From positions 2,322,001-2,386,000 of the forward strand of contig NZ_CP011008.1 of NCBI RefSeq assembly GCF_001578185.1: a stretch of 64,000 bases of DNA, in the 5' to 3' direction. The stretch is from Peribacillus simplex (GTDB lineage: Bacteria; Bacillota; Bacilli; Bacillales; DSM-1321). Positions 1 to 64,000 of this stretch are shown one piece after another (within the stretch, counting starts at the first letter, position 1; every line of letters begins with the position of its first letter). The notes under the pieces are model-generated. The model searched no databases, was not told the origin of the DNA, and saw only the letters and a program-made list of their open reading frames with translations. The position numbers and the translations under genes are program-made.

Positions 1-597
1 GTGTGTTCTGCTGTTAAACGAGTGTACGTCCAAGAATCACGTTTTGATGAGGTTGTTGAAAAGCTGACCAAAGAATTTAGCCGGATGGTAGTTGGTGATG
101 GCATTCAGCCTGACGTAACGATGGGTCCATTGAATAATAAAGCACAGTATGACTTTGTGAATGGCTTGATCGAACGTACAGCTAAGTCGGGAGCAAACAT
201 AATCACCAGTGGCATTCAACATAATCCTGAAGCTTGGGATAAAGGTTATTATATGCTTCCTTCTATTATTACTGATGTCAATCAGCAGAGCGAAGTGGTT
301 CGTGTGGAACAATTCGGACCTGTCATTCCCATCCTACCATTCAATGATATTGAGGAGGCTGTGAAATTAGCGAATGATAGTGAGTTTGGCTTGCGTGCAT
401 CTGTTTGGACTGAGAATGAAGAGATAGCTATTGATATGGCAGATCGACTCGAAGCTGGTGCGGTTTTCCATAATAATCATACCGTTTTCAGTGACTTGGC
501 TCTCGACTTCCCTGGATTAAAAGAAAGTGGTGTTTCCCGGGAAACAAGACATTGTGGGCTGGAATTCTTTGCGGACTCATACGGGTTTGCTAATTGA
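1..597 (+). CDS. Aldehyde dehydrogenase, C-terminal part (cut by window edge)
   Basis: Only the C-terminal 198 codons are present. The frame is open from base 1 and the second codon is Cys in the context V-C-S-A-V-K-R, which matches the catalytic cysteine region of NAD(P)-dependent aldehyde dehydrogenases (family consensus GQ-x-C). The window therefore begins one codon before the nucleophile, and the NAD-binding half lies upstream. The later EQFGPVIPI segment is the family's conserved E-x-FGP-V motif. The GTG at base 1 is an internal Val codon, not a start. The gene is followed after 16 bases by the aspartate dehydrogenase-like gene and heads a co-directional set with a ring-hydroxylating dioxygenase, so a role in oxidising an aldehyde from aromatic breakdown is likely. 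The substrate cannot be told from sequence. Confidence 0.93.
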   Translation: MCSAVKRVYVQESRFDEVVEKLTKEFSRMVVGDGIQPDVTMGPLNNKAQYDFVNGLIERTAKSGANIITSGIQHNPEAWDKGYYMLPSIITDVNQQSEVVRVEQFGPVIPILPFNDIEEAVKLANDSEFGLRASVWTENEEIAIDMADRLEAGAVFHNNHTVFSDLALDFPGLKESGVSRETRHCGLEFFADSYGFAN

Positions 598-613
598 GGA
601 GGGATGAATCTAC

Positions 614-1399
614 ATGAGGTTAGGCTTAATCGGATGCGGCAATATCGGGAAATTTCTGCTTCAGGCAATAAATAACGATGGGCTTCTTCCAGGTGGGAAA
701 ATCGTTTCGATTTATGCCCGCCGTGAAGAAATCGCAGCTCAACTAGCTGAAGAATTCAGGACACAGCCATTTAATGATGTTGATGAACTACTTAAATCCG
801 ATGTAGATTTAGTCATAGAGGCTGCAACGATTGAAGCTGCTGAAGAGTACGCATTTAAAGTGCTTAAAAGCGGGAAAAATCTCTTACTAAGCAGCTTAGG
901 CGTGATGGCCAATGCTGCCTTTGAAGAACAATCAAACCTGATTTGCAAAAATAATAACGTGAATATTTTCCTTCCGTCTGGTGCGATTGGAGGTCTTGAT
1001 GTACTTAAATCGGCAAAAGCGGTGAATGGTCTTGAATCTGTTTGCATCACCACGAGAAAACCGCCAAACGCATTACCTGCAGGTTCTTCAATGGAAGAAG
1101 AAACGGTTTTATTTGATGGGTCGGCTGCAGAAGCGATCAAGCAGTTTCCGAGAAACATTAATGTTGCGATTGTGCTGGCTTTGGCTGGTCTAGGATCTGA
1201 AAAGACAAAAGTGAAAATCATTGCCGATCCAAGTGTACTGAAAAACATCCATCTAATAGAAGCGTCAGGTTCGTTCGGGAAACTCAAACTCGAAGTGGAA
1301 AATGATCCGATGCCAAATAATCCTAAAACGAGTTATTTAGCCGCATTAAGTGTTTTGGCTACTCTGCAAAACAAGGAAAAGAGCGTTCAAATCGGATAA
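614..1399 (+). CDS. Aspartate dehydrogenase-like NAD(P)-dependent oxidoreductase
   Basis: This 261-residue protein opens with a Rossmann dinucleotide site (LGLIGCGNIGKFL, residues 3-15) and has the layout and length of the L-aspartate dehydrogenase (NadX/DUF108) family, including a mid-protein LPSGAIGGLD segment. Family members oxidise L-aspartate to iminoaspartate, but in catabolic clusters homologues may act on other amino or imine intermediates. No nadA or nadC is adjacent. It sits 16 bases after an aldehyde dehydrogenase and just before a ring-hydroxylating dioxygenase, so an NAD-biosynthesis role is less likely than a catabolic one. The start is an ATG with GGAGGG about 11 bases upstream. 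The family call is solid; the substrate is unknown. Confidence 0.8.
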   Translation: MRLGLIGCGNIGKFLLQAINNDGLLPGGKIVSIYARREEIAAQLAEEFRTQPFNDVDELLKSDVDLVIEAATIEAAEEYAFKVLKSGKNLLLSSLGVMANAAFEEQSNLICKNNNVNIFLPSGAIGGLDVLKSAKAVNGLESVCITTRKPPNALPAGSSMEEETVLFDGSAAEAIKQFPRNINVAIVLALAGLGSEKTKVKIIADPSVLKNIHLIEASGSFGKLKLEVENDPMPNNPKTSYLAALSVLATLQNKEKSVQIG

Positions 1400-1438
1400 T
1401 GAATTATGAGGTCAAATTTATGGAAGGGAGAGAAAAGT

Positions 1439-2740
1439 ATGCTTAAAACTGATAAGTCCCTGGAAGAAATGTCGAAACAGCAAGTTGTTAACTATTTGAA
1501 CGAAACGGTTAAACCAGAGGAAGGCGTTATACCTGCATACCTCCTTGGAGATCAAAAGGTTTATGATATAGAACATGAAAAAGTGTTTTTGAAAACATGG
1601 GTTTTTGTCGGCCATGAATCTGAAGTACCCAACAAAGGAGATTTCTTGACCCGTGAACTGGCTGGCTATTCGCTCATCATAACCCGTGACGGTGAAGGGG
1701 AAATCAGGGCGTTTTATAATATGTGCACACATCGCGGAATGAAACTATGCCGTGCTGATAAAGGAAACAAGTCTTTATTTACGTGTCCCTATCATGGATT
1801 TAACTTTAAAAACACTGGCGAACTAGTGGGGGTACCACTTCAAAAGGACATATATGGGAGCACACTTGACCGCTCAGAAATGGGCCTTCACAAAGTGAAG
1901 CTTGATTCTTATAAAGGCCTTTTATTTGGAACTTGGAATGAAGACGCTGAGCCGCTTGAAGAGTTTCTTGGAGATATTAAATGGTATTTGGATATACTCG
2001 TAGGACGCGCAGAAATGGAAGTTATCGGGGTCCCGCAAAGATTCGTTGTTAATTCCAATTGGAAAGTGGGTTCCGATAACTTTGTTGGTGATTCCTATCA
2101 CACGATGGTCACACACGGATCCATTGCAAAACTTGGCATGGTACCCAATGCCACCTATTCAAAGCGTGGTTTTCAAATCCATATGGATAACGGCCATGGG
2201 CTGAACTTAGGGACACCTAACCCTGACTTCGCTTTCCCGGCAGAATTGAAAGATGAATTTAAAAGTAATTTGTCTGAAGAACAATATGAAGTTTTATCAA
2301 ACTTAAAGAATATGATTGGGAACGTTTTCCCCAACTTATCATTTTTAATTTCCCATACAAAAATCAAAGACCAGTTCATCTCCAACACTTCAATTAGAAT
2401 GTGGCGGCCAATTGGTCACAATAAAATGGAAGTGATCGCTTGGATGCTCGTCGAAAAGAACGCCTCCCAAGATTGGAAAGATAGATCAAGAGATTCGTTT
2501 ATCTTGACCTTTAGCCCATCCGGTATTTTCGAACAGGATGATACGGAAGTGTTTACAGATATTACTGAAGCAGCCCAGGGCCCAATGCCTTTCTTAAAGA
2601 ATTTAACCTATAATTATACCATGGGTCTTCATCGTGACCCTGTTGATTTCATAGGACCGGGCATTGCTTACGATGATAAATTCACAGAAGCGAGCCAACG
2701 GAATTTTTACAAGTACTGGCTGGAGTTGATGACGAAATGA
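1439..2740 (+). CDS. Aromatic ring-hydroxylating dioxygenase, alpha (Rieske) subunit
   Basis: This is the catalytic large subunit of a Rieske non-haem iron oxygenase, which inserts both atoms of O2 into an aromatic ring to give a cis-dihydrodiol. From the ATG at 1439 (433 aa) the [2Fe-2S] ligands are C96-x-H98 and C116-x2-H119 (CPYH). The mononuclear iron site is D218-x2-H221-x4-H226 in DNFVGDSYHTMVTH, with a later FEQDD segment likely to supply the carboxylate. An ATG 33 bases upstream is in frame, but AAGGGAGAG lies just before 1439, so I prefer 1439. The beta subunit follows after 15-21 bases. No ferredoxin or reductase partner is visible within the window, so electron transfer must come from elsewhere. 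The ring substrate cannot be assigned. Confidence 0.95.
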   Translation: MLKTDKSLEEMSKQQVVNYLNETVKPEEGVIPAYLLGDQKVYDIEHEKVFLKTWVFVGHESEVPNKGDFLTRELAGYSLIITRDGEGEIRAFYNMCTHRGMKLCRADKGNKSLFTCPYHGFNFKNTGELVGVPLQKDIYGSTLDRSEMGLHKVKLDSYKGLLFGTWNEDAEPLEEFLGDIKWYLDILVGRAEMEVIGVPQRFVVNSNWKVGSDNFVGDSYHTMVTHGSIAKLGMVPNATYSKRGFQIHMDNGHGLNLGTPNPDFAFPAELKDEFKSNLSEEQYEVLSNLKNMIGNVFPNLSFLISHTKIKDQFISNTSIRMWRPIGHNKMEVIAWMLVEKNASQDWKDRSRDSFILTFSPSGIFEQDDTEVFTDITEAAQGPMPFLKNLTYNYTMGLHRDPVDFIGPGIAYDDKFTEASQRNFYKYWLELMTK

Positions 2741-2761
2741 TAAGCGGGAGGGGGAATGGAA

Positions 2762-3271
2762 ATGAATGTGGAGAAAATGTTGCTTAAATGTGAATTTGAA
2801 CAGTGGCTGTATGATGAAGCACAATTACTGGATGATATTGAATTTGATGATTGGTTCGATCTAATGCATTCAAGCTTGCGCTACCAAATGCCCGTTCGCA
2901 TTAATAAAGAAGGGGTGGAACGCCCGGATTATTCAACGGAAATGTTTACATTCAATGATGATATTGAGCTGCTGAGACTGCGCGTGGATCGTTTGAAAAC
3001 AGATTATGCATGGGCGGAAATACCGCCATCAAGAACACGCCGTTTTGTCTCTAACGTGCGCGTTAAGGACTTTGTTGAAGGTGAAAAGGCAGTCATCAAG
3101 AGCTATCTTCTTATCTATCGAAGCCGGAGCACGGATATTCAACACGATTTGATTTCGGGCGAACGAAATGATGAATTCATATTCGAAGAGGGTAAATGGA
3201 AACTTGCCAAACGGATATTCATCGTTGACCAAACAACGATAAATACCAGGAATCTTGCTATCTTCGTATAA
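2762..3271 (+). CDS. Aromatic ring-hydroxylating dioxygenase, beta subunit
   Basis: This small subunit of about 169 residues has the NTF2-like cone fold of ring-hydroxylating dioxygenase beta subunits, with the family's early E-x2-LLDD-x-EFDDWFDL-x3-LRYQMP stretch and a C-terminal DQTTINTRNLAIFV-type ending. It normally forms an alpha3-beta3 hexamer with the Rieske subunit encoded directly upstream. Two in-frame ATGs lie six bases apart, at 2756 and 2762. The purine-rich GGGAGGGGG ends only one base before 2756 but seven before 2762, so 2762 is the better start. Similarity by eye is closest to the phenylpropionate/biphenyl dioxygenase type, which is suggestive only. Confidence 0.92.
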   Translation: MNVEKMLLKCEFEQWLYDEAQLLDDIEFDDWFDLMHSSLRYQMPVRINKEGVERPDYSTEMFTFNDDIELLRLRVDRLKTDYAWAEIPPSRTRRFVSNVRVKDFVEGEKAVIKSYLLIYRSRSTDIQHDLISGERNDEFIFEEGKWKLAKRIFIVDQTTINTRNLAIFV

Positions 3272-3312
3272 ATATTACTAGCATAAAAAGGATAACAAGG
3301 AGGCTGGTTGTA

Positions 3313-4101
3313 ATGGCAATGGCGTTAAAGGATAAAGTAGTGTTGATTACCGGAGGGAACTCTGGTATAGGGGAAGCTGTCACTAGACGTTTCATACATG
3401 AAGGAGCAAAAGTCAGCATTATCGGCCGCTCAATAGAAACGCTGAAGAAAATGAAGGAGGAATTTGGTGAAGGGATTCTTGTTCATCAAGGCGATGTAAG
3501 CAAATATGAAGACAATGAGAGGGCTGTACAGGCCACTGTCAGGCAATTCGGAAAGCTGGATGTTTTCGTTGCTAATGCTGGAGTCTTTGATGGGTTTGCC
3601 AAATTTGCCGACGTAACTCCCGATGCACTTTCCGAAGCATATGACTTTCTGTTCGATATTAACGTTAAAGGATCTTTCTTCGGTGCAAAAGCCGCTCTTG
3701 ATGAACTGCAAAAATCGAATGGCAATATTATTTTTACTGTATCCGGTGCTAGTTTCTATCCTGATGGCGGCGGGGTTTGGTACACAGCAAGCAAGCATGC
3801 TCAAATAGGGTTAATGCGCCAACTTGCTTTTGAACTCGCTCCGAATATTCGGGTAAACGCTGTGGCGCCTGGTGGCACACTGACGGCATTATCGGTCATT
3901 CCTCCTCTAAGTCCATTCGTTAAAATCGTGGATAATGATACGAAGGCCAGCAGCATAAAGAAAAGAAATCCACTTCAGCTTGCCCAGATGCCCGAAGATC
4001 ATGTAGCTGCTTATGTCCTGTTAGCATCGGACGAAGCGCGTGCAATTACCGGTGAAGTCATTTCCAGCGACGGTGGTTTGTCAGTTCGTGGACTGGGTTG
4101 A
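3313..4101 (+). CDS. cis-Dihydrodiol dehydrogenase-like short-chain dehydrogenase
   Basis: This classical SDR of 262 residues has the nucleotide site TGGNSGIG at residues 13-20, NAG at 88-90 and the catalytic Y157-x3-K161 (YTASK) with a serine around 144-147. The region around D-x-NVKGSFFGAKAAL resembles 2,3-dihydroxy-2,3-dihydro-phenylpropionate/biphenyl dihydrodiol dehydrogenases (HcaB/BphB type), which re-aromatise the dioxygenase product to a catechol with NAD. Its place right after the two dioxygenase subunits supports this. The ATG at 3313 has AAGGAGG about nine bases upstream. The SDR call is certain; the dihydrodiol role comes from context and motif resemblance. Confidence 0.88.
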   Translation: MAMALKDKVVLITGGNSGIGEAVTRRFIHEGAKVSIIGRSIETLKKMKEEFGEGILVHQGDVSKYEDNERAVQATVRQFGKLDVFVANAGVFDGFAKFADVTPDALSEAYDFLFDINVKGSFFGAKAALDELQKSNGNIIFTVSGASFYPDGGGVWYTASKHAQIGLMRQLAFELAPNIRVNAVAPGGTLTALSVIPPLSPFVKIVDNDTKASSIKKRNPLQLAQMPEDHVAAYVLLASDEARAITGEVISSDGGLSVRGLG

Positions 4102-4140
4102 GTTTATAACAAAATAAATTGTGGAAGAAGGTTTATAAGG

Positions 4141-5100
4141 TTGGCAGAATCTCTATTGGGCAATAGGAACATTAATCAACTTGCATTTGTTGTTAAAGAT
4201 ATTGAAACTGCTAATCTAGCTTTCACAAGACTGCTAGGCATTAAGAAGGCAGAACCATTTCTAACTGGTGACAGTTCTGTTTCGAAAGTGACTTTTAGAG
4301 GTGTACCAACGGAATCAAAATCTAAACTGGCTTTTCTGAATACACCAACCGTCCAAATTGAACTAATAGAACCAGATAAAAATCCAGGAACGATGCGTGA
4401 GTTCCTGGATGAAGTAGGTGAAGGGATCCACCATATTGCTTTTGATGTAGATTCTATCCAAAAGAGACTGCCAATCATGGAGAAAAGTGCATACCCAGCT
4501 TTGCAAACGGGTGAATTCACTTCAAGTGACGGCCGGTATGTATATGTGGATACACTAGATAATCACAAAACGTTAGTTGAGCTGCTTGAAAGTGAAGAGC
4601 CAAGAAAAACGGCATGGGAAAGACCAGAAGATGAAAGAGTTCAGCCGTTATTAGGGACTAACAAAGTGGAACAGCTTGCGTTAGTTGTAAAAGACCTGGA
4701 TGCGGCTGCAGATGCATATTGTAAGTTGTTGGGTATTGAAAAACCTCCCATCATTCATTCTGGATCAACCGAAATTACAAATGTGATTTACAAAGGGAAG
4801 CCCACTGAAGGAGAATCTAGATACATGTTCATCGATACCCCGTTAATTCAGGTTGAATTAATCGAGCCGGGCGAATCACCTAGCACATGGAAAGATCATC
4901 TTGAAACAAATGGTGAGGGAGTTCACCATATCTCTTTTGTCGTTAAAGATATGGAAGGTAAAATGAAGATGTTGGAGGAAATGGGCTATCCGGTCATACA
5001 GACAGGTAACTTTTTTAACGGAAAAGGGCGATATGCCTATATGGATACAATATCGACCTTTAAAGTGATTATTGAATTACTAGAACGTTTTGATGGGTAA
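4141..5100 (+). CDS. Tandem VOC (glyoxalase/epimerase-fold) protein
   Basis: The protein has 319 residues with two VOC modules (about 10-150 and 170-315) that resemble each other and single-domain methylmalonyl-CoA epimerases: each has a QLAxVVKD opening, an (I/V)ELIEP strand, GxHHIxF and a final (V/I)ELLE. In epimerases the first metal ligand is a His in the opening strand; here both modules carry Gln at that place (NQLAF, EQLAL), while the HH and ELLE positions are kept. It lacks the C-terminal extradiol dioxygenase signature, so I do not call it a ring-cleaving enzyme. The start is TTG at 4141 with AGAAGG about nine bases upstream; no in-frame ATG lies near. It ends the aromatic operon; its reaction is unknown. 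Confidence 0.8.
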   Translation: MAESLLGNRNINQLAFVVKDIETANLAFTRLLGIKKAEPFLTGDSSVSKVTFRGVPTESKSKLAFLNTPTVQIELIEPDKNPGTMREFLDEVGEGIHHIAFDVDSIQKRLPIMEKSAYPALQTGEFTSSDGRYVYVDTLDNHKTLVELLESEEPRKTAWERPEDERVQPLLGTNKVEQLALVVKDLDAAADAYCKLLGIEKPPIIHSGSTEITNVIYKGKPTEGESRYMFIDTPLIQVELIEPGESPSTWKDHLETNGEGVHHISFVVKDMEGKMKMLEEMGYPVIQTGNFFNGKGRYAYMDTISTFKVIIELLERFDG

Positions 5101-5544
5101 AGTTTCAATCCAAGAATATCAAAATGCTTATTCTTTTCAAGGAATCAAGCTGGTAAAAAGCAATAGTAGGCGGAGGGAGTAGGGGATATCCGAAAAAACA
5201 GGGCTTTAGTATAGCTCTAATATACTTTATAAAACCAGATGAATAATATCGTCGAACAAGATCACCGGTTTATTAATTAGCGAGTTCGTTCTAAGTTAGG
5301 CTAAAAATACTTCGAACAGCCAAACAATTAATCTGTGGAGTAGGTGATGTATATGCTGAAAAAAGGGCAACTTCAACAAATGGTGAAGTCTGCCTATAGT
5401 GAGAGAGTAAAAACATCATAATTCATAGTGGAAATAGATGTTGAGGTTATATGTTTCTAACAAATCATATTTGCATCAGAAACCGATAAGATGTATATCG
5501 CTGTATTCCTTGGCGGATGTCTCGTTTTTTTAAAATAAAATAAA
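5101..5544. other. Intergenic gap between aromatic operon and tatA
   Basis: This stretch follows the VOC gene and ends at the convergent tatA terminator. I see no clear terminator for the aromatic operon. It holds one very short ORF (5347-5421, listed separately) and is otherwise AT-rich without recognisable sites. Confidence 0.5.
5347..5421 (+). CDS. Possible 24-codon ORF or gene fragment
   Basis: ATG at 5347 preceded by GTGGAGTAGGTG opens a frame of 24 residues beginning MYMLKKGQLQQMVK and ending in TAA at 5421. The ribosome site is reasonable but the peptide is too short to recognise. It may be the surviving N-terminus of a larger lost gene rather than a real small protein. Confidence 0.2.
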   Translation: MYMLKKGQLQQMVKSAYSERVKTS

Positions 5545-5563
5545 TAGACGGGTGCCCCGTCTA
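5530..5563 (-). terminator. Rho-independent terminator of the tatA operon
   Basis: A perfect 8-bp stem TAGACGGG / CCCGTCTA with a 3-nt loop lies at 5545-5563. On the minus strand it is followed by a T-rich run reaching about 5530. It sits 11 bases beyond the tatA stop, so it fits the end of the MCO-ZIP-tatA transcript. Confidence 0.75.
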
Positions 5564-5573
5564 CCCTAGTACC

Positions 5574-5801
5574 TTATGAAACTGACGATTTATCCAGTTT
5601 CTTTTCACCAGTCGTTAACTCAGGATTATTCTGTTCCTCTTTATCTTTTTCATCAGATACTAATCCATTGGTCGCACTTTTGAATTCAGTTAAAGTACGT
5701 CCAAAAGCCCGGCCGATTTCCGGCAGCTTTTTTGGTCCAAAAACAATCAAGGCAATGACAAGTACTAATATTAAACCTGGAATTCCGATATTTGAAAACA
5801 T
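5574..5801 (-). CDS. tatA: Twin-arginine translocase subunit TatA/TatE family
   Basis: This 75-residue protein is a typical TatA: a short N-terminal outside segment, one membrane helix (about residues 7-21, rich in I, L and V), the [17 protein letters not shown] hinge and amphipathic helix, then a charged, low-complexity tail. TatA oligomers form the passage through which folded, RR-signal proteins cross the membrane together with TatC. No tatC is in the window. The start has AGGAGG just upstream (minus strand). It lies at the end of an operon whose first gene encodes a protein with an SRRDILK Tat signal, so it may be a TatA paralogue serving that oxidase. Confidence 0.93.
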
Positions 5802-6023
5802 TAATAATCAGCCTCCTGAAATTGGAATTATTTACAGAGTAACACAAAGGCATCGTTTCGCCAGGGTGAAGTGCCATCCGCCACTCGGGTGCTGGACTGC
5901 AATGAATTACGCCTCTTCATTAGGGGGAAATGGTGGTGTAGGCAAATTATGACGCCCCCATGTTTTTGAACCTTTAGAGAACAAAATGATGGTCGTACAT
6001 GTGACCTTATTTCAAGAAATCAC
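5802..6023. other. Spacer between 47-codon ORF and tatA
   Basis: About 220 bases with no convincing gene; only the tatA ribosome site is evident at its left edge. A separate tatA promoter could lie here, but I cannot pick one. Confidence 0.4.
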
Positions 6024-6167
6024 CTAAAAAACATGAACAAGAGAATAGAAGTCTCCTGCAATGTCTTCTTCCTTGACATCTACAAATCCTTTAATTGATT
6101 GTTCACTTAAAGAACAACCTATCCCCGACAGTAGGAAGCTTTTCAGGTCCAATACTCCAAGGTTCAT
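6024..6167 (-). CDS. Small ORF (47 aa) directly after the ZIP transporter
   Basis: Translating the minus strand from the ATG at 6167 gives 47 residues starting MNLGVLDLKSFLLSGIGC and ending DFYSLVHVF before TAG. It begins 15 bases after the ZIP stop codon, with AAGGGAG (about 12 bases from the ATG) overlapping the end of the ZIP gene, which suggests translational coupling. The acidic centre (VDVKEEDIAGD) looks protein-like, but I recognise no family. It could be an intact microprotein of the metal operon or the C-terminal remnant of a longer protein. It has one Cys and no membrane segment or signal peptide. Confidence 0.4.
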   Translation of the reverse strand: MNLGVLDLKSFLLSGIGCSLSEQSIKGFVDVKEEDIAGDFYSLVHVF

Positions 6168-6182
6168 TTATTTAGTTCTCCC

Positions 6183-7352
6183 TTAAAATTTAACGAAAAA
6201 TGCAGTAAAGTACATGATTAACAGTCCAATCGTGAATCCAGAAAGGTTTAACCATGAGACAGATGGTTCTCTATGTGTTCTATGATCGTCAATGAGCATT
6301 TTCGTTATTACATAAATTACCTGAATAATTGCCCCTGCACCAATACCCAGGAACAAAGCTCCCCAAATTGGCGAGAAGATGAACGCCCCAACCCAAGTAC
6401 CTAAAATGGCGGGTGCACCTGCGATACCTCCCAGTAATAAAAAGTCTTTCAATCTAGGTGTGGTCTTTAATAAAGGAGCAGCGATTCCAATGCCTTCCGT
6501 AATGTTGTGAAGGGTAAATCCGATAATTAAAAAGGTTCCTAAAGCGGCTTCACCAAGAGAAAAAGAAGAACCAATTGCCAAGCCTTCCCCAAAGTTATGA
6601 AGTCCTATTCCGGTAGCCATCAACAAAGCCATACCAAAAGGTGAATACCCTTTCTTTTCTTGCTTTCTTTGTTGATACTGATCAAAGCCGATTAATAATA
6701 AGAAGGTTAAGGAAGCTCCAATAATGACAATCATATTGCCCTGAAAGACAGAAGGAGCTTCTGCACCAATCTCAAATCCATCAGCTAGCGTCCCAACAAA
6801 TAAAAATAAAAGCAGCCCAACGGTAAGGGCAAGAATCGAATTAATCCACTTTCGTGAGAAACGTTTCATAAATGGATACCACAACAAACCCAATGTAATC
6901 GGCACTATTCCAACATAAAAGCCTATTAAGCCGTAGTTCAAAAAGTTGCTTCGGTTGGTTTCTGGAGTAAGCGTGGTGGCTGCAAGTGCACCTTCCGTGA
7001 TAATTCCATTTTCTGTGATTAATTTAATGGTGTGTGGATCACCTTCCACCCATGGGTAAGCGATGTTTATCTTTCCTTCCTCAAATCGTTCAAGTGTAGC
7101 TTGAGGGGAGACACTGTAATTCCACACCGAATCATTGACCATAACTTGGGAAATCGTCAATGGTGTGGGTCCCGTATTACTAACAGATAATTCGAAACCG
7201 GTATTAGTTACCTTGATGCGTTCAATGTTCAACACTTCTATTGGTGCTGCAGGATCTTTTTCTACACCTGCTCCATTCTTTAGCACAAATCCCAGCACAC
7301 CTATTAGTATTATTAACGGTATTAAACCAGTAATTATTCCTTTCCCCTTCAT
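6183..7352 (-). CDS. ZIP-family metal transporter with N-terminal extracytoplasmic domain
   Basis: In this 389-residue protein, residues 1-25 form a membrane anchor or signal helix. About 30-125 form a soluble beta-rich domain (VSNTGPTPLTISQVMVND, then YPWVEGDPHTIKL), and the rest holds about eight membrane helices. The ZIP metal site is clear in GIGLHNFGEG and TLHNITEG, the paired H-N-x2-EG motifs of helices 4 and 5. ZIP proteins move divalent metals (Zn, Fe, Mn) into the cytoplasm. Ordinary bacterial ZIPs are about 250-300 residues, so the front domain is an addition and may bind metal or contact the neighbouring oxidase. It starts 19 bases after the multicopper oxidase stop. Confidence 0.9.
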   Translation of the reverse strand: MKGKGIITGLIPLIILIGVLGFVLKNGAGVEKDPAAPIEVLNIERIKVTNTGFELSVSNTGPTPLTISQVMVNDSVWNYSVSPQATLERFEEGKINIAYPWVEGDPHTIKLITENGIITEGALAATTLTPETNRSNFLNYGLIGFYVGIVPITLGLLWYPFMKRFSRKWINSILALTVGLLLFLFVGTLADGFEIGAEAPSVFQGNMIVIIGASLTFLLLIGFDQYQQRKQEKKGYSPFGMALLMATGIGLHNFGEGLAIGSSFSLGEAALGTFLIIGFTLHNITEGIGIAAPLLKTTPRLKDFLLLGGIAGAPAILGTWVGAFIFSPIWGALFLGIGAGAIIQVIYVITKMLIDDHRTHREPSVSWLNLSGFTIGLLIMYFTAFFVKF

Positions 7353-7370
7353 ATTAATATCTCCCCTTCT

Positions 7371-8387
7371 TTACTCGACCTCAAAAAATCCCATCCAGCC
7401 TAACTCAGCAAATTCACTAACATGGGCATGAAACATATATGTTCCCGCGTAAGGAAAACGAACCTCAATTATTCCACGCTCTCCCTGACATTGCATGATG
7501 GTATCTGTAAACTGGGAGGGGTTATCGTTTCTACCGGTTGGATAGTACGTAAAATAATTCGCATGCAAGTGAAACGAATTTAATAAGTCGAATTCTGTTA
7601 AATTACTTAGATAAATCCGAACGAGTTGGTCTTTTTTAATTTTAATAGGGTGATTCATAAATGCGAAGGCATAGCCATTCACTGTGTAAAATTCGTTTGC
7701 GCCATCTAAATCCAAATCAAATCCATTCATAACCATGTTTAACTCGAATGCCGGCTCTCTTGGCTTCTTTGGATCAATAATAAAATTACCGTATAGACCT
7801 TTATGGATATGACGGGCTAGGGGAAGTACATGGCAATGGTAAATTTGTAATCCGTATGGCTTCGCTTCAAATTCGTATGTGAATTTTTGTCCAGGAAAAA
7901 TGGAAGTTAAACCGTCCATCTCTGGAGGATGGATTCCGTGAAAATGAATAGAGTGGGGATGGCTGCCCTTATTAATAAAGTGAAACCGCAAAAGGTCCCC
8001 TTCGGTACAACGAAAAGTTGGTCCTGGAATAGTCCCGTTATAAGTCCAGCCAGGAAATTTAATTCCTTTGGCAATTTCAATTTCTTTATCAATAGCCACG
8101 ACCTCGTATTCCCGGAGTGTTTGCCCGTTTGGCAGCTTGGTAACTTTTCCATAATCAAACTCAGTAAGGAGCCGTTCTGCCATTTTATAACCTGTCGTTT
8201 TTGTTTTATCAATCATGTTTGAATGATTTGAATGGTGGCTAGTTTTGTGAGACGAACCATTTGCTGCCTTAGCTACAGTTGGAAATTGTGCCATTTTATT
8301 AAAGTAATACGTTCCAGCTACCCCAAACGCTCCTGCAGTCCCCATCTTTAATATATCTCTGCGGGAAACCTTGTTTTCTTCAGACAT
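7371..8387 (-). CDS. Tat-exported two-domain multicopper oxidase
   Basis: From the ATG at 8387 the protein has 338 residues. It begins with a Tat signal (SRRDILKMGTAGAFG) and a short His/Ser-rich linker. Copper-ligand clusters follow: HSIHFHG, YHCHVLPLARHIHKG (Cys as type-1 ligand), NSFHLHANYF and FHAHVSEFAELGW. Length and order fit two-cupredoxin-domain oxidases related to copper nitrite reductases and small laccases rather than three-domain CotA types. A TTG 18 bases upstream is in frame, but GAGAGGTGG precedes 8387 at good spacing. With a ZIP importer next door, metal oxidation at the cell surface (for example Fe(II) or Mn(II)) is a plausible role; the substrate is inferred, not shown. Confidence 0.9.
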   Translation of the reverse strand: MSEENKVSRRDILKMGTAGAFGVAGTYYFNKMAQFPTVAKAANGSSHKTSHHSNHSNMIDKTKTTGYKMAERLLTEFDYGKVTKLPNGQTLREYEVVAIDKEIEIAKGIKFPGWTYNGTIPGPTFRCTEGDLLRFHFINKGSHPHSIHFHGIHPPEMDGLTSIFPGQKFTYEFEAKPYGLQIYHCHVLPLARHIHKGLYGNFIIDPKKPREPAFELNMVMNGFDLDLDGANEFYTVNGYAFAFMNHPIKIKKDQLVRIYLSNLTEFDLLNSFHLHANYFTYYPTGRNDNPSQFTDTIMQCQGERGIIEVRFPYAGTYMFHAHVSEFAELGWMGFFEVE

Positions 8388-8403
8388 TACTTGACCACCT
8401 CTC

Positions 8404-8429
8404 AAAAAGTTTCTTTAAGGAAACTTTTT
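8404..8429. promoter_or_regulatory. Perfect 10-bp inverted repeat in the multicopper oxidase leader
   Basis: AAAAAGTTTC and GAAACTTTTT flank a 6-nt centre. The repeat lies between the proposed promoter (8445-8473) and the ribosome site of the oxidase gene, only a few bases from the latter. It could be a repressor operator or an RNA hairpin controlling translation. A T-run follows on the + strand only, so it is not a terminator for the oxidase transcript. Confidence 0.55.
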
Positions 8430-8444
8430 TTTGTATTAGCTATA

Positions 8445-8473
8445 ATTTAAAACAGAGACAATGTTCATGTCAA
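8445..8473 (-). promoter_or_regulatory. Candidate sigma-A promoter for the MCO-ZIP-tatA operon
   Basis: On the minus strand TTGACA (8468-8473) is followed after exactly 17 bases by TTAAAT (8445-8450). The -35 is perfect and the -10 matches 4 of 6 positions. The spacing and its place upstream of the leader hairpin support it. Confidence 0.5.
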
Positions 8474-8590
8474 CATATTTTTGCAAAATGCTTCGTATGC
8501 AAAGACACGCAAGTACAAATCTGTGAGAGGTGCATGAATAATTCATGATCCAACTCTAATTATTAGTTTTTTGTTCAATTTGAGTACAGC

Positions 8591-9259
8591 TTGACTATAT
8601 TTCTAGAAGAAGATGATATTTTTGGTAATGCTAAAGTACACTTCGTTGAAAGAGAAGATTTGGAGTATTTATCGTTCATTTTGAGGAATGGTATGGTGAC
8701 GGCCAAAAATTTGTCAAGCATGAACGCATTGCATAAAGTAGGGGTTTATCTTGGAACGATTAAGGCAAGGAAATTAACGAATGTCAATGTGACCGTTCCA
8801 AATAAGGCAACGATCTACACCATGCAGCATGATCTTCTTATTACCGACTTGATACATGAACTACAATCGGAAAAGCAGGCCGTTGACTTATTTCGAACAA
8901 AGAGGGAAATTCGCTTTTCTATGTTAGGAGAAGGAGATAATCAAAGTAAATTGAAGGCCTACAATGATAATCGAGACCGAATACCAGATGCTGTTTTCTT
9001 TTTAAAGGAACTGATGGGGACGTCTACCACTTGGGTTGTACTGGAATTGAATAAGAAAGATCATAAGCGCTATGATTACAAGATTAAGATGTTTGATGAT
9101 ATGCTTTCCGATGGACGACGGGACCATCAGCTTTACTCCTACGATCAGGTAATCTTTTTTGCGAATGACGTAAAAATTCATAATGCGATCAATCAGGCCA
9201 AACAGCGGTTGATTAATGCCAGAAAGATTACTGTGCGTAATATGGATATGCCAGAGTGA
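8591..9259 (+). CDS. Plasmid-type protein, possibly N-terminally truncated replication-relaxation family
   Basis: 222 residues from a TTG at 8591 with no good ribosome site. The middle (QHDLLITDLIHEL, then R-x-R-IPDAVFFLKEL, WVVLELNKKDHKRYDYKIKMFDD) resembles replication-relaxation (Replic_Relax) proteins of Bacillus plasmids and conjugative elements, which normally carry a winged-helix domain in front. That domain is absent, so the gene is probably truncated. Its last bases overlap a broken resolvase. The family assignment is from pattern resemblance only. Confidence 0.4.
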   Translation: MTIFLEEDDIFGNAKVHFVEREDLEYLSFILRNGMVTAKNLSSMNALHKVGVYLGTIKARKLTNVNVTVPNKATIYTMQHDLLITDLIHELQSEKQAVDLFRTKREIRFSMLGEGDNQSKLKAYNDNRDRIPDAVFFLKELMGTSTTWVVLELNKKDHKRYDYKIKMFDDMLSDGRRDHQLYSYDQVIFFANDVKIHNAINQAKQRLINARKITVRNMDMPE

Positions 9260-9787
9260 GTACCTTAAACCAAGATTCGGAATCTGAAATTCAAATGTTG
9301 AAAAAAGGTTGCGAAGTAATTTACTCCGAAAAGTTTACGGGGACAAAATTTGATTGTCCAAAATTTCGAGAACTACTTTCGGTACCAGAAACTGGAGATA
9401 CACTTGTTGTAACAAAATTTGATCGCTTTGCACGTTCGGTAAAAATGCTATTCAAACAATTAAATGGTTTTCTCTAAAAAGGGGTTAAGGTTCATATACT
9501 CAATATGATAGTAGTGGAAAATACACCAATAGAAAAAAATTGATGTTTAATATCATTAGTTCATTTGCCGAATTTGAAAGAGGTACGATTGTAGAACAAA
9601 CAAGAAGGAAAAGCGATTCCGAAATTAAATCCGGATTCTAAAGAAGGGCGAACAAGAAATATAAAAACAGATTGCACATTCTCTTGATTTATTAAAAACG
9701 AAATCTTATAGACAAGTTGAATAAATGACAGGGATCAGTGTAAGTACCTTGCCGCGGGCGAAAAAACAACACGAAGAAAAAAAGTAA
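9256..9787 (+). pseudogene. Broken serine recombinase (resolvase/invertase family)
   Basis: The first segment (to 9477) reads LKKGCEVIYSEKFTGTKF ... TLVVTKFDRFARSVKML, typical of the resolvase catalytic domain, but the N-terminal Y-x-RVST region with the catalytic Ser is missing. After a stop at 9475-9477 the other frames continue as KGVKVHILNM, then FNIISSFAEFERGTIVEQTRRK, and finally SYRQVE-stop-MTGISVSTL, the C-terminal helix-turn-helix, ending at 9787. At least one stop in the core, one stop in the HTH and frame changes are visible, so it cannot be active. It is a remnant of a plasmid or Tn3-like element together with the preceding gene. Confidence 0.85.
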
Positions 9788-9885
9788 AGGTATTAGTATT
9801 GTGATGCTTGATGTGAAGATAATAAATAAAAGGAAGTGAAATCTATGTTTATGATATTTTGAGGTTGTCAGTCTATTAATATTCG

Positions 9886-10155
9886 TTATTTAAATGCTTG
9901 ATAAAATAGTGGAAAATGATCTTTAATGATATAAACAGCCTTATATTCACTCAATTTTCGTTTCTTCTTGATGAGGAGTAATTGTCGCATTTGAAGCATA
10001 TTGGGGGAACAAAGAAGGATGCTAATTAATTGTCCATATAGATGACACTCTAATCTTTCCAGTTTTACAAAATTACATTGCTTAATACGAAAAAATGATT
10101 TCCATGTTTTAAAGTTAAGTTCAATTTGCCAACATAATGAGTAAAAACGCCATCC
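9886..10155 (-). pseudogene. C-terminal remnant of an IS4-type transposase
   Basis: On the minus strand an open frame ending at 9886 reads [18 protein letters not shown], then [18 protein letters not shown], which is the C-terminal end of IS4/IS231-group transposases (R/Y-W-x-IE-x-FK-x-WK followed by ER-x-ECHLYG). The upstream DDE core is gone. No inverted repeats were identified. Confidence 0.7.
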
Positions 10156-10350
10156 TTTCCTATGGTTTTACAGAAAGAATAGCGTATTTTTTCATTTTAA
10201 GGAGGATTTTGTTTTATTAGCTTAATAGCATGGGGTTGCCACCTGGATTCCAAAAAGCCCTAAATTTATTTTTAAAAGTAAGTCGGGGTTTTTGAACCAG
10301 AAAAGTATATTTTTAACTATAAAAACTACGACAAAATTTTTCCTTTTTGC

Positions 10351-11520
10351 CTACTTGCTAAATTCAGCAAGTAAAATATTTTTAAAAGGATTAGGACTGT
10401 TATCTCTACCCAAACTGTTCAAACTGACGACCAACGTATGCTTGCCTCCAAGTGTACCTCCAGCAATAGTAGAAAACCCTAGAATGCCACCTGTGTGTCC
10501 CCATATCGAGACACCGTTTGGAAGCTTAGTTTCATAGATTCCAAGACCATATCCATCAATACCTGCTCTTCCTGTAGGAACTGTAGTAAGCATTTGTTTT
10601 AGTTGCTGTTCCTTCAGTAATTTGCCATCGAGCAAGGAAGAGAAGAATTTATTTAAGTCGTCAGCAGTAGAAATCATATCTCCAGCCGAGCTACCTGCAC
10701 TTGGGTTATAATAGGTAACGTCTTTTATCTCACTTGCTTCGTCTGGTTGGGAATATCCCCGAGCGTGCTTGGTGCCTGGAATAACGCTTGAATTACCAGG
10801 TAGGAATGTATCCGACAATTCAAGCGGTTCAATAATCCGATTTTCAATCTCTTCCGCGTAGCTGTTTCCGGTTACTTTTTCAATAAGAATACCCAGTAAT
10901 ACGTATCCTGTGTTTGAATAGGACCAGCCCTTTCCTGGGTCAAAGTCTGGGGGCAGTGAAATCCCCATCTTCACTAGTTCTTCAGCCGTATACGATTTTT
11001 TTGTATCCATAAAATCAGCGTCTTTTGACCTTGAGTATTCAGCGATACCACTTGTATGGTTCAATATCTGCCGGATGGTAATCTGTTTAGCATTATATCC
11101 GTTTCCTTGAATGACACCAGGCAACCATTTTTCGATGGAGTCGTCTAGACTCAAGCGGTTCTCTCCAGCTAATTGAAGTACAACCGTTGCGGTGAACGTC
11201 TTCGTCACGCTGCCAATGCGAAAACGAAAATCTGTTTTCATTGGTTTCTTGGTGCTCAGATTCGCTACCCCAGCGGCATACCCCCACGTTTTTCCATCCA
11301 CAGAAGTTTTAGCAAGTATCCCTGGGAATCCAAGTTGCAATGTATCCCGCATTGCTTGCTTGACGGAATTATGACCTCGTTGAGTGCTTGTTTGTAACGG
11401 ACTAGATACATTTTGAGTGGGCTCTACTTTTGCAATTGAGGTTGGCGATGTGTATAGCAGGGAACTTCCAGCTAGTAAAAGGGCCAGACTAGCGAATGTA
11501 ATTTGCTTACGTATTTTCAT
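10351..11520 (-). CDS. Secreted serine hydrolase, beta-lactamase / D-alanyl-D-alanine carboxypeptidase family
   Basis: This 389-residue protein has an N-terminal signal peptide (KxRK, then a hydrophobic stretch to about residue 30) and a class C-type penicillin-binding fold. The three active-site boxes are S104-V-T-K107, Y201-S-N203 and H342-T-G344. This set is typical of the R61-like/alkaline D-peptidase and serine hydrolase group (Pfam Beta-lactamase); the H-T/S-G box rather than K-T-G argues against a true class A beta-lactamase. It probably acts on peptidoglycan peptides or related D-peptides or esters at the cell surface. It stands alone between remnants of mobile elements. Confidence 0.88.
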   Translation of the reverse strand: MKIRKQITFASLALLLAGSSLLYTSPTSIAKVEPTQNVSSPLQTSTQRGHNSVKQAMRDTLQLGFPGILAKTSVDGKTWGYAAGVANLSTKKPMKTDFRFRIGSVTKTFTATVVLQLAGENRLSLDDSIEKWLPGVIQGNGYNAKQITIRQILNHTSGIAEYSRSKDADFMDTKKSYTAEELVKMGISLPPDFDPGKGWSYSNTGYVLLGILIEKVTGNSYAEEIENRIIEPLELSDTFLPGNSSVIPGTKHARGYSQPDEASEIKDVTYYNPSAGSSAGDMISTADDLNKFFSSLLDGKLLKEQQLKQMLTTVPTGRAGIDGYGLGIYETKLPNGVSIWGHTGGILGFSTIAGGTLGGKHTLVVSLNSLGRDNSPNPFKNILLAEFSK

Positions 11521-11908
11521 AAGGCATTCCTCTCCTCTATTAATATTGTATAGGTGATTTCTTACTGTTCCTTACCTCCTGGCAAGGCTTAGGGAAAAGG
11601 CCCTCTCATATAGATAGATTAAACCCCCAGTACAAAGGTATCTATCAATATCAACAATTTGAGCCATTTAAATCTCCATCCCTTCTATAACAAAATTATT
11701 TAAAGGTATGAAAGCATAATATGTAACCTTAGTTATTGTAGATTAGCACAACATGAGATATACCATCAACCTATATTTTACTATTTTATCCATAATATGT
11801 ATTGAGGGGGAGTGTAAATTCGAATCATTTCCGTACCCAAACCATTGATCGTCTTTTTCACCTATTATAATTAGGTATTTAGAATTTCATTTTATAAATC
11901 ACAGTGAA
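11521..11908. other. Gap between serine hydrolase and IS1182 insertion
   Basis: 388 bases of AT-rich sequence upstream of the minus-strand serine hydrolase. Its promoter must lie here, but I could not choose a convincing -35/-10 pair. I see no gene. Confidence 0.4.
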
Positions 11909-11933
11909 AAAGGATCTTCAACGAAGATCCTTT
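11909..11933. repeat. Left copy of the 25-bp target duplication (terminator hairpin)
   Basis: This 25-bp sequence is a perfect hairpin (11-bp arms AAAGGATCTTC / GAAGATCCTTT, 3-nt loop). The same 25 bases recur in the same orientation at 13676-13700, immediately flanking the IS1182 element, so I read them as the target-site duplication. Confidence 0.85.
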
Positions 11934-11941
11934 CAGACTGT

Positions 11942-11978
11942 AGACAAACTCTAGGAAAATCGAGTTTGTCTATTTTTT
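11942..11978 (+). terminator. Terminator hairpin inside the left end of the IS1182 element
   Basis: AGACAAACTC and GAGTTTGTCT pair around a short loop and are followed by a T-run. One arm overlaps the inverted repeat of the element. It would stop read-through into the IS from the left. Confidence 0.6.
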
Positions 11979-11998
11979 ATGAGTTGTACAATTTGGCC

Positions 11999-12123
11999 GT
12001 TGATTTCCACTCCAGGCACTCGCTTTCCGCGGGCGGTCGGGGAGCCTCCTCGGCTTTCGCCTGCGGGGTCTCCCCTAGACGCGCTTTTCCCGCAGGAGTC
12101 TCGTACCTTCCGTTCCAATCAAC
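11999..12123 (-). repeat. GC-rich dispersed repeat, copy 1 (inside the IS)
   Basis: About 125 bp, far richer in GC than its surroundings, bounded by GTTGATTTCC and CCAATCAAC, with internal complementary blocks (GCGGGCGGTC, GGGGAGCCTCCTCGG, CTGCGGGGTCTCCCC). A second copy in the opposite orientation is at 44441-44538. I recall very similar repeats scattered in many Bacillaceae genomes, but cannot give a verified name. It is not protein-coding as far as I can see. Confidence 0.7.
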
Positions 12124-12206
12124 TTTGTCTTATCTTTTAGATAAACACTTTTGCCCTGAGTCGCTTTTGTTTTAAAATAGAAGTATTAAAACTTGAGGTG
12201 ATGAGG

Positions 12207-13564
12207 ATGCTTTCGAAACATAATTCTATTCAGCGAGATCAACTTGAAATGATTACGTTAGATCAACTGGTGCCACCGAACCATTTGGTTCGTAAACTAG
12301 AGGCTGCCATTGACTTCACTTTCATTTATGACTTGGTGAAAGATATGTATTCAGAGGTAGGACGCCCAAGTATTGATCCAGTTATTTTAGTTAAACTGCA
12401 TTCATTCAATATACCTTCGGTATTCGTTCCATGCGTAAAACGATTGAAGAAGTTGAAACTAATATGGCTTACCGTTGGTTCTTAGGCTATGGTTTCCATG
12501 ATAAAGTACCTCATTTCTCTACGTTTGGGAAAAATTATGAGCGACGCTTTAAAGATACAGACCTGTTTGAACAGATTTTCTATCGCATTTTAATGACAGC
12601 TGCTAATAAAAAGTTAATAAGTGCTGAACACGTTTTCGTGGATTCCACACATGTGAAAGCCAGTGCGAATAAACGGAAATTTGAAAAGAAAATCGTTCGT
12701 AAAGAAACACGAGCGTATCAAGGGCGTCTTCAAGAAGAAATCAATCAAGATCGTGAAAACCATGGAAAGAAGCCTTTTCCATCAGATAAATTTGATAAAG
12801 AAGAGACCAAAGAGATTAAAGAAAGTACAACGGATTCTGAGAGTGGCTACTATGTGAAAGATGAACGAACAAAACAGTTTGCCTATTCATTCCACGCGGC
12901 CGCAGACCGCAACGGTTTTATATTGGGAACGATTGTAACACCTGGAAATATACATGACAGTCAGATCTTAGAGCCACTAGTTGAACAAGTGATTGAGAAA
13001 ATTGGAAAACCGGAAGCCGTTGCCGCAGATGCAGCTTATAAAACACCAGCGATTACAAGCTACCTTTTTAACAAAGAAATCATACCGGCTTTACCTTATA
13101 CACGTCCTCGCACCAAAGAAGGATTTTTCCGCAAACAGGACTATGTATACGATGAACATTTTGATTGTTACCTTTGTCCTTCGGGAGAGCTATTAAAGTA
13201 CTCAACAACCAATAAAGAGGGCTATCGCGAGTATAAATCACCCAAACACACTTGTGCGACATGCTCATTTTTATCTCAGTGTACAGAAAGCAAAGACCAT
13301 CAAAAAGTGGTGACACGGCATATTTGGCAAACACATGTGGAAGAAGCCGATCATCTGCGTCATCATCAAGATGTAAAAACTATATATGCGAAACGTAAAG
13401 AAACGATTGAGCGTGTATTCGCAGATGCAAAAGAAAAGCATGGTATGCGTTGGACAACTTTAAGGGGACTTAAAAAATTGTCGATGCAGGCGATGCTTAC
13501 TTTCGCTGCCATTAATTTAAAGAAGATGGCCAATTGGACATGGGGAGGTCCAAAAATGGCCTAA
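12207..13564 (+). pseudogene. IS1182-family transposase, frameshifted
   Basis: The first part (from ATG 12207, GAGGTG upstream) reads MLSKHNSIQRDQLEMITLDQ, then LVPPNHLVRKLEAAIDF, the usual IS1182 N-terminus. Near 12400 the frame is lost: KLH should continue as FIQYTFGIRSMRKTIEEVETN, but one T is missing, and the sequence goes on in another frame to 13564. That second part keeps the DDE core: FVDSTHVKASANK, AADAAYKTP, RKETIERVFADAKEKHGMRWT, and a CPSGELL...CATCSFLSQC zinc-like cluster. IS1182 transposases are usually one continuous frame of about 450 residues, so I treat this as a mutation rather than programmed shifting. Confidence 0.85.
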
Positions 13565-13624
13565 CATAGTGGGCTCGTAGAACCCCAATCTCCTAACTTC
13601 AGGCAAAAATTCAAAGGGCATCTC

Positions 13625-13663
13625 AAAAAGGGGTTCGGAATTTTTTAATTCCGAACCCCTTTT
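13625..13663. terminator. Terminator hairpin at the right end of the IS1182 element
   Basis: A long perfect inverted repeat (AAAAGGGGTTCGGAATT with its complement AATTCCGAACCCCTTTT) around a T4 loop follows the transposase gene and abuts the right inverted repeat. It can act in both directions. Confidence 0.75.
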
Positions 13664-13675
13664 GTCTACAAACTG

Positions 13676-13700
13676 AAAGGATCTTCAACGAAGATCCTTT
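13676..13700 (-). terminator. Right copy of the duplicated hairpin; terminator of the glycosyltransferase gene
   Basis: Identical to 11909-11933. On the minus strand it lies about 95 bases beyond the stop of the glycosyltransferase gene, so it was probably that gene's terminator before the IS1182 element inserted beside it. Confidence 0.65.
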
Positions 13701-13793
13701 TGATGATTCAATTGACGTGTTACTTCGATAATCTCTTCTAGGAGTGATACAGATGTCAATCGATCATTTTTCTGACCGTACCCCTTATATGCC

Positions 13794-14993
13794 TTAGAAG
13801 ATACCCGAACTTACCTTTTTTAAGTACTCATCTATAGCCGTTAGAGCTTCTTTTGCTCCACCTGCTTTTTTAAAGCTATTGCTCAACTTCTTAGCATTTT
13901 CCCGATAAGCAGGATTGGACAATACCTCTTGAACGGATTCTTGTAGCTTTTCTATGCTTACTTCATGTGGATCAATTCTAAACCCGGCTTGAAGTTCCTC
14001 TAATCGATTAGCGATCATAGGCTGATCTGAGGTCTGGGGGATGACGACAAGGGGCACTTCATAATAGAGAGCCTCGCTCGTACTATTCATTCCTCCATGG
14101 GTAATGAAGACGTCCGTATGATTTAAAACTTCAAGCTGCGGTAAATATCTACGTACAATGAAGTTTTCCGGCAAAGGCTGCAGCTTGGCTAAATCAGTAG
14201 CCATGCCCACTGAAAATATGACTTTCCCCTCAAAGTTTCTAAAAGCCTCTACACAGGTTTGAAAGAAAGATTCAAATCCTTGCAATATGGTACCCATTGA
14301 AATATACAGTACTTTCTGGTCTTTGAGTTCCTCTAACGGAAAATCATGTGTTTGCACCCGTTTCGTGATGGAAGGACCGATAAATACATATGAATCATCC
14401 ATATATTCTCCACCTGGTTGAAACTCTCTGCTTGTATAGATAATATTCAAATCAGAAGTATTCATCATAAATTGGAAGTGGTGCTTTACCTTCACACCGA
14501 AACGTTCCTGGATCCGTTCCGTTATAGTCGAATTTTCTTTCTCGATTTCCGGCGATGGATTTAGAGGAAGACCTCTGCCACTTTCTAGCATTTTCAGGAA
14601 TTGCTCCTGAGGAATAGCGAAGGAAGATGATGAAGAGATAGAAGGAATGTTTAAATAGTCTTTGACCAGCAGTCCCGCACCAAATGTATCATGATACACA
14701 TAATCAAATGGGATGGAATCAGCTAATTCTTGAACAACAGCCAAAATATCATAGGAAAGTTTTAATTGGATTTGCATAAATTCATGGATACTAGTGACTT
14801 TTTGAGGTGTTAATCCCTTTAAATGATTAGGATGAAGGTATACATTAGCACCCAAACCTTCAATTCTCTCTTTAAATTCTTCAGTGGTTACGTAATGAAC
14901 AGAATCTCCACGATCAATTAAAGCTTTTACTACACCAAGAGTCGGATTAACATGGCCCTCAGCTGGAATATTTATCATTAATACATTCATCAA
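13794..14993 (-). CDS. Macrolide-type (MGT/YjiC) UDP-glycosyltransferase
   Basis: A 399-residue GT-B glycosyltransferase of family GT1. The N-terminal acceptor half opens with [20 protein letters not shown], whose His is the usual catalytic base. The C-terminal half has the nucleotide-sugar site [21 protein letters not shown] followed by P-x2-SDQP-x2-A-x-R. Family members such as YjiC and macrolide-inactivating MGTs glucosylate flavonoids, macrolides and other small molecules in the cytoplasm. It lies between an IS1182 and an IS3 element, so acquisition with them is possible. Nothing shows that it acts on the product of the nearby NRPS locus. Confidence 0.9.
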
Positions 14994-15259
14994 CTTTCAT
15001 TCCCCTTTTCAATAATATATAAATCACTCAATCTCTTTTCATGATACATACCATTCTTATCTTTTTCCAATATAAACCATCGTATTTATCTATAAGGGGT
15101 GAGGCAAGAATTATTTCTTTTTTAAGCCATTCACTAAAGACAATAGTGATTTGAGCTATTAATTAAGTTCTACGTCACGTGGACAAAGTTTCGCTAGATC
15201 ATAAAGAAAGAGACTCAATGCACATAACCCTGTCAAGTAGACAATAAAAAAAGAGTATT

Positions 15260-16126
15260 TCAAGCTACGGCCTTTTCTCGGTATTCAACCGGGGGAAGGC
15301 CGTTAAATTTTTCTTGGAAGCGATCAGTATTATAGAAGTCTATATACTCCTGAATAGCTACATAAGCTTGCTCTGCAGTTTTTGGCCGCACCAAATATAA
15401 CTTCTCTGTTTTTAAATGAGAGAAGAAACTTTCGATACACGCGTTATCATGACAATTACCACGACGAGAGTGGCTTCCTTGAATACCAAGTTCTTTTACC
15501 TGCTTTTCGTATGATTTCGTCGTATATTGGAATCCTTGATCAGAGTGAAGAAGGGCACCCTTTTCAAATGACTTGTCCCTTAACTGATTCAACGTATTAT
15601 GAACTAATTCAAGATCGTTTCGTGTAGAAACTTCCCATGCCACAATTTCATTATTATACAAATCTAAAACGGCAGATAGGTAGGCAAACGTGTCTCCAAT
15701 CCGTACATAGGTTATATCTGTTACTAACTTTTGTAACATGGACTCTGCATAGAACTCACGGTTTAAAACATTTTTAAATACAACGGATCCTCTTCGGCCA
15801 TAGAATGAGCGTTTCTTTCGAATAACAGATGTAACCCCCAATTCTCTCATCAAACGACGAACACGCTTATGATTGACAACGATTCCCTCTCTGAATAAAG
15901 ATCGAGTCATCCTTTTATATCCGTAGTATGGATGTATCTTATGAATGGCTAATATATGTTCTTTTATCCATAGGTTTTTCTCAAGTCTTAGAGAACGTTT
16001 AGACTGAGTCTTCCGCCATTTGTAGTAACCAGCTCTTGAAACTTCACCGATTTTTAATAGCCACGCGAGTGGGTGTGTTTTCCTCAATCCATCAATTACT
16101 TGAAACCTTTCGGCTTTCAGGACCAT
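15260..16126 (-). CDS. IS3-family transposase OrfB (DDE integrase domain)
   Basis: 288 residues. HTH_21-type region first (HKIHPYYGYKRMTRSL, VNHKRVRRLMRELGV), then the rve integrase core: VTDITYVRIGDTFAYLSAVLDLYN (first D), LHSDQGFQYTTKSY (second D) and SRRGNCHDNACIESFFSHLKTE (E), ending in FYNTDRFQEKFNGLPPVEYR. It overlaps OrfA by 10 bases in the -1 frame. The minus-strand heptamer AAAAAAG (16153-16159) in the end of OrfA is a standard slippery site, so the working enzyme is probably an OrfAB fusion made by -1 frameshifting. Confidence 0.93.
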   Translation of the reverse strand: MVLKAERFQVIDGLRKTHPLAWLLKIGEVSRAGYYKWRKTQSKRSLRLEKNLWIKEHILAIHKIHPYYGYKRMTRSLFREGIVVNHKRVRRLMRELGVTSVIRKKRSFYGRRGSVVFKNVLNREFYAESMLQKLVTDITYVRIGDTFAYLSAVLDLYNNEIVAWEVSTRNDLELVHNTLNQLRDKSFEKGALLHSDQGFQYTTKSYEKQVKELGIQGSHSRRGNCHDNACIESFFSHLKTEKLYLVRPKTAEQAYVAIQEYIDFYNTDRFQEKFNGLPPVEYREKAVA

Positions 16127-16419
16127 TCCTTCCCATGTAGATTTGGATTGCGCTTTTTTAAATAGTCCACCTGCGCTTTCAGATAAGCATTTTCTTCTTC
16201 AACACTAGAAAAATTCTTACGGTTCCATACACCACGTTGGTCTTCAAACAGCTCATTATTTTGCACTTTCTTTACCCAATTCGCTATTTGCGCATCACTT
16301 TTGATACCAAATCTCTCACGAAGCTGACGATAAGACCAGCCTTCTTCCAACTTCAAACGAACGACTTCTCGCTTTAATTTTTCTGTATATGTTTGAAAGG
16401 TTTGCCCTTTTTTTGCCAT
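16117..16419 (-). CDS. IS3-family transposase OrfA (helix-turn-helix)
   Basis: 100 residues from the ATG at 16419, preceded by GGGAGGGG; an upstream in-frame extension to 16506 has no ribosome site. It contains the helix-turn-helix EKLKREVVRLKLEEGWSYRQ followed by FGIKSDAQIANWVKKV and a C-terminal leucine-zipper-like stretch (SSVEEENAYLKAQVDYLKK). The slippery A6G run at 16153-16159 lies in the L-K-K codons near its end and would feed ribosomes into OrfB. Confidence 0.9.
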   Translation of the reverse strand: MAKKGQTFQTYTEKLKREVVRLKLEEGWSYRQLRERFGIKSDAQIANWVKKVQNNELFEDQRGVWNRKNFSSVEEENAYLKAQVDYLKKRNPNLHGKEWS

Positions 16420-16525
16420 AGAAAAATCCCCTCCCAGATAGACTGTTAAGAACATTTTATCATGCTCTCTTTTTTCTCTGTCTACCTGTAGGGGATAATA
16501 CCACAATTCAATTGAAGTGAGTCTC

Positions 16526-16847
16526 TTTTTTTATGAGTGTGTATTGTATTCGGATTTTATTCTAACATGATTAATATCGTTTAGGGCCTGGAAAAGTGTG
16601 AAGGGAAGTGAGTCGCCGAGATGGTGATTTAAAGACGATTATCTTTTCTTTTGTGTATAACTTCATCATTAAATCGCTTTAAATGCGTTATAGGGATATA
16701 AGTATATAATTGTAATTTTTACTTTTTTTTGTAGTAGGGGTAAATTTTGTATGATATTATGTTAGATGGAAAATCTAGATAATGCTGGAAAAGGGGGGTG
16801 CAGATTGGGTGTCCAAACTATTGTAAAAACTTAAGGAGCTCGTCTTC
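16526..16847. other. Leader region of the NRPS locus
   Basis: 320 AT-rich bases between the IS3 element and the exporter gene. The promoter of the krs-like operon must be here. Weak -35/-10-like pairs occur near 16718-16755 (TTTACT to TAAATT at 17 bases; TATGAT at 16750), none convincing. No riboswitch or strong hairpin was seen. AAGGAG lies before the ATG at 16848. Confidence 0.4.
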
Positions 16848-18077
16848 ATGAAACCTACCGACTCAAAAAGTCTATGGGGAAATACAATTTATTTACAAGT
16901 TTTCTCTGCGTATTCACTGCTTATGCTCGGAGTGTTTATTGACATGTTAGCCATCATGACCATTGTTGCTTTTGAATGGGAAGTAGACCCTACCATGATT
17001 GGATTGATTCCTGTTGCGTATGCACTTCCTGGAATTTTATTTAGTTCATGGGCAGGTGTGATGGCTGATCGCTTTAGAAAAATTCCAATTATGATGTTTT
17101 GTAACCTTATGGTTGGTCTATTAACAATTGTTCTTTTATTTGTCCAAAATATTCATTGGCTTTTGTTAGCATTAATGATTCGTTCCATTTTTACCGTTTT
17201 CTATTTTCCTGCACAGCAAACACTAACACGACAGATTGTTTCCCCTGATCTGCTTACCAAAGCGGTAAGTATCAATGGGATAGTTGAGCAAGGAACCAAG
17301 ATAGTGGGTCCACTTATAGGAGGAATGTTACTGAGCTGGTTTCAGCCAGAGTTTTGTCTAATTATAAGGGCAATATGCTGTTTTCTAGCTGCTTTGGTTC
17401 TGTTACCCACAATAAGGTTAAAGGAATCTCTGTCAAGAAAACATTTTGAAAAGCAACAGCAAAGTACTTGGACTGCTTGGTTACAAGGTTGGGGTTATGT
17501 ATTATCCAATCGGATGATTTTATCAACCATGATTTTCGTTACAATAGCTATGGCAGTTTTACAATTAGTGGACTCACAGTTCCCTACTTTATTTAAGAGT
17601 TTGTTCCCAAATGATAAGAGTAAAATGGGATACTTCATTTCTATTATTGGTCTTGGGGGAATAATCGGCGCATTCGTAACTCAGAAATTAAAACATTTTC
17701 AATATGGTTGGGCAGTATGTGGAGGCATTGCTTTAATGGGAATTGGCTTTGGTGGGATTGCTCTGATAAGCCCCAGTACATCCCTCATTTTTGGCTATCT
17801 GATTAGTTTTATCGCTGGTATTGGAAGCGGACTTATGCTTGTGACCAATCAAGTCATTCTTCAAAAAGAATCCCATCAAGAACAGGTTGGAAGAGTATTT
17901 GGGATTCAAAGCAGTTTAACAAATGCAGTCCTTATCATTTCTCCTGCTATGAGCGGACCGCTGGTTCACTTTTTCGGAGTAATCCAACTCTATTTTTATG
18001 TGGGTATTGGGCTCATCATCATTGGAGTAATTGGAGTTTTATTACAAAAATATTTTTGGGTAAACACGAACACATAA
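16848..18077 (+). CDS. krsE: MFS exporter of the kurstakin-type locus
   Basis: 409 residues with about 12 membrane helices and the MFS loop 2-3 motif GVMADRFRKIPIM, of the DHA3/enterobactin-exporter-like type. It starts with AAGGAG about 10 bases upstream of ATG 16848 and ends 32 bases before the first NRPS start. Being first in the same transcript as three lipopeptide synthetase genes, it most likely exports the lipopeptide and gives self-protection; kurstakin loci of the B. cereus group likewise begin with an efflux gene (krsE). The MFS call is firm; the substrate is inferred from position. Confidence 0.85.
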   Translation: MKPTDSKSLWGNTIYLQVFSAYSLLMLGVFIDMLAIMTIVAFEWEVDPTMIGLIPVAYALPGILFSSWAGVMADRFRKIPIMMFCNLMVGLLTIVLLFVQNIHWLLLALMIRSIFTVFYFPAQQTLTRQIVSPDLLTKAVSINGIVEQGTKIVGPLIGGMLLSWFQPEFCLIIRAICCFLAALVLLPTIRLKESLSRKHFEKQQQSTWTAWLQGWGYVLSNRMILSTMIFVTIAMAVLQLVDSQFPTLFKSLFPNDKSKMGYFISIIGLGGIIGAFVTQKLKHFQYGWAVCGGIALMGIGFGGIALISPSTSLIFGYLISFIAGIGSGLMLVTNQVILQKESHQEQVGRVFGIQSSLTNAVLIISPAMSGPLVHFFGVIQLYFYVGIGLIIIGVIGVLLQKYFWVNTNT

Positions 18078-18109
18078 GTGTAAATAATCTTTTGAAGGGA
18101 GGATCTTTT

Positions 18110-21100
18110 ATGTCCAATGAGGAGTGTTACCCTTTTAGTCATCCACAGAGGAGAATATGGTATACAGAAGTTATTTATTCAGGTAAAGGAATATGTAATC
18201 TGAAATTCTTGTTCAAGATCCATCGAAAAATGAATTATTCGATATTAAATCGTGCCGTGAATCGCGTCATCAGTGAACATGATGGTCTGCGTATCAGGCT
18301 GAAAGAAAATAGGCACCGGGAACCTGAGCAATATTTTGTTAAACATCAAGAACGAAAATTTGACTTCTTCGACTTCAGTTCCGAGAGAGATCCGGATTTG
18401 TTGGAAAAATGGATTGAGCAGAAGGCGCAAGAGACGTTTACGTTATTTGATTCTGATTTATACTATTTTGCTTTAATAAAAATAAGCGATAATGAGTGTG
18501 CCGTCTTTGGCAATGTTCATCACATTATCATGGATGGTTTATCAATCCAAATTTGGACTAGACAGATTGCTAAATATTATTATGAGTTTCATAGTGAGAA
18601 AGATGTGAGCATCCCTAAGAGCTCATATGTTCAGTTTCTAATCGATGAACAGACGTACTTGAACAGCAGTCGTTTTCAAAAAGATCAAAGCTTCTGGTTA
18701 GAGGAATTCAAAACACTTCCATCGGTGACGGGATTGAAACCCTATAATGCTTACCAAGTTAGTACGAGAGCATCACGTGAGTCGTTTATATTATCGGAAC
18801 ATTCGAAGAAAAAGGTAGAGGAATTTTCTGACCATTCCGGATTTAGCATATATACTCTTTTTGTTGCTGCGCTTTCGTTATCGATGTATCGATGGACTTC
18901 GTCGCTTGATATTGCCTTGGGAATGGCTTATGGCAATCGTATGACTAAAATGGAGCGGGAATTAATTGGAATGATGGTGAGTACAGTTCCTCTGAGAATG
19001 GATATCGATCCTGAAGAAGAAGCACTCTCATTTATTGGTCGAGTGTCGAGAAAGCAACGTAAAGCCTTACGACATCAGAAATATCCATTTGATTTGTTAT
19101 TAAAGCAGATGAATCAAGAGAATAACAATAGTGTTCGACTTTTTGGAACTACGATCGATTATAGAGAGCGTGGTGAAAGTGGTGACTCTCTTTGGATTCC
19201 AAATCGTGAAGAAGTGCAAGATTTTGCAGTGCATCTCGAAAACTTGACTGATATAGACTCTTTGCAAGTACATATTGATTATCGTGAAGAATTATTTTCC
19301 AAAGAAGAGATAACTCGCTTTTTTAAAACCATGCTAGCATTAATGGAAAACATATATAAAAATCCGAAGCAGAAGGTTGCTGAGATCGAAATCCTTTCAG
19401 AGGAGGATAAAAGAAAAAGTTTAGTAGAGTTCAATGATCCTAAGCTTGACTTTCCACCTCAAGCAACCATTCATGAATTGTTTGAGCAGCAAGCGATGAT
19501 TCATCCCAATGCCATTGCAGTTATGTATGAAAAGGAGAGGCTTACTTATAGGGAGCTTAATGAACGTGCGAATCAATTAGCTCACTATCTGCAGAAAAAA
19601 GGAGTAGGACCCGATTCCTTGGTTGGACTTTGTGTTGAACGTTCTCCTGAAATGGTTGTAGGTATTTTGGGGATTCTGAAGGCTGGTGGAGCTTATGTTC
19701 CACTTGATCCAACATATCCAGAGCAGCGACTTCGGTATATTTTAAAGGACGCTGGCATTGAGTTCGTCGTAATGCAAGAAAGTTTAAAAGGATCGAAATG
19801 GTTACCAGAGAATATCAAATCGATTTGTCTTGATCGAGATCAATTTGAGATTGAGAAAGAAGGTACTGCTTTACCGATTTCTGATGTCAGTCCCCAACAT
19901 CTCGCTTACGTGATTTATACTTCAGGGTCAACAGGGAATCCGAAGGGAGTTATGGTAGAGCATCACAATGTAATTCGTTTATTTAAATCAACGGAATGCT
20001 GGTATCAGTTTGATGAAAAAGATACTTGGACGCTATTCCATTCTTATGCGTTTGACTTCTCGGTATGGGAAGTTTGGGGGGCATTGCTCTATGGTGGAAG
20101 ATTGGTCGTTGTTCCTTACTGGATCAGTCGATCGCCCAAGGATTTCTATCAACTGTTAGTAAAGGAAGAGGTTACGGTTCTTAATCAGACACCATCCGCA
20201 TTTCGACAATTGATACAGGTGTGTGAACAAGAAGATGAGAATAAAAACTTGCATCTGCGCTATGTCATATTTGGTGGGGAAGCACTCGATCCTACCAGCT
20301 TGCTACCATGGTTTCAAAGATATGGAGAGCAGAAGCCGCAGCTAATCAATATGTATGGAATTACAGAAACTACCGTTCATGTTACTTATTATCCAATTAC
20401 TCAAGATGATGTGCAGCATTCTTCAAAAAGTAATATCGGAAAGCGGATTCCAGATTTAGAAGTGTATGTGCTAGACGCTTGTCAACAGCCTGTGCCTTTT
20501 GGCGTAGCTGGCGAACTATATATTGGTGGAGCAGGACTCGCACGTGGGTATTTAAACAGACCCGAATTGACAGCAGAACGTTTCATTCCTCATCTATTCA
20601 GTAGTGACCCGGGAGCTCGATTATATCGGACAGGAGACTTAGCGAGATACTTGCCGGATGGAAGTCTGGATTACCTTGGGAGGATTGATCACCAGGTGAA
20701 GATCCGTGGTTTCCGAATTGAACTCGGGGAAATTGAATCTGCTTTAAACGCGCATGCATCCATAAACGAGGCTGTTGTGATCGTTCGAGAAGATCAGCCA
20801 GGTGATAAACGATTAGTGGCATATGTCGTGGGTGATGGAAATGTAGGTGCATATAGAGAGTATCTCAAGGCGGAACTACCAAGCTATATGGTTCCTTCAG
20901 AATTTGTGATGATGGAGGCCATTCCACTAACTGCGAACGGTAAAGTTGATCGTGAGGCCTTACCTGAACCAGAGGAGTGGGAAATCAAAAGTGAATGTGT
21001 TGCCCCCCGGAATGCTAACGAAGAAACACTGGCTACCATTTGGGAGCAAGTATTAGGGATTAAAAAGGTGGGAATCCATGATAACTTCTTTGAAGTTGGT

Positions 21101-22672
21101 GGAGACTCGATCCTCAGCATTCAGATCATATCACTAGCGAATCAATTGGGCTTAAAACTTACACCTAAGCAAATGTTTGAACACCAAACGATTGCCGAGT
21201 TGGTACAAGTAGTCAAAGAAGATGATCAGGGAGTACAAGCGGAGCAGGGTGCTGTGATGGGAGAGGTACCGCTCACTCCGATTCAGTACTGGTTCTTCGA
21301 GCAAGAACATCCGCATCCACAACATTGGAATCAGTCGATGCTTTTGAGAGTAAGAGCGAGATTGAATGTGGAGTTACTAGAGGAAGCCCTAATATACTTA
21401 CTCAAACATCATGACGCCTTACGTTTCCGATATGGACAGTTGCTCAATGGAACCTGGAAGCAGAGAAATGAGGGGATCGATGAACAGTCTGTACTTCGTG
21501 TGATAAAGCGGAACGATGCTGATCAACAAGGATGGAATCAAGTGATTCAAGATGAGATGGATATCACTCAAGCCAGTTTCAATTTACTTAAAGGTCCGTT
21601 GATGAGAATAGTGTACTTCGATGGTGGTTCGAATGGGAACGATCGATTATTCTGGACGATTCATCATTTAGTAGTAGATGGGGTATCATGGCGAATTCTA
21701 TTGGAAGATTTACAGGCCGTATACAACCAGTTGAAACAAGGTAAGAAGGTTCGGTTACCTGCGAAAAGTACATCCTTTAAAGAATGGTCGGAACGACTAC
21801 AGGCATACAGTGAGTCAGATATTTCAAAAGAAGTACTAGATTATTGGCATGAACACGCAGCAAAACAAGTGATGACGATTCCGGTGGACCATCCTATACA
21901 GGAAACGACAGAAGCATCGACTGATCAAGTGACGATGACGTTGGGAGCAGATGAGACCCACGCGTTGTTACATGAAGTTCCTGCGACTTATAAGACTCGG
22001 ATCAATGAGGTATTATTGACGGCATTAGTACAAGCTATAGCCGACAGTACAAAACAGCATAAGCTTTCTGTTCACATGGAAGGACATGGGAGGGAAGAGA
22101 TGATCGAAGGTGTTGATCTATCGCGGACAGTGGGTTGGTTCACGAGTATTTACCCGGTTCACTTTGATCTTCAGGGAACAACGACACCTATTGAGGGATT
22201 AAAGGCTGTGAAAGATCAATTGCGTCGAATTCCGAATCATGGTGTTGATTATGGTATTTTACGTTACTTGAACAGAGAATTGCTTCCGTTCTATCAGCAG
22301 CAAAAACCATCGATAAGCTTTAATTATTTGGGACAATTGGATCAAGTGTTTTCCAAAGAATCCTTGTTCATGCAGGAGACAGGTTTTACACGCTTAGACC
22401 ATGCTCCAGAATCGAAACCATCTCACCCGATTGATGTTGTCGCTATGGTAAAAGATGAAAAGCTACATTTTGTTTGGATGTACAGTAGAGAACAGTTTTC
22501 TAGATTGACAATTCAAGAGATGGCAAAGGGCATGTTAAATCAGCTTCGATTGCTGATAAATCCACCAGCTGCAGAGTCCGCTTTTACGGTTTCTGACTTT
22601 GCTGATGCAGAGGCTCTGACGGAAGAAAGCTTGAGTAAAGTATTACTTAAATTAACAAAGAAGAGGGTGTAA
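18110..22672 (+). CDS. krsA: NRPS, module 1 (C-A-T-E), Thr-activating, kurstakin synthetase KrsA-like
   Basis: 1520 residues from ATG 18110 (GAAGGGAGG upstream; an in-frame start 54 bases earlier lies inside the exporter gene). Domains: condensation about 1-430 (HHIIMDG, His 137-138), adenylation about 446-950, thiolation with Ser1000 in GGDSILS, epimerisation about 1050-1500 (HHLVVDGVSW at 1185, EGHGREE, GVDYGILRYLN). By GrsA numbering the adenylation residues read D-F-W-N-I-G-M-V-H plus Lys of NGKVDR, the classical Thr code. Because the assembly line starts with a C domain, this is probably a starter C domain that loads a fatty acyl group; the E domain then gives D-configured Thr. The stop lies 2 bases before the next ATG, so translation is coupled. 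Confidence 0.92.
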   Translation: MSNEECYPFSHPQRRIWYTEVIYSGKGICNLKFLFKIHRKMNYSILNRAVNRVISEHDGLRIRLKENRHREPEQYFVKHQERKFDFFDFSSERDPDLLEKWIEQKAQETFTLFDSDLYYFALIKISDNECAVFGNVHHIIMDGLSIQIWTRQIAKYYYEFHSEKDVSIPKSSYVQFLIDEQTYLNSSRFQKDQSFWLEEFKTLPSVTGLKPYNAYQVSTRASRESFILSEHSKKKVEEFSDHSGFSIYTLFVAALSLSMYRWTSSLDIALGMAYGNRMTKMERELIGMMVSTVPLRMDIDPEEEALSFIGRVSRKQRKALRHQKYPFDLLLKQMNQENNNSVRLFGTTIDYRERGESGDSLWIPNREEVQDFAVHLENLTDIDSLQVHIDYREELFSKEEITRFFKTMLALMENIYKNPKQKVAEIEILSEEDKRKSLVEFNDPKLDFPPQATIHELFEQQAMIHPNAIAVMYEKERLTYRELNERANQLAHYLQKKGVGPDSLVGLCVERSPEMVVGILGILKAGGAYVPLDPTYPEQRLRYILKDAGIEFVVMQESLKGSKWLPENIKSICLDRDQFEIEKEGTALPISDVSPQHLAYVIYTSGSTGNPKGVMVEHHNVIRLFKSTECWYQFDEKDTWTLFHSYAFDFSVWEVWGALLYGGRLVVVPYWISRSPKDFYQLLVKEEVTVLNQTPSAFRQLIQVCEQEDENKNLHLRYVIFGGEALDPTSLLPWFQRYGEQKPQLINMYGITETTVHVTYYPITQDDVQHSSKSNIGKRIPDLEVYVLDACQQPVPFGVAGELYIGGAGLARGYLNRPELTAERFIPHLFSSDPGARLYRTGDLARYLPDGSLDYLGRIDHQVKIRGFRIELGEIESALNAHASINEAVVIVREDQPGDKRLVAYVVGDGNVGAYREYLKAELPSYMVPSEFVMMEAIPLTANGKVDREALPEPEEWEIKSECVAPRNANEETLATIWEQVLGIKKVGIHDNFFEVGGDSILSIQIISLANQLGLKLTPKQMFEHQTIAELVQVVKEDDQGVQAEQGAVMGEVPLTPIQYWFFEQEHPHPQHWNQSMLLRVRARLNVELLEEALIYLLKHHDALRFRYGQLLNGTWKQRNEGIDEQSVLRVIKRNDADQQGWNQVIQDEMDITQASFNLLKGPLMRIVYFDGGSNGNDRLFWTIHHLVVDGVSWRILLEDLQAVYNQLKQGKKVRLPAKSTSFKEWSERLQAYSESDISKEVLDYWHEHAAKQVMTIPVDHPIQETTEASTDQVTMTLGADETHALLHEVPATYKTRINEVLLTALVQAIADSTKQHKLSVHMEGHGREEMIEGVDLSRTVGWFTSIYPVHFDLQGTTTPIEGLKAVKDQLRRIPNHGVDYGILRYLNRELLPFYQQQKPSISFNYLGQLDQVFSKESLFMQETGFTRLDHAPESKPSHPIDVVAMVKDEKLHFVWMYSREQFSRLTIQEMAKGMLNQLRLLINPPAAESAFTVSDFADAEALTEESLSKVLLKLTKKRV

Positions 22673-22674
22673 CG

Positions 22675-25600
22675 ATGAGCGACATTATCGATATATACGG
22701 ATTATCACCCTTGCAAAAAGGGATACTGTTTCATACTTTATATGATCAAGACGATGATCATTCTTTTTCCTACATTGTACAGGTAGATTTCATACTTGGC
22801 GGTCGATTGGATGTTGCTGCTTTCGAAAAGGCTTGGGAATACATCATTCACCGACATGAGATCCTACGTTCTGTTTTTGTGTGGGAGGAAGTAGAAAAGC
22901 CATTGCAAGCTGTTTATCAACGTCTTCCTTTTACCATTCGTCGAGAAGATTGGAGCGCTCTTCCATGTGGAGAGAGGGAAAAGAAATTACAACAGTTTTT
23001 GAATGCTGATCGGAGGCAAGGGTTTTCGTTAGACGAAGCACCGTTGATGAGAATCACTGCGATCAAAGAAGCAGAAGAAGAAACGAGAATCATTTGGACA
23101 CATCATCATATTTTGTTGGATGGATGGAGTGTGTCCCTGGTCTTCAGTGAAGTGATGGAAGTTTATTTCAAGATGATAAAGGGAGAAGCATTCGACCTTC
23201 CCAAGTCTCTTCCCTATAAAAAATATATCCAATGGATTAATAAACAAGATCGAAGTAAAGCTGAGAAATTTTGGACAGAAGAATTAAAAGGATTTCATGC
23301 ACCTACGCCATTAATGATGGAAAGAAATGACCAGGGGCAGGAGAAGGGTTATGGAGAGAGCGTTTATCGGCTATCTGAGGAACTGACTGAGACTTTAAAA
23401 GAGTGGGTGCGAAATAGTCAGCTAACATTAAATACGTTAGTACAAGGAGCCTGGGCTTACTTGATGAGCCGCTATAGCGGCGAAAGCGACATCGTATTTG
23501 GTGTGACTAGCTCTGGACGTCCTGCTGAATTGGTAGGAGCAGAGAAAATGGTTGGTCTATTTATAAACACATTGCCTACCCGAATTCGGGTAACGGATGA
23601 TCATTCATTAGTGGACTGGCTCCGTAAGATACAGATGAAAGAACTGGAACGGAGACAATACGAGTATAATTCGTTGGTCGATATTCAAGGTTGGAGTGAA
23701 GTTCCAAGGGGTAGTGATTTATTTCGTACCTTGTATGTGTTCGAAAATTACCCGATACAAGGAGAGCGCAAGTCTGATTTAAGTGTACTTGAGGTCCAAA
23801 GTGCTGAACAAACAAATTATCCTTTGACGCTCATTGCAATGCCAGATAAGCAACTCACTTTGAAGTTGATGTATGACCGGCATCATTTTGATGAAGAGAC
23901 CATTCAGCGGATTCAGGGCCATCTATCGCAAACATTGATCCAGATGACGAAAAGCTCAGACCCAAAGCTATCCGAAATTACCCATTTAACAATGGAAGAG
24001 CGGACACAACTGCTAGAGAAATGGAATGATACCCAAGTAGATTATTCATGTGAAAGCATGATTCATGCGTTATTTGAGCAGCAAGTGGAGAAAAGGCCAG
24101 AAGCGATCGCGGTTATGTATGAAAATGAGCAACTTACCTATAAAGAGCTGAATGAGCGTGCTAATCAGCTGGCTCACTATTTACAGAAGCAAGGTGTGGG
24201 TCCAGAGTCTTTAGTTGGCGTTTATATGGAACGATCCCCGGAAATGATGATAGGGTTGCTAGGAATTCTAAAGTCAGGAGGAGCTTATGTTCCGCTTGAT
24301 CCTACGTATCCCGAGAAGCGGCTACGCTATATATTAGAAGATGCAAGAATCGAAGTGCTAGTGACGCAAGAAAGGTTAGAAAAAATAGGTATATCCGAAC
24401 AAATCGAAATAATTTGTATGGATCAAGATCGCATTGCGATTGAACAAGAAGAACCGACAGCATGTACAAGCAGTGTAACAGGAAAAAATTTAGCATACGT
24501 CATGTATACTTCCGGATCTACAGGAAAACCAAAGGGAGTGATGATCGAGCATCATTCGGTGATCAATTACCTTGAATGGATGCAACATCAATATCCACTA
24601 TCTGAAAAAGATGTGGTTTTGCAGAAAACACCGATCTCATTCGACGTATCTGTGTGGGAGTTATTTTGGGGAATTAGTGTAGGAGCATGTGTATCCTTCC
24701 TTCCCCCGGGCGGTGAGAAAGATCCTTCTATAATAGCTGAAGTGATAGAGAAGCATCGGGTTACGATTGTCCAATTTGTTCCCTCGATGCTTTCTGTTTT
24801 CATAGATCACTTCAATCAGATTGAGCTGAAACGGAAATGTTCATCCGTGCGTCATGTGTTTTCTGGTGGGGAAGAGCTTAGTCCGGGGTTGGTTAGACGA
24901 TTTCAACAGTACTGGGATGAAAGCGGACAAGTTAAATTGACCAACTTTTATGGACCAACAGAAGCAACCATTTATGTGAATGCATATGACTGTCAATCCA
25001 ATAAAGAATTTGTTTCCATTGGCAATCCGATTCAAAATATCCAGCTTTATGTATTCGATCAGAACCAGCGCTTGCAATCGGTAGGGATTGAGGGTGAGTT
25101 GTATATTGGTGGTGCAGGCTTAGCACGTGGTTACTTAAACCGACCTGATCTAACTGCTGAACGATTCGTTCCGCATCCGTTTCAATTAGGAGAACGGCTA
25201 TATCGAACCGGGGATCTAGTAAGATATCTAACTGATGGAAATTTAAAATTCATAGGAAGAATGGACCATCAAGTGAAAGTGCGCGGCTTTCGGATTGAGC
25301 TTGGAGAAATTGAAGCGACTTTAGAAAGGCATACGTCTATCAAAGAGGCTGTCGTGATCGTTCGAGAAGATCGCCCAGGCGATCAGCGCTTGGTAGCGTA
25401 TGTGATAAGCGATGGAAATATCCAAAAGTGGCGAGAGTATCTCCAAAACCAATTACCGAATCACATGGTTCCAGCACACCTTGTAGAGTTGGATTATTTC
25501 CCGCTTACCCCGAATGGGAAAATTGACCGAAAAGCCTTACCAGAACCGGAGGGACAGCCTATGGGAGCCTTTAACGTCCTGCCGCGAACGCCATCGGAAG

Positions 25601-28600
25601 AGCTCATCGCAGCGGTTTGGAGTCAAGTGTTAGGAATAGAAAATATCGGCAGTCAGGACTCTTTCTTTGAACGGGGTGGGCACTCACTGCTTGCTACCCA
25701 AATCGTCTCTCGTCTACAAGAAGCATTCCAGATCAAAATCCCGCTACGCGAACTTTTCAAGTACGATACGGTGGAGGCATTGGCGAAGCGACTGGATCAG
25801 TTGTGTAAAGGAGACAAAAAACGAGAGATTCCGCCACTTATACCTATGGCACGGGAAGAATCCATTCCGCTTTCCTACGCACAGGAACGCCTATGGTTCA
25901 TTGATCAGTTAACGCCAAATAGTGCGATGTACAATATTCATGCAGCATGCCGACTGACAGGGAAATGGTCACTTGAAGCATTGGAGACGGGATGGAATCA
26001 GTTGATTGAACGTCATGAATCATTGCGGACGGTAATTCAAGAGCGAGAGGGTCAACCGATCCAACAGATTCAGTCGCATGTCTTCAGTCCCCTCCCCCAA
26101 ATGGATCTAACAATTCTCTCTCTGGAAGACAGAGAAAGAGAGATGAAGCGGTTCATTCAAAACGAAGCGGAAGAACCATTTCATTTGGGACAAGGTCCCT
26201 TGATTCGAACGCGAATTTTGAAAATGGATAAAGAGGAATGGATATTTCTTTGTACGATGCATCATATTATTTCGGATGGATGGTCAATGGGAATCTTGCT
26301 CGAAGAATGGATGGCTTTTTATGAAGGAGCGCTAGGAAAGCCAGTGGAGCTGAAGAAGTTACCTGTTCAATATGCGGACTTTGCCCTGTGGCAAAAAGAA
26401 TGGCAAAAAGAAGAGGATCTTGATGAACACCTTCAATATTGGAAGGAAGAATTGCATGGTGAGTTACCGGTCTTGCAATTACCGATGGATCGTCCTCGAC
26501 CTTCTGTTCAAACTCACCGTGGTGCAAGTCAGACTCTGATGTTGCCGTATTTCCTACGGGAAAAGCTCAAGGAGTTAAGTCAGCAAGAAGGAACCACCTT
26601 TTTTATGACCTTAATGGCGGCGTATCAAAGCTTTCTTGCTCGTTATACGGGACAAGACGACATCTTGGTTGGAAGTCCGATTGCGAACCGGAATGTTAAA
26701 GAGATTGAAGGATTAATTGGTTTCTTTGTAAATACGTTGGTTTATCGAGCTGATTTCAGTGGAAATCCGACGTTCCAAGAACTTCTGTCGCAGATACGAA
26801 TAAAAGCACTAAAAGCATACGAGTACCAGGACATTCCGTTTGAGAGAGTGGTAGAAGCGGTAAAACCTGAACGGAATACCAGTCATTCGCCGATTTTCCA
26901 GACCATGTTTACCTTACAGAATACGAAACAAGGGTTACCTCAGCTATTTGAAAGAAACATGGAGATGATGGAAAGTCATACTTCGATTGCCAAATTTGAT
27001 TTGAGTTTGTTTGCATCGGAGACGGAAGAAGGGCTATTGCTAACTTTTGAATATAATACCGATTTGTTTAATGCTGCAACCATTGAACGAATGGCAGGAC
27101 ATTTTGAACATTGGTTATCTGAAATTGTATCTCATCCAAAAGATTCTTTAACAAAACTGAATATGCTGCCGAAAGCAGAATATAAGCGGTTACTAGAGGA
27201 ATGGAATGACACAGATGTTGTCGACCTACGTGAAGAAACGATTCATACATTGTTTGAGGAACAAGTGGAGAAAACGCCAGAAGCAATCGCGGTAGTGTGC
27301 GAAGATGAGGAGCTGACATATCGGGAACTGGACGAACGTTCCAATCAGTTGGCCCATTATCTCCATAAGCGTGGGGTGGGATGTGAATCATTGGTTGGGA
27401 TCAGCGTTACACGTTCATCCGAGATGATTGTCGGTCTTTTAGGAATCATGAAATCAGGAGGAGCGTATGTACCGATTGATCCTTCATATCCGGAGAGTCG
27501 ATTACGGTATATTTTAGCGGATGCTCATATCGAAGTACTGGTGACACAGGAAAAGTTGCCGCAAAAAATGACGTTACCGGAATCCGTTGACATGATTTGT
27601 ATCGATCGTGATCGAGCGGCGATCGAACAGGAAGTGACGACGGCATGTACGAGTGGAGTGACAAGCGATAACCTAGCTTATATCATCTATACCTCAGGAT
27701 CAACTGGCAATCCTAAGGGAGTGATGATTGAGCATCGGAGTGCGTTGACGATGATCCATTGGGCACATCAAACCTATTCCCGACAGGAATTGGCGGGAGT
27801 GCTGGCTTCAACTTCACTATCCTTTGATCTATCGGTTTTTGAAGTGTTTGTTCCTTTGACGATGGGTGGCAAGGTGATTGTCGCTGAAAGTGCTCTTCAT
27901 CTGGACAAGTTGTCTACGAAGGATGTGACTTTGGTCAACACTGTACCATCAGCCGCGAAGGAACTGGTTCGAGCAAATACAATCCCTTCTACTGTAAAGG
28001 TGATGAATTTGGCTGGAGAACCGTTGCCGCAGTCATTAGTCGAGCACTTGTATGAGAGTAGTCCAATTGAAAAGGTGTACAACTTGTACGGTCCATCCGA
28101 AGATACTACTTATTCCACGTATATGAAGCTTGAAAAGGCTGTCAAGTACAAGGTACCACCGATTGGCAGACCCATTTCTAACACAGAAGTATATGTCCTC
28201 AGTGCAAACCAGCAAATGGTACCGATTGGTGTAGCCGGTGAGCTTTACATTGGGGGATCAGGCTTGGCGCGTGGCTACTTAAACCGCCCTGACTTAACAA
28301 ACGAGCGTTTTATCCCGCATCCATTTAAAGAAGGGGAGCGAGTATATCGGACGGGGGACCTTGTGAGGTACCTGCCGGACGGGACTTTGGATTATCTCGG
28401 TCGGATCGATCATCAAGTGAAGATCCGTGGATTCCGGATTGAGCTAGGTGAGATTGAAGCGACGTTACAAAGTCATTCATCGGTTAACGAAGTTGTTGTG
28501 ATGGTACGAGAAGATCATCCGGGTGATCAGCGTTTGGTTGCCTATGTAGTGGGAGAAGAAAATGCTCATGATTGGCGTGATTATCTCAAGACAAAGTTAC

Positions 28601-29142
28601 CAAATTACATGGTTCCGGCACACTTTGTCGGATTGACAGCTTTCCCGCTCACCCCAAATGGGAAAATCGATCGGAAAGCCTTACCTGCGCCAGAGCGCAA
28701 GGGAGCAGAGGGTGGTTATGTTGCCCCTCGTACACCTACGGAAGTAGCAATTGTTTCGATATGGCATCAAGTTTTAGGCACGGAAAATATCGGGATTCAT
28801 GATTCCTTTTTTGAACTTGGTGGCCATTCATTACTCGCTACACAAGCTGTTACTAGCCTGAAAGAAGCCTTTGGGATTGAGTTACCACTGCATGATTTAT
28901 TTACGTATACTACGGTGCAGGAATTGGCAGAACGGGTTAATCAGCTGCAATGCAGTGGAAATGAACAAGCACAGAATGATAGTAAGGGGAATGTAAGTTT
29001 TCAAGACTATATTCAAAAAGAAACAGCAGTGAGTAATGATGAAGAGTTACTTGAACTTCTTAAGCAATTGGAAGAGTTATCAGAGGAAGAAGCGCAAGGT
29101 ATATTCGAGAGCAACTTGGTTAAGGAAGGGGTAAAAAAATGA
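22675..29142 (+). CDS. krsB: NRPS, modules 2-3 (C-A-T-C-A-T), KrsB-like
   Basis: 2155 residues. Domains: C of the D-C-L type (YGLSPLQKGILFHTL; HHILLDG at 144), A about 462-955, T with Ser1004, C of the L-C-L type about 1063-1490 (HHIISDG at 1196), A about 1522-2005, T with Ser2052, then a charged helical tail (about 2085-2155) likely to dock with the next synthetase. The first A code reads D-V-W-Q-F-G-F-I-Y-(K), which I cannot match confidently; position by position it is conservative with a Gly code (D-I-L-Q-L-G-L-I-W). The second reads D-L-F-N-N-A-L-T-Y-(K), a known Ala code. The D-C-L domain agrees with the E domain upstream. Its stop overlaps the next start as ATGA. Confidence 0.92.
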   Translation: MSDIIDIYGLSPLQKGILFHTLYDQDDDHSFSYIVQVDFILGGRLDVAAFEKAWEYIIHRHEILRSVFVWEEVEKPLQAVYQRLPFTIRREDWSALPCGEREKKLQQFLNADRRQGFSLDEAPLMRITAIKEAEEETRIIWTHHHILLDGWSVSLVFSEVMEVYFKMIKGEAFDLPKSLPYKKYIQWINKQDRSKAEKFWTEELKGFHAPTPLMMERNDQGQEKGYGESVYRLSEELTETLKEWVRNSQLTLNTLVQGAWAYLMSRYSGESDIVFGVTSSGRPAELVGAEKMVGLFINTLPTRIRVTDDHSLVDWLRKIQMKELERRQYEYNSLVDIQGWSEVPRGSDLFRTLYVFENYPIQGERKSDLSVLEVQSAEQTNYPLTLIAMPDKQLTLKLMYDRHHFDEETIQRIQGHLSQTLIQMTKSSDPKLSEITHLTMEERTQLLEKWNDTQVDYSCESMIHALFEQQVEKRPEAIAVMYENEQLTYKELNERANQLAHYLQKQGVGPESLVGVYMERSPEMMIGLLGILKSGGAYVPLDPTYPEKRLRYILEDARIEVLVTQERLEKIGISEQIEIICMDQDRIAIEQEEPTACTSSVTGKNLAYVMYTSGSTGKPKGVMIEHHSVINYLEWMQHQYPLSEKDVVLQKTPISFDVSVWELFWGISVGACVSFLPPGGEKDPSIIAEVIEKHRVTIVQFVPSMLSVFIDHFNQIELKRKCSSVRHVFSGGEELSPGLVRRFQQYWDESGQVKLTNFYGPTEATIYVNAYDCQSNKEFVSIGNPIQNIQLYVFDQNQRLQSVGIEGELYIGGAGLARGYLNRPDLTAERFVPHPFQLGERLYRTGDLVRYLTDGNLKFIGRMDHQVKVRGFRIELGEIEATLERHTSIKEAVVIVREDRPGDQRLVAYVISDGNIQKWREYLQNQLPNHMVPAHLVELDYFPLTPNGKIDRKALPEPEGQPMGAFNVLPRTPSEELIAAVWSQVLGIENIGSQDSFFERGGHSLLATQIVSRLQEAFQIKIPLRELFKYDTVEALAKRLDQLCKGDKKREIPPLIPMAREESIPLSYAQERLWFIDQLTPNSAMYNIHAACRLTGKWSLEALETGWNQLIERHESLRTVIQEREGQPIQQIQSHVFSPLPQMDLTILSLEDREREMKRFIQNEAEEPFHLGQGPLIRTRILKMDKEEWIFLCTMHHIISDGWSMGILLEEWMAFYEGALGKPVELKKLPVQYADFALWQKEWQKEEDLDEHLQYWKEELHGELPVLQLPMDRPRPSVQTHRGASQTLMLPYFLREKLKELSQQEGTTFFMTLMAAYQSFLARYTGQDDILVGSPIANRNVKEIEGLIGFFVNTLVYRADFSGNPTFQELLSQIRIKALKAYEYQDIPFERVVEAVKPERNTSHSPIFQTMFTLQNTKQGLPQLFERNMEMMESHTSIAKFDLSLFASETEEGLLLTFEYNTDLFNAATIERMAGHFEHWLSEIVSHPKDSLTKLNMLPKAEYKRLLEEWNDTDVVDLREETIHTLFEEQVEKTPEAIAVVCEDEELTYRELDERSNQLAHYLHKRGVGCESLVGISVTRSSEMIVGLLGIMKSGGAYVPIDPSYPESRLRYILADAHIEVLVTQEKLPQKMTLPESVDMICIDRDRAAIEQEVTTACTSGVTSDNLAYIIYTSGSTGNPKGVMIEHRSALTMIHWAHQTYSRQELAGVLASTSLSFDLSVFEVFVPLTMGGKVIVAESALHLDKLSTKDVTLVNTVPSAAKELVRANTIPSTVKVMNLAGEPLPQSLVEHLYESSPIEKVYNLYGPSEDTTYSTYMKLEKAVKYKVPPIGRPISNTEVYVLSANQQMVPIGVAGELYIGGSGLARGYLNRPDLTNERFIPHPFKEGERVYRTGDLVRYLPDGTLDYLGRIDHQVKIRGFRIELGEIEATLQSHSSVNEVVVMVREDHPGDQRLVAYVVGEENAHDWRDYLKTKLPNYMVPAHFVGLTAFPLTPNGKIDRKALPAPERKGAEGGYVAPRTPTEVAIVSIWHQVLGTENIGIHDSFFELGGHSLLATQAVTSLKEAFGIELPLHDLFTYTTVQELAERVNQLQCSGNEQAQNDSKGNVSFQDYIQKETAVSNDEELLELLKQLEELSEEEAQGIFESNLVKEGVKK
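25768..25920 (+). repeat. Recurring T-to-C junction, copy 1
   Basis: The stretch from the end of a carrier domain into the next condensation domain (protein TVEALAKRLDQL, then GDKKREIPPL, then IPLSYAQ) recurs with very similar DNA at 32322-32470 and 35451-35600. The linker is nearly identical in all three. Confidence 0.75.
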
Positions 29143-32100
29143 GAAGTGATTTACTTGCGAAGCTGGATTCGCTTTCTCCCGAGAAAAGGGAGTGGCTTCA
29201 GAAGCAGATGCAAAAAAAGGAGAAAGAAACGCTTCCGTTGTCCTATGCTCAACAACGATTATGGTTTATGGACCGATTTAACCCAAACAGTTCATTATAT
29301 AATATTCCGACAGTATGGCGTCTGAAAGGGCATTGGCTACCTGGAGCATTGGAAAAGGGATTAAATCGGCTCATTGAGCGTCATGATTCATTACGCACCG
29401 TTTTTAAGGAAGTAGGAGACCAACCGGTACAACATATTGTGGAATATCTTCCTGGAAAACTACCTGTAGAGGATTATTCTCACCTTCCTCTGGAAGTAAA
29501 GGAAAAAGAGATAGAGAGTTTGATTGCAAGAGAAGCGCAGGAGCCATTTGATTTAATGAATGGCCCTTTGATCCGCAATCAACTAGTTCAATTAGGGAAA
29601 GATGAATGGTTATTGCTATGTACCATGCACCATATTATTTCTGATGCGTGGTCCATCGGCATATTGATCAATGAATTGCTTGCCTTCTATGAGGAGGAAA
29701 CGAGTGGGAAGCCTGCTGGACTAAATTCGCTATCGATTCAATATGCAGACTTTGCGAAATGGCAAAAGCAGTGGTTGCAGGGTGAAGTGTTGGATCGACA
29801 ACTCACGTATTGGCAGGAAGAATTGTCCGGTGAGCTTCCTATATTACAACTGCCGTTGGATTGCCCTAGACCGGTTACGCAAACGTACGCTGGGGACACA
29901 TGTCGTGTGATTGTACCTCACACACTACTAAGTGCATTGAAGAATTTAAGTCAGCGAGAAGGATCCACCTTATTCATGACCTTAATGGCCGCGTATCAGA
30001 GCTTTCTTGCTCGCTATACGGGGCAAAATGATATTCTCGTCGGAAGTCCGATTGCGAATCGGAATCATAAAGGAGTAGAGGAATTAATCGGCTTCTTTGT
30101 TAATACGTTAGTCTATCGGGCGGACCTGAATGGGGCTCCTACGTTCCAGGAGATTTTGTCTCAGATAAAGAAAAAGGCGTTGAAGGCATATGAATATCAA
30201 GATATTCCGTTTGAAAAAGTGGTAGAAGCGGTACAACCTGAACGGAGCACTAGCCATTCGCCCATCTTCCAGACCATGTTTACGCTACAGAATATAAAAC
30301 AAGAACGATTAGAGCTGTCTGGGAGAAGTTTGGAAATGATAGAAAGTAATATCTCCATCGCGAAATTTGATTTGAGTCTAACCGCGTATGAGGTGGAGGA
30401 AGACCTACATGTCACTTTTGAGTACAATACAGATTTATTTGACAGTAGAACCATTGCACGTATGGCGGGGCATTTTGAAAACTGGTTGAACGAAATCGTT
30501 CATCATCCAGATGAATCATATACAAACCTGACGATGCTATCGGACACAGAGCAGAAGCAGCTCTTGGAAGAATGGAATGACACGGATGCAGTTTATGCAC
30601 ATGAGAGCATGATTCACGAACTGTTTGAACAGCAGGTTGCGCGTACACCTGAAGCGGTGGCGGTAGTATATGAAGGTGGACAGCTGACGTATCAAGAACT
30701 CAACGAGAAAGCGAACAAAATGGCCCATTATTTACAAAAACGGGATATAGGTCCTGAATCATTGGTCGGGATATGTTTCGAGCGTTCACCCGATATGATG
30801 ATTGGTCTCTTAGGAATTCTCAAAGCCGGCGGGGCTTATGTCCCGCTGGATCCGAGTTATCCCGAAAATCGCCTGAGATACATATTAAAGGACTCACAGA
30901 TCCAAGTGCTTTTAACGAAGGAAGCTCTACAAGGTTGGTTGCCCGAAGGGATCCAAGCGATTTGTTTGGATCGGGATCAAGCAGCGATTTCTAAAGAGAG
31001 TGGATTGGCGCCAGTGAGTGGAGTGACAGCAAAAAACTTGGCGTATATCATTTACACTTCGGGTTCGACAGGGAATCCGAAGGGAGTGATGATCGAACAC
31101 CACTCGGTTATCAACCGATTACAGTGGATGCAAAAAAACTATCCATTATCTGAACAGGATACGATTCTTCAAAAAACGCCGTTTTCGTTTGATGTCTCTG
31201 TCTGGGAATTATTTTGGTGGTCATTTGTAGGAGCGCGTGTTTGTTTACTTCCGCCGGGTGGAGAGAAGGATCCTGCAATGATTGAGGAGTGCATTGAGCG
31301 ATATCGTGTGACCACGATGCACTTTGTTCCGTCGATGTTATCTGCATTCTTGGATTATATGGAAAAATCCAAAGCGAAAAAGGACGTATCGTCTTTGTGT
31401 CAGGTTTTCACTAGTGGAGAAGCGTTAAATTCCGAACAGGTTCGCCGGTTTAAGGGTGTATTCTATGATTTTCAGCAAACGAAGTTAAGCAACTTGTATG
31501 GTCCTACCGAAGCGACTGTAGATGTTACTTACTATAATTGTGATTTAGAAAAAGAACTGATGCTCATTCCAATTGGTCGCCCGATTGATAATACCGATTT
31601 GTATGTATTGGATCAAAACCAACAGGTGGTACCTGTTGGTGTGGCTGGGGAACTTTACCTTGGTGGTGTTGGCTTGGCACGTGGTTACTTCAATCGTCCA
31701 GAGTTAACTGCTGAACGTTTTATTCCGCATCCATTTAAGGAAGGGGAACGACTCTATCGGACCGGGGACCTGGTGAGGTATCTGAATGACCGCAACTTGG
31801 AGTATATCGGCAGAGTAGATAATCAAGTGAAAATCAGAGGCTTCCGGATTGAGTTGGGAGAGGTTGAAGCGGTCCTACATGATCATCCATCTGTGAAAGA
31901 GGCTGTCGTGCTGGTAAGAGAAGATCATCCAGGAGACAAGCGGTTAGTAGCATATGTGGTGGGTGAAGGAAACACTGGAGAATGGCGCGAGCACTTAAAG
32001 GCGCAATTACCGAATTACATGGTCCCGGCATACTTTGTCGAAATGGAAGCGATGCCCCTCACTCCGAATAGCAAAATCGATCGCAAAGCCTTACTGGCAT

Positions 32101-35100
32101 TGGAAGGACAGTCCGTGAGTGCCGATATTGTCTTGCCGCGGACACCAGGGGAAGAGCTCATCGCGTCTGTATGGAGTCAGGTGTTAGGCATAGGAAATAT
32201 TGGTGTTCAGGCTTCCTTCTTCGAACTTGGTGGCCACTCGCTACTCGCTACCCAAGTTGTCTCACGTTTACAAGAAGTCTTCCAAATCGAACTACCGTTG
32301 CGTGAACTATTTGAGTATTCAACGGTGGAGGCACTGGCGAAGCGACTGGATCAGTTGCGTAAAGGAGACAAAAAACGGGAGATTCCACCGCTTATGCCGA
32401 TGGAACGGGGGGATGCCATTCCGCTCTCTTATGCCCAACAGCGCCTGTGGTTCATCGACCAATTCACGCCCAATAGTGCACTTTATAATATGCCGATGGT
32501 TTGCCGTCTTACAGGGAATTGGGTACCCGAAGCATTGGAGAAGGGATGGAATCAACTGATAGAACGTCATGAATCTTTACGGACAGTGTTCCATGAAGTG
32601 GATGGTCATCCTGTACAGCAGATTCAACCGCATGCTTTTCGGTCCCTTTCTCAAATGGATTTAACTATGCTTTCTCCGGAAGAGCGAGAATCGGAAGTTA
32701 AGCGTTTGTTGCAGCAAGAAACAGAAGTGCCATTTGACCTAGAAGAAGGCCCACTGATTCGGACGATCCTCTTGCGAGTGGGAGAAGAGGAATGGGTCCT
32801 CCTCTGCACCCTGCATCATATCGTTTCGGATGGATGGTCGATGGGAGTCCTCCTTGAAGAATGGATAGCTTTCTATAAGGAAGCAATGGGTGAGAAGGAA
32901 GCGGAACTTGAACCTTTACCGATCCAATATGCGGACTTTGCTCAGTGGCAAAAGGGATGGTTGAAGGAAGAAGTACTTGAACAGCAACTCCACTATTGGC
33001 AGGAAGAATTGTCTGGTGAGCTGCCCTTGCTACAACTGCCGATGGATCGCCCTCGTCCTGCGGTACAAACCCATCGCGGATCGACACACACTGTGTTGTT
33101 GTCACGTTCATTACGCGACAAACTGAACGAAATCAGTCGTCAAGAAGGATCGACTCTCTTCATGACCCTATTGGCTGCGTATCAAAGCTTCCTCTCCCGT
33201 TATACAGGACAAGAAGATATTCTCGTCGGAAGCCCAATTGCGAATCGTAATTACAGAGAGAGTGAAGGATTAATCGGCTTCTTCGTGAATACGCTGGTCT
33301 ATCGGGCTGACCTGAGTGGTACACCGACCTTCCAGGATATATTGTCTCGGGTGCGTCAAAAGGCACTGAATGCATACGAATATCAAGATATTCCATTTGA
33401 AAAAGTTGTGGAAGTTGTGCAGCCCGAGCGGAGTACAAGTCATTCTCCGATCTTCCAGACGATGTTCATCTTACAAAATATGAAACAAGAGCTTCCGGTG
33501 TTGGCTGATAGAAGGATCGAAATGATAGAAAGCCACAGTCCGATCGCGAAGTTTGATTTAAGTGTTATGGCAGCAGAGACGGAAGAAGGATTATTGTTCG
33601 CTTTTGAATACAATAAGGATTTATTTGATGTTACAACCATCGAACGAATGGCAGGACATTTTGAGACATGGCTAAATGAAGTTTCTCATCATCCACAAAA
33701 ACCGTTGAATAGTCTTGGTATGCTATCCGAATTTGAGCGTGATTTGTTAGTAGAGACATGGAATGACACCGCAATGGAAATGTCCCAAGTGGGTCTTATT
33801 TGCGACGGATTTGAGGACCAAGTAGCACGACGTCCCGGTGCGATAGCAGTGGTCGATCAAATGAGAGAGTGGACCTATGGTGAACTGGATGCGCGAGCAA
33901 ATCAGTTGGCACATGTTTTGCAGAGAAAAGGGGTTGTCCCTGAATCAGTTGTGGGCGTCTACCTCCCGAGATCGGCTGAGCTCATGGCAAGTTTACTTGG
34001 CATATTAAAAGCTGGCGGGGCCTATGTCGTCCTAGATCCGTTGTATCCGAAATCACGGTTACAATACATGATTGAAGATGCAGGGGTCCAAATCGTGGTG
34101 ACGACAGCAGCGCAAGAAAGCCTTTCCGAACAGGTCGAAACGGTGAGATTAGAAGAAATAACAGATGAAAGCGTGATCGCACCGAAGCGGCGGGTAAAAC
34201 CCGAGCATTTAGCTTATATCGTCTACACCTCTGGCTCCACAGGAAAGCCAAAGGGTGTCATGGTCGAATATCGGTCATTGATGAATATGGTTTCTTGGCA
34301 TCAAGCGGTATACCAAATTACAGCACAGGATCGTGCGACTCAGATTGCGGGGATTGCCTTTGACTCAGCTGTCCAGGAGATATGGCCTTATCTCACTGCA
34401 GGTGCAGCACTATACCTATCAACAGAAGAGTTGCGGATCAATCCAGAGGCTCTAAGAGATTGGCTCATTGATTCACGTATCACGGCTAGCTTTGCGCCTA
34501 CACCTATACTCGAAAGACTCTTGAAATTATCTTGGCCAGAGAAGACGGATCTCCGTTTTATCATTACGGGAGGGGATCAGTTAACACAGTATCCATCTGA
34601 ACAAATCCCTTTTGCGGTGATTAATCAGTATGGTCCATCGGAAAATACCGTCGTTGCCACTGATTGTTACGTGCCTGTAGGAATGTCAACAGGTACTCCG
34701 TCTATTGGTCGGCCGATTGCGAATACAGAAGTATACGTGTTAGATTCACACCTTCAGCCGGTGCCGGTGGGTGTGATTGGAGATCTCTATATCGGAGGAA
34801 AGAGCCTTGCTCGCGGCTATGCCAATCGTCCGGAACTCACAGAGGAAAAATTCATTCTGCATCCGTTCAAGTCAGGGGAACGTCTCTATTTCACCGGGGA
34901 CAAAGCAAGTTATCTTCCTGGCGGTGATCTCCAATTCCATGGTCGTATGGATGACCAAGTGAAAATTCGCGGTTTCCGGATTGAACTGGGAGAAGTTGAA
35001 GCAACGCTGCAGGCGCATTTGTCTGTGAAGGAAGCTGTTGTCCTGGTGAGAGAGGATCATCCAGGAGACAAGCGATTGGTAGCTTATGTAGCTGGTGAAG

Positions 35101-38100
35101 GAAGTGTTCATGAATGGCGGGAGCATCTGCAAACACATTTACCGAATTACATGGTTCCGGCACACTTTGTCGAGATGGCATTTTTACCACTCACACCAAA
35201 TGGAAAACTCGATTTGAAAGCATTACCTATGCCTGATGAACCATCTACTGAAAATACCGTATACCCAAGAACTCTGATGGAAGAGCTCATCGCTTCGGTA
35301 TGGAGTCAAGTACTGGAAATGGAAAATATTGGTGTGCAGGCTTCCTTCTTCGAACTTGGTGGCCACTCGCTACTTGCTACGCAAGTTGTCTCCCGGTTAA
35401 AAGAAGCATTACAAATCGAACTGCTAGTGCGTGAACTGTTTGAGCATTCAACGGTGGAGGCGTTGGCGAAGCGACTGGACCAATTGTGTAAAGGAGACAA
35501 AAAACGAGAGATTCCACCGCTTATACCGATGGAACGGGGAGAAGCCATTCCGCTCTCTTATGCCCAACAGCGCCTGTGGTTCATCGACCAATTTCAGCCC
35601 AATAGTGCACTATATAATATGCCGATGGTATGCCGTCTTACAGGGAATTGGGTACCCGAAGCATTGGAGACGGGATGGAATAGGCTGATAGAACGTCATG
35701 AATCTTTACGGACGGTATTCCATGAAGTGGATGGTCAACCTGTGCAGCAGATACAACCGTATGCTCTCCGGTCCCTTCCTAAAATGGATCTAACTACGCT
35801 TTCTCCGGAAGAGCGAGAAAGAGAAATGGAACAATGGATCAAAAACGAAGTCGAAGCACCATTTGACTTAGTGCAAGGTCCGTTGATTCGTGGGCAAATC
35901 GTGCAAATCGCTGAAGAAGAATGGATTCTTCTTTGTACGATGCATCATATTATCTCTGATGGCTGGTCGATGGAAATCTTGCTCCAAGAATGGATGGCAT
36001 TCTATGAAGATGCGGTTGGCGGCAAACCAGCAGAACTCGCACCATTACCGATTCAATATGCTGACTTTGCCCAATGGCAAAGGGAATGGTTAAAAGAAGA
36101 AGTACTTGATCGGCAGCTTGCATATTGGAAAGAAGAGCTGTCTGGCGAGTTACCAGTCTTAATGTTGCCGATTGATCGTCCTCGTCCTGCGGTGCAAACC
36201 CATAGCGGATCGACACACACTGTGTTGCTGTCACGCGCGTTACGCGACAAATTGAATGAGCTTAGTCGTCAAGAAGGATCGACGCTCTTCATGACCTTAC
36301 TTGCATCGTATCAAAGCTTTCTCTCTCGTTATACAGGACAATCAGATATTCTTGTCGGAAGCCCGATTGCAAATCGGAATTATCGCGAGATTGAAGGATT
36401 GATTGGTTTCTTCGTCAACACTTTGGTTTATCGGGCTGATCTGAGTGGCGCACCAACATTCCAAGAGTTGCTGTCTCAGGTACGGACAAAAGCATTGAAG
36501 GCGTATGAGTACCAAGATGTTCCGTTTGAAAAGATTGTAGAAGTCATACAATCCGAGCGAAGTATAAGTCATTCTCCAATCTTCCAAACCATGTTTACGT
36601 TGCAAAACACGAAACATGAGCTACCAGAGCTTCATGGAAGAAGTTTAGAAGCGATGGAAATTCAGGATTCGAACGCCAAGTTTGATTTGAGTTTAAGCGC
36701 CATAGAGAAGGAAGAGGGTTTGATCCTTTCTTTTGTCTTTAATACTGGCTTATTTGATGTTGTAACCATCAGACGTATGGCTGAGCATTTTGAAAAATGG
36801 TTGAATGAAATCGTGGAACATCCCGATAAATCACTGGCGAAGTTGACGTTGCTACCGGAGATGGAGAGGCAATTGCTGGAAGAGTGGAATGATAATGCTG
36901 AAACGTATCCACGTGAGAGTGTGATCCACAGACTTTTTGAAGATCAAGTGGATCTTACACCTGACACGGTGGCGGTAGTGGATGAAAATCAGCAGTTGAC
37001 GTATCGGGAGCTGAATGAAAAAGCAAACCAATTGGCCCATTATCTCCAAAAATGTGGGGTTGGGACCGAATCATTGGTAGGGCTTTGTTTCCAACGTTCA
37101 GTTGAGATGATTGTCGGTCTAATGGGAATCTGGAAAGCTGGGGCAGCCTATGTTCCGTTGGATCCATTGTACCCAGAAAGTCGCCTGCGATATATCCTGC
37201 AGGACACAGGGATTCAAGTATTGGTCACGAACGAAGCATTAAAAGAGTGGATACCCGAAGAAGTCGAAGCAGTTTGTTTGGATCGAGATCAAGCGATGAT
37301 CTCGCGAGAAAGTACCCTTTCACCAATATGTGAAGTGGCAGGAGAAAACTTGGCATATGTGATCTATACATCGGGTTCGACCGGGAATCCAAAGGGCGTT
37401 TTGGTGCAACATCATTCGGTACTAAATCTATCATATGGTCTACAGAAAGAGGTTTTTTCGCATGAGACACCTGTTAACATGCGTGTCGGTTTAAATGCTT
37501 CGATCGCCTTTGATGTATCCATTCAGCAATTACAAATGCTTTTGTATGGTTCAAGTTTGTATATTATTCCGGACGAAGTTCGCAGTGATCCCCAACAGTT
37601 TGTATCCTATATTCGGGAGAATAAGTTGGAAATGTTCGATATGACTCCTTCATTACTCCAATTACTCATAGATGGCGGGTTGTTAGAAACAAACGATGGT
37701 GTTCATGTTCCAAGCAAGGTACTGGTCGGTGGCGAAGCAATTGTACCGTCACTGTGGGAACAATTAGTTGAGGCTGACAAGATCCATTTTTATAACGTGT
37801 ATGGTCCTACGGAATGTACTGTCGATGCTACATGCTATCGTATCAAAAAAGATGGTAAGCGAGTAACCATTGGGCGTCCGTTGCCGAACGTTCAAGCCTA
37901 TGTATTGGATGGGAATTGGTTACCTGTTCCAGTTGGTGTAACGGGTGAACTTTATATCGGTGGAGCAGGTCTAGCGAGAGGATACTTGAATCGTCCAGAG
38001 TTAACGTCCGAACGTTTTATTCCCCATCCTTTCAAAGAAGGAGAGAGGCTATATCGAACAGGAGATCTCGTGAGGCACCTTCCTGATGGTAACTTGGATT

Positions 38101-41100
38101 ATCTAGGAAGATTGGATAACCAAGTGAAAATTAGAGGATTTCGGATTGAGCTTGGGGAAATTGAGGCAACCTTACAGGAGCATCTCTCGGTAAAAGAGGC
38201 CGTTGTGATGGTGAGAGAAGATCAGCCAGGAGATAAGAGATTGGTAGCCTATGTAGTGGGTGAAGGGCGTAAAGAAGAATGGCGCGAGTATCTCAAAGCA
38301 CAACTGCCAAGCCATATGGTTCCCGCCTACTTTGTCGGGATGGAAGAGTTACCATTGACCTTAAATGGAAAGATTGATCGGAAAACTTTGCCTGTGCCAG
38401 ATCATCAAGGGACAAAAGGAGGCTACGTGGCTCCAAGAAATGAGAGTGAACAAATACTTACCATGATATGGGAACGTGTGTTAGGCACAAAACCGATTGG
38501 CATTCATGAAAACTTTTTTGAAATCGGTGGAGACTCGATTCTCAGCATTCAGATTGTCTCTCGCGCAAGGCAAGCAGGTTTGCAATTGACACCAAAGCAA
38601 ATGTTTGAACACCAAACGATTTCCGAGTTGGCGCAAGTAGTCAAAGAAGAGCAGGGTGTACAAGCGGAACAAGGAGTCGTAACTGGAGAACTGATCCTTA
38701 CACCAATCCAGCAATGGTTTTTTGCACAAGATCATCCTAACCCACATCATTGGAATCAATCCATGTTTTTTAGAACAAAAGAGCGTCTGGATATAGTATT
38801 ACTGGAGAAAGCTGTCCGTACCCTTCTAATCCATCACGATGCCTTGCGTTTAAGATATGAACGTTTTCCGGATGGAGCTTGGAAACAGCGGAACGAAGGG
38901 ATTGAAGAACACTCGACTCTGACCGTGATTTCATTAGAAGAAGTGCCACAAGCAGAATGGCATCAAGTAATTCAAGCAGAGATTGACACTGCACAAGCAA
39001 GCTTGCACTTACACGCAGGACCGCTAATGAGAATGGTGTATTTTGATGAAGGCGAGAAGAGAGCCGGCCGATTATTCTGGGTGATTCATCACTTAGCAGT
39101 GGATGGTGTTTCTTGGCGGATTTTACTGGAGGATCTGCAAACGGCGTATAATCAAGCGAGCCATGCTCAAATGATCCAATTACCTACAAAAAGTACATCC
39201 TTTAAAGCGTGGTCGGAGAAATTGCATCATTACGCTGAAGCTGGGATTGTGCAAGGAGTGCGTGATTACTGGGAGCAGCAATCCGAACAAGAGGTGGCTA
39301 TGCTACCAGTGGATACCACCCTCGAAGTTCCAGCAAACACAGGAACCGAGGAGATTACCGTGGTGCTGGATGAGAAAGAGACCCGTGCGTTATTGCAAGA
39401 GATTTCAAGCACTCATCGTGTCCAAATCAATGAAGTGCTATTGACAGCATTGGTACAGGCTACGGCAGCATGGACAGGTCATACGACGCTGACCGTGGAT
39501 TTGGAGGGTCATGGCCGGGAAGAGATCATCGAAGACGTTGACCTATCGAGAACCGTGGGATGGTTTACAAGTATCTATCCTGTTCACTTGAATATTACAG
39601 GTGCTAACACGCCCACCGCAGCATTAAAAGCAGTCAAAGAACAAGTGCGCCAAATTCCTAATAAGGGCGTTGACTATGGGATTTTGCGGTACTTGAATCC
39701 AGCGATGCGTGAGCGATTCCAGTCTCAAATCACTCCGTCCATTAGTTTTAACTATCTTGGACAATTTGACCAAATGTTCTCTGACGATGCAATGTTTGCT
39801 CCGGAGACCGGGTTTACGCGCTTAGATCATGCTCCTGGTTCCAAGCGATCACATTTGATCGATGTAATCGGGATTGTAACCGATGGAAAACTTCATTTCA
39901 CTTGGGTGTACAATGTTGGACAGTTTGCGGAGTCGACCATTCAAAGTGTTGCCGAGAATATGCTCCATCAACTGAGTGGATTGATTCATTCTTCGGGTGG
40001 AGAATCTACGCTGACCGTTTCGGATTTTGCGATTGCAAATCTCATCCCAGCAGATTTGAACAAAGTACTATGTAAGATGAATCGTGGAAAGAATTATCCG
40101 ATTATCGACCTGTATCCGCTATCACCTTTGCAGGAAGGCATGATCTTTCATACGCTGCATGATCAAGGGGATGAACATTCCGTGCCGTATATGGTGCAAT
40201 TAAGTTTCCTGTTTAAAGGGAAATTGGATATTCTTACTTTCGAGCAGGCGTGGAAATCGACGATCCAGCGGCATGAGATCTTTCGTTCGGCATTTGTGTG
40301 GGATGAGATTGAAAATCCTTTACAAGTGGTGTATGCACATATCCCATTTAAGCTGAATGAAGTGGATTGGAGTGCGCTGTCTGCTGAAGAAAAAGAGGAG
40401 AAACGAAAAGCCTTTTTGGCGACGGATCGAAAACAGGCCTTTCTTTTTGATGAAGCGCCATTGATGCGGGTGACTGTCATTCAAGAAGCGGAGGATGAAT
40501 ATCGGGTTGTTTGGACGCATCACCATATTTTGTTGGATGGATGGAGCTTGCCACTGGTCTTTAACGAATTGCTTACAGTGTATCAGAAGAGGATAAAAGG
40601 AGAGGCTGTGGATTTACCCAAGTCACCGCTATACAAGAAATATATTCAATGGCTGAAAGTGCAGGATCTGGAACAAGCGGAACAATTCTGGAGAGAGAAA
40701 CTCAAAGGCTTTACAGCGCCAACCCTGCTTGGCTTAGAAAGTAAGGAGCAAGAAAAAGGTTACACGGAGAAGGTAACTTATTTATCAGAAGAGCAAACCC
40801 AAGCGCTACAAAACTGGGCGAAGCGAAAGAGGCTCACTTTGAACACGGTAATTCAAGGTGCGTGGGCGTATCTCATGAGCCGGTATAGTGGAGAAGATGA
40901 CATTGTCTATGGTGTAACTAGCTCGGGACGCCCTACGGAGATTATTGATGTTGAAAACATTGTAGGTCCCTTTATTACCACATCACCGACGCGAATTAAG
41001 TTGCTAGATGATATAAAAGTAATGGATTGGTTGCAGAAGATACAAGAGGAAGAGATAGAAAGAAGACAATATGAATATGCTTCATTGACAGATATTCAAG

Positions 41101-44009
41101 GATGGAGTGAAGTTCCTAGAGGAACCCCGCTGTTCCATAGCTTGTATGTGTTTGAAAACTACCCAGTGAAAGAGGAGTCTTCAGGAAATCTAGAAATTGG
41201 TGAGTTGGAAGGAGTAGAGCAAACTCATTATCCATTGGGATTGACGGTTGTTCCAGAAAGCCAGTTGTTGTTAAAGTTGAAGTATGATCGCAGCAAGTTT
41301 AATGGCCTAACCATTGAACGGATGCTGGGTCATTTAAGCCAGGTGTTAAAGCAAATGATCGAGAACGTTGATCAAACTCTGTCGGAGCTGGTGTATGTTA
41401 CGGAAATAGAAAAGAAACAACTACTGGAAGAATGGAATGATAATGCCGCAGCATATCCACGTGAGAGTGTGATCCACAAACTGTTTGAAGATCAAGTGGA
41501 TCGTACACCTGACACGGTGGCTGTAGTGGATGAAAATCAGCAGTTGACGTATCGGGAGCTGAATGAAAAAGCAAACCAATTGGCCCATTATCTCCATAAA
41601 TGTGGGGTTGGGACCGAATCATTGGTCGGGCTTTGTTTCCAACGTTCAGTTGAGATGATTGTCGGTCTCATGGGAATCTGGAAAGCCGGGGCAGCTTATG
41701 TTCCATTGGATCCAGCGTATCCAGAAAGTCACCTGCGATATATTCTGGAGGACACAGGGATTCAAATATTGGTTACGAATGAAGTATCACAAGGTTGGAT
41801 ACCTGAAGAAGTTGAAACAGTTTATTTGGACCGGGATCAAGCAATGATTTCGCAAGAAAACACCCTTTCACCAATATGTAAAGTGACAGGAGAAAACTTG
41901 GCGTATGTGATCTACACTTCAGGTTCGACCGGGAATCCAAAAGGGGTTTTGGTGCAGCATCATTCGGTATTAAATCTATCCTATGGTTTACAGAAAGAGG
42001 TTTTTTCGCATGAGACACCTGTTAACATGCGCGTTGGTCTGAATGCCTCAATCGCCTTTGATTCATCCGTTAAACAATTACAAATGCTTTTGTATGGTTC
42101 TAGTTTGTATATTATTCCGAACGAAGTTCGCAGTGATCCTCAACAGTTTGTATCTTATATTCGGGAGAATAAGTTGGAAATGTTCGATATAACTCCTTCA
42201 CTACTCCAATTAATCATAGATGAGGGGGCGTTAGAAACAAACGATGGTGTTCATGTTCCAAGCAAGGTACTGGTTGGTGGAGAAGCGATTATGCCATCAC
42301 TGTGGGAACAATTAGTAGAGGCTGACAAGGTCCATTTTTATAACGTGTATGGTCCTACGGAATGTACTGTCGATGCGACATGCTATCGTATCAAAAAAGA
42401 TAGTAAGCGGGTTACCATTGGGCGTCCGTTGCCGAACGTTCAAGCCTATGTATTGGATGGGAATTGGTTACCTGTTCCAGTTGGTGTAACGGGTGAACTT
42501 TATATCGGTGGAGCAGGCCTGGCGAGAGGATACTTGAATCGTCCAGAGTTAACGTCCGAACGTTTTATTCCTCATCCATTTAATGATGGGGAACGGTTAT
42601 ACCGGACGGGAGATCTAGTCCGCTATTTAGCTGATGGCCATTTGGATTATCTGGGAAGAATCGATAATCAAGTGAAAATTCGAGGATTCCGGATTGAGCT
42701 TGGAGAGATTGAAGCGAATTTAGAATGTCATCCATCGGTGAAAGAGGCAGTAGTCTTGATAAGAGAGGACCAACCAGGAGATCAGAGATTGGTTGCCTAT
42801 GTGGTGGGTGAAGGAAATATGCATGAATGGCGTGAGCATCTCAAGAGACAAGTACCGAATTATATGGTTCCTGCACACTTTATTGAGGTAGACGCGGTTC
42901 CGCTTACAACAAATGGGAAGGTTGATCGAAAGGCACTGAACAGCTTAACGATTCAAAGAGAAAGTACCTTTTCTACACCAATCATCCCACGGGATGAAAT
43001 CGAGTATCAGCTGATTACGATCTGGCAGGATTTGCTACAGATAGAAGATGTCCATGTAAACGATGATTTCTTCGATTTAGGGGGTCACTCTCTCCTTGTA
43101 ATCAAATTGATTTCAAAGGTCAGAGAGAAATTTGGAAAAGAGATTAAGGTGTCCGCACTGATTAAGAACCCGACAGTGGAAGGGATCGCTTATCTCATCC
43201 GTGAGAATCATGGTATGGCAAAATCGTTATCGGTTCTGGTTCCACTACAAGAATCAGAGAAAAGACCTTTCTTCTGTGTTCATCCGTTTATGGGTAATGT
43301 ATTCTGTTACATTCAGCTAGCAAGGTTACTCAAGGATCACTGCTCATTTTATGGTCTACAGAATCCTCTCGTAGAGAAAGAAGGAATGAATGGGTTGACT
43401 TTATCGGAAGTAGTTCAACTCTACATCGAGGAAATGAAGCGCGCTCAGCCAGTGGGGCCGTATCGTCTGGGAGGATGGTCTCTGGGCGGTGCCATCGCCT
43501 ATGAAATCGCAACTATGCTACGGAACCAGGGAGAAGAAGTTGAGGTGTTGGTACTCATGGATACCAAGGTGCCTTCAGAACAGGATTACAAGGCAGAGGA
43601 TGAAATGCTATCTTATATATTGGAGCATTTCAGCCATTTAGAGCTAGTGGAGCAGGAAGAAGAGCTCGTCCATCAACAGGGCATGCTTGTTGATCAGTTG
43701 ATCGCGGAAGGAGTGCTCCGGCCCGATGCGGATCTTACGAGTCTAAAGCAGATTACCGATGCTCACAGGAAGTGTCTAAATTTAATGGCAGAACATATTT
43801 TAACGCCATATTTTGGGGAGGTCATCTACTTCAGTGCTGAAGAAGGCAGAGAGTTGTTCACGGATTGGAAGCCGTTATTACAGGGGAAAGTGAATAAACA
43901 TTCGGTTCCAGGGCCGCACGAGGAGATCGTCTTCTCCCCAGCAGTGGAAAAGATAGCCAAAAGTCTCGTAAATGAGTTTGAAGGGAGCGTAACTCAGATT
44001 TCCAGGTGA
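29139..44009 (+). CDS. krsC: NRPS, modules 4-7 with terminal thioesterase, KrsC-like
   Basis: 4956 residues: C-A-T, C-A-T, C-A-T-E, C-A-T-TE. Carrier serines are 1034, 2077, 3133 (GGDS, before E) and 4651. Adenylation codes read D-V-W-H-F-S-L-V-D (Ser), D-S-Q-F-I-G-Q-V-V (unassigned), D-V-Q-D-L-G-V-V-D (Gln-type) and D-S-K-D-L-G-V-V-D (Glu-type). The E domain (about 3186-3630, His3317) makes D-Gln, and the following C (YPLSPLQEGMIFHTL) is of the D-C-L type as expected. The thioesterase has GWSLGG with Ser4781 and should release, probably by cyclisation. Oddities: the first C domain has H164-H165-x3-D169-A170 where Gly is usual; A10 motifs are NSKIDR in module 4 and NGKLDL in module 5. The gene starts inside the previous stop (ATGA). 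Confidence 0.92.
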   Translation: MRSDLLAKLDSLSPEKREWLQKQMQKKEKETLPLSYAQQRLWFMDRFNPNSSLYNIPTVWRLKGHWLPGALEKGLNRLIERHDSLRTVFKEVGDQPVQHIVEYLPGKLPVEDYSHLPLEVKEKEIESLIAREAQEPFDLMNGPLIRNQLVQLGKDEWLLLCTMHHIISDAWSIGILINELLAFYEEETSGKPAGLNSLSIQYADFAKWQKQWLQGEVLDRQLTYWQEELSGELPILQLPLDCPRPVTQTYAGDTCRVIVPHTLLSALKNLSQREGSTLFMTLMAAYQSFLARYTGQNDILVGSPIANRNHKGVEELIGFFVNTLVYRADLNGAPTFQEILSQIKKKALKAYEYQDIPFEKVVEAVQPERSTSHSPIFQTMFTLQNIKQERLELSGRSLEMIESNISIAKFDLSLTAYEVEEDLHVTFEYNTDLFDSRTIARMAGHFENWLNEIVHHPDESYTNLTMLSDTEQKQLLEEWNDTDAVYAHESMIHELFEQQVARTPEAVAVVYEGGQLTYQELNEKANKMAHYLQKRDIGPESLVGICFERSPDMMIGLLGILKAGGAYVPLDPSYPENRLRYILKDSQIQVLLTKEALQGWLPEGIQAICLDRDQAAISKESGLAPVSGVTAKNLAYIIYTSGSTGNPKGVMIEHHSVINRLQWMQKNYPLSEQDTILQKTPFSFDVSVWELFWWSFVGARVCLLPPGGEKDPAMIEECIERYRVTTMHFVPSMLSAFLDYMEKSKAKKDVSSLCQVFTSGEALNSEQVRRFKGVFYDFQQTKLSNLYGPTEATVDVTYYNCDLEKELMLIPIGRPIDNTDLYVLDQNQQVVPVGVAGELYLGGVGLARGYFNRPELTAERFIPHPFKEGERLYRTGDLVRYLNDRNLEYIGRVDNQVKIRGFRIELGEVEAVLHDHPSVKEAVVLVREDHPGDKRLVAYVVGEGNTGEWREHLKAQLPNYMVPAYFVEMEAMPLTPNSKIDRKALLALEGQSVSADIVLPRTPGEELIASVWSQVLGIGNIGVQASFFELGGHSLLATQVVSRLQEVFQIELPLRELFEYSTVEALAKRLDQLRKGDKKREIPPLMPMERGDAIPLSYAQQRLWFIDQFTPNSALYNMPMVCRLTGNWVPEALEKGWNQLIERHESLRTVFHEVDGHPVQQIQPHAFRSLSQMDLTMLSPEERESEVKRLLQQETEVPFDLEEGPLIRTILLRVGEEEWVLLCTLHHIVSDGWSMGVLLEEWIAFYKEAMGEKEAELEPLPIQYADFAQWQKGWLKEEVLEQQLHYWQEELSGELPLLQLPMDRPRPAVQTHRGSTHTVLLSRSLRDKLNEISRQEGSTLFMTLLAAYQSFLSRYTGQEDILVGSPIANRNYRESEGLIGFFVNTLVYRADLSGTPTFQDILSRVRQKALNAYEYQDIPFEKVVEVVQPERSTSHSPIFQTMFILQNMKQELPVLADRRIEMIESHSPIAKFDLSVMAAETEEGLLFAFEYNKDLFDVTTIERMAGHFETWLNEVSHHPQKPLNSLGMLSEFERDLLVETWNDTAMEMSQVGLICDGFEDQVARRPGAIAVVDQMREWTYGELDARANQLAHVLQRKGVVPESVVGVYLPRSAELMASLLGILKAGGAYVVLDPLYPKSRLQYMIEDAGVQIVVTTAAQESLSEQVETVRLEEITDESVIAPKRRVKPEHLAYIVYTSGSTGKPKGVMVEYRSLMNMVSWHQAVYQITAQDRATQIAGIAFDSAVQEIWPYLTAGAALYLSTEELRINPEALRDWLIDSRITASFAPTPILERLLKLSWPEKTDLRFIITGGDQLTQYPSEQIPFAVINQYGPSENTVVATDCYVPVGMSTGTPSIGRPIANTEVYVLDSHLQPVPVGVIGDLYIGGKSLARGYANRPELTEEKFILHPFKSGERLYFTGDKASYLPGGDLQFHGRMDDQVKIRGFRIELGEVEATLQAHLSVKEAVVLVREDHPGDKRLVAYVAGEGSVHEWREHLQTHLPNYMVPAHFVEMAFLPLTPNGKLDLKALPMPDEPSTENTVYPRTLMEELIASVWSQVLEMENIGVQASFFELGGHSLLATQVVSRLKEALQIELLVRELFEHSTVEALAKRLDQLCKGDKKREIPPLIPMERGEAIPLSYAQQRLWFIDQFQPNSALYNMPMVCRLTGNWVPEALETGWNRLIERHESLRTVFHEVDGQPVQQIQPYALRSLPKMDLTTLSPEEREREMEQWIKNEVEAPFDLVQGPLIRGQIVQIAEEEWILLCTMHHIISDGWSMEILLQEWMAFYEDAVGGKPAELAPLPIQYADFAQWQREWLKEEVLDRQLAYWKEELSGELPVLMLPIDRPRPAVQTHSGSTHTVLLSRALRDKLNELSRQEGSTLFMTLLASYQSFLSRYTGQSDILVGSPIANRNYREIEGLIGFFVNTLVYRADLSGAPTFQELLSQVRTKALKAYEYQDVPFEKIVEVIQSERSISHSPIFQTMFTLQNTKHELPELHGRSLEAMEIQDSNAKFDLSLSAIEKEEGLILSFVFNTGLFDVVTIRRMAEHFEKWLNEIVEHPDKSLAKLTLLPEMERQLLEEWNDNAETYPRESVIHRLFEDQVDLTPDTVAVVDENQQLTYRELNEKANQLAHYLQKCGVGTESLVGLCFQRSVEMIVGLMGIWKAGAAYVPLDPLYPESRLRYILQDTGIQVLVTNEALKEWIPEEVEAVCLDRDQAMISRESTLSPICEVAGENLAYVIYTSGSTGNPKGVLVQHHSVLNLSYGLQKEVFSHETPVNMRVGLNASIAFDVSIQQLQMLLYGSSLYIIPDEVRSDPQQFVSYIRENKLEMFDMTPSLLQLLIDGGLLETNDGVHVPSKVLVGGEAIVPSLWEQLVEADKIHFYNVYGPTECTVDATCYRIKKDGKRVTIGRPLPNVQAYVLDGNWLPVPVGVTGELYIGGAGLARGYLNRPELTSERFIPHPFKEGERLYRTGDLVRHLPDGNLDYLGRLDNQVKIRGFRIELGEIEATLQEHLSVKEAVVMVREDQPGDKRLVAYVVGEGRKEEWREYLKAQLPSHMVPAYFVGMEELPLTLNGKIDRKTLPVPDHQGTKGGYVAPRNESEQILTMIWERVLGTKPIGIHENFFEIGGDSILSIQIVSRARQAGLQLTPKQMFEHQTISELAQVVKEEQGVQAEQGVVTGELILTPIQQWFFAQDHPNPHHWNQSMFFRTKERLDIVLLEKAVRTLLIHHDALRLRYERFPDGAWKQRNEGIEEHSTLTVISLEEVPQAEWHQVIQAEIDTAQASLHLHAGPLMRMVYFDEGEKRAGRLFWVIHHLAVDGVSWRILLEDLQTAYNQASHAQMIQLPTKSTSFKAWSEKLHHYAEAGIVQGVRDYWEQQSEQEVAMLPVDTTLEVPANTGTEEITVVLDEKETRALLQEISSTHRVQINEVLLTALVQATAAWTGHTTLTVDLEGHGREEIIEDVDLSRTVGWFTSIYPVHLNITGANTPTAALKAVKEQVRQIPNKGVDYGILRYLNPAMRERFQSQITPSISFNYLGQFDQMFSDDAMFAPETGFTRLDHAPGSKRSHLIDVIGIVTDGKLHFTWVYNVGQFAESTIQSVAENMLHQLSGLIHSSGGESTLTVSDFAIANLIPADLNKVLCKMNRGKNYPIIDLYPLSPLQEGMIFHTLHDQGDEHSVPYMVQLSFLFKGKLDILTFEQAWKSTIQRHEIFRSAFVWDEIENPLQVVYAHIPFKLNEVDWSALSAEEKEEKRKAFLATDRKQAFLFDEAPLMRVTVIQEAEDEYRVVWTHHHILLDGWSLPLVFNELLTVYQKRIKGEAVDLPKSPLYKKYIQWLKVQDLEQAEQFWREKLKGFTAPTLLGLESKEQEKGYTEKVTYLSEEQTQALQNWAKRKRLTLNTVIQGAWAYLMSRYSGEDDIVYGVTSSGRPTEIIDVENIVGPFITTSPTRIKLLDDIKVMDWLQKIQEEEIERRQYEYASLTDIQGWSEVPRGTPLFHSLYVFENYPVKEESSGNLEIGELEGVEQTHYPLGLTVVPESQLLLKLKYDRSKFNGLTIERMLGHLSQVLKQMIENVDQTLSELVYVTEIEKKQLLEEWNDNAAAYPRESVIHKLFEDQVDRTPDTVAVVDENQQLTYRELNEKANQLAHYLHKCGVGTESLVGLCFQRSVEMIVGLMGIWKAGAAYVPLDPAYPESHLRYILEDTGIQILVTNEVSQGWIPEEVETVYLDRDQAMISQENTLSPICKVTGENLAYVIYTSGSTGNPKGVLVQHHSVLNLSYGLQKEVFSHETPVNMRVGLNASIAFDSSVKQLQMLLYGSSLYIIPNEVRSDPQQFVSYIRENKLEMFDITPSLLQLIIDEGALETNDGVHVPSKVLVGGEAIMPSLWEQLVEADKVHFYNVYGPTECTVDATCYRIKKDSKRVTIGRPLPNVQAYVLDGNWLPVPVGVTGELYIGGAGLARGYLNRPELTSERFIPHPFNDGERLYRTGDLVRYLADGHLDYLGRIDNQVKIRGFRIELGEIEANLECHPSVKEAVVLIREDQPGDQRLVAYVVGEGNMHEWREHLKRQVPNYMVPAHFIEVDAVPLTTNGKVDRKALNSLTIQRESTFSTPIIPRDEIEYQLITIWQDLLQIEDVHVNDDFFDLGGHSLLVIKLISKVREKFGKEIKVSALIKNPTVEGIAYLIRENHGMAKSLSVLVPLQESEKRPFFCVHPFMGNVFCYIQLARLLKDHCSFYGLQNPLVEKEGMNGLTLSEVVQLYIEEMKRAQPVGPYRLGGWSLGGAIAYEIATMLRNQGEEVEVLVLMDTKVPSEQDYKAEDEMLSYILEHFSHLELVEQEEELVHQQGMLVDQLIAEGVLRPDADLTSLKQITDAHRKCLNLMAEHILTPYFGEVIYFSAEEGRELFTDWKPLLQGKVNKHSVPGPHEEIVFSPAVEKIAKSLVNEFEGSVTQISR
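32322..32470 (+). repeat. Recurring T-to-C junction, copy 2
   Basis: See 25768-25920. This copy and the one at 35451 are almost identical at DNA level and continue into closely similar C domains, showing that modules 5 and 6 share recent ancestry or gene conversion. Confidence 0.75.
35451..35600 (+). repeat. Recurring T-to-C junction, copy 3
   Basis: Third copy of the GDKKREIPPL linker DNA with flanking T and C segments, as described for 25768 and 32322. Confidence 0.75.
36890..38180 (+). repeat. Duplicated adenylation-domain DNA, copy in module 6
   Basis: The A domain of module 6 is nearly identical in DNA to 41430-42720 (module 7) over most of its length, including silent positions. The main protein differences fall at specificity positions (FDVSIQQLQ here, FDSSVKQLQ in module 7). 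Confidence 0.85.
41430..42720 (+). repeat. Duplicated adenylation-domain DNA, copy in module 7
   Basis: Partner of 36890-38180. The similarity covers the A-domain core through the RTGDLV region and fades towards the carrier domain. Confidence 0.85.
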
Positions 44010-44183
44010 AAGAAAATATTTTTGGAAAAGAAATTTTCTTGAAAAAATTCAATCTGCCAAAGATATTTTAGAGAAACACTCATTCTGAAAGAATTGTAGT
44101 TCAAGGTGGAGGTTGCAGCGTTGACTTAGTTTCATTTTCTTATTTGGAATCAAAAATATGATGATGTTACCATAATCTAGGCG

Positions 44184-44219
44184 GATTTGGAAACCACCAT
44201 GTCCATGTGGTTTCCAATC
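44184..44219. repeat. Hairpin without T-run downstream of the NRPS operon
   Basis: TTGGAAACCAC and GTGGTTTCCAA pair across a 9-nt spacer. No T-run follows, so it is not a standard terminator; it could protect the 3' end of the transcript. Confidence 0.45.
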
Positions 44220-44303
44220 TAATGGTGCCAGTTTTCTTAAGAAGCCAAAAATGTTGATTTATCTACGATGTGTAAAATCATGCATAATCGATAAAAAACA
44301 GAC

Positions 44304-44343
44304 AAGAGCCAAACCTTTAAATACATAAGGATTTGGCTCTTTG
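44304..44343 (+). terminator. Likely terminator of the NRPS operon
   Basis: AAGAGCCAAACCTT pairs with AAGG-A-TTTGGCTCTTT around an AT loop and ends in a short T-run. It is the best terminator candidate after the synthetase stop, about 295 bases downstream. Confidence 0.6.
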
Positions 44344-44440
44344 GCGTACTTCTGATAGTTGATTTTATGTAAACAGAGTTTATATAAAGAAATAGGTTCT
44401 TTTCGTAAAGATTGTTGTTTTTAAAACGAAACTATTTAAG

Positions 44441-44538
44441 GTTGATTGGAGCGGAAGTGCGAGACCCCACAGGCGTTTACGCCGAGGAGGCTCACCGCCC
44501 GCCCCGCGGAAAGCGAGCATCTGGAGGGGAAATCAACC
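44441..44538 (+). repeat. GC-rich dispersed repeat, copy 2
   Basis: Begins GTTGATTGGAGCGGAAG and ends GGAAATCAACC, with GAGACCCC, GAGGAGGCTC, CCGCCCGC and GCGGAAAGCGAG blocks in the same order as the reverse complement of 11999-12123. It is about 25 bp shorter in the middle. Copy 1 lies inside an IS1182 element; this one shows no transposase nearby. Confidence 0.7.
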
Positions 44539-44592
44539 ACAACTCACTACCTGGTAAATAGCAACAAAGTATGTGAAAACAGCCAAGAAATA

Positions 44593-44637
44593 AAAGAACT
44601 CGTTAAGAAGGAATTCTTCCAACGGGTTCTTTGTTTG
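44593..44637 (+). terminator. Terminator-like hairpin
   Basis: AAAGAACTCGTT pairs with AACGGGTTCTTT (one G-T pair) around a purine-rich loop, followed by a T-rich stretch. No intact gene lies just upstream, so it may be left from a lost gene. Confidence 0.5.
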
Positions 44638-44845
44638 TGTATTTCCTTGAATTTATTAATGATGCGTAAAAAAATCTCAAAACCCTTCTCATCCAATAAA
44701 TATTATAATCTAATTGATTAAGAGCAGGCTTACTAATTAAATAGAAAGCTTCTTTAATTTTCATCCTCTTTTTACATGCTTACCTTTTATTCAAAATTCT
44801 TTATTCCTCAATTTAAAAAGTATATTTCAACCTCTTAGCGAGAAA

Positions 44846-45037
44846 TTGGGGTGTAAAACATATCCATATGTAACCACTTTACAATTGGTTTCGGTGCATT
44901 ACTTTATGGTTTCAGCAATGCCGGAAGTCTTGGATAGGTCAGGTATAAAGGTACTAAGTACGTTTGCTGTAGGCATCTTAGCTCTTGCACTCTTTTCATG
45001 GAAGTATAAAAAGCTTAGATCCATAAAAAGAGATTGA
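44846..45037 (+). other. Doubtful 63-aa membrane peptide frame
   Basis: An open frame from TTG with no good ribosome site, encoding one hydrophobic segment (VLSTFAVGILALALFSW) and a basic end (KYKKLRSIKRD). The ending looks like a membrane-protein C-terminus, so it may be a remnant of a transporter gene. I recognise no family. Confidence 0.2.
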
Positions 45038-45407
45038 ACAATCTGATAAACTTTATTTAAATGAGTGGGAGAAATTATTCTACAAAAACTTTTCAACTAA
45101 CGGATGCATTAGTTGCATAAGATATGAGTTATCCAAAGATCTTATGCTTAGAAACTACGGAGTTTTATTTTCCAAAAATGAATCTTCGTGCGATATTTCC
45201 GTTTTTTCGTCTAGACCACGATTAGTGCTGTTCAAACTAGCCATCAATCACCGGTTCGCAAAAGTACACATTTGCGAACGGTTTTTAAGAAGGTATGAAT
45301 AGAAAAAGGGTTTAGAATTAAACATTATTAAGCCATTAATTCTCGGTTATTTACATAGAGGATGTTTTTTAAATTTACTACGGGAGTTTTTTTACAATTC
45401 TTTTTAA
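45038..45407. other. Gap before doxX
   Basis: AT-rich region of about 370 bases with no gene seen. It contains the strong terminator hairpin at 45250-45287 and leads into the Fur-type site at 45412. Confidence 0.5.
45250..45287 (+). terminator. Strong rho-independent terminator
   Basis: CCGGTTCGCAAA pairs with TTTGCGAACGG around an 8-nt loop and is followed by TTTTT. Its gene is not obvious; it insulates doxX from upstream transcription. Confidence 0.65.
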
Positions 45408-45411
45408 AAGT

Positions 45412-45430
45412 GATAATGATATTCGTTTTC
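45412..45430. promoter_or_regulatory. Fur-box-like site upstream of doxX
   Basis: GATAATGATATTCGTTTTC matches the 19-bp Fur consensus GATAATGATAATCATTATC at 16 of 19 positions. It overlaps the expected -35 region of a promoter whose TATAAT is at 45442-45447, so iron-bound Fur would block transcription. Confidence 0.6.
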
Positions 45431-45488
45431 AATTGTGTTATTATAATTTTGGAAATTATATTTTTTATTACTTATTGGAGGAAACAAC

Positions 45489-45998
45489 ATGTTTATTGAT
45501 GTTTTAAGACAAAACCAGAAAGTCTCAATACTTTTGGCAGTGTTACGTGTATATCTTGGATATACATGGTTAATGGCTGGATGGGAGAAAATAGCAGGCG
45601 GACAGTTTGATGCTTCCGGTTTCTTGAATGGAGCATTAGCACAAGCAACTGGAGAGCATCCGGCGGTCCAGGGATGGTGGGTTGTCTTTCTAGAAAACCT
45701 AGCCATTCCTCATGTAGAACTATTTAACACATTTGTACCTTGGGGAGAATTACTAGTCGGAATAGGTTTATTGATAGGTTGCTTTACTAAAACAGCCGTA
45801 TTCTTTGGCCTTGTTATGAATTTTTCTTATTTGTTTAGTGGTTCGACAAGTACCAACACACAACTAATTTTATTATCTATGTTCATTCTTGTTTCTGCTT
45901 TAAATGCAGGAAGATTTGGAGTGGATGGTCTGTTGATGGCATCTCTTAAAGACAAACTATTTGCTAACAAAACGAAAGTGCTGAAAGATGCAGTTTAG
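45489..45998 (+). CDS. DoxX-family membrane protein
   Basis: 169 residues with four predicted membrane helices and DoxX-like features: LRVYLGYTWLMAGWEKI near the N-terminus, the VELFNTFVPWGELLVGIGLLIG second half, and a late ALNAGRFGVDGLL. Bacterial DoxX proteins are small membrane proteins linked to redox and respiratory functions; biochemical roles remain varied. The ATG has TTGGAGGAA upstream. A Fur-like box over its promoter suggests expression in iron limitation, in line with the iron permease downstream, which has its own similar box. Confidence 0.85.
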   Translation: MFIDVLRQNQKVSILLAVLRVYLGYTWLMAGWEKIAGGQFDASGFLNGALAQATGEHPAVQGWWVVFLENLAIPHVELFNTFVPWGELLVGIGLLIGCFTKTAVFFGLVMNFSYLFSGSTSTNTQLILLSMFILVSALNAGRFGVDGLLMASLKDKLFANKTKVLKDAV

Positions 45999-46014
45999 TA
46001 TTTAGATCACTCGA

Positions 46015-46042
46015 AAGATCGCTGGTAAAGGCGGTCTTTTTT
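46015..46042 (+). terminator. Terminator of doxX
   Basis: AAGATCGC pairs with GCGGTCTT (one G-T) around an 7-nt loop and runs into TTTTTT. It lies 17 bases after the doxX stop. Confidence 0.7.
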
Positions 46043-46189
46043 GTCACTGTTCTTAGATTTATGGCCATAAGACGCTAATACAGCTTAAGTTAGGACCAAT
46101 ACAAGTCTTTATCTACGTTCATGTTTCTTGTGTTGATATCCAAATATATCCCTTTTTCAGATAGCTATATTTAATGTAATAATTTGTTA

Positions 46190-46219
46190 TTGACTTAACA
46201 GATAAAAAGAATTTATAAT
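46190..46219 (+). promoter_or_regulatory. Promoter of the FTR1 operon
   Basis: TTGACT (46190-46195) and TATAAT (46214-46219) with an 18-base spacer form a near-consensus sigma-A promoter. The Fur-like box at 46238 lies just past the expected start of transcription. Confidence 0.7.
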
Positions 46220-46237
46220 CTTAAAGAATTAATAAAT

Positions 46238-46256
46238 GATAATGATTTTCATTTTC
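46238..46256. promoter_or_regulatory. Fur-box-like site upstream of the FTR1 iron permease
   Basis: GATAATGATTTTCATTTTC matches the 19-bp Fur consensus at 16 of 19 positions and is closely similar to the box before doxX. Placed after the promoter, it would block transcription when iron is plentiful. Confidence 0.65.
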
Positions 46257-46306
46257 GTTTTAGACATTTAATGGCTAATTTATTTCTTTGGGGAAGAGGG
46301 AAAATA

Positions 46307-47818
46307 ATGAAAGGTAAAACCAGTCTATACATAATTATTTTGGTAGTTGCAATGATGGCATTCCCGTTTCGTAGTTTTGCAGCAAGTGCAGAAAATGACT
46401 TACAAGGTGCAAACAAAAACATTATTGAAGCAATGCATTCTGTACAAAACGGGAAAATGGAAGAGGCTAAAAAACAATACGAATCATTTTCATCTACATG
46501 GATGTCGATTGAAAGTGGAGTGAAAGACGAGTCTCAAGATGCCTACCGTGAAATAGAAGACGGGATGGGGCAAGTACAGTTTGCTTTAGCCCAACAACCT
46601 GTGAAAAAAAGGAGTCTGGAAAATTCCCTCAACAAATTAAAGCAAACCAATGAAAAGTTCATTGCAGGAAAATTCCCTCATACTGTCCCAAAAACTGAAG
46701 ATACGGGGGAAAATCAAGGGAATGTAGCCGATTTGATTGTGCTATTAAATCAGTCACTTTCTAAATTGGATCATAATGATGTGAAAGGTGCAAAAGCTGA
46801 TATTGAGCAGTTTCGTACCTCATGGCTGGATATAGAAAGCGTAGTATTAACACAGTCTTCTAAAATCTATACAAACGCTGAGAGGGACATGGTAACTTCG
46901 TATGCAATGCTTACTTCAAAGACCCCCGACGTAAAGGGAGCTAAAAAAACAATTGAAGGAATGCGTGATTATCTTTCTCCGCTTGCATCTAAAACAAGTT
47001 ACAACATGTTAGATGCTACAACTATCCTTTTGCGTGAAGGTTTAGAAGGTTTACTTGTTGTAGTAGCACTTTTAGGTTTTTTGAAAAAGGCTGGTCATGC
47101 AGATAAGAGTAGATGGATTTGGATCGGCGTTGGATCAGGTTTAGGAGTAAGCATTATCTTAGGCGTAATCGTAAACATGTTGTTTTCTGCCGGTGCATTT
47201 GGGAGTAATAACTTCTTAATTGCTGGCTGGACCGGAGTCTTTGCTTCAATGATGCTTCTGTACATGAGTTATTGGCTGCACAGTAAATCAAGCACGGCGG
47301 AATGGCAACGATACATTCAGACTCAAAGTACAAAGGCCATTGATAAAGGGAGTCTATGGTCGTTAGCTATTCTTTCTTTCCTTGCTGTTTTCCGGGAAGG
47401 AACAGAAACCGTGTTATTCTTTATCGGGATGGCTGCATCCATTAAAATATCAACACTTTTAACAGGTATAGCTATTGGATTAGTACTATTGATTGTGCTT
47501 TCTTACTTAATATTAAAAGTTGGATTGAAGATCCCAATGCGCCCATTTTTCCTAGTATCCAGTATTCTAATGTTTTACCTATGCTTCAAATTTGCAGGTA
47601 TGGGCATTCACGGGCTACAACTTGCTGGATTATTACCAGCTACACAAGCTCCAATCCCTACTATAGATTTCTTTGCGATTTATTCAACATGGGAGGGTGT
47701 AATTCCACAAATCATTCTACTTATAGTGGCAATAGTCGCAATGATATTGAATAAAAAAAAGGATAAAAAAACAAAATTACAGCAGACAAATCAGGAGGAA
47801 TCAAAACATGCGATCTAA
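46307..47818 (+). CDS. FTR1-family high-affinity iron permease (EfeU-like) with N-terminal helical domain
   Basis: 503 residues from ATG 46307 (GGAAGAGGG upstream; an in-frame ATG 36 bases earlier lacks one). Signal peptide about 1-25, then an extracytoplasmic helical domain (about 30-225), then about seven membrane helices. The two FTR1 iron motifs are visible: LLREGLEGLLVV and FREGTETVLFF (R-E-x2-E). FTR1 proteins import Fe(III) linked to oxidation of Fe(II). The front domain contains two copies of a helical pattern, W-x3-E-x2-V-x3-S-x3-Y-x3-E (STWMSIESGVKDES... and TSWLDIESVVLTQS...). No EfeB peroxidase or cupredoxin-M75 EfeO is encoded nearby. It overlaps the following lipoprotein gene by 11 bases. 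Confidence 0.92.
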   Translation: MKGKTSLYIIILVVAMMAFPFRSFAASAENDLQGANKNIIEAMHSVQNGKMEEAKKQYESFSSTWMSIESGVKDESQDAYREIEDGMGQVQFALAQQPVKKRSLENSLNKLKQTNEKFIAGKFPHTVPKTEDTGENQGNVADLIVLLNQSLSKLDHNDVKGAKADIEQFRTSWLDIESVVLTQSSKIYTNAERDMVTSYAMLTSKTPDVKGAKKTIEGMRDYLSPLASKTSYNMLDATTILLREGLEGLLVVVALLGFLKKAGHADKSRWIWIGVGSGLGVSIILGVIVNMLFSAGAFGSNNFLIAGWTGVFASMMLLYMSYWLHSKSSTAEWQRYIQTQSTKAIDKGSLWSLAILSFLAVFREGTETVLFFIGMAASIKISTLLTGIAIGLVLLIVLSYLILKVGLKIPMRPFFLVSSILMFYLCFKFAGMGIHGLQLAGLLPATQAPIPTIDFFAIYSTWEGVIPQIILLIVAIVAMILNKKKDKKTKLQQTNQEESKHAI

Positions 47819-48227
47819 AAAACTTATTGTACCAATCATCTTAGCAACGTCCTTAACATTAGCAGCGTGCGGAACAAAAGAAGAAACAAAGAAAGAAGCT
47901 CCAAAAACGGAAGAAACATCGAATTCAAAAGCAGTTTCAATTGCTGACGGTGCACAAGACATGAAACAAGTACTTGCTGATATGAAAACACAACTTACAG
48001 CAAAAGATGCTGCGAAAGTAAAAGATAGTGGAGAGGAATTAGAGGAGAAATGGCAAGTATTTGAGGACTCAGTAAAAGAGAAAAGTCCTGATTTATATGA
48101 AAAGGTAGAAACGCCACTTCATACAATTGAAGCTGGAGCAAAGGTTGAACCACTTGATGCAAAAACGCTAGACAAAGCAGCAACAGAGTTAGACGGTGTG
48201 TTAACAGAAGTACAAAATTTAAAATAA
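47808..48227 (+). CDS. Lipoprotein partner of the FTR1 permease
   Basis: 139 residues with a lipoprotein signal (basic start, hydrophobic stretch, LAAC lipobox with Cys21), then a Lys/Glu-rich linker and a helical domain. The domain carries the pattern EKWQVFEDSVKEKSPDLYEKVE, the same W-x3-E-x2-V-x3-S-x3-Y-x3-E arrangement found twice in the permease front domain. It would sit on the outer face of the membrane. Because of the shared repeat and the 11-base gene overlap, I infer that it works with the permease in ferric iron capture. AGGAGG precedes the start within the permease gene. Confidence 0.82.
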   Translation: MRSKKLIVPIILATSLTLAACGTKEETKKEAPKTEETSNSKAVSIADGAQDMKQVLADMKTQLTAKDAAKVKDSGEELEEKWQVFEDSVKEKSPDLYEKVETPLHTIEAGAKVEPLDAKTLDKAATELDGVLTEVQNLK

Positions 48228-48235
48228 AATAATGA

Positions 48236-48284
48236 AAAAGAGTGCTTTATCTATGACTATTATAGATTAAAGCGCTCTTTTTTG
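48236..48284 (+). terminator. Terminator of the FTR1 operon
   Basis: A long hairpin, AAAAGAG-TGCTTTA-ATCTAT paired with its near complement ending in AAAGCGCTCTTTTTT, begins 9 bases after the lipoprotein stop. Confidence 0.85.
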
Positions 48285-48663
48285 TTTTTAATAAAATCTA
48301 TATAGTAAATCAGTAGCGATCTATATGTATATTACAGCTATTTAGATAATAACATTATCATTTTGTTATGTTAGGAAGCGGATACAGTCCACCTCCGTCT
48401 GATCCTCCATTAACCATCTGTTACCACCGGAACTCTCAGTCGCGACTTTAAAACTATCAACCAAACATTTGCATGAAAATCGTTCGGAGCTGAACAAGCA
48501 GTATGACAATGCGCACTGCTATTTAGCTGCACATATCCAATTATTTAGCCGGTCATTAAGGACTGTAAATGCAAACAGAGTACACAAGCAACCACTAAAA
48601 CGATTTCCTTCATAAGGTTCCCCAGCATGTACTTCATTCATAAGACTGTATCTTTCGCTATGA
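48285..48663. other. Gap between FTR1 operon and cysL
   Basis: No convincing gene. From 48403 to 48615 on the + strand a frame stays open without a start codon (it includes LSTKHLHENRSELNKQY) and may be a decayed coding remnant, which I do not recognise. Confidence 0.4.
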
Positions 48664-49572
48664 TCAAACTATCGGCTTTGCTTTCATTGGCCATTTTTTG
48701 TTTAATTCAGTTATAAAAGTTTTAACATTCTTTTTATCTTCCATAATCGGTGAATAAACGTATGAAAGTGTTCTATTAAAGGATTCATTTTTTAATTGAA
48801 TTATAGAAAGGATTTTATTTTGTACATCCCTTTCAATGACACTTTGGGAAAGGAGAGCCAGCCCTGTGCCGTTTTTTATAAGTGTTTCTTTAATTCCTTG
48901 ATTGCTGCTTATTGTCAGTATCGATTTAATTTTCAAACCATTAGTGCGTATGACGTGGTTAAGGTACTCACGTGTACCAGATCCAACTTCCCTGGTTACC
49001 CATGCTTGGTCATGTAAATCAGTAATCGCCACTTCGTCTTTATAAGCAAGTTCATGACCATTTGAAGAAACAACGAATAGCTCATCTTGCATAAAGGGGT
49101 GTACGGAAAGCTCTTTTTCATTAGTTTGACCTTCGATTAAACCAATATCCACTTTGTATAGCCGAACGGCTTGAACGATTTCTTCGGTGTTTCCAATTAC
49201 AACTTGAAGTTCAAGCTCAGGATAGTCCTTTTGAAGGTCAATGAGTAACGAAGGGAGGATATACTCTCCTATTGTAAAACTTGCCCCTATCTTTAATTCG
49301 CCTTTTATGGACTTATCATGTTCCTGAATGTCCTCTCGGGTCTGCTCATAGATTGTGATCATTTGTTTAGCCCGATCGTAAAGAATTTCACCTGTTGAGG
49401 TGACTTTTAGGAATTTAGGAGAGCGGAGAAATAGTTTGGTTTGGAACTCTTCTTCTAATTTTTTTATGTGCAAACTAACACTTGGTTGCGACATAAGAAG
49501 GATTTCTGCTGTTTTTGTAAAATTCTTGACTTCTACAAGGGTTACAAATGTTTTTAAAGCATCATAGTACAT
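48664..49572 (-). CDS. cysL: LysR-family regulator, CysL-like
   Basis: 302 residues. N-terminal winged helix-turn-helix (residues 1-60, VKNFTKTAEILLMSQPSVSLHIKKLEEE split over the helix pair), then the periplasmic-binding-like effector domain (KGELKIGASFTIGEYILP onwards). Length and sequence resemble B. subtilis CysL (YwfK), the activator of the sulfite reductase operon. It is divergent from cysJ, the usual LysR arrangement, with a 352-base intergenic region where its own and the cysJI operators should lie. A GGAGGAATTCCT stretch supports the ATG start. The LysR call is certain; the CysL role rests on resemblance and position. Confidence 0.85.
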   Translation of the reverse strand: MYYDALKTFVTLVEVKNFTKTAEILLMSQPSVSLHIKKLEEEFQTKLFLRSPKFLKVTSTGEILYDRAKQMITIYEQTREDIQEHDKSIKGELKIGASFTIGEYILPSLLIDLQKDYPELELQVVIGNTEEIVQAVRLYKVDIGLIEGQTNEKELSVHPFMQDELFVVSSNGHELAYKDEVAITDLHDQAWVTREVGSGTREYLNHVIRTNGLKIKSILTISSNQGIKETLIKNGTGLALLSQSVIERDVQNKILSIIQLKNESFNRTLSYVYSPIMEDKKNVKTFITELNKKWPMKAKPIV

Positions 49573-49924
49573 AGGAATTCCTCCTTATTATTAATATTCT
49601 TAATAGTTGCAATAAATTATATATATTTTACTAATGATGTACATTCCAGTAAAGTTTAATGAGAAACTTATTTTAGGAAGAGTTCAAGCGGGGCAAGGCT
49701 ATCGTCCTTTATAACCTTATTTTTTATTTTATTTGTATCGTGGTTTGAAAAAGTGTTCCCTTCCTGTATGAACTGTACTGTACTTTCTGATTTTTTTTGC
49801 AGTTAAAACCGACTTGGTCTATAGGAGTAAACGAGTTAATTAAATGGATGGGAATAAATATTAAATCCGCTCGTTGTATATAAGAGTCAATTAAGATAAG
49901 TTTATATTCTTTTGTGAGGTGGAA
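49573..49924. other. Divergent regulatory region cysL / cysJ
   Basis: 352 AT-rich bases between the two starts. It must contain both promoters and a LysR-type (T-N11-A) operator, but I cannot single out one with confidence. No T-box or S-box structure was recognised. Confidence 0.4.
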
Positions 49925-51742
49925 ATGGTGCAACTTCAGGTAATGAACAGTCCCTTTAATCATGAACAGGCAGAGCTTCTTAACAGTCTTCTGCCTAGTT
50001 TGACAGAAACACAAAAAATTTGGTTGAGCGGTTATCTGACCGCATCTTTATCAGTTTCGAATATTGGAACAGCCGATGCCCCGGTAATGGAGGCTCAAGG
50101 CAGCGGGCAGACAGTATCAAAAGATGTTACCATTCTTTATGGTTCACAGACAGGGAATGCTCAAGGGCTGGCGGAAAATGCGGCGAGAAAACTTGAGGGT
50201 AATGGCTTTCAGGTTACCATTTCATCCATGAGTGACTTTAAAGTAAACAACTTGAAAAAAGTCAAAAATCTTCTTATTGCCGTAAGCACGCATGGGGAAG
50301 GTGATCCGCCGGATAATACGCTTTCCTTCCATGAGTACCTCCATGGCAGAAGGGCACCAAGCCTTGAAGGTCTCCGCTTTTCAGTATTGGCGCTAGGGGA
50401 CAGCTCGTATGAGTTTTTCTGTGAAACGGGAAAACAATTCGATAAACGCTTGGAGGAACTTGGCGGGACACGACTATTTCCGCGAATGGACTGTGACCTT
50501 GATTATGATGAGCCTGCTTGCGAATGGCTGGAAGGAGTCATTTCCAGTTTAAGTGAAGGGCAAGGCAGTACCGTTGCTGCAGTTCCCGTAGCGATACCTT
50601 CAGCAGGTGAACACACTTATTCCAGGACAAATCCGTTTAAAGCGGAAGTACTGGAAAATATAAACTTGAACGGCCGTGGCTCTAATAAAGAGACACATCA
50701 TCTCGAGTTATCACTTGAAGGCTCTGGCCTTACATTCGAACCTGGTGACAGCCTTGGTATTTATCCGAAAAATGATTCGGATTTAGTGGATAAACTTCTT
50801 TTGGAACTCAATTTGGACCCTGAAGAAACCGTGAAGGTCAATAAGCAGGGAGAACTTCGTCGGCTAAGGGAATCACTCATCTCCGATTTTGAAATTACGG
50901 TTTTAACAAAATCTCTCCTTGAGCGAGCGGCCCAGCTTTCAGGTAACGAGGATTTAAAGGAACTTTTATTACCTGGTAATGAAGAGAGACTGAATGAATA
51001 TCGTGAAGGCCGTGATTTGCTTGATTTTATCCGTGATTATGGCTCATGGGGTGAATCGGCGCAAGAGTTCGTATCCATACTCCGGAAAATGCCTGCCCGA
51101 CTATATTCAATTGCGAATAGCTTATCCGCATATCCGGATGAAGTGCATTTGACAATCGGTGCTGTCCGGTATGAAAGTCACGGTCGTCAAAGAAAAGGTG
51201 TCTGCTCCATTTTATGTGCGGACCGAATACAGCCCGGGGACATGCTGCCTGTTTACATCCAGCATAACCAGAACTTTAAGCAGCCTAAGAACCCAGACAC
51301 GCCCATTATCATGGTTGGACCTGGAACGGGCATTGCTCCGTTCAGATCCTTCATCCAGGATCGCGAAGAAACGGAAGCGAACGGGAAAACGTGGCTCTTT
51401 TTCGGCGATCAGCATTTCGTGACGGATTTCCTATATCAGACTGAGTGGCAACAGTGGTTGAAAACAGGTGTACTTACGAAAATGGATGTTGCCTTTTCTC
51501 GTGATGCGGATGAAAAAGTGTATGTTCAAAACCGGATGCTGGAGCACAGCAGGGAATTATACGAATGGCTTCAACAAGGGGCAGCGGTTTACATTTGCGG
51601 CGATGAGAAAAACATGGCACATGACGTCCATAATACGCTAATTGAGATCATAGAAAAAGAAGGTCAGATGAGCCATGCTGCTGCGCAAGCTTATCTTGAC
51701 GATATGCAACAGACTAAACGTTATCAGCGTGATGTTTACTGA
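49925..51742 (+). CDS. cysJ: Sulfite reductase [NADPH] flavoprotein alpha subunit
   Basis: 605 residues from ATG 49925, where the protein reads M-V-Q-L-Q-V-M-N-S-P-F-N, close to B. subtilis CysJ. Domains: short N-terminal segment, flavodoxin/FMN domain about 70-215 (ILYGSQTGNAQGLAENAA; STHGEGDPPDN), linker and FAD domain about 225-455 (ARLYSIANSLS; KGVCSILCADRI), NADPH domain to the end (VGPGTGIAPFRSFIQDR; YICGDEKNMAHDV). It passes electrons from NADPH through FAD and FMN to the CysI haemoprotein for reduction of sulfite to sulfide in assimilatory sulfur metabolism. A GTG six bases upstream is in frame but leaves no room for the GAGGTGG site. Confidence 0.95.
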   Translation: MVQLQVMNSPFNHEQAELLNSLLPSLTETQKIWLSGYLTASLSVSNIGTADAPVMEAQGSGQTVSKDVTILYGSQTGNAQGLAENAARKLEGNGFQVTISSMSDFKVNNLKKVKNLLIAVSTHGEGDPPDNTLSFHEYLHGRRAPSLEGLRFSVLALGDSSYEFFCETGKQFDKRLEELGGTRLFPRMDCDLDYDEPACEWLEGVISSLSEGQGSTVAAVPVAIPSAGEHTYSRTNPFKAEVLENINLNGRGSNKETHHLELSLEGSGLTFEPGDSLGIYPKNDSDLVDKLLLELNLDPEETVKVNKQGELRRLRESLISDFEITVLTKSLLERAAQLSGNEDLKELLLPGNEERLNEYREGRDLLDFIRDYGSWGESAQEFVSILRKMPARLYSIANSLSAYPDEVHLTIGAVRYESHGRQRKGVCSILCADRIQPGDMLPVYIQHNQNFKQPKNPDTPIIMVGPGTGIAPFRSFIQDREETEANGKTWLFFGDQHFVTDFLYQTEWQQWLKTGVLTKMDVAFSRDADEKVYVQNRMLEHSRELYEWLQQGAAVYICGDEKNMAHDVHNTLIEIIEKEGQMSHAAAQAYLDDMQQTKRYQRDVY

Positions 51743-51768
51743 AATTTGGATGAAAAGGAGATAACGAC

Positions 51769-53487
51769 ATGGTGAACCCACTATTAAAAGCACCAGAAGG
51801 CCTGCCTAGTGATGTTGAGCAAATTAAAGAAAAAAGTGATTATTTGCGAGGAACACTTGGAGAAGTTATGCAGGATCGGATCAGCGCCGGTATTCCAGAT
51901 GATGACAATCGATTAATGAAACATCACGGCAGCTATTTGCAGGATGACCGGGATTTGCGCAATGAACGTCAAAAACAAAAACTTGAGCCTGCCTATCAGT
52001 TCATGTTGCGTGTCCGGATGGCCGGCGGGGTTGCACAGCCTTCTCAATGGCTTGTTATGGATGACCTTGCTCAGAAATACGGTAACGGTACATTGAAATT
52101 GACAACAAGACAGACATTTCAAATGCACGGTATTTTAAAATGGAATATGAAAAAAACCATTCAGGAAATTCATGCGTCCATGCTGGATACAATTGCTGCA
52201 TGCGGAGATGTAAACCGGAATGTAATGTGTAATTCGATTCCATTTCAATCCGAAATCCACTCGGAAGTATATGAATGGTCGAAAAAATTGAGTGATTATT
52301 TATTGCCACGTACAAGGGCGTACCATGAAATCTGGCTAGATGAAGAAAAAGTCGTCGGTACACCTGAATTGGAAGAAGTTGAACCAATGTACGGACCGCT
52401 TTATTTACCAAGGAAGTTTAAAATAGGCATTGCGGTTCCTCCATCCAATGACATTGATGTTTACTCCCAGGACCTTGGCTTCATAGCAATTGTTGAAAGT
52501 GGAAAACTCGTTGGTTTTAATGTGGCGATCGGGGGCGGTATGGGAATGTCCCACGGTGATAAGGCGACATACCCCCAGCTAGCCAAAGTAATTGGATTTT
52601 GCCAGCCAGACAAAATAGTGGATGTGGCTGAGAAGATCATTACAATTCAGCGTGATTACGGAAACCGCTCCGTCCGGAAAAATGCACGGTTCAAGTATAC
52701 GGTTGACAGGCTTGGGCTCGAAGCGGTAAAGGCTGAACTTGAAAATCGGTTAGGATGGAAGCTGGAGGAAGCGAGAACATATCATTTTGATAATAATGGT
52801 GACCGCTATGGCTGGGTAAAAGGCATGCAAGGAAAATGGCATTTTACATTATTCGTCGAGGGTGGCCGAATCGCCGATATCAATGATTACAAGCTGATGA
52901 CCGGTTTGCGCGAAATCGCAAAAATCCATACGGGTGATTTCCGTTTGACCGCCAATCAAAACCTGATCATTGCCGATGTATCAAGTCAGCAAAAGAAAAA
53001 GATCATAGAATTGCTTGAAACATACGGTTTGACGGATGGTGCACATCATTCAGCCCTCCGCCGCAGCTCGATCGCATGCGTGGCGCTTCCAACATGCGGA
53101 TTGGCAATGGCAGAAGCAGAGCGTTATTTGCCGGTTCTGCTTGATAAAATTGAGATCATCGTTGATGAAAACGGACTGCGGAACGAAGAAATCACGATAA
53201 GAATGACCGGTTGCCCGAATGGTTGTGCCCGGCATGCACTCGGAGAAATTGGTTTTATAGGTAAAGCACCTGGCAAATATAATATGTATCTCGGTGCAGC
53301 ATTTGATGGAAGCAGGCTAAGCAAAATGTACCGTGAAAACATCGGTGAAGAAGAGATTTTAAAAGAGTTGCGTGTACTTCTTTCCCGTTATGCGAAAGAA
53401 CGTCAGCAAGGAGAGCATTTTGGGGATTTTGTCATCAATGCGGGCATTGTTAAAGAAGTGACGGATGGTACGAATTTTCATGATTAA
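51769..53487 (+). CDS. cysI: Sulfite reductase [NADPH] haemoprotein beta subunit
   Basis: 572 residues, the usual CysI length. Two nitrite/sulfite reductase half-domain repeats are present: [11 protein letters not shown] in the first and [14 protein letters not shown] in the second. The [4Fe-4S]-sirohaem cysteines are in the paired [14 protein letters not shown] and [18 protein letters not shown] segments. It reduces sulfite to sulfide with six electrons supplied by CysJ, encoded 26 bases upstream in the same operon. AAAAGGAG precedes the start, and a strong terminator follows. Confidence 0.96.
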
Positions 53488-53499
53488 TTATAACGAACG

Positions 53500-53530
53500 A
53501 GAGACAGGAATGGATTCCTGTCTCTTTTTA
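53500..53530 (+). terminator. Terminator of cysJI
   Basis: AGAGACAGGAA and TTCCTGTCTCT pair perfectly around a 4-nt loop followed by TTTTT, 13 bases beyond the cysI stop. Confidence 0.92.
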
Positions 53531-53663
53531 ATGGAAATGTTAACGGAAGTCGAGATATAACCTAGCTTTGACTATTTTAGAGATTGAACAGAGTATGGTT
53601 ACTTACTGGAAGCATAGGAGCCTTAATAAACAGGCAATTGACATCGATAGTATGCCCTCATGA

Positions 53664-54749
53664 TTATTCAGAGACCCCGGTTTGGAGGATGTCAACTTTG
53701 GTTTCTACTTTAATGTGCATCATGGGATAGATCTTTCTCCATTGTTCATAGGTCATTTTTTTATTTTTGGCATGATATTTTTCCTTCAAGCCAATCGGGT
53801 CAATGTTTTTTTTCTGAAAATCTTTAATAAGACGGTTTGCCTGCCTGTTTAAAGAAGTTTGCATTTCCTTTTCAATTATTTTTATCATCTTTTTATTGGT
53901 AAGATTGTCCTTTCGCATTGATTCTTTAATTTGTCCTTTAATTTTGAGCTTTATCGTAATGGACGGATTTCGCTCGGAGTTGGATACCTCATAATTTGAA
54001 CTGCTTCGAATACTTTCCACGACGATATCACTTTTCTGCTTGTCGTTTAATTTAAACTTGTAAATTCCCCGTTTATGAAATTGAACTAATGTCTTGAAAA
54101 TGAACATATCATCCGTTCGAACTTTACTGACCATTTTATTTTCATGAAACAAGGCCACTCCTGAAACTGCAACTTCTTTATTAATTATTTTAAATAAAGG
54201 AAGAAACGAATCTCCGCCATCTTCCAGGGAGTTTCTTAAAAAAAGATGGAGGTTTGTATCCGGTCCATTCCCTGTTTCAATTTGTTGATTGACTAAGTCA
54301 GATAAAAAGATTCCAATATTTACATTCGTATTTGGTGGTTTGGTATTTATGAAATCCTTGACCTTTCCTTCAACGATTGCCAAAAAGACCCTGTTTCCAA
54401 TTTGAGGTTCACGGTAGAGATAATCGGTCAGTTCTGTCATACCTATTTCATGTACCATTTTCTCGCTAAATAAAAAGATGCGTGTCTGTCCTAGCATCAC
54501 CGGCTTATCCGATTTTTTGGATACGATGGCCTGAACATCACTCGTTGTCGTCGATGTTCCAGTTAAGATTTGATACATACCCATCTTGTCCTGTTGGAAG
54601 ATAGGGATGACGAACATTCCTTCGATTATTTTATCCTTTCGTATATCGTAGCCAATGGCTTGGGCCATATTTACTTCATCAACCACTTTTGGCTGGGCAC
54701 AGCTGCAAAGGAGGGAAAAAGCCAAGATGACAAGAAAGAATTTTCTCAT
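53664..54749 (-). CDS. Ger(x)C-family spore germination lipoprotein
   Basis: 361 residues with a lipoprotein signal ending LLCSC and the GerAC family layout (VDEVNMAQAIGYDIRKDKIIEGM near the front, long alpha/beta body, late KDFQKKNIDPIGLKEKYHAK). The C subunit is a membrane-anchored part of nutrient germinant receptors in the spore inner membrane. It is the third gene of an A-B-C operon; its start overlaps the end of the B gene by 4 bases (ATGA type). Confidence 0.92.
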   Translation of the reverse strand: MRKFFLVILAFSLLCSCAQPKVVDEVNMAQAIGYDIRKDKIIEGMFVIPIFQQDKMGMYQILTGTSTTTSDVQAIVSKKSDKPVMLGQTRIFLFSEKMVHEIGMTELTDYLYREPQIGNRVFLAIVEGKVKDFINTKPPNTNVNIGIFLSDLVNQQIETGNGPDTNLHLFLRNSLEDGGDSFLPLFKIINKEVAVSGVALFHENKMVSKVRTDDMFIFKTLVQFHKRGIYKFKLNDKQKSDIVVESIRSSSNYEVSNSERNPSITIKLKIKGQIKESMRKDNLTNKKMIKIIEKEMQTSLNRQANRLIKDFQKKNIDPIGLKEKYHAKNKKMTYEQWRKIYPMMHIKVETKVDILQTGVSE

Positions 54750-55837
54750 AAACTTTTCCTCCTTTTCTTTATATAAATGATGACCAAAAGAAGAGGCAAA
54801 TATAATCCAAGGAAGAGCACGGCGTATGGATTGATTATTTTATTCAATATATATAGGGAATCTTCATCAAAAACAAATATATTGGTGAGCAGGATAATAA
54901 TGGACATCGCCCATAATGGATACTTTTGCTGAACATTGAATATGCGCTTGATACCCCTGCTGGCAGCCCACAAGTAGATGGTCATGTTGGGTATGATAAA
55001 AATGGCCCACCAAGAAATTTCTATATATTCAAATCGCTGAATAAAGGGCAATTCGACAATGCTGGTCATTGTAAGTGTCGGCCATATAGTCAGTTCCAAC
55101 TGTTTTTGTGAATAAAAAATCAGTGAAACTAAATAAATCAATACGGTTAATAGGGTTGTTACTATGGCACCTCCATGAGCATATTTTTGTGAAGTTTTAG
55201 CATCTTTAATGAACGGATAAAACATCAGGATCATTTCAAAACCAAGAAAAGTTAAGGAAGTACTTCTGGTTCCCTTCAGTATATCCAATAGATTGTGGTC
55301 GAATATAGGGAGCAAATTGGTGAATTCAGAGTATTTCATGGCATAGAATAGGACAAAGAAAATCCAGTAAGTCAAAATGACGCTTAAAAAGGCAATTCCT
55401 GTAATTGTACGGAAGCCTCCCGTATTTATATAATAAATCAGAAGCAATAAAACCACTGTAAACGCCCAAGAAGCTACCTCTGCAAACATCCATACATGTA
55501 TGACATTTATATAGCTGATAATCATATCCATCCCAAGGATCAAAAAGTAAAGAATGAATAATAGACTGAAAAAATTCCCAATCCATTTTCCGAATGCATG
55601 ATTATTGGCAGAAATGATATCACCTGGGACGATACTTAATATTTTATATATGATCCAGATCAATATATGAATGATCAGTCCGGCAAGTAGTATCGAAATC
55701 CAGCCATCCGTTCCCGCCGACTTTGCTAAAACTCTTTGAAAACTTAAAACGCCTACTCCCATTTGCATGGAATGCACTAAAAAAAACACATAGAACGGTG
55801 ATACCTTATACTTTTCATTAACTTCTACTTGGTTCAT
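54746..55837 (-). CDS. GerAB/spore germination permease (APC superfamily)
   Basis: 363 residues with about ten membrane helices, resembling GerAB/GerKB germinant permeases (start KYKVSPFYVFFLVHSMQMGVG, typical of the family). The B subunit is thought to bind the germinant amino acid or sugar. It lies between the A and C genes, 18 bases after the A stop, so the three form one receptor. The specific germinant cannot be read from sequence. Confidence 0.92.
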   Translation of the reverse strand: MNQVEVNEKYKVSPFYVFFLVHSMQMGVGVLSFQRVLAKSAGTDGWISILLAGLIIHILIWIIYKILSIVPGDIISANNHAFGKWIGNFFSLLFILYFLILGMDMIISYINVIHVWMFAEVASWAFTVVLLLLIYYINTGGFRTITGIAFLSVILTYWIFFVLFYAMKYSEFTNLLPIFDHNLLDILKGTRSTSLTFLGFEMILMFYPFIKDAKTSQKYAHGGAIVTTLLTVLIYLVSLIFYSQKQLELTIWPTLTMTSIVELPFIQRFEYIEISWWAIFIIPNMTIYLWAASRGIKRIFNVQQKYPLWAMSIIILLTNIFVFDEDSLYILNKIINPYAVLFLGLYLPLLLVIIYIKKRRKSL

Positions 55838-55855
55838 ATAGGACCCTCATTTAAA

Positions 55856-57391
55856 TCATTCATTAAAATCATTTTTTTTGATTTTCGCTTTTTTTGGCGT
55901 TGGCTGTCTGGACATATCATCAGGATGTAAATTTTCAGGTCTGGATTTAAAAAGATTATAAGGAAGCCGAACAAAGCTATCTTTCCAATCTTGGATGCGA
56001 AATGGATATATGGGTTCAAGGTACGGGTGTCCCATTGACGTTAATTTGATAAGGTGGGTAACCAAAAACACGGCCGTTATGATAATGCCAAGTCCCCCCC
56101 AAATTTGGGCCCCCACTAAAAAGGGGAAGCGCAGTAACCGAATGGCATTCCCCATTTTATAAATAGGAGTAACAAATGATGCCAATGCCGAGAGGGCAAC
56201 AATGATTAATAAGATATTACTGGTCAGACCAGCTACAACTGCCGCTTGACCGATAACGATACCGCCGACGATACCTAATGTCTGACCTACCTTAGTTGGC
56301 AGCCTGGCTGCTGCTTCACGTAATAACTCAATGGAAATCTCTAAGAATAACGCTTCGATCAAAGGCTGAAAAGGTATTAAGTTCCTTGAAGAGACGATCG
56401 TTTCCAACAAATCTATAGGAATCAGTTCATAATGATAGGTCAGCACGGCTACATAAATGGGAGTTGCAAATATGGAAAAAGCGACCGCGAATATCCTTAA
56501 TAAACGGAAAGCAGATGCCGGAATCCAAGGCATATCATAATCTTCCATGGTGACAAAGTATTCCAACAATATGGTTGGAGTAATAAGTACAGAGGATGAC
56601 CTATCGATTAACAAGGCTACTTTACCTTCAGCCAATGCACTTGCGATGCGATCAGGCCTTTCCGTATTTAGAAAAAGGGGAAATAAGGTATTTGAATTAT
56701 CATATAGCATTTGCGCGAGATGTGACCCGTCCAATATTTCATCAAACTCTACGTCATTGATCCTTTGTATAACATTATCAACACTTTCCTGATTAACGAT
56801 CCCTTCTATCGATAACACTGCCACTTTCGTTTTAGACAAGGACCCTACAGTCATTTCACTTACTTGCAACCCAGGGATAGGCAGCCTTTTTCTGACTAGA
56901 TTCAGATTAATATCAATATCCTCGACAAAAGCTTCTTGAGCACTTATGATTCCAAATTCAAGTTCAGGTTTATTAACTTGCCTGTCTCGTTGGGCCGCAG
57001 CATTGATTAATAGGCATTCATCAAGATTTCCATCTAAACGAATGGCAATTTGGCCTCTCATGATCCTTTCTTCGATTACAACCTTGGTACTGGTGATAAG
57101 TGTATTTTCAATAGGAACGTTCTCTTTAATTTGCTCCAAATTTATCGTTTCCAGAGTTGGTATGACAGAAAGAACACTTTCGTGAAGTACCTGTGCATCA
57201 ATTAAAGAGCGATAAAACGATACCCAATAGCCGACGCCATTATATGTTCCTTGATGGTTTATGAAATCATTGGATGAAGAAAGGGAATTGAATAGGTCCC
57301 TTACATCCGAAGCTTTATATAATTCGTCATTTTTAACAGAATGTTGAATGGTTTTTTTTTTGAACTTTATACGGTTAAACAATGCTGTCAC
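55856..57391 (-). CDS. GerA-family spore germination receptor A subunit
   Basis: 511 residues: a soluble N-terminal part (about 1-275, with GTYNGVGYWVSFYRSLIDAQVL and the IRLDGNLDECLLINAAAQRDRQV stretch), then at least four membrane helices (about 290-450) with the family's FQPLIEALFLEISIELLREAAARLP and GIVGGIVIGQAAVVAGLTSN motifs, and a short polar tail. It is the A subunit of a germinant receptor made in the forespore. Expression would be expected from a sigma-G promoter, which I could not pick out in the 280-base region upstream. Confidence 0.94.
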   Translation of the reverse strand: MTALFNRIKFKKKTIQHSVKNDELYKASDVRDLFNSLSSSNDFINHQGTYNGVGYWVSFYRSLIDAQVLHESVLSVIPTLETINLEQIKENVPIENTLITSTKVVIEERIMRGQIAIRLDGNLDECLLINAAAQRDRQVNKPELEFGIISAQEAFVEDIDINLNLVRKRLPIPGLQVSEMTVGSLSKTKVAVLSIEGIVNQESVDNVIQRINDVEFDEILDGSHLAQMLYDNSNTLFPLFLNTERPDRIASALAEGKVALLIDRSSSVLITPTILLEYFVTMEDYDMPWIPASAFRLLRIFAVAFSIFATPIYVAVLTYHYELIPIDLLETIVSSRNLIPFQPLIEALFLEISIELLREAAARLPTKVGQTLGIVGGIVIGQAAVVAGLTSNILLIIVALSALASFVTPIYKMGNAIRLLRFPFLVGAQIWGGLGIIITAVFLVTHLIKLTSMGHPYLEPIYPFRIQDWKDSFVRLPYNLFKSRPENLHPDDMSRQPTPKKAKIKKNDFNE

Positions 57392-57672
57392 CTCTAAACT
57401 AAAGCTTATTATCCTAGCATTTGCAATTTAATTACATATTAACCATTTTAGTTTGGGATTCATTAAAAAAACCTTTGTTTTAAAAGCTATCAACATTTCC
57501 ATATCGATTATTGTTTTAGTTCCGCTAGTTTTTTTCTAGCCAAATCCCTAATAATACAACCGATATTTTTAAAATGGGAGATTTTGCAGGGATATGTATT
57601 TCCCTTTATATTGATTGGCTTGCCAATTTTTACATTCGTAATCGTTCAAGTGAATAGGAGTAGGGGAAGTGG

Positions 57673-58228
57673 ATGAAAAGATTATGGTTGATCTTGCTTT
57701 TCCCTATGCTTGCAGGCTGTTGGGATAGTGAAAATATTGAAGATTTATCCCATGTAATGGGGGTGGGAATCGCTAAAAGTAAAAACAATGATGAAATCAT
57801 GTTAACACAACAAATCCTGGTGCCTCCAAGAAGTGTTTTTGAAAAGAGAATCAAATCAAATTAAAATCAAGATACTTTGCTCATAACCAATCATCAAAGT
57901 ATCCTTCATTTAAAGATGTATGAAGGAAATACCCGATGGAAGCTATCGTTAATCAGTCAATACGCGATAACAATATGAAACCTATTTAAAAGAGATTGAG
58001 AGTATTGCCGAGGCTGAAGTTGAGAAGGATGTCGAGAAAATCGTAGACAAATTACAACATGAATATAAAACAGGGGTAGCTGGATTATTTCTGTATGTGG
58101 AAAATCAGCATCCGAAGTTTTGGGAGAAACATAAGCAGAAATGGGATGAAATTTTCAGTAAAGCTGATATTAATTATCAAGTTGACATAAGGATTATAGA
58201 CTTTGGTTCAAAAGGAGGGGTGAAGTGA
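57673..58228 (+). pseudogene. Broken second Ger(x)C-family germination gene
   Basis: The first 63 codons read as an intact start: MKRLWLILLFPMLAGCWDSE with an LAGC lipobox, then VMGVGIAKSKNNDEIMLTQQ, preceded by AGGAGTAGGGG. After a stop at 57862-57864 the other frames continue as DTLLITNHQSILHLKMYEG, and from about 57990 as YLKEIESIAEAEVEKDVEK, then GLFLYVENQHPKFWEKH, the C-terminus of the same family, ending in TGA at 58228. Most of the roughly 370-residue protein is missing, so a central deletion plus frameshifts destroyed it. It faces away from the intact ger operon. Confidence 0.88.
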
Positions 58229-58308
58229 ATTGTCAGGGGTAAAGGCTAACATTCCATAAATGGACAGGCAATTCATAAGAATGAAAAACCTTCCAAATGG
58301 TAAGGCTT

Positions 58309-58362
58309 CAGTTTGTAGACAAAAGGGTTTCGGGATGTTATCATTCCGAAACCCTTTGATTT
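58309..58362. repeat. Orphan IS1182-type end with terminator hairpin
   Basis: CAGTTTGTAGACAAAAGGG equals the inward-reading right end of the IS1182 element at 13675. It is followed, as in that element, by a hairpin (AAAGGGTTTCGG / CCGAAACCCTTT) and here a T-run. No transposase follows. It abuts an imperfect hairpin (AAACCTT...AAGGCTT) on its left, like the terminator target of the full element. Confidence 0.65.
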
Positions 58363-58418
58363 TTTATTGGATGGGAAGGTTTTTTTGTCAAGGCTCATCA
58401 AAGAAAAAGTCCCATCAT

Positions 58419-59906
58419 TTAAAAAGGCTTATCGAAAGTTCTTGGAAGATTCGTCACTTCATGTGCAACCCTGATGCCGGATTGAATGGCTCCTTCAATC
58501 CAAGCAGGTACTGTTGATGTATGCTCTCCAGCGAAGTGGACCCTTCCTTCAGGAGTTGGGATGTATGGAAACAAGTCCGTTTCCTGACCAGGTTTAAACA
58601 TGGAGAAAGCTCCGTATGCGTACTGATTCCGGGTCCAGCTAAAAGAAGCTCCTGATAAAAAATGATCGTATACTTGTTTTCCATGGACCCTTTCCAAATT
58701 TTTTAATGCGTTTTGTATACGATCTTTTTCCGGGAGGATATCCCATAAAGTGGCATCATCCTCCCATGTATAACTTGCTAAAATGATACCAGATTCACTT
58801 GGGTTTACCGTTTGGTAGGGGTAATAAGAAAATCTAATGGGTAGATCGGTCATCAATTTACCTCCGAATATTCCTTCCCTTTCCCAAAATCTATTTCCGA
58901 ACTGAAGTCCGATTTTTGTTGAAGCAGGATAATGGAGTTCCCTTATTGCCTTCCACTTATTATGGGAAAAGGAATTGCGGGGTTCAATATCCATAAATGA
59001 CAACAATTGAAGAGGTATTGTCACGATGGCAAGATCACCGGTAACGGTTAAGGGTCTATCGCTTTGAGTGTGTTTAGAATGGATGGTTACTCGATTATCA
59101 TGTTGAACAAGTTTTGTCACTTCATATCTGAAATTTAGATTTTCCTTCAATTCGGGTACAAAAGCATAAGGAAGCCGGTCGTTTCCCCCCTCGATTGCAT
59201 AAAAAACGATGTTTGGGTCAAGGAGTGGCAAAAACTCTCGAAGAATGGCAGTAAAGGAAAGTTCAGGTAAACCTTCTAAACCCATTAGGACTTTAATGCT
59301 TTCAATTGCACCGGTTGATAGGCTCATCCCTACTGGATTGTACTGTAAAAAGAAGCTCAAGGAGTATTTATCAAATTCTTTAATAACTATTTCCCAATTT
59401 CTAATTGGGTTTTGAATGATGAAATCAGTCACTGGTTTAATGGCCATGTTGAATAATTCTTCAGCTGTTTTACCTCTTTCATGGGGAGCTACTGGGTACT
59501 TCAGTATATCCGGGTTCCGTTGATATATGGCAGCGGTCGTTTTGATTCCATTGGCATAAATGGGATCATTAGGAGTCGCGTTCACAAAAGGGATGATTCG
59601 TAAACCGTACTTCTTGATGTATTCAGCAACTAAGTAATGATAATTCGGAATGCGCATGGCACCTGCTTCAAGGTAGGAACCATCCGAAAATGGCTCCCGT
59701 ATGGTCAAAACACGCCCCCCGACCCTCCCGGTTGCTTCCAATATCGTTACATCGTGTCCGGCTTTTTTTAAGAGGGATGCTGCAACTAACCCAGACATGC
59801 CGGCACCAATGATAATGATTTTTTTCGGTATTTTGGATGGTCCCAGTCCATTTCTGATGAAAGCCAGCTTTTGATCGGTTGAAAGCGGATCTTTGTAAAG
59901 GGACAA
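58419..59906 (-). CDS. Flavin monoamine / L-amino acid oxidase family protein
   Basis: 495 residues. The FAD-binding Rossmann site is [20 protein letters not shown] (about residues 30-49), followed by the acidic ILEA and the GRVGGRV motif. The C-terminal flavin-binding segment is [20 protein letters not shown]. This arrangement fits L-amino acid and monoamine oxidases, which deaminate amines or amino acids with O2 giving H2O2. There is no signal peptide. It is a single gene; its substrate is not evident. Start chosen at 59906 with GAGGAGAAC upstream. Confidence 0.92.
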
Positions 59907-60289
59907 AGTGTTGTTCTCCTCTCGGGTTCACTTTCCTATATCGGATTTACGCTATCATATTCCTATTGGTTCACCATTTATGATGGGTCTTCAATAATTT
60001 GTCTTGTAAGTATCCAAAATTAACAGTTAAAAAGCTTTCTTTAAATCTGATAATCTTGGAGTTATGCCTCCTTTGAAGACGGGCCATTTCACCATTTTTT
60101 AATGCCTTATATATCCCAAAAATAACCTCGTCAGAATATTGAAAAAATCATTCAACCAATAACCATCATTAAGTAACTTTCGGATTTTCTATAAAACCCA
60201 TGAAAACTTAGTTCGTGGAATATTATTAAATATTTTCCTTTACAACGGAGATACTACCAAGATACAAAGGCTAGAAAGGAAGACTTACA
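59907..60289. other. Gap upstream of the amine oxidase
   Basis: 383 bases with no gene or clear hairpin. The oxidase promoter should lie in its left part but is not obvious. Confidence 0.4.
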
Positions 60290-60789
60290 TTAAAAAGGAA
60301 GAAACCAATGCTTCGAAGATAGCGAATAGCTATGTATCACCAACTTGGGAGGTAACTAATACTTTTGTCGTTGGTCTTGTTATCGCTATTTGCAGTTTAT
60401 TTCCAGGTGCAGTATTCCCGATTGGGGAAGCCTTGATCGTTCCCGCAAGCCTAATCTTGGTCCTATTATGTATTATGAGTGCATTCTTGGTCTTCTCGCA
60501 CAGCGTAGACAAAAATGAAAATTTTTCTAAGCGGGGTAGGTTATAGGGTGCCGCGCTGCGCCGTTATAGCGATTATCATTCAGTATTTAATCGGCAGTTA
60601 TGTTTATGGAACCGCCATTTACCCTGTATTATTTATCCAAATGTCACAATCCTTACCGACCCGACCTCATTCCGTGCCGTGTTTGCCACATATATAGTGG
60701 GCTTTGCGATATTGTTGCCAGGTTATTTCTGGTCCATCTTCATGAAAGATCAGCGCCGAAAGTTAAAACGGAGACAAATGTCAAACTAG
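60290..60789 (+). pseudogene. Decayed cytochrome d ubiquinol oxidase subunit II-like (cydB/ythB) fragment
   Basis: No start codon. One frame reads SYVSPTWEVTNTFVVGLV, then SLFPGAVFPIGEALIVP and LCIMSAFLVFSHSVDKNE; after a stop, a second stretch ends DPTSFRAVFATYIVGFAI, LLPGYFWSIFMKDQRRKLK. These are like the beginning and end of CydB-type membrane subunits (YthB group: W-E/T-N-x-FVF, LFPGA, late D-P-T-x-F and LLPG-x-W-x-LFM). Large internal parts are lost and the middle has frame changes, so it cannot be functional. The family call is from resemblance only. Confidence 0.6.
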
Positions 60790-60817
60790 TTCATCTTGGA
60801 AAAGAGAGGTTATCACT

Positions 60818-61576
60818 ATGAAAATGTTAGATCTGCTAAAATATACGGTTTTAGTCATCTCACTTTTTTTGAGCTATCAAGCGGTTGAAGCACATGATAA
60901 AAATTTTCAGGTCGATGGCACCTATATTTCAGCAAAAAGAGATGTAACAGGAGACCAGAAAATAGACATCATCCAGGTACAGGGGCTGCCATATGAGAAA
61001 GGAAGCAAATTTCTGAAGAAAATTGAATTGAGTGTTGATAGCAATCGCAGTACAATTAGCGTTCCGCTTGAAGCAGGGTATAATCCAGACCTCAAGGTTA
61101 CGGACTTGAATGATGATGGTATCCAGGATGTACTGGTCACGGTTTTGATGGAAGGTGGAGAGCGATTGATAACCAGTTATGCCTATACGTTCAAGGATGG
61201 AAAAGCGAAGGAACTGGAAATCCCTCCACCCGTTCCTGTAATGGCCCAATTTCTTGACGGATACAAAGCGGAAATCATTATAGAAGGTCAAAAGCCTGTG
61301 GTGATAGATGTCAGTTCCAGAAAACAAGCTTATGATGAAATGGGCATTTATCTAAATGGAAAACTAAATGAACCGACAGAGCTTTTGGTTGATCCATATT
61401 CATCACTGGACCTTAAGACCGTTTTGGGAAAAGGAAAGGGGCTTATAGGGATCCAACATGTGAAAGGTTCCGATGAACGCGATCCGATATTGGAGATTAA
61501 ATCGGTATGGAAGTATAACAATGGATGGCAGCTTGTAAAAGCCCAAGTTAAACCTGTCAAGGGAAGTAATAAATAG
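60818..61576 (+). CDS. Secreted protein with calcium-loop-like repeat, function unknown
   Basis: 252 residues with an N-terminal signal (MLDLLKYTVLVISLFLSYQAVEA). The body is mostly beta, with D-V-T-G-D-Q-K-I-D and DLNDDGIQDVLV, resembling FG-GAP/VCBS-type calcium loops (D-x-N/D-x-D-G-x2-D). No catalytic motif is seen. It is followed by a terminator and has no obvious operon partner; the upstream cydB-like fragment is dead. Function unknown. Confidence 0.7.
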   Translation: MKMLDLLKYTVLVISLFLSYQAVEAHDKNFQVDGTYISAKRDVTGDQKIDIIQVQGLPYEKGSKFLKKIELSVDSNRSTISVPLEAGYNPDLKVTDLNDDGIQDVLVTVLMEGGERLITSYAYTFKDGKAKELEIPPPVPVMAQFLDGYKAEIIIEGQKPVVIDVSSRKQAYDEMGIYLNGKLNEPTELLVDPYSSLDLKTVLGKGKGLIGIQHVKGSDERDPILEIKSVWKYNNGWQLVKAQVKPVKGSNK

Positions 61577-61644
61577 TGAATGTTATTATGGGATAGTATT
61601 GAATTTGACATAGTTCAGGCATATCTTAGTTAAATAAAGCAGGT

Positions 61645-61677
61645 TGACAGCTCTTGGTCATGAGGGCTGTTTTTTGT
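61645..61677 (+). terminator. Terminator of the secreted-protein gene
   Basis: ACAGCTC and GAGGGCTGT form an imperfect stem followed by TTTTTTG, about 70 bases past the stop. Confidence 0.65.
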
Positions 61678-61785
61678 TTATATTTAAAATTGACAATTTT
61701 TAAATATTTGGTAAAATCTAAATAAATCCAGTTTATACATAATCAAACTTTCTTGCTGGGTTAAATGTAAGCGGATACAAGGGGG

Positions 61786-62424
61786 TGCAGACTTACGGAG
61801 TTAAAAGAAAAAATAATCGAAACATCGTTGACACTCTTCGAACAGCATGGTTTTCATGGTGTCTCCGTTAACGAAATCGTCAAGGCATGCGGAACTAGCA
61901 AGGGTGGATTTTATCACCATTTTTCGTCCAAAGATGAGCTTTTATTTGTCATTCATGATTACTTTATTTCATATGTTTTAACTAAAGCACAGGAAGCCAT
62001 TTCAGCAAGTACCCATCCAACAGAAAAAATGCAAAAGATCATTCAATCTTTCGTTAAAGTTTTTGACCTCTATAAACCACACATCTCAGTTTTCTATCAA
62101 GAAAGCATTTACTTAAAACCACCTTATGTAGAAGCAATCAAAAAAAAACGTCAAATATATAAAGAAATTATTTTTTCCGTCATCAAAGAAGGCATTGACA
62201 AGGGAGTGTTCCGCAGCGAATTACCGGTTGAAATTACCGGGATGTCGATTCTGGGCATGGTGAACTGGTCCTACAAATGGTACAAAAGGGACGGCGGAAA
62301 AACCATAGATGAAATTGGTGATATTTACGTAGATTTAATTCTGCAGGCACTATTGACGGATAAACAAAAAGAAGAGGAAATAACCCGGCCATTTTTACTG
62401 AAAAACCAATTGGTTGTGGATTAA
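61786..62424 (+). CDS. TetR/AcrR-family transcriptional regulator (start unclear)
   Basis: The helix-turn-helix domain reads LKEKIIETSLTLFEQHGFHG, then VSVNEIVKACGTSKGGFYHHFSSKDELLF, a textbook TetR N-terminus, followed by a helical ligand domain to 62424. The HTH helix 1 begins at about 61798, but no ATG, GTG or TTG lies in frame before it; the first in-frame start is TTG 61828, inside helix 1, which would cut it. A GTG at 61785 after GGGGG is one base out of frame. So either a recent frameshift, a sequencing error or a non-standard start is involved. The position just before yngJ-like genes, with a palindrome between, suggests it represses that fatty/branched acyl-CoA operon. Confidence 0.8.
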   Translation, partial: CRLTELKEKIIETSLTLFEQHGFHGVSVNEIVKACGTSKGGFYHHFSSKDELLFVIHDYFISYVLTKAQEAISASTHPTEKMQKIIQSFVKVFDLYKPHISVFYQESIYLKPPYVEAIKKKRQIYKEIIFSVIKEGIDKGVFRSELPVEITGMSILGMVNWSYKWYKRDGGKTIDEIGDIYVDLILQALLTDKQKEEEITRPFLLKNQLVVD

Positions 62425-62444
62425 ACAGTAAAACCTGAATTGTA

Positions 62445-62462
62445 CAGACCAACTAGTCGGTC
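62445..62462. promoter_or_regulatory. Palindromic operator upstream of the acyl-CoA dehydrogenase
   Basis: AGACCAACTAGTCGGTCT is an 18-bp inverted repeat broken only at one symmetric pair (A/C). Its size and A-C-C-x-A-C-T-A-G-T core suit a TetR-family dimer site. It lies between the TetR gene and the dehydrogenase start. Confidence 0.65.
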
Positions 62463-62485
62463 TTAATAGAAAGGGGAATGAACAA

Positions 62486-63628
62486 ATGGATTTCTCACTT
62501 ACGAAAGAACAACAGATGATTAAGGAAATGGTTAGGGAATTTGCTGAAAAGGAAATTAAACCAATTGCCATAGAATTGGATGCAAAGTCCATGTTTGCGG
62601 AGGATGCATTCAAAAAAATGGGGAAACTCGGGTTGCTTGGAATTCCGTTCCCTGAAGAATATGGCGGCTCGGGTGGAGATACGATTTCGTATGCCATTGC
62701 AGTTGAAGAGGTTGGCAAGGCATGCGGAGGAACCGGTTTAAGCTATGCAGCAGCCGTTTCACTTGGGGCAAGTCCAATTTACTATTTTGGAACCGAAGAA
62801 CAGAAGCAAAAATATCTGGTTCCAATCACGACCGGTGAAACTTTGGCAGCTTTCGGGTTGACAGAGCCTAATGCGGGTTCGGATGCTGGCGGTACGAAAA
62901 CAACTGCCGTATTAGAAGGTGATGAATATGTGATTAACGGCGAGAAAACATGGATAACAAATGCCAGCTATTCAAGAACCATCACCGTTACCGCTGTATC
63001 GGGCAAAGATTCCAGGGGCAAGAACATCATCTCCGCATTCATCGTGCCAACGGATACCCCTGGGCTTACGATCAATAGCAATTATGAAAAAATGGGAGTT
63101 CGGGCTTCCAATACGTGTGAAATCATTCTTGAAAATGTACGTGTACCAAAGCAGAATTTATTGGGAGATCCAGACAAAGGGTTCAAACAATTTTTATTCA
63201 CGCTGGATGGCGGAAGGATTTCAATTGCAGCTTTGGCTGTAGGCATTGCACAGGCAGCCTTTGATAAGGCTCTAGCTTTTTCAAAAGAGCGCATTCAATT
63301 TGGTAAATCCATTTCAAGTTTTCAGGCGATTCAATTCAAGCTTGCAGATATGGCAATGGAAATTGAATTGGCAAGGAACATGGTCTATAAGGCGGCATGG
63401 TTAAAAGACAATAAAAAACCTTTTGCAAAGGAAGCGGCTTACGCCAAGCTTTTTGCAAGTGAGACCGCGTTCAGGGCCAGCAATCAAGCGATTCAAATAC
63501 ATGGCGGTTCTGGATACATGCGTGAATATGAAGTGGAGCGCTATTTAAGAGATGCTAAGTTATTGGAAATCGGGGAAGGCACATCCGAAATTCAAAGGAT
63601 CGTAATCGCCAGACAATTAGGCTGTTAA
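62486..63628 (+). CDS. yngJ: Acyl-CoA dehydrogenase (YngJ-like)
   Basis: 380 residues, a normal length for short- or branched-chain acyl-CoA dehydrogenases. Features: [19 protein letters not shown] (FAD/substrate motif), [28 protein letters not shown], and the C-terminal [18 protein letters not shown] with the Glu of GEGT at the place of the catalytic base. FAD enzymes of this family form the 2,3-double bond of acyl-CoAs. It is followed by an acyl-CoA ligase like YngI, the order found in the B. subtilis yng operon for leucine/branched-chain acyl breakdown, so isovaleryl-CoA is a reasonable substrate guess. AAAGGGG precedes the start. Confidence 0.93.
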
Positions 63629-63741
63629 TCTTTTCGGAACGAAAATGAACAATGATGCTTTGGTTCAATCAGATGTGAAGCAGATATTATCCATACAGCA
63701 AAAAGCGTTCATTCTTACTTTTATTTGATAGGAGGAGTTTG

Positions 63742-64000
63742 ATGTCCGATTTGCTAGATGTTACTATCGGAAAACTGCTTGAAAAGAAAGCTGAACAATA
63801 TGGTGATAATGAAGCGGTGGTTTACCATGAACTTGGCCTTCGTCATTCGTATCGCGAATTTGAAAAGATTTGCCGAAAGGCGGCCCGGGGGTTCATGGCA
63901 CTCGATATTAAAAAAGGGGAACATATCGCCATTTGGGCGTCCAATAAACCAGAATGGCTTATATCCCAATTTTCGACAGCGAAAATGGGCGGGGTGCTGG
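63742..64000 (+). CDS. yngI: AMP-binding acyl-CoA synthetase, N-terminal part (YngI-like; cut by window edge)
   Basis: 86 codons from ATG 63742 (GGAGGAG upstream) run off the window. They read SDLLDVTIGKLLEKKAEQYG, then NEAVVYHELGLRHSYREFEK and KGEHIAIWASNKPEWLISQF, the typical start of AMP-forming acyl-CoA ligases and close to B. subtilis YngI. It would activate a short- or branched-chain acid for the dehydrogenase encoded just upstream. The AMP-binding core and catalytic Lys lie outside the window. Confidence 0.88.
   Translation, partial: MSDLLDVTIGKLLEKKAEQYGDNEAVVYHELGLRHSYREFEKICRKAARGFMALDIKKGEHIAIWASNKPEWLISQFSTAKMGGVL

Follow-up and report, generated by a model that had tools for sequence, protein, structure and literature searches.

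Kurstakins, known from the B. cereus group, are lipopeptides with surface activity and a limited effect against fungi (PMC4397504), and the claims made about their role in survival in insect cadavers have been corrected on account of a faulty mutant (PMC5127582). The heptapeptide was read by MS/MS as Thr-Gly-Ala-Ser-His-Gln-Gln, Gln7 included (PMC10672896), and the 2025 survey by Campbell and Mevers confirms this sequence by NMR and, together with Marfey analysis, gives it as D-allo-Thr-Gly-Ala-Ser-His-D-Gln-Gln, with epimerization (E) domains in modules 1 and 6 of the synthetase (PMC12751101). The same survey reports a krs cut-off of at least 70% identity and at least 50% cover to krsA-C of B. 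thuringiensis 4BA1 and describes contig NZ_JAUSUV010000014 of Croceifilum oryzae as carrying a krsA-C that is complete and highly dissimilar (73% identity to 4BA1 at 99% cover), while its main text names Priestia, Croceifilum, and others, not Peribacillus, as krs carriers (PMC12751101).

Within the window, i.e., the whole analyzed stretch of 64,000 nucleotides from Peribacillus simplex, we recognize what is, with a probability of roughly 0.85, a complete krsEABC kurstakin synthetase locus. The order krsE-krsA-krsB-krsC, the seven modules, the E domains in modules 1 and 6, and the thioesterase (TE) at the end are shared with the krs clusters of the B. cereus group, as are the Thr, Ala, and Ser calls and the positions at which the specificity codes are unreadable. 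The system itself is known; the new elements are Peribacillus as a carrier, a sharply bounded 27-kb block, and an apparent copying of adenylation (A) domains between modules. Investigated for its promotion of plant growth, the genus Peribacillus would in this way join the carriers of kurstakin genes.

Gene and domain organization

The genome (5.52 Mb, 2 contigs) contains, at positions 16848 to 44009 of the window, four intact co-directional genes coding for an MFS exporter and three nonribosomal peptide synthetases (NRPS) of 1538, 2155, and 4956 aa, all on the forward strand. The krsE-type exporter (16848..18077, 409 aa; PF07690, 1e-40) is 93, 90, 75, and 73% identical to the MFS proteins adjoining krsA in P. 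frigoritolerans RU293, in a genome of the same family as Priestia (G697), in Croceifilum, and in genome G066, respectively. The KrsA-type NRPS (18056..22672) consists of module 1, with a starter condensation (C) domain at 18119-19417, an A domain with a Thr code at 19481-20944, a carrier (T) domain at 21026-21211, and an E domain at about 21257-22555; its translation probably starts at the ATG at 18110, behind GAAGGGAGG, rather than at the TTG at 18056. The KrsB-type NRPS (22675..29142) comprises module 2 (D-C-L, A, T) and module 3 (C, A, T), with the C domain of the latter at 25855-27195. The KrsC-type NRPS (29139..44009) holds modules 4, 5, 6 (with an E domain), and 7 (with a D-C-L domain), followed by the TE. 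In particular, the A domain of module 6 lies at 36936..38390, with a Gln-type code and a core DNA that closely resembles that of A7; the E domain of module 6 lies at 38688..40058, with its HHLAVDGVSW motif intact; the A domain of module 7 lies at 41460..42944, with a Glu-type code including Lys at position 239; and a single, integrated, C-terminal TE lies at 43266..43934 (PF00975, 2.4e-27; GWSLGG).

Over the locus, Pfam counted 7 AMP-binding, 7 PP-binding, 9 condensation-fold (7 C and 2 E), and 1 thioesterase domains, and the positions of motifs together with the pairwise identities gave the layout Cs-A-T-E / C-A-T-C-A-T / (C-A-T)x3-E-C-A-T-TE. These results agree with the initial annotation, which had described an exporter and NRPS genes of 1, 2, and 4 modules, with an N-terminal C domain and a terminal TE. 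The E domains, limited to modules 1 and 6, are 58% alike, and the C domains directly after them, C2 and C7, have an identity of 59%, as against about 25% to the L-C-L group C3-C6, whose members are 64 to 76% alike; the earlier reading of D-C-L domains placed exactly behind the E domains is thus borne out. C1 is divergent (16 to 23% versus the other C and E domains of the locus) with an intact HHIIMDG motif, and its position and divergence suggest a starter C domain for fatty acylation. The HHxxxD[G/A] motif is kept in every C and E domain, C4 presenting the variant HHIISDA.

Downstream of krsC, the neighboring genes code for DoxX-like, EfeU, LysR, CysJ, and CysI proteins. Clusters of the B. 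cereus group have sfp and krsD (type II TE) behind krsC (PMC10672896); different from that arrangement, both are absent next to the Peribacillus locus, and neither was evident beside the Croceifilum cluster, as judged from the list of open reading frames alone. The RNA-family scan gave no match. sfp and krsD are accessory genes outside the assembly line, and elsewhere in the genome a 240-aa frame matches PF01648, consistent with an Sfp-type enzyme. Since sfp is missing from the locus and this phosphopantetheinyl transferase match is present elsewhere, we assume that the carrier domains would be modified in trans.

Relationship to described krs clusters and predicted pathway

KrsA, KrsB, KrsC, and KrsE are 77, 80, 77, and 75% identical at the protein level to their counterparts on NZ_JAUSUV010000014 of Croceifilum oryzae, with the same order of genes and modules. 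The link to B. thuringiensis krsA-C runs through Croceifilum, the window being 77 to 80% identical to Croceifilum and Croceifilum 73% identical to 4BA1; since the Croceifilum cluster has been published as krs, it follows that the locus in the window should be regarded as a krs locus too, as the initial annotation had proposed.

The gene and domain order, the active-site motifs, the codes for Thr1, Ala3, and Ser4, the Gln-type code 6, and the homology to krs are shown by the sequence, and the pathway would run as follows. The starter C domain of KrsA would join a fatty acyl group to Thr, which the E domain of module 1 would convert to D-allo-Thr; KrsB would add Gly and then Ala; and KrsC would add Ser, His, D-Gln, and finally Gln (or Glu). 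Gly2 and His5 are assigned by orthology, their codes being atypical but conserved, and are to be taken as probable. The TE would free the chain, either as a lactone between the last residue and Ser4 or as a linear acid, and KrsE would export the kurstakin, the carriers having been activated in trans by the genome-encoded Sfp-type enzyme. Lactone formation, export, activation in trans, and a biosurfactant or antifungal activity are therefore predictions for this locus.

Specificity codes and residue assignments

The codes extracted from A domains 1 to 4 were DFWNIGMVHK, DVWQFGFIYK, DLFNNALTYK, and DVWHFSLVDK, and those from A domains 5 to 7 were DSQFIGQVVK, DVQDLGVVDK, and DSKDLGVVDK; position 278 of the module 5 code is F by ungapped alignment, where a pattern script gave S. 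We take DFWNIGMVHK to specify Thr, DLFNNALTYK Ala, and DVWHFSLVDK Ser, these three being exact or canonical codes, and DVQDLGVVDK to be of the Gln type and DSKDLGVVDK of the Glu type. The exact code strings had no match in the literature search. These assignments coincide with those previously read by eye, except that the D-Thr proposed for residue 1 retains its Thr code but should rather be D-allo-Thr, going by the kurstakin structure given in the survey (PMC12751101).

The initial annotation had further suggested that residues 2, 5, and 7 may differ from those of kurstakin. In a survey of 123 genomes, however, the predictor output for nearly all kurstakin clusters, including that of B. thuringiensis HD-1, was (D-Thr)(X,Ala)(Ser,Leu,D-X,Glu) (PMC12206863), and an earlier survey predicted Thr-Ser-Ala-Ser-Leu-X-Gln for a cluster sharing 99% identity with the HD-1 one (PMC4397504). 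An unassigned residue 2, an unassigned residue 5, and a Glu-like residue 7 are the normal signature of kurstakin synthetases, so that the suspected changes mostly reflect a code-reading problem common to the known kurstakin genes, with the possible exception of residue 7. Modules 2, 5, and 7 of kurstakin synthetases are thus read wrongly by the standard A-domain predictors, and variants predicted by code alone deserve distrust.

As for residue 7, the same assembly line could load Glu through A7 and yield a more acidic product, 0.984 Da heavier. Lys of the Glu type is indeed present at position 239: A7 reads DSKDLGVVDK in the window, in RU293, and in G697, versus DVQDLGVVDK in Priestia and DAQDWGVVDK in Croceifilum, and Lys or Gln at this position is the classical Glu/Gln switch. 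Moreover, the codes of A6 and A7 of the window differ at positions 236 and 239 only, and they still do so amid DNA that looks homogenized (in G697, 99 to 100% identical just downstream), as if selection kept the two pockets apart. The Glu-type code of module 7 may distinguish the Peribacillus locus from krs of the B. cereus group; nevertheless, predictors also call Glu in module 7 of the genuine clusters of B. thuringiensis, B. cereus, and others (PMC12206863), the product of which has Gln7 by MS/MS (PMC10672896), within a heptapeptide confirmed by NMR (PMC12751101). As Lys239 occurs in the window, RU293, and G697 but Gln239 in Priestia and Croceifilum, residue 7 may be either Gln or Glu, and we regard a Glu7 kurstakin as a possible but rather doubtful product.

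A kurstakin-like lipopeptide with residues other than Gly and His at positions 2 and 5 appears improbable. DVWQFGFIYK and DSQFIGQVVK match none of the Gly or His codes that we take to be canonical, and the layout of the A5 code, presumably Pro-like, does not by itself identify His. On the other hand, A2 found its best match among solved structures in module 2 of LgrA (446 bits, versus 381 bits for module 1 of LgrA), which loads Gly, and the intact relatives keep both codes, the one difference being an I/T change in module 5 of Croceifilum. Since real kurstakin clusters are predicted to have X or Ser at position 2 and Leu at position 5 (PMC12206863, PMC4397504) and yet make Gly2 and His5, the codes provide no evidence of a change at these two residues, and that part of the earlier suggestion does not hold. 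A heptapeptide synthetase of another family, e.g., of the surfactin type, which likewise has seven modules and begins with a starter C domain, would have to resemble this layout by coincidence, and it is ruled out for practical purposes by the Croceifilum link and by the identity ranking, with 31 to 48% over full-length KrsA for other NRPS in the genome searches versus 63 to 92% for the krs-like group.

Apparent copying of A domains between modules

In KrsC of the window, RU293, and G697, the DNA of A6 and A7 is mostly 85 to 100% identical over the A core and 33 to 78% outside it. At fourfold sites of the core, A6 and A7 of one genome differ by 0.14 to 0.23, less than the orthologs of the window and G697 (0.28 to 0.36), whereas outside the core the relation is reversed (0.68 to 0.73 for A6 versus A7, 0.20 to 0.27 for the orthologs); between the window and RU293, paralog and ortholog values overlap. 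Furthermore, in trees of parts of the core, A6 of G697 groups with A7 of G697 (support, 0.98 to 0.999). In Croceifilum, A6 nearly duplicates A1 of the same assembly line (89 to 100% DNA identity in windows along some 540 codons), a likeness far above that of the flanking modules, and carries a Thr code; this is reminiscent of B. mycoides BGSC 4BQ1, for which a Thr6 variant has been predicted (PMC12206863). The A6/A7 copying in Peribacillus and the A1-to-A6 copying in Croceifilum have the appearance, at the level of sequence, of gene conversion inside the assembly line, in a set of five loci, and would be a natural example of what engineers attempt with NRPS.

It is possible to hypothesize, more tentatively still than for Glu7 taken by itself, that krs clusters diversify by repeated copying of their own A domains, from A1 to A6 in Croceifilum (Thr6) and between A6 and A7 in Peribacillus, G697, and Priestia (Gln/Glu switching), and that a Glu7 kurstakin is made here as a consequence. 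If true, Glu7 would be a genuine change to the peptide of a family whose described variation is confined to the fatty acid.

Distribution, block boundaries, and genomic context

Among the 35 Peribacillus congeners searched, a single ortholog was found, in P. frigoritolerans RU293 (contig of 131,043 bases), with 94.7% DNA identity over 27.2 kb and all seven codes identical to those of the window. G697 carries a full locus with KrsA, KrsB, and KrsC 85, 84, and 86% identical; in the whole-genome match, the aligned stretch of its KrsA includes one in-frame TAA, and a later-starting ORF of 1525 aa is open. Croceifilum oryzae DSM 46876 also has a full locus, which shares codes 1 to 4 with the window and, but for the I/T change, code 5, and differs in its divergent krsE, in the Thr code of module 6, and in the DAQDWGVVDK code of module 7. 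G066 retains krsA and krsE and has a truncated krsB. Two genomes of the same family as Thermoactinomycetaceae-like genomes (G383 and G392) were set aside, as they hold partial or more distant relatives only. The contig scan for krs gave matches in P. frigoritolerans and Croceifilum only, and no krs match occurred in the viral contigs or in the family of G492; none of the loci obtained from the genomes searched by class, order, family, and genus belonged to the B. cereus group.

The only match of the plasmid tblastn search was a truncated krsC (A6-T-E-C7-A7-T-TE, 91% identical) on plasmid unnamed5 of Priestia megaterium KF18 (NZ_CP085447.1), in which, unlike in the window, the A7 pocket is A6-like (Gln type). 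This plasmid also encodes a MobP2 relaxase and VirB4, and the krsC remnant has no gene entry in the plasmid table.

The block common to RU293 (94.7%) and G697 (86.3%) is in one piece of 27.2 kb (16819..43986, forward strand): the homology sets in 21 to 29 bases upstream of krsE and breaks off about 24 bases short of the krsC stop codon, and the flanks immediately beyond are unrelated. The sharp ends and the unrelated flanks indicate that the genes moved as a block, each copy relying on local upstream sequence. In RU293, the chromosomal neighborhood differs from that of the window, and an upstream reading frame continues into krsE, the frame of krsE staying open upstream through about 100 codons of unrelated sequence (joined coordinates 36498-38051); this suggests that the block inserted into another gene or immediately after one. 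An element with a DDE transposase and 41-bp inverted ends lies upstream of krsE in the window (11908-13701), and a related transposase element (82 to 87%) lies about 220 bp beyond krsC in RU293. Positions 1-5100 of the window hold genes for an aldehyde dehydrogenase, an aspartate dehydrogenase-like protein, the alpha and beta subunits of a Rieske dioxygenase, an SDR, and a glyoxalase-like protein, and the stretch 1-4099 recurs in G697 (78.5%), in the same order and on the same, upstream side of the krs block.

Outside the window, a second large NRPS set occurs at about 743541-765596 of the genome, with frames of about 2511, 1574, 2575, and 978 aa, which may correspond to the koranimine cluster reported for P. 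frigoritolerans; similar second sets are present in several other Peribacillus.

Follow-up and report, generated by a model that had tools for sequence, protein, structure and literature searches.

The krs-type gene cluster and its parts

The window, which is the whole stretch of 64,000 nucleotides that was analysed (positions 2322001-2386000 of the 5.52 Mb genome of Peribacillus simplex), carries a kurstakin-type cluster (krsABC) of three collinear NRPS genes that together encode seven modules. The cluster and the parts of it that matter here are the following:

16848-18077, + strand: MFS efflux protein at the krsE position upstream of krsA (TIGR00900 match below the curated cut-off; krsE position according to PMC10672896)
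18056-22672, + strand: KrsA-like NRPS, module 1: starter C - A (Thr code DFWNIGMVH) - T - E
22675-29142, + strand: KrsB-like NRPS, modules 2 (DVWQFGFIY) and 3 (DLFDKALTY, Ala-like)
29139-44009, + strand: KrsC-like NRPS, modules 4 (Ser), 5 (DSQFIGQVV), 6 (Gln-type, with E) and 7 (Glu-type), thioesterase
36876-38015 (approximate), + strand: A-core block of module 6, homogenised with module 7 (quartet sites, trees, AU tests)
37515-37526, + strand: codons 236-239 of module 6, GTA TCC ATT CAG (V S I Q)
38676-39998 (limits approximate), + strand: epimerisation domain of module 6 (sequence; five condensation-type domains; same place as the E domain in module 6 of the kurstakin synthetase, PMC12751101)
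41424-42563 (approximate), + strand: A-core block of module 7, homogenised with module 6 (quartet sites, trees, AU tests)
42063-42074, + strand: codons 236-239 of module 7, TCA TCC GTT AAA (S S V K)
43266-43934, + strand: thioesterase domain (Pfam PF00975)

The reading of the KrsA-like protein starts at an ATG near 18110 (MSNEECYP), and the KrsC-like open reading frame encodes 4956 amino acids in four modules, the first of which (module 4) has the Ser code DVWHFSLVD; a domain search found five condensation-type domains in this protein. The cluster resembles krsABC of the B. cereus group (PMC12751101, PMC10672896) in many respects: The three genes encode one, two and four modules and end in a C-terminal thioesterase, E domains belong to modules 1 and 6 (by domain order in the sequence, an E-type domain ends KrsA), Thr, Ala and Ser codes stand at modules 1, 3 and 4, and an efflux gene lies upstream. 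The E domain of module 6 predicts a D-configured residue 6. In the B. cereus group, krsE is located upstream of krsA (PMC10672896), and sfp and krsD downstream of krsC; in the window, the region 44009-45489 has no open reading frame of at least 150 amino acids and hence no sfp adjoining krsC. Kurstakin itself is Thr-Gly-Ala-Ser-His-D-Gln-Gln (PMC12751101, PMC10672896), acylated and closed to a lactone at Ser4, and compared with this peptide the codes of the window are Thr, Ala-like, Ser and Gln-type at positions 1, 3, 4 and 6, and Glu-type at position 7. For module 6 of the B. cereus group, software gives no prediction (PMC12206863), whereas module 6 of the window is Gln-type. The codes of modules 2 (24073-25137) and 5 (33810-34820) are almost invariant among krs clusters and match no standard table; they would mean Gly and His if the krs products are kurstakins.

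The cluster is rare: A search of 150 related genomes (E<=1e-100) gave matches only in the genome of the window and in a congener, Peribacillus frigoritolerans RU293. An IS1182-type transposase and an rve integrase (12431-13564 and 15260-16126) lie directly upstream, and with this rarity they make it likely that the krs cluster was acquired by transfer. Further upstream, an open reading frame of 222 amino acids (8591-9259) had no Pfam match at E 1e-5, and a scan of viral contigs gave no match.

Probable concerted evolution of two adenylation cores

The A-domains of modules 6 (residues ~2590-3010 of KrsC) and 7 (residues ~4106-4525) are 92% identical, while all other pairs of A-domains in the cluster share 46-65%. 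The sequence-only reading had described almost the same A-domain DNA in both modules, and this is true of the A-cores; the twin block consists of the A-core alone, and identity drops sharply beyond it, where the upstream C domain (dS of about 1.4 between the modules) and the downstream A-sub/T region are ordinary divergent paralogues. Alignment gave the code residues D-V-Q-D-L-G-V-V-D for module 6 and D-S-K-D-L-G-V-V-D for module 7, with codon 236 being GTA (37515-37517) or TCA (42063-42065) and codon 239 being CAG (37524-37526) or AAA (42072-42074), respectively. The same mapping returned the textbook codes for known modules, i.e. Thr (module 1), Ser (module 4), SrfAA module 1 and an iturin-type Gln module. 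The two reference modules, which were picked in Bacillus genomes by gene size and neighbouring codes, differ in just the expected way, with the Glu domain of SrfAA module 1 reading DAKDLGVVD (FDASVKQ, K239) and the iturin-type Gln domain reading DAQDLGVVD (FDASVQQ, Q239). Thus, the assignment of a Gln-type code to module 6 and of a Glu-type code to module 7 was confirmed.

Within the window, the two A-cores differ at 30 of 380 residues and at 88 of 1140 nucleotides, and only two of these 30 residues belong to the code. The ratio of dN (0.040) to dS (0.238), a check which the sequence-only reading had put forward, is 0.17 and gives no sign of positive selection across the A-domain. Moreover, the enrichment of amino acid differences in the pocket is weak if the window is taken by itself (p=0.06), so that the case rests on the comparison between species. 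That the pair goes beyond chance is indicated both by the much lower identity of all other A-domain pairs and by the presence of the same two codes in two more species.

The comparison set consisted of the window, P. frigoritolerans RU293 (G028, PFR) and Priestia endophytica DSM 13796 (G336, PEN). For each pair of genomes, quartet sites were counted as module-type (M6+M6, M7+M7) or as genome-type (M6+M7 of one genome). Between the window and P. endophytica, the core has 68 genome-type and 11 module-type sites, and the flanks have 10 and 273, respectively (p=2e-50). The trees agree with these counts: Those of the C flank and of the A-sub/T region separate module 6 from module 7 with full support, whereas in the A-core tree module 6 of P. 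endophytica joins module 7 of the same species (support 1.0). Similarly, when the pocket was left out of the core, the AU test rejected the module tree (p=5e-63), and for each of the two flanks it rejected the genome trees instead (p<1e-3). Synonymous divergence between the A-cores of modules 6 and 7 is 0.24 within the window and 0.28 within P. endophytica, and it amounts to 0.46-0.66 between the orthologues of the two species; therefore, homogenisation has taken place in both lineages after their split. In the alignment, an N-terminal patch of module 7 of P. frigoritolerans looks converted to the module 6 type, unlike the window. In sum, a bounded tract in which the paralogues of one genome are closer than the orthologues is enclosed by orthologous flanks. 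The gene conversion that the sequence-only reading had suspected is thus supported and was most likely recurrent, with the A-cores of modules 6 and 7 as the homogenised blocks; it is the DNA around the code, not the code difference, that is recent.

The specificity codons 236 and 239

V236/Q239 in module 6 and S236/K239 in module 7 are also found in P. frigoritolerans and P. endophytica. Since the A-cores of the two Peribacillus species and P. endophytica have diverged to a dS of ~0.46-0.66, the code difference predates their split, and the idea that a focused change of Q to K at GrsA position 239 had been caught early has to be given up. In the three genomes, 11 core residues are diagnostic of the genome and just three of the module: V/S at 236, Q/K at 239 and, at some distance upstream of these, an R/H difference. 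In this comparison, two of the three module-diagnostic residues are specificity residues, so that the proposed concentration of the differences at such residues, which fails for the window, holds across species. Module-specific sites cluster at the specificity codons: Between the window and P. endophytica, 5 of the 11 module-type core sites fall into a pocket island of 12 codons (permutation p=0.0006), and codons 236 and 239 contain three informative sites, every one of them module-type (p=0.0019). In addition, two synonymous differences beside the pocket (GCT/GCC and TTA/CTN) follow the module across species, and a tree of 18 pocket codons groups the three module 7 sequences (0.973). For the island of 12 codons alone, the AU test puts the genome tree just at the limit of rejection (p=0.05), and the clustering is weaker for the pair of P. 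frigoritolerans and P. endophytica by itself (p=0.06). One synonymous site in codon 237, between the two code codons, is genome-type, and re-mutation after conversion may therefore explain the difference at 236 and 239. The intact clusters with the twin pair number three and come from two genera.

More distant relatives bear on the direction of the change. A krs cluster is present in a thermoactinomycete-like, class-level relative (G785:C14:19000-52000), the genus of which is likely Croceifilum (after PMC12751101), and the module 7 orthologue of this outgroup has Q239. So has a related domain at G777:C36:1-4466, where the start of a krsC-like gene encodes a first module with the Gln-type code DAQDLGLVD that is 71% identical to module 7 of the window; the contig ends there. 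K239 in module 7 of Peribacillus and Priestia is thus probably derived, in keeping with the proposed direction from Q to K.

The outgroup also draws attention to module 6. Its KrsC is mostly 60-90% identical to that of the window; only the A-core of module 6 falls to 30-34%, and this A-domain is 96% identical to that of its own module 1, including the Thr code. On its left side, the module-1-like stretch begins abruptly at the C-A linker. A [D-Thr6] kurstakin variant is the predicted product of this cluster, and a Thr6 variant has been predicted for B. mycoides as well (PMC12206863). With the module 6 A-core of the outgroup being a copy of that of module 1, this position seems to act as an exchange slot that is overwritten by cores of the same line, the source being module 1 in the outgroup and the type being that of module 7 in Peribacillus and Priestia.

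A decayed copy in Priestia megaterium KF18 may show what can become of the pair. Plasmid NZ_CP085447.1 of this strain (19924-26566) carries an unannotated, 5'-truncated krsC remnant with modules 6 and 7, fused to plasmid sequence and with conjugation genes alongside, and no other krs modules were found in the genome. Both A-domains of the remnant read DVQDLGVVD (Gln-type), and their common part has a dS of 0.03. The identical pockets fit the idea that a decayed gene no longer has its pocket protected, as a single case; the conversion may also be older than the truncation, or the identity of the twins may reflect an assembly collapse.

Predicted product, rival explanations and meaning

According to a review, a change of residue 239 in module 1 of surfactin shifted the preference from Glu to Gln (PMC11355689, PMC7960918). 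As this residue is reported to govern the choice between the two amino acids, modules 6 and 7 probably accept Gln and Glu, respectively. Module 7 agrees with the code of SrfAA module 1, D-A-K-D-L-G-V-V-D, at eight of nine positions, position 236 being Ser instead of Ala. We infer both the substrates and the action of selection, and the following explanation seems to us quite probable: The A-cores of modules 6 and 7 of KrsC would be an old intragenic pair in concerted evolution, with an exchanged unit that would begin at the C-A linker, end near motif A7/A8 and leave the C domain and A-sub/T untouched. In intact genes, codons 236 (Val versus Ser) and 239 (Gln versus Lys) would stay module-specific through the conversions, and tracts running over them would most likely be removed by selection. 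Gln would be loaded by module 6, whose E domain would turn it into D-Gln6, and Glu by module 7. The product would then be a lipoheptapeptide Thr-x-Ala-Ser-x-D-Gln-Glu, and for the window cluster we predict a [Glu7]kurstakin. The wider claim that selection guards the switch at 236 and 239 in a conversion-homogenised core, that module 6 is an exchange slot and that the lineage makes a so far undescribed [Glu7]kurstakin appears to us evenly balanced between right and wrong.

Of the other explanations, the one to be taken most seriously, even though we consider it unlikely, accepts the conversion and holds that the pocket difference barely matters: module 7 with K239 would load Gln, the product would be ordinary kurstakin with Gln6 and Gln7, and 236 and 239 would be chance remnants between tracts. 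Indeed, Gln7 was established for the kurstakin of B. cereus by MS/MS and NMR (PMC10672896, PMC12751101), although prediction software assigns Glu to module 7 in B. cereus-group clusters (PMC12206863), and code-based calls of the two amino acids overlap, DAQDLGVVDK being listed for Glu as well as for Gln (PMC12283262). The Glu-type code of the window differs from the Gln7 of the known product; this comparison is by product, as a search with module 7 in 397 genomes of the order did not find a B. cereus-group krsC (the PapR marker was found in none of the 397, and its controls were equally silent). The loading of Gln is opposed by the reported role of residue 239 in surfactin module 1 and by the surfactin- and iturin-type modules, which split by K239 and Q239. 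The few other module-type sites that likewise survive in the A-core leave room for chance remnants, but of the three residues that keep to their module throughout the three species, two are code positions.

Much less probable are independent recent duplications of the A-core in the different lineages, with the same two amino acid changes arising anew after each of them. Such parallel duplications would leave the same similarity of the cores within a genome, and the changes from GTA to TCA and from CAA to AAA take only three base changes; they are contradicted by the module-bound synonymous differences beside the pocket, by the scattered module-type sites in the core and by converted patches that differ between the species. 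Hardly any weight is left for the original version of the sequence-only reading, according to which the organism of the window, after a duplication, has very recently made a focused switch from Gln to Glu. It had in its favour the 92% identity and the change at 239, whereas the same code pair is fixed in P. frigoritolerans and P. endophytica, and a dS of 0.24 with 30 amino acid differences does not describe a fresh duplication.

Our preferred explanation, conversion of the core around two lasting code codons, can be compared with processes already described. Exchange of A-cores with such boundaries is already known (PMC8097286, PMC9205934): there as here, the A-core is the exchanged unit, with the native C-A linker and A-sub/T interface; in the described cases, however, the pocket moves and the substrate changes, whereas in krsC the core is homogenised while two codons of the pocket keep their difference. 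A conversion with an effect on specificity has likewise been described, in the microcystin gene mcyA2 (PMC3640908), where gene conversion and point mutation acted on one A-domain and altered the product; in mcyA2 conversion carries the pocket, while in intact krsC it stops short of it. The contrast of Glu and Gln in otherwise similar domains recalls module 1 of surfactin (Glu) and lichenysin (Gln), and module 7 shares with the former K239 along with D278-L299-G301-V322-V330-D331. Those modules, however, are orthologues in different species and have Ala at position 236, whereas KrsC holds both types in one protein, with Val in module 6 and Ser in module 7. A literature search found no report of recurrent conversion that leaves specificity codons apart, which does not prove that none exists; looking for the code strings in papers gave a single hit.

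Whether two residues alone can set the specificity of an A-domain is an engineering question of long standing. Modules 6 and 7 come close to a controlled experiment, as only three core residues, including 236 and 239, consistently separate the two domains. If the A-domain of module 6 takes Gln and that of module 7 takes Glu, very few positions would suffice for specificity, and this reading predicts an acidic kurstakin variant with a mass shift of +0.984 Da. Intragenic conversion would also be able both to maintain and to erase the diversity of substrates.
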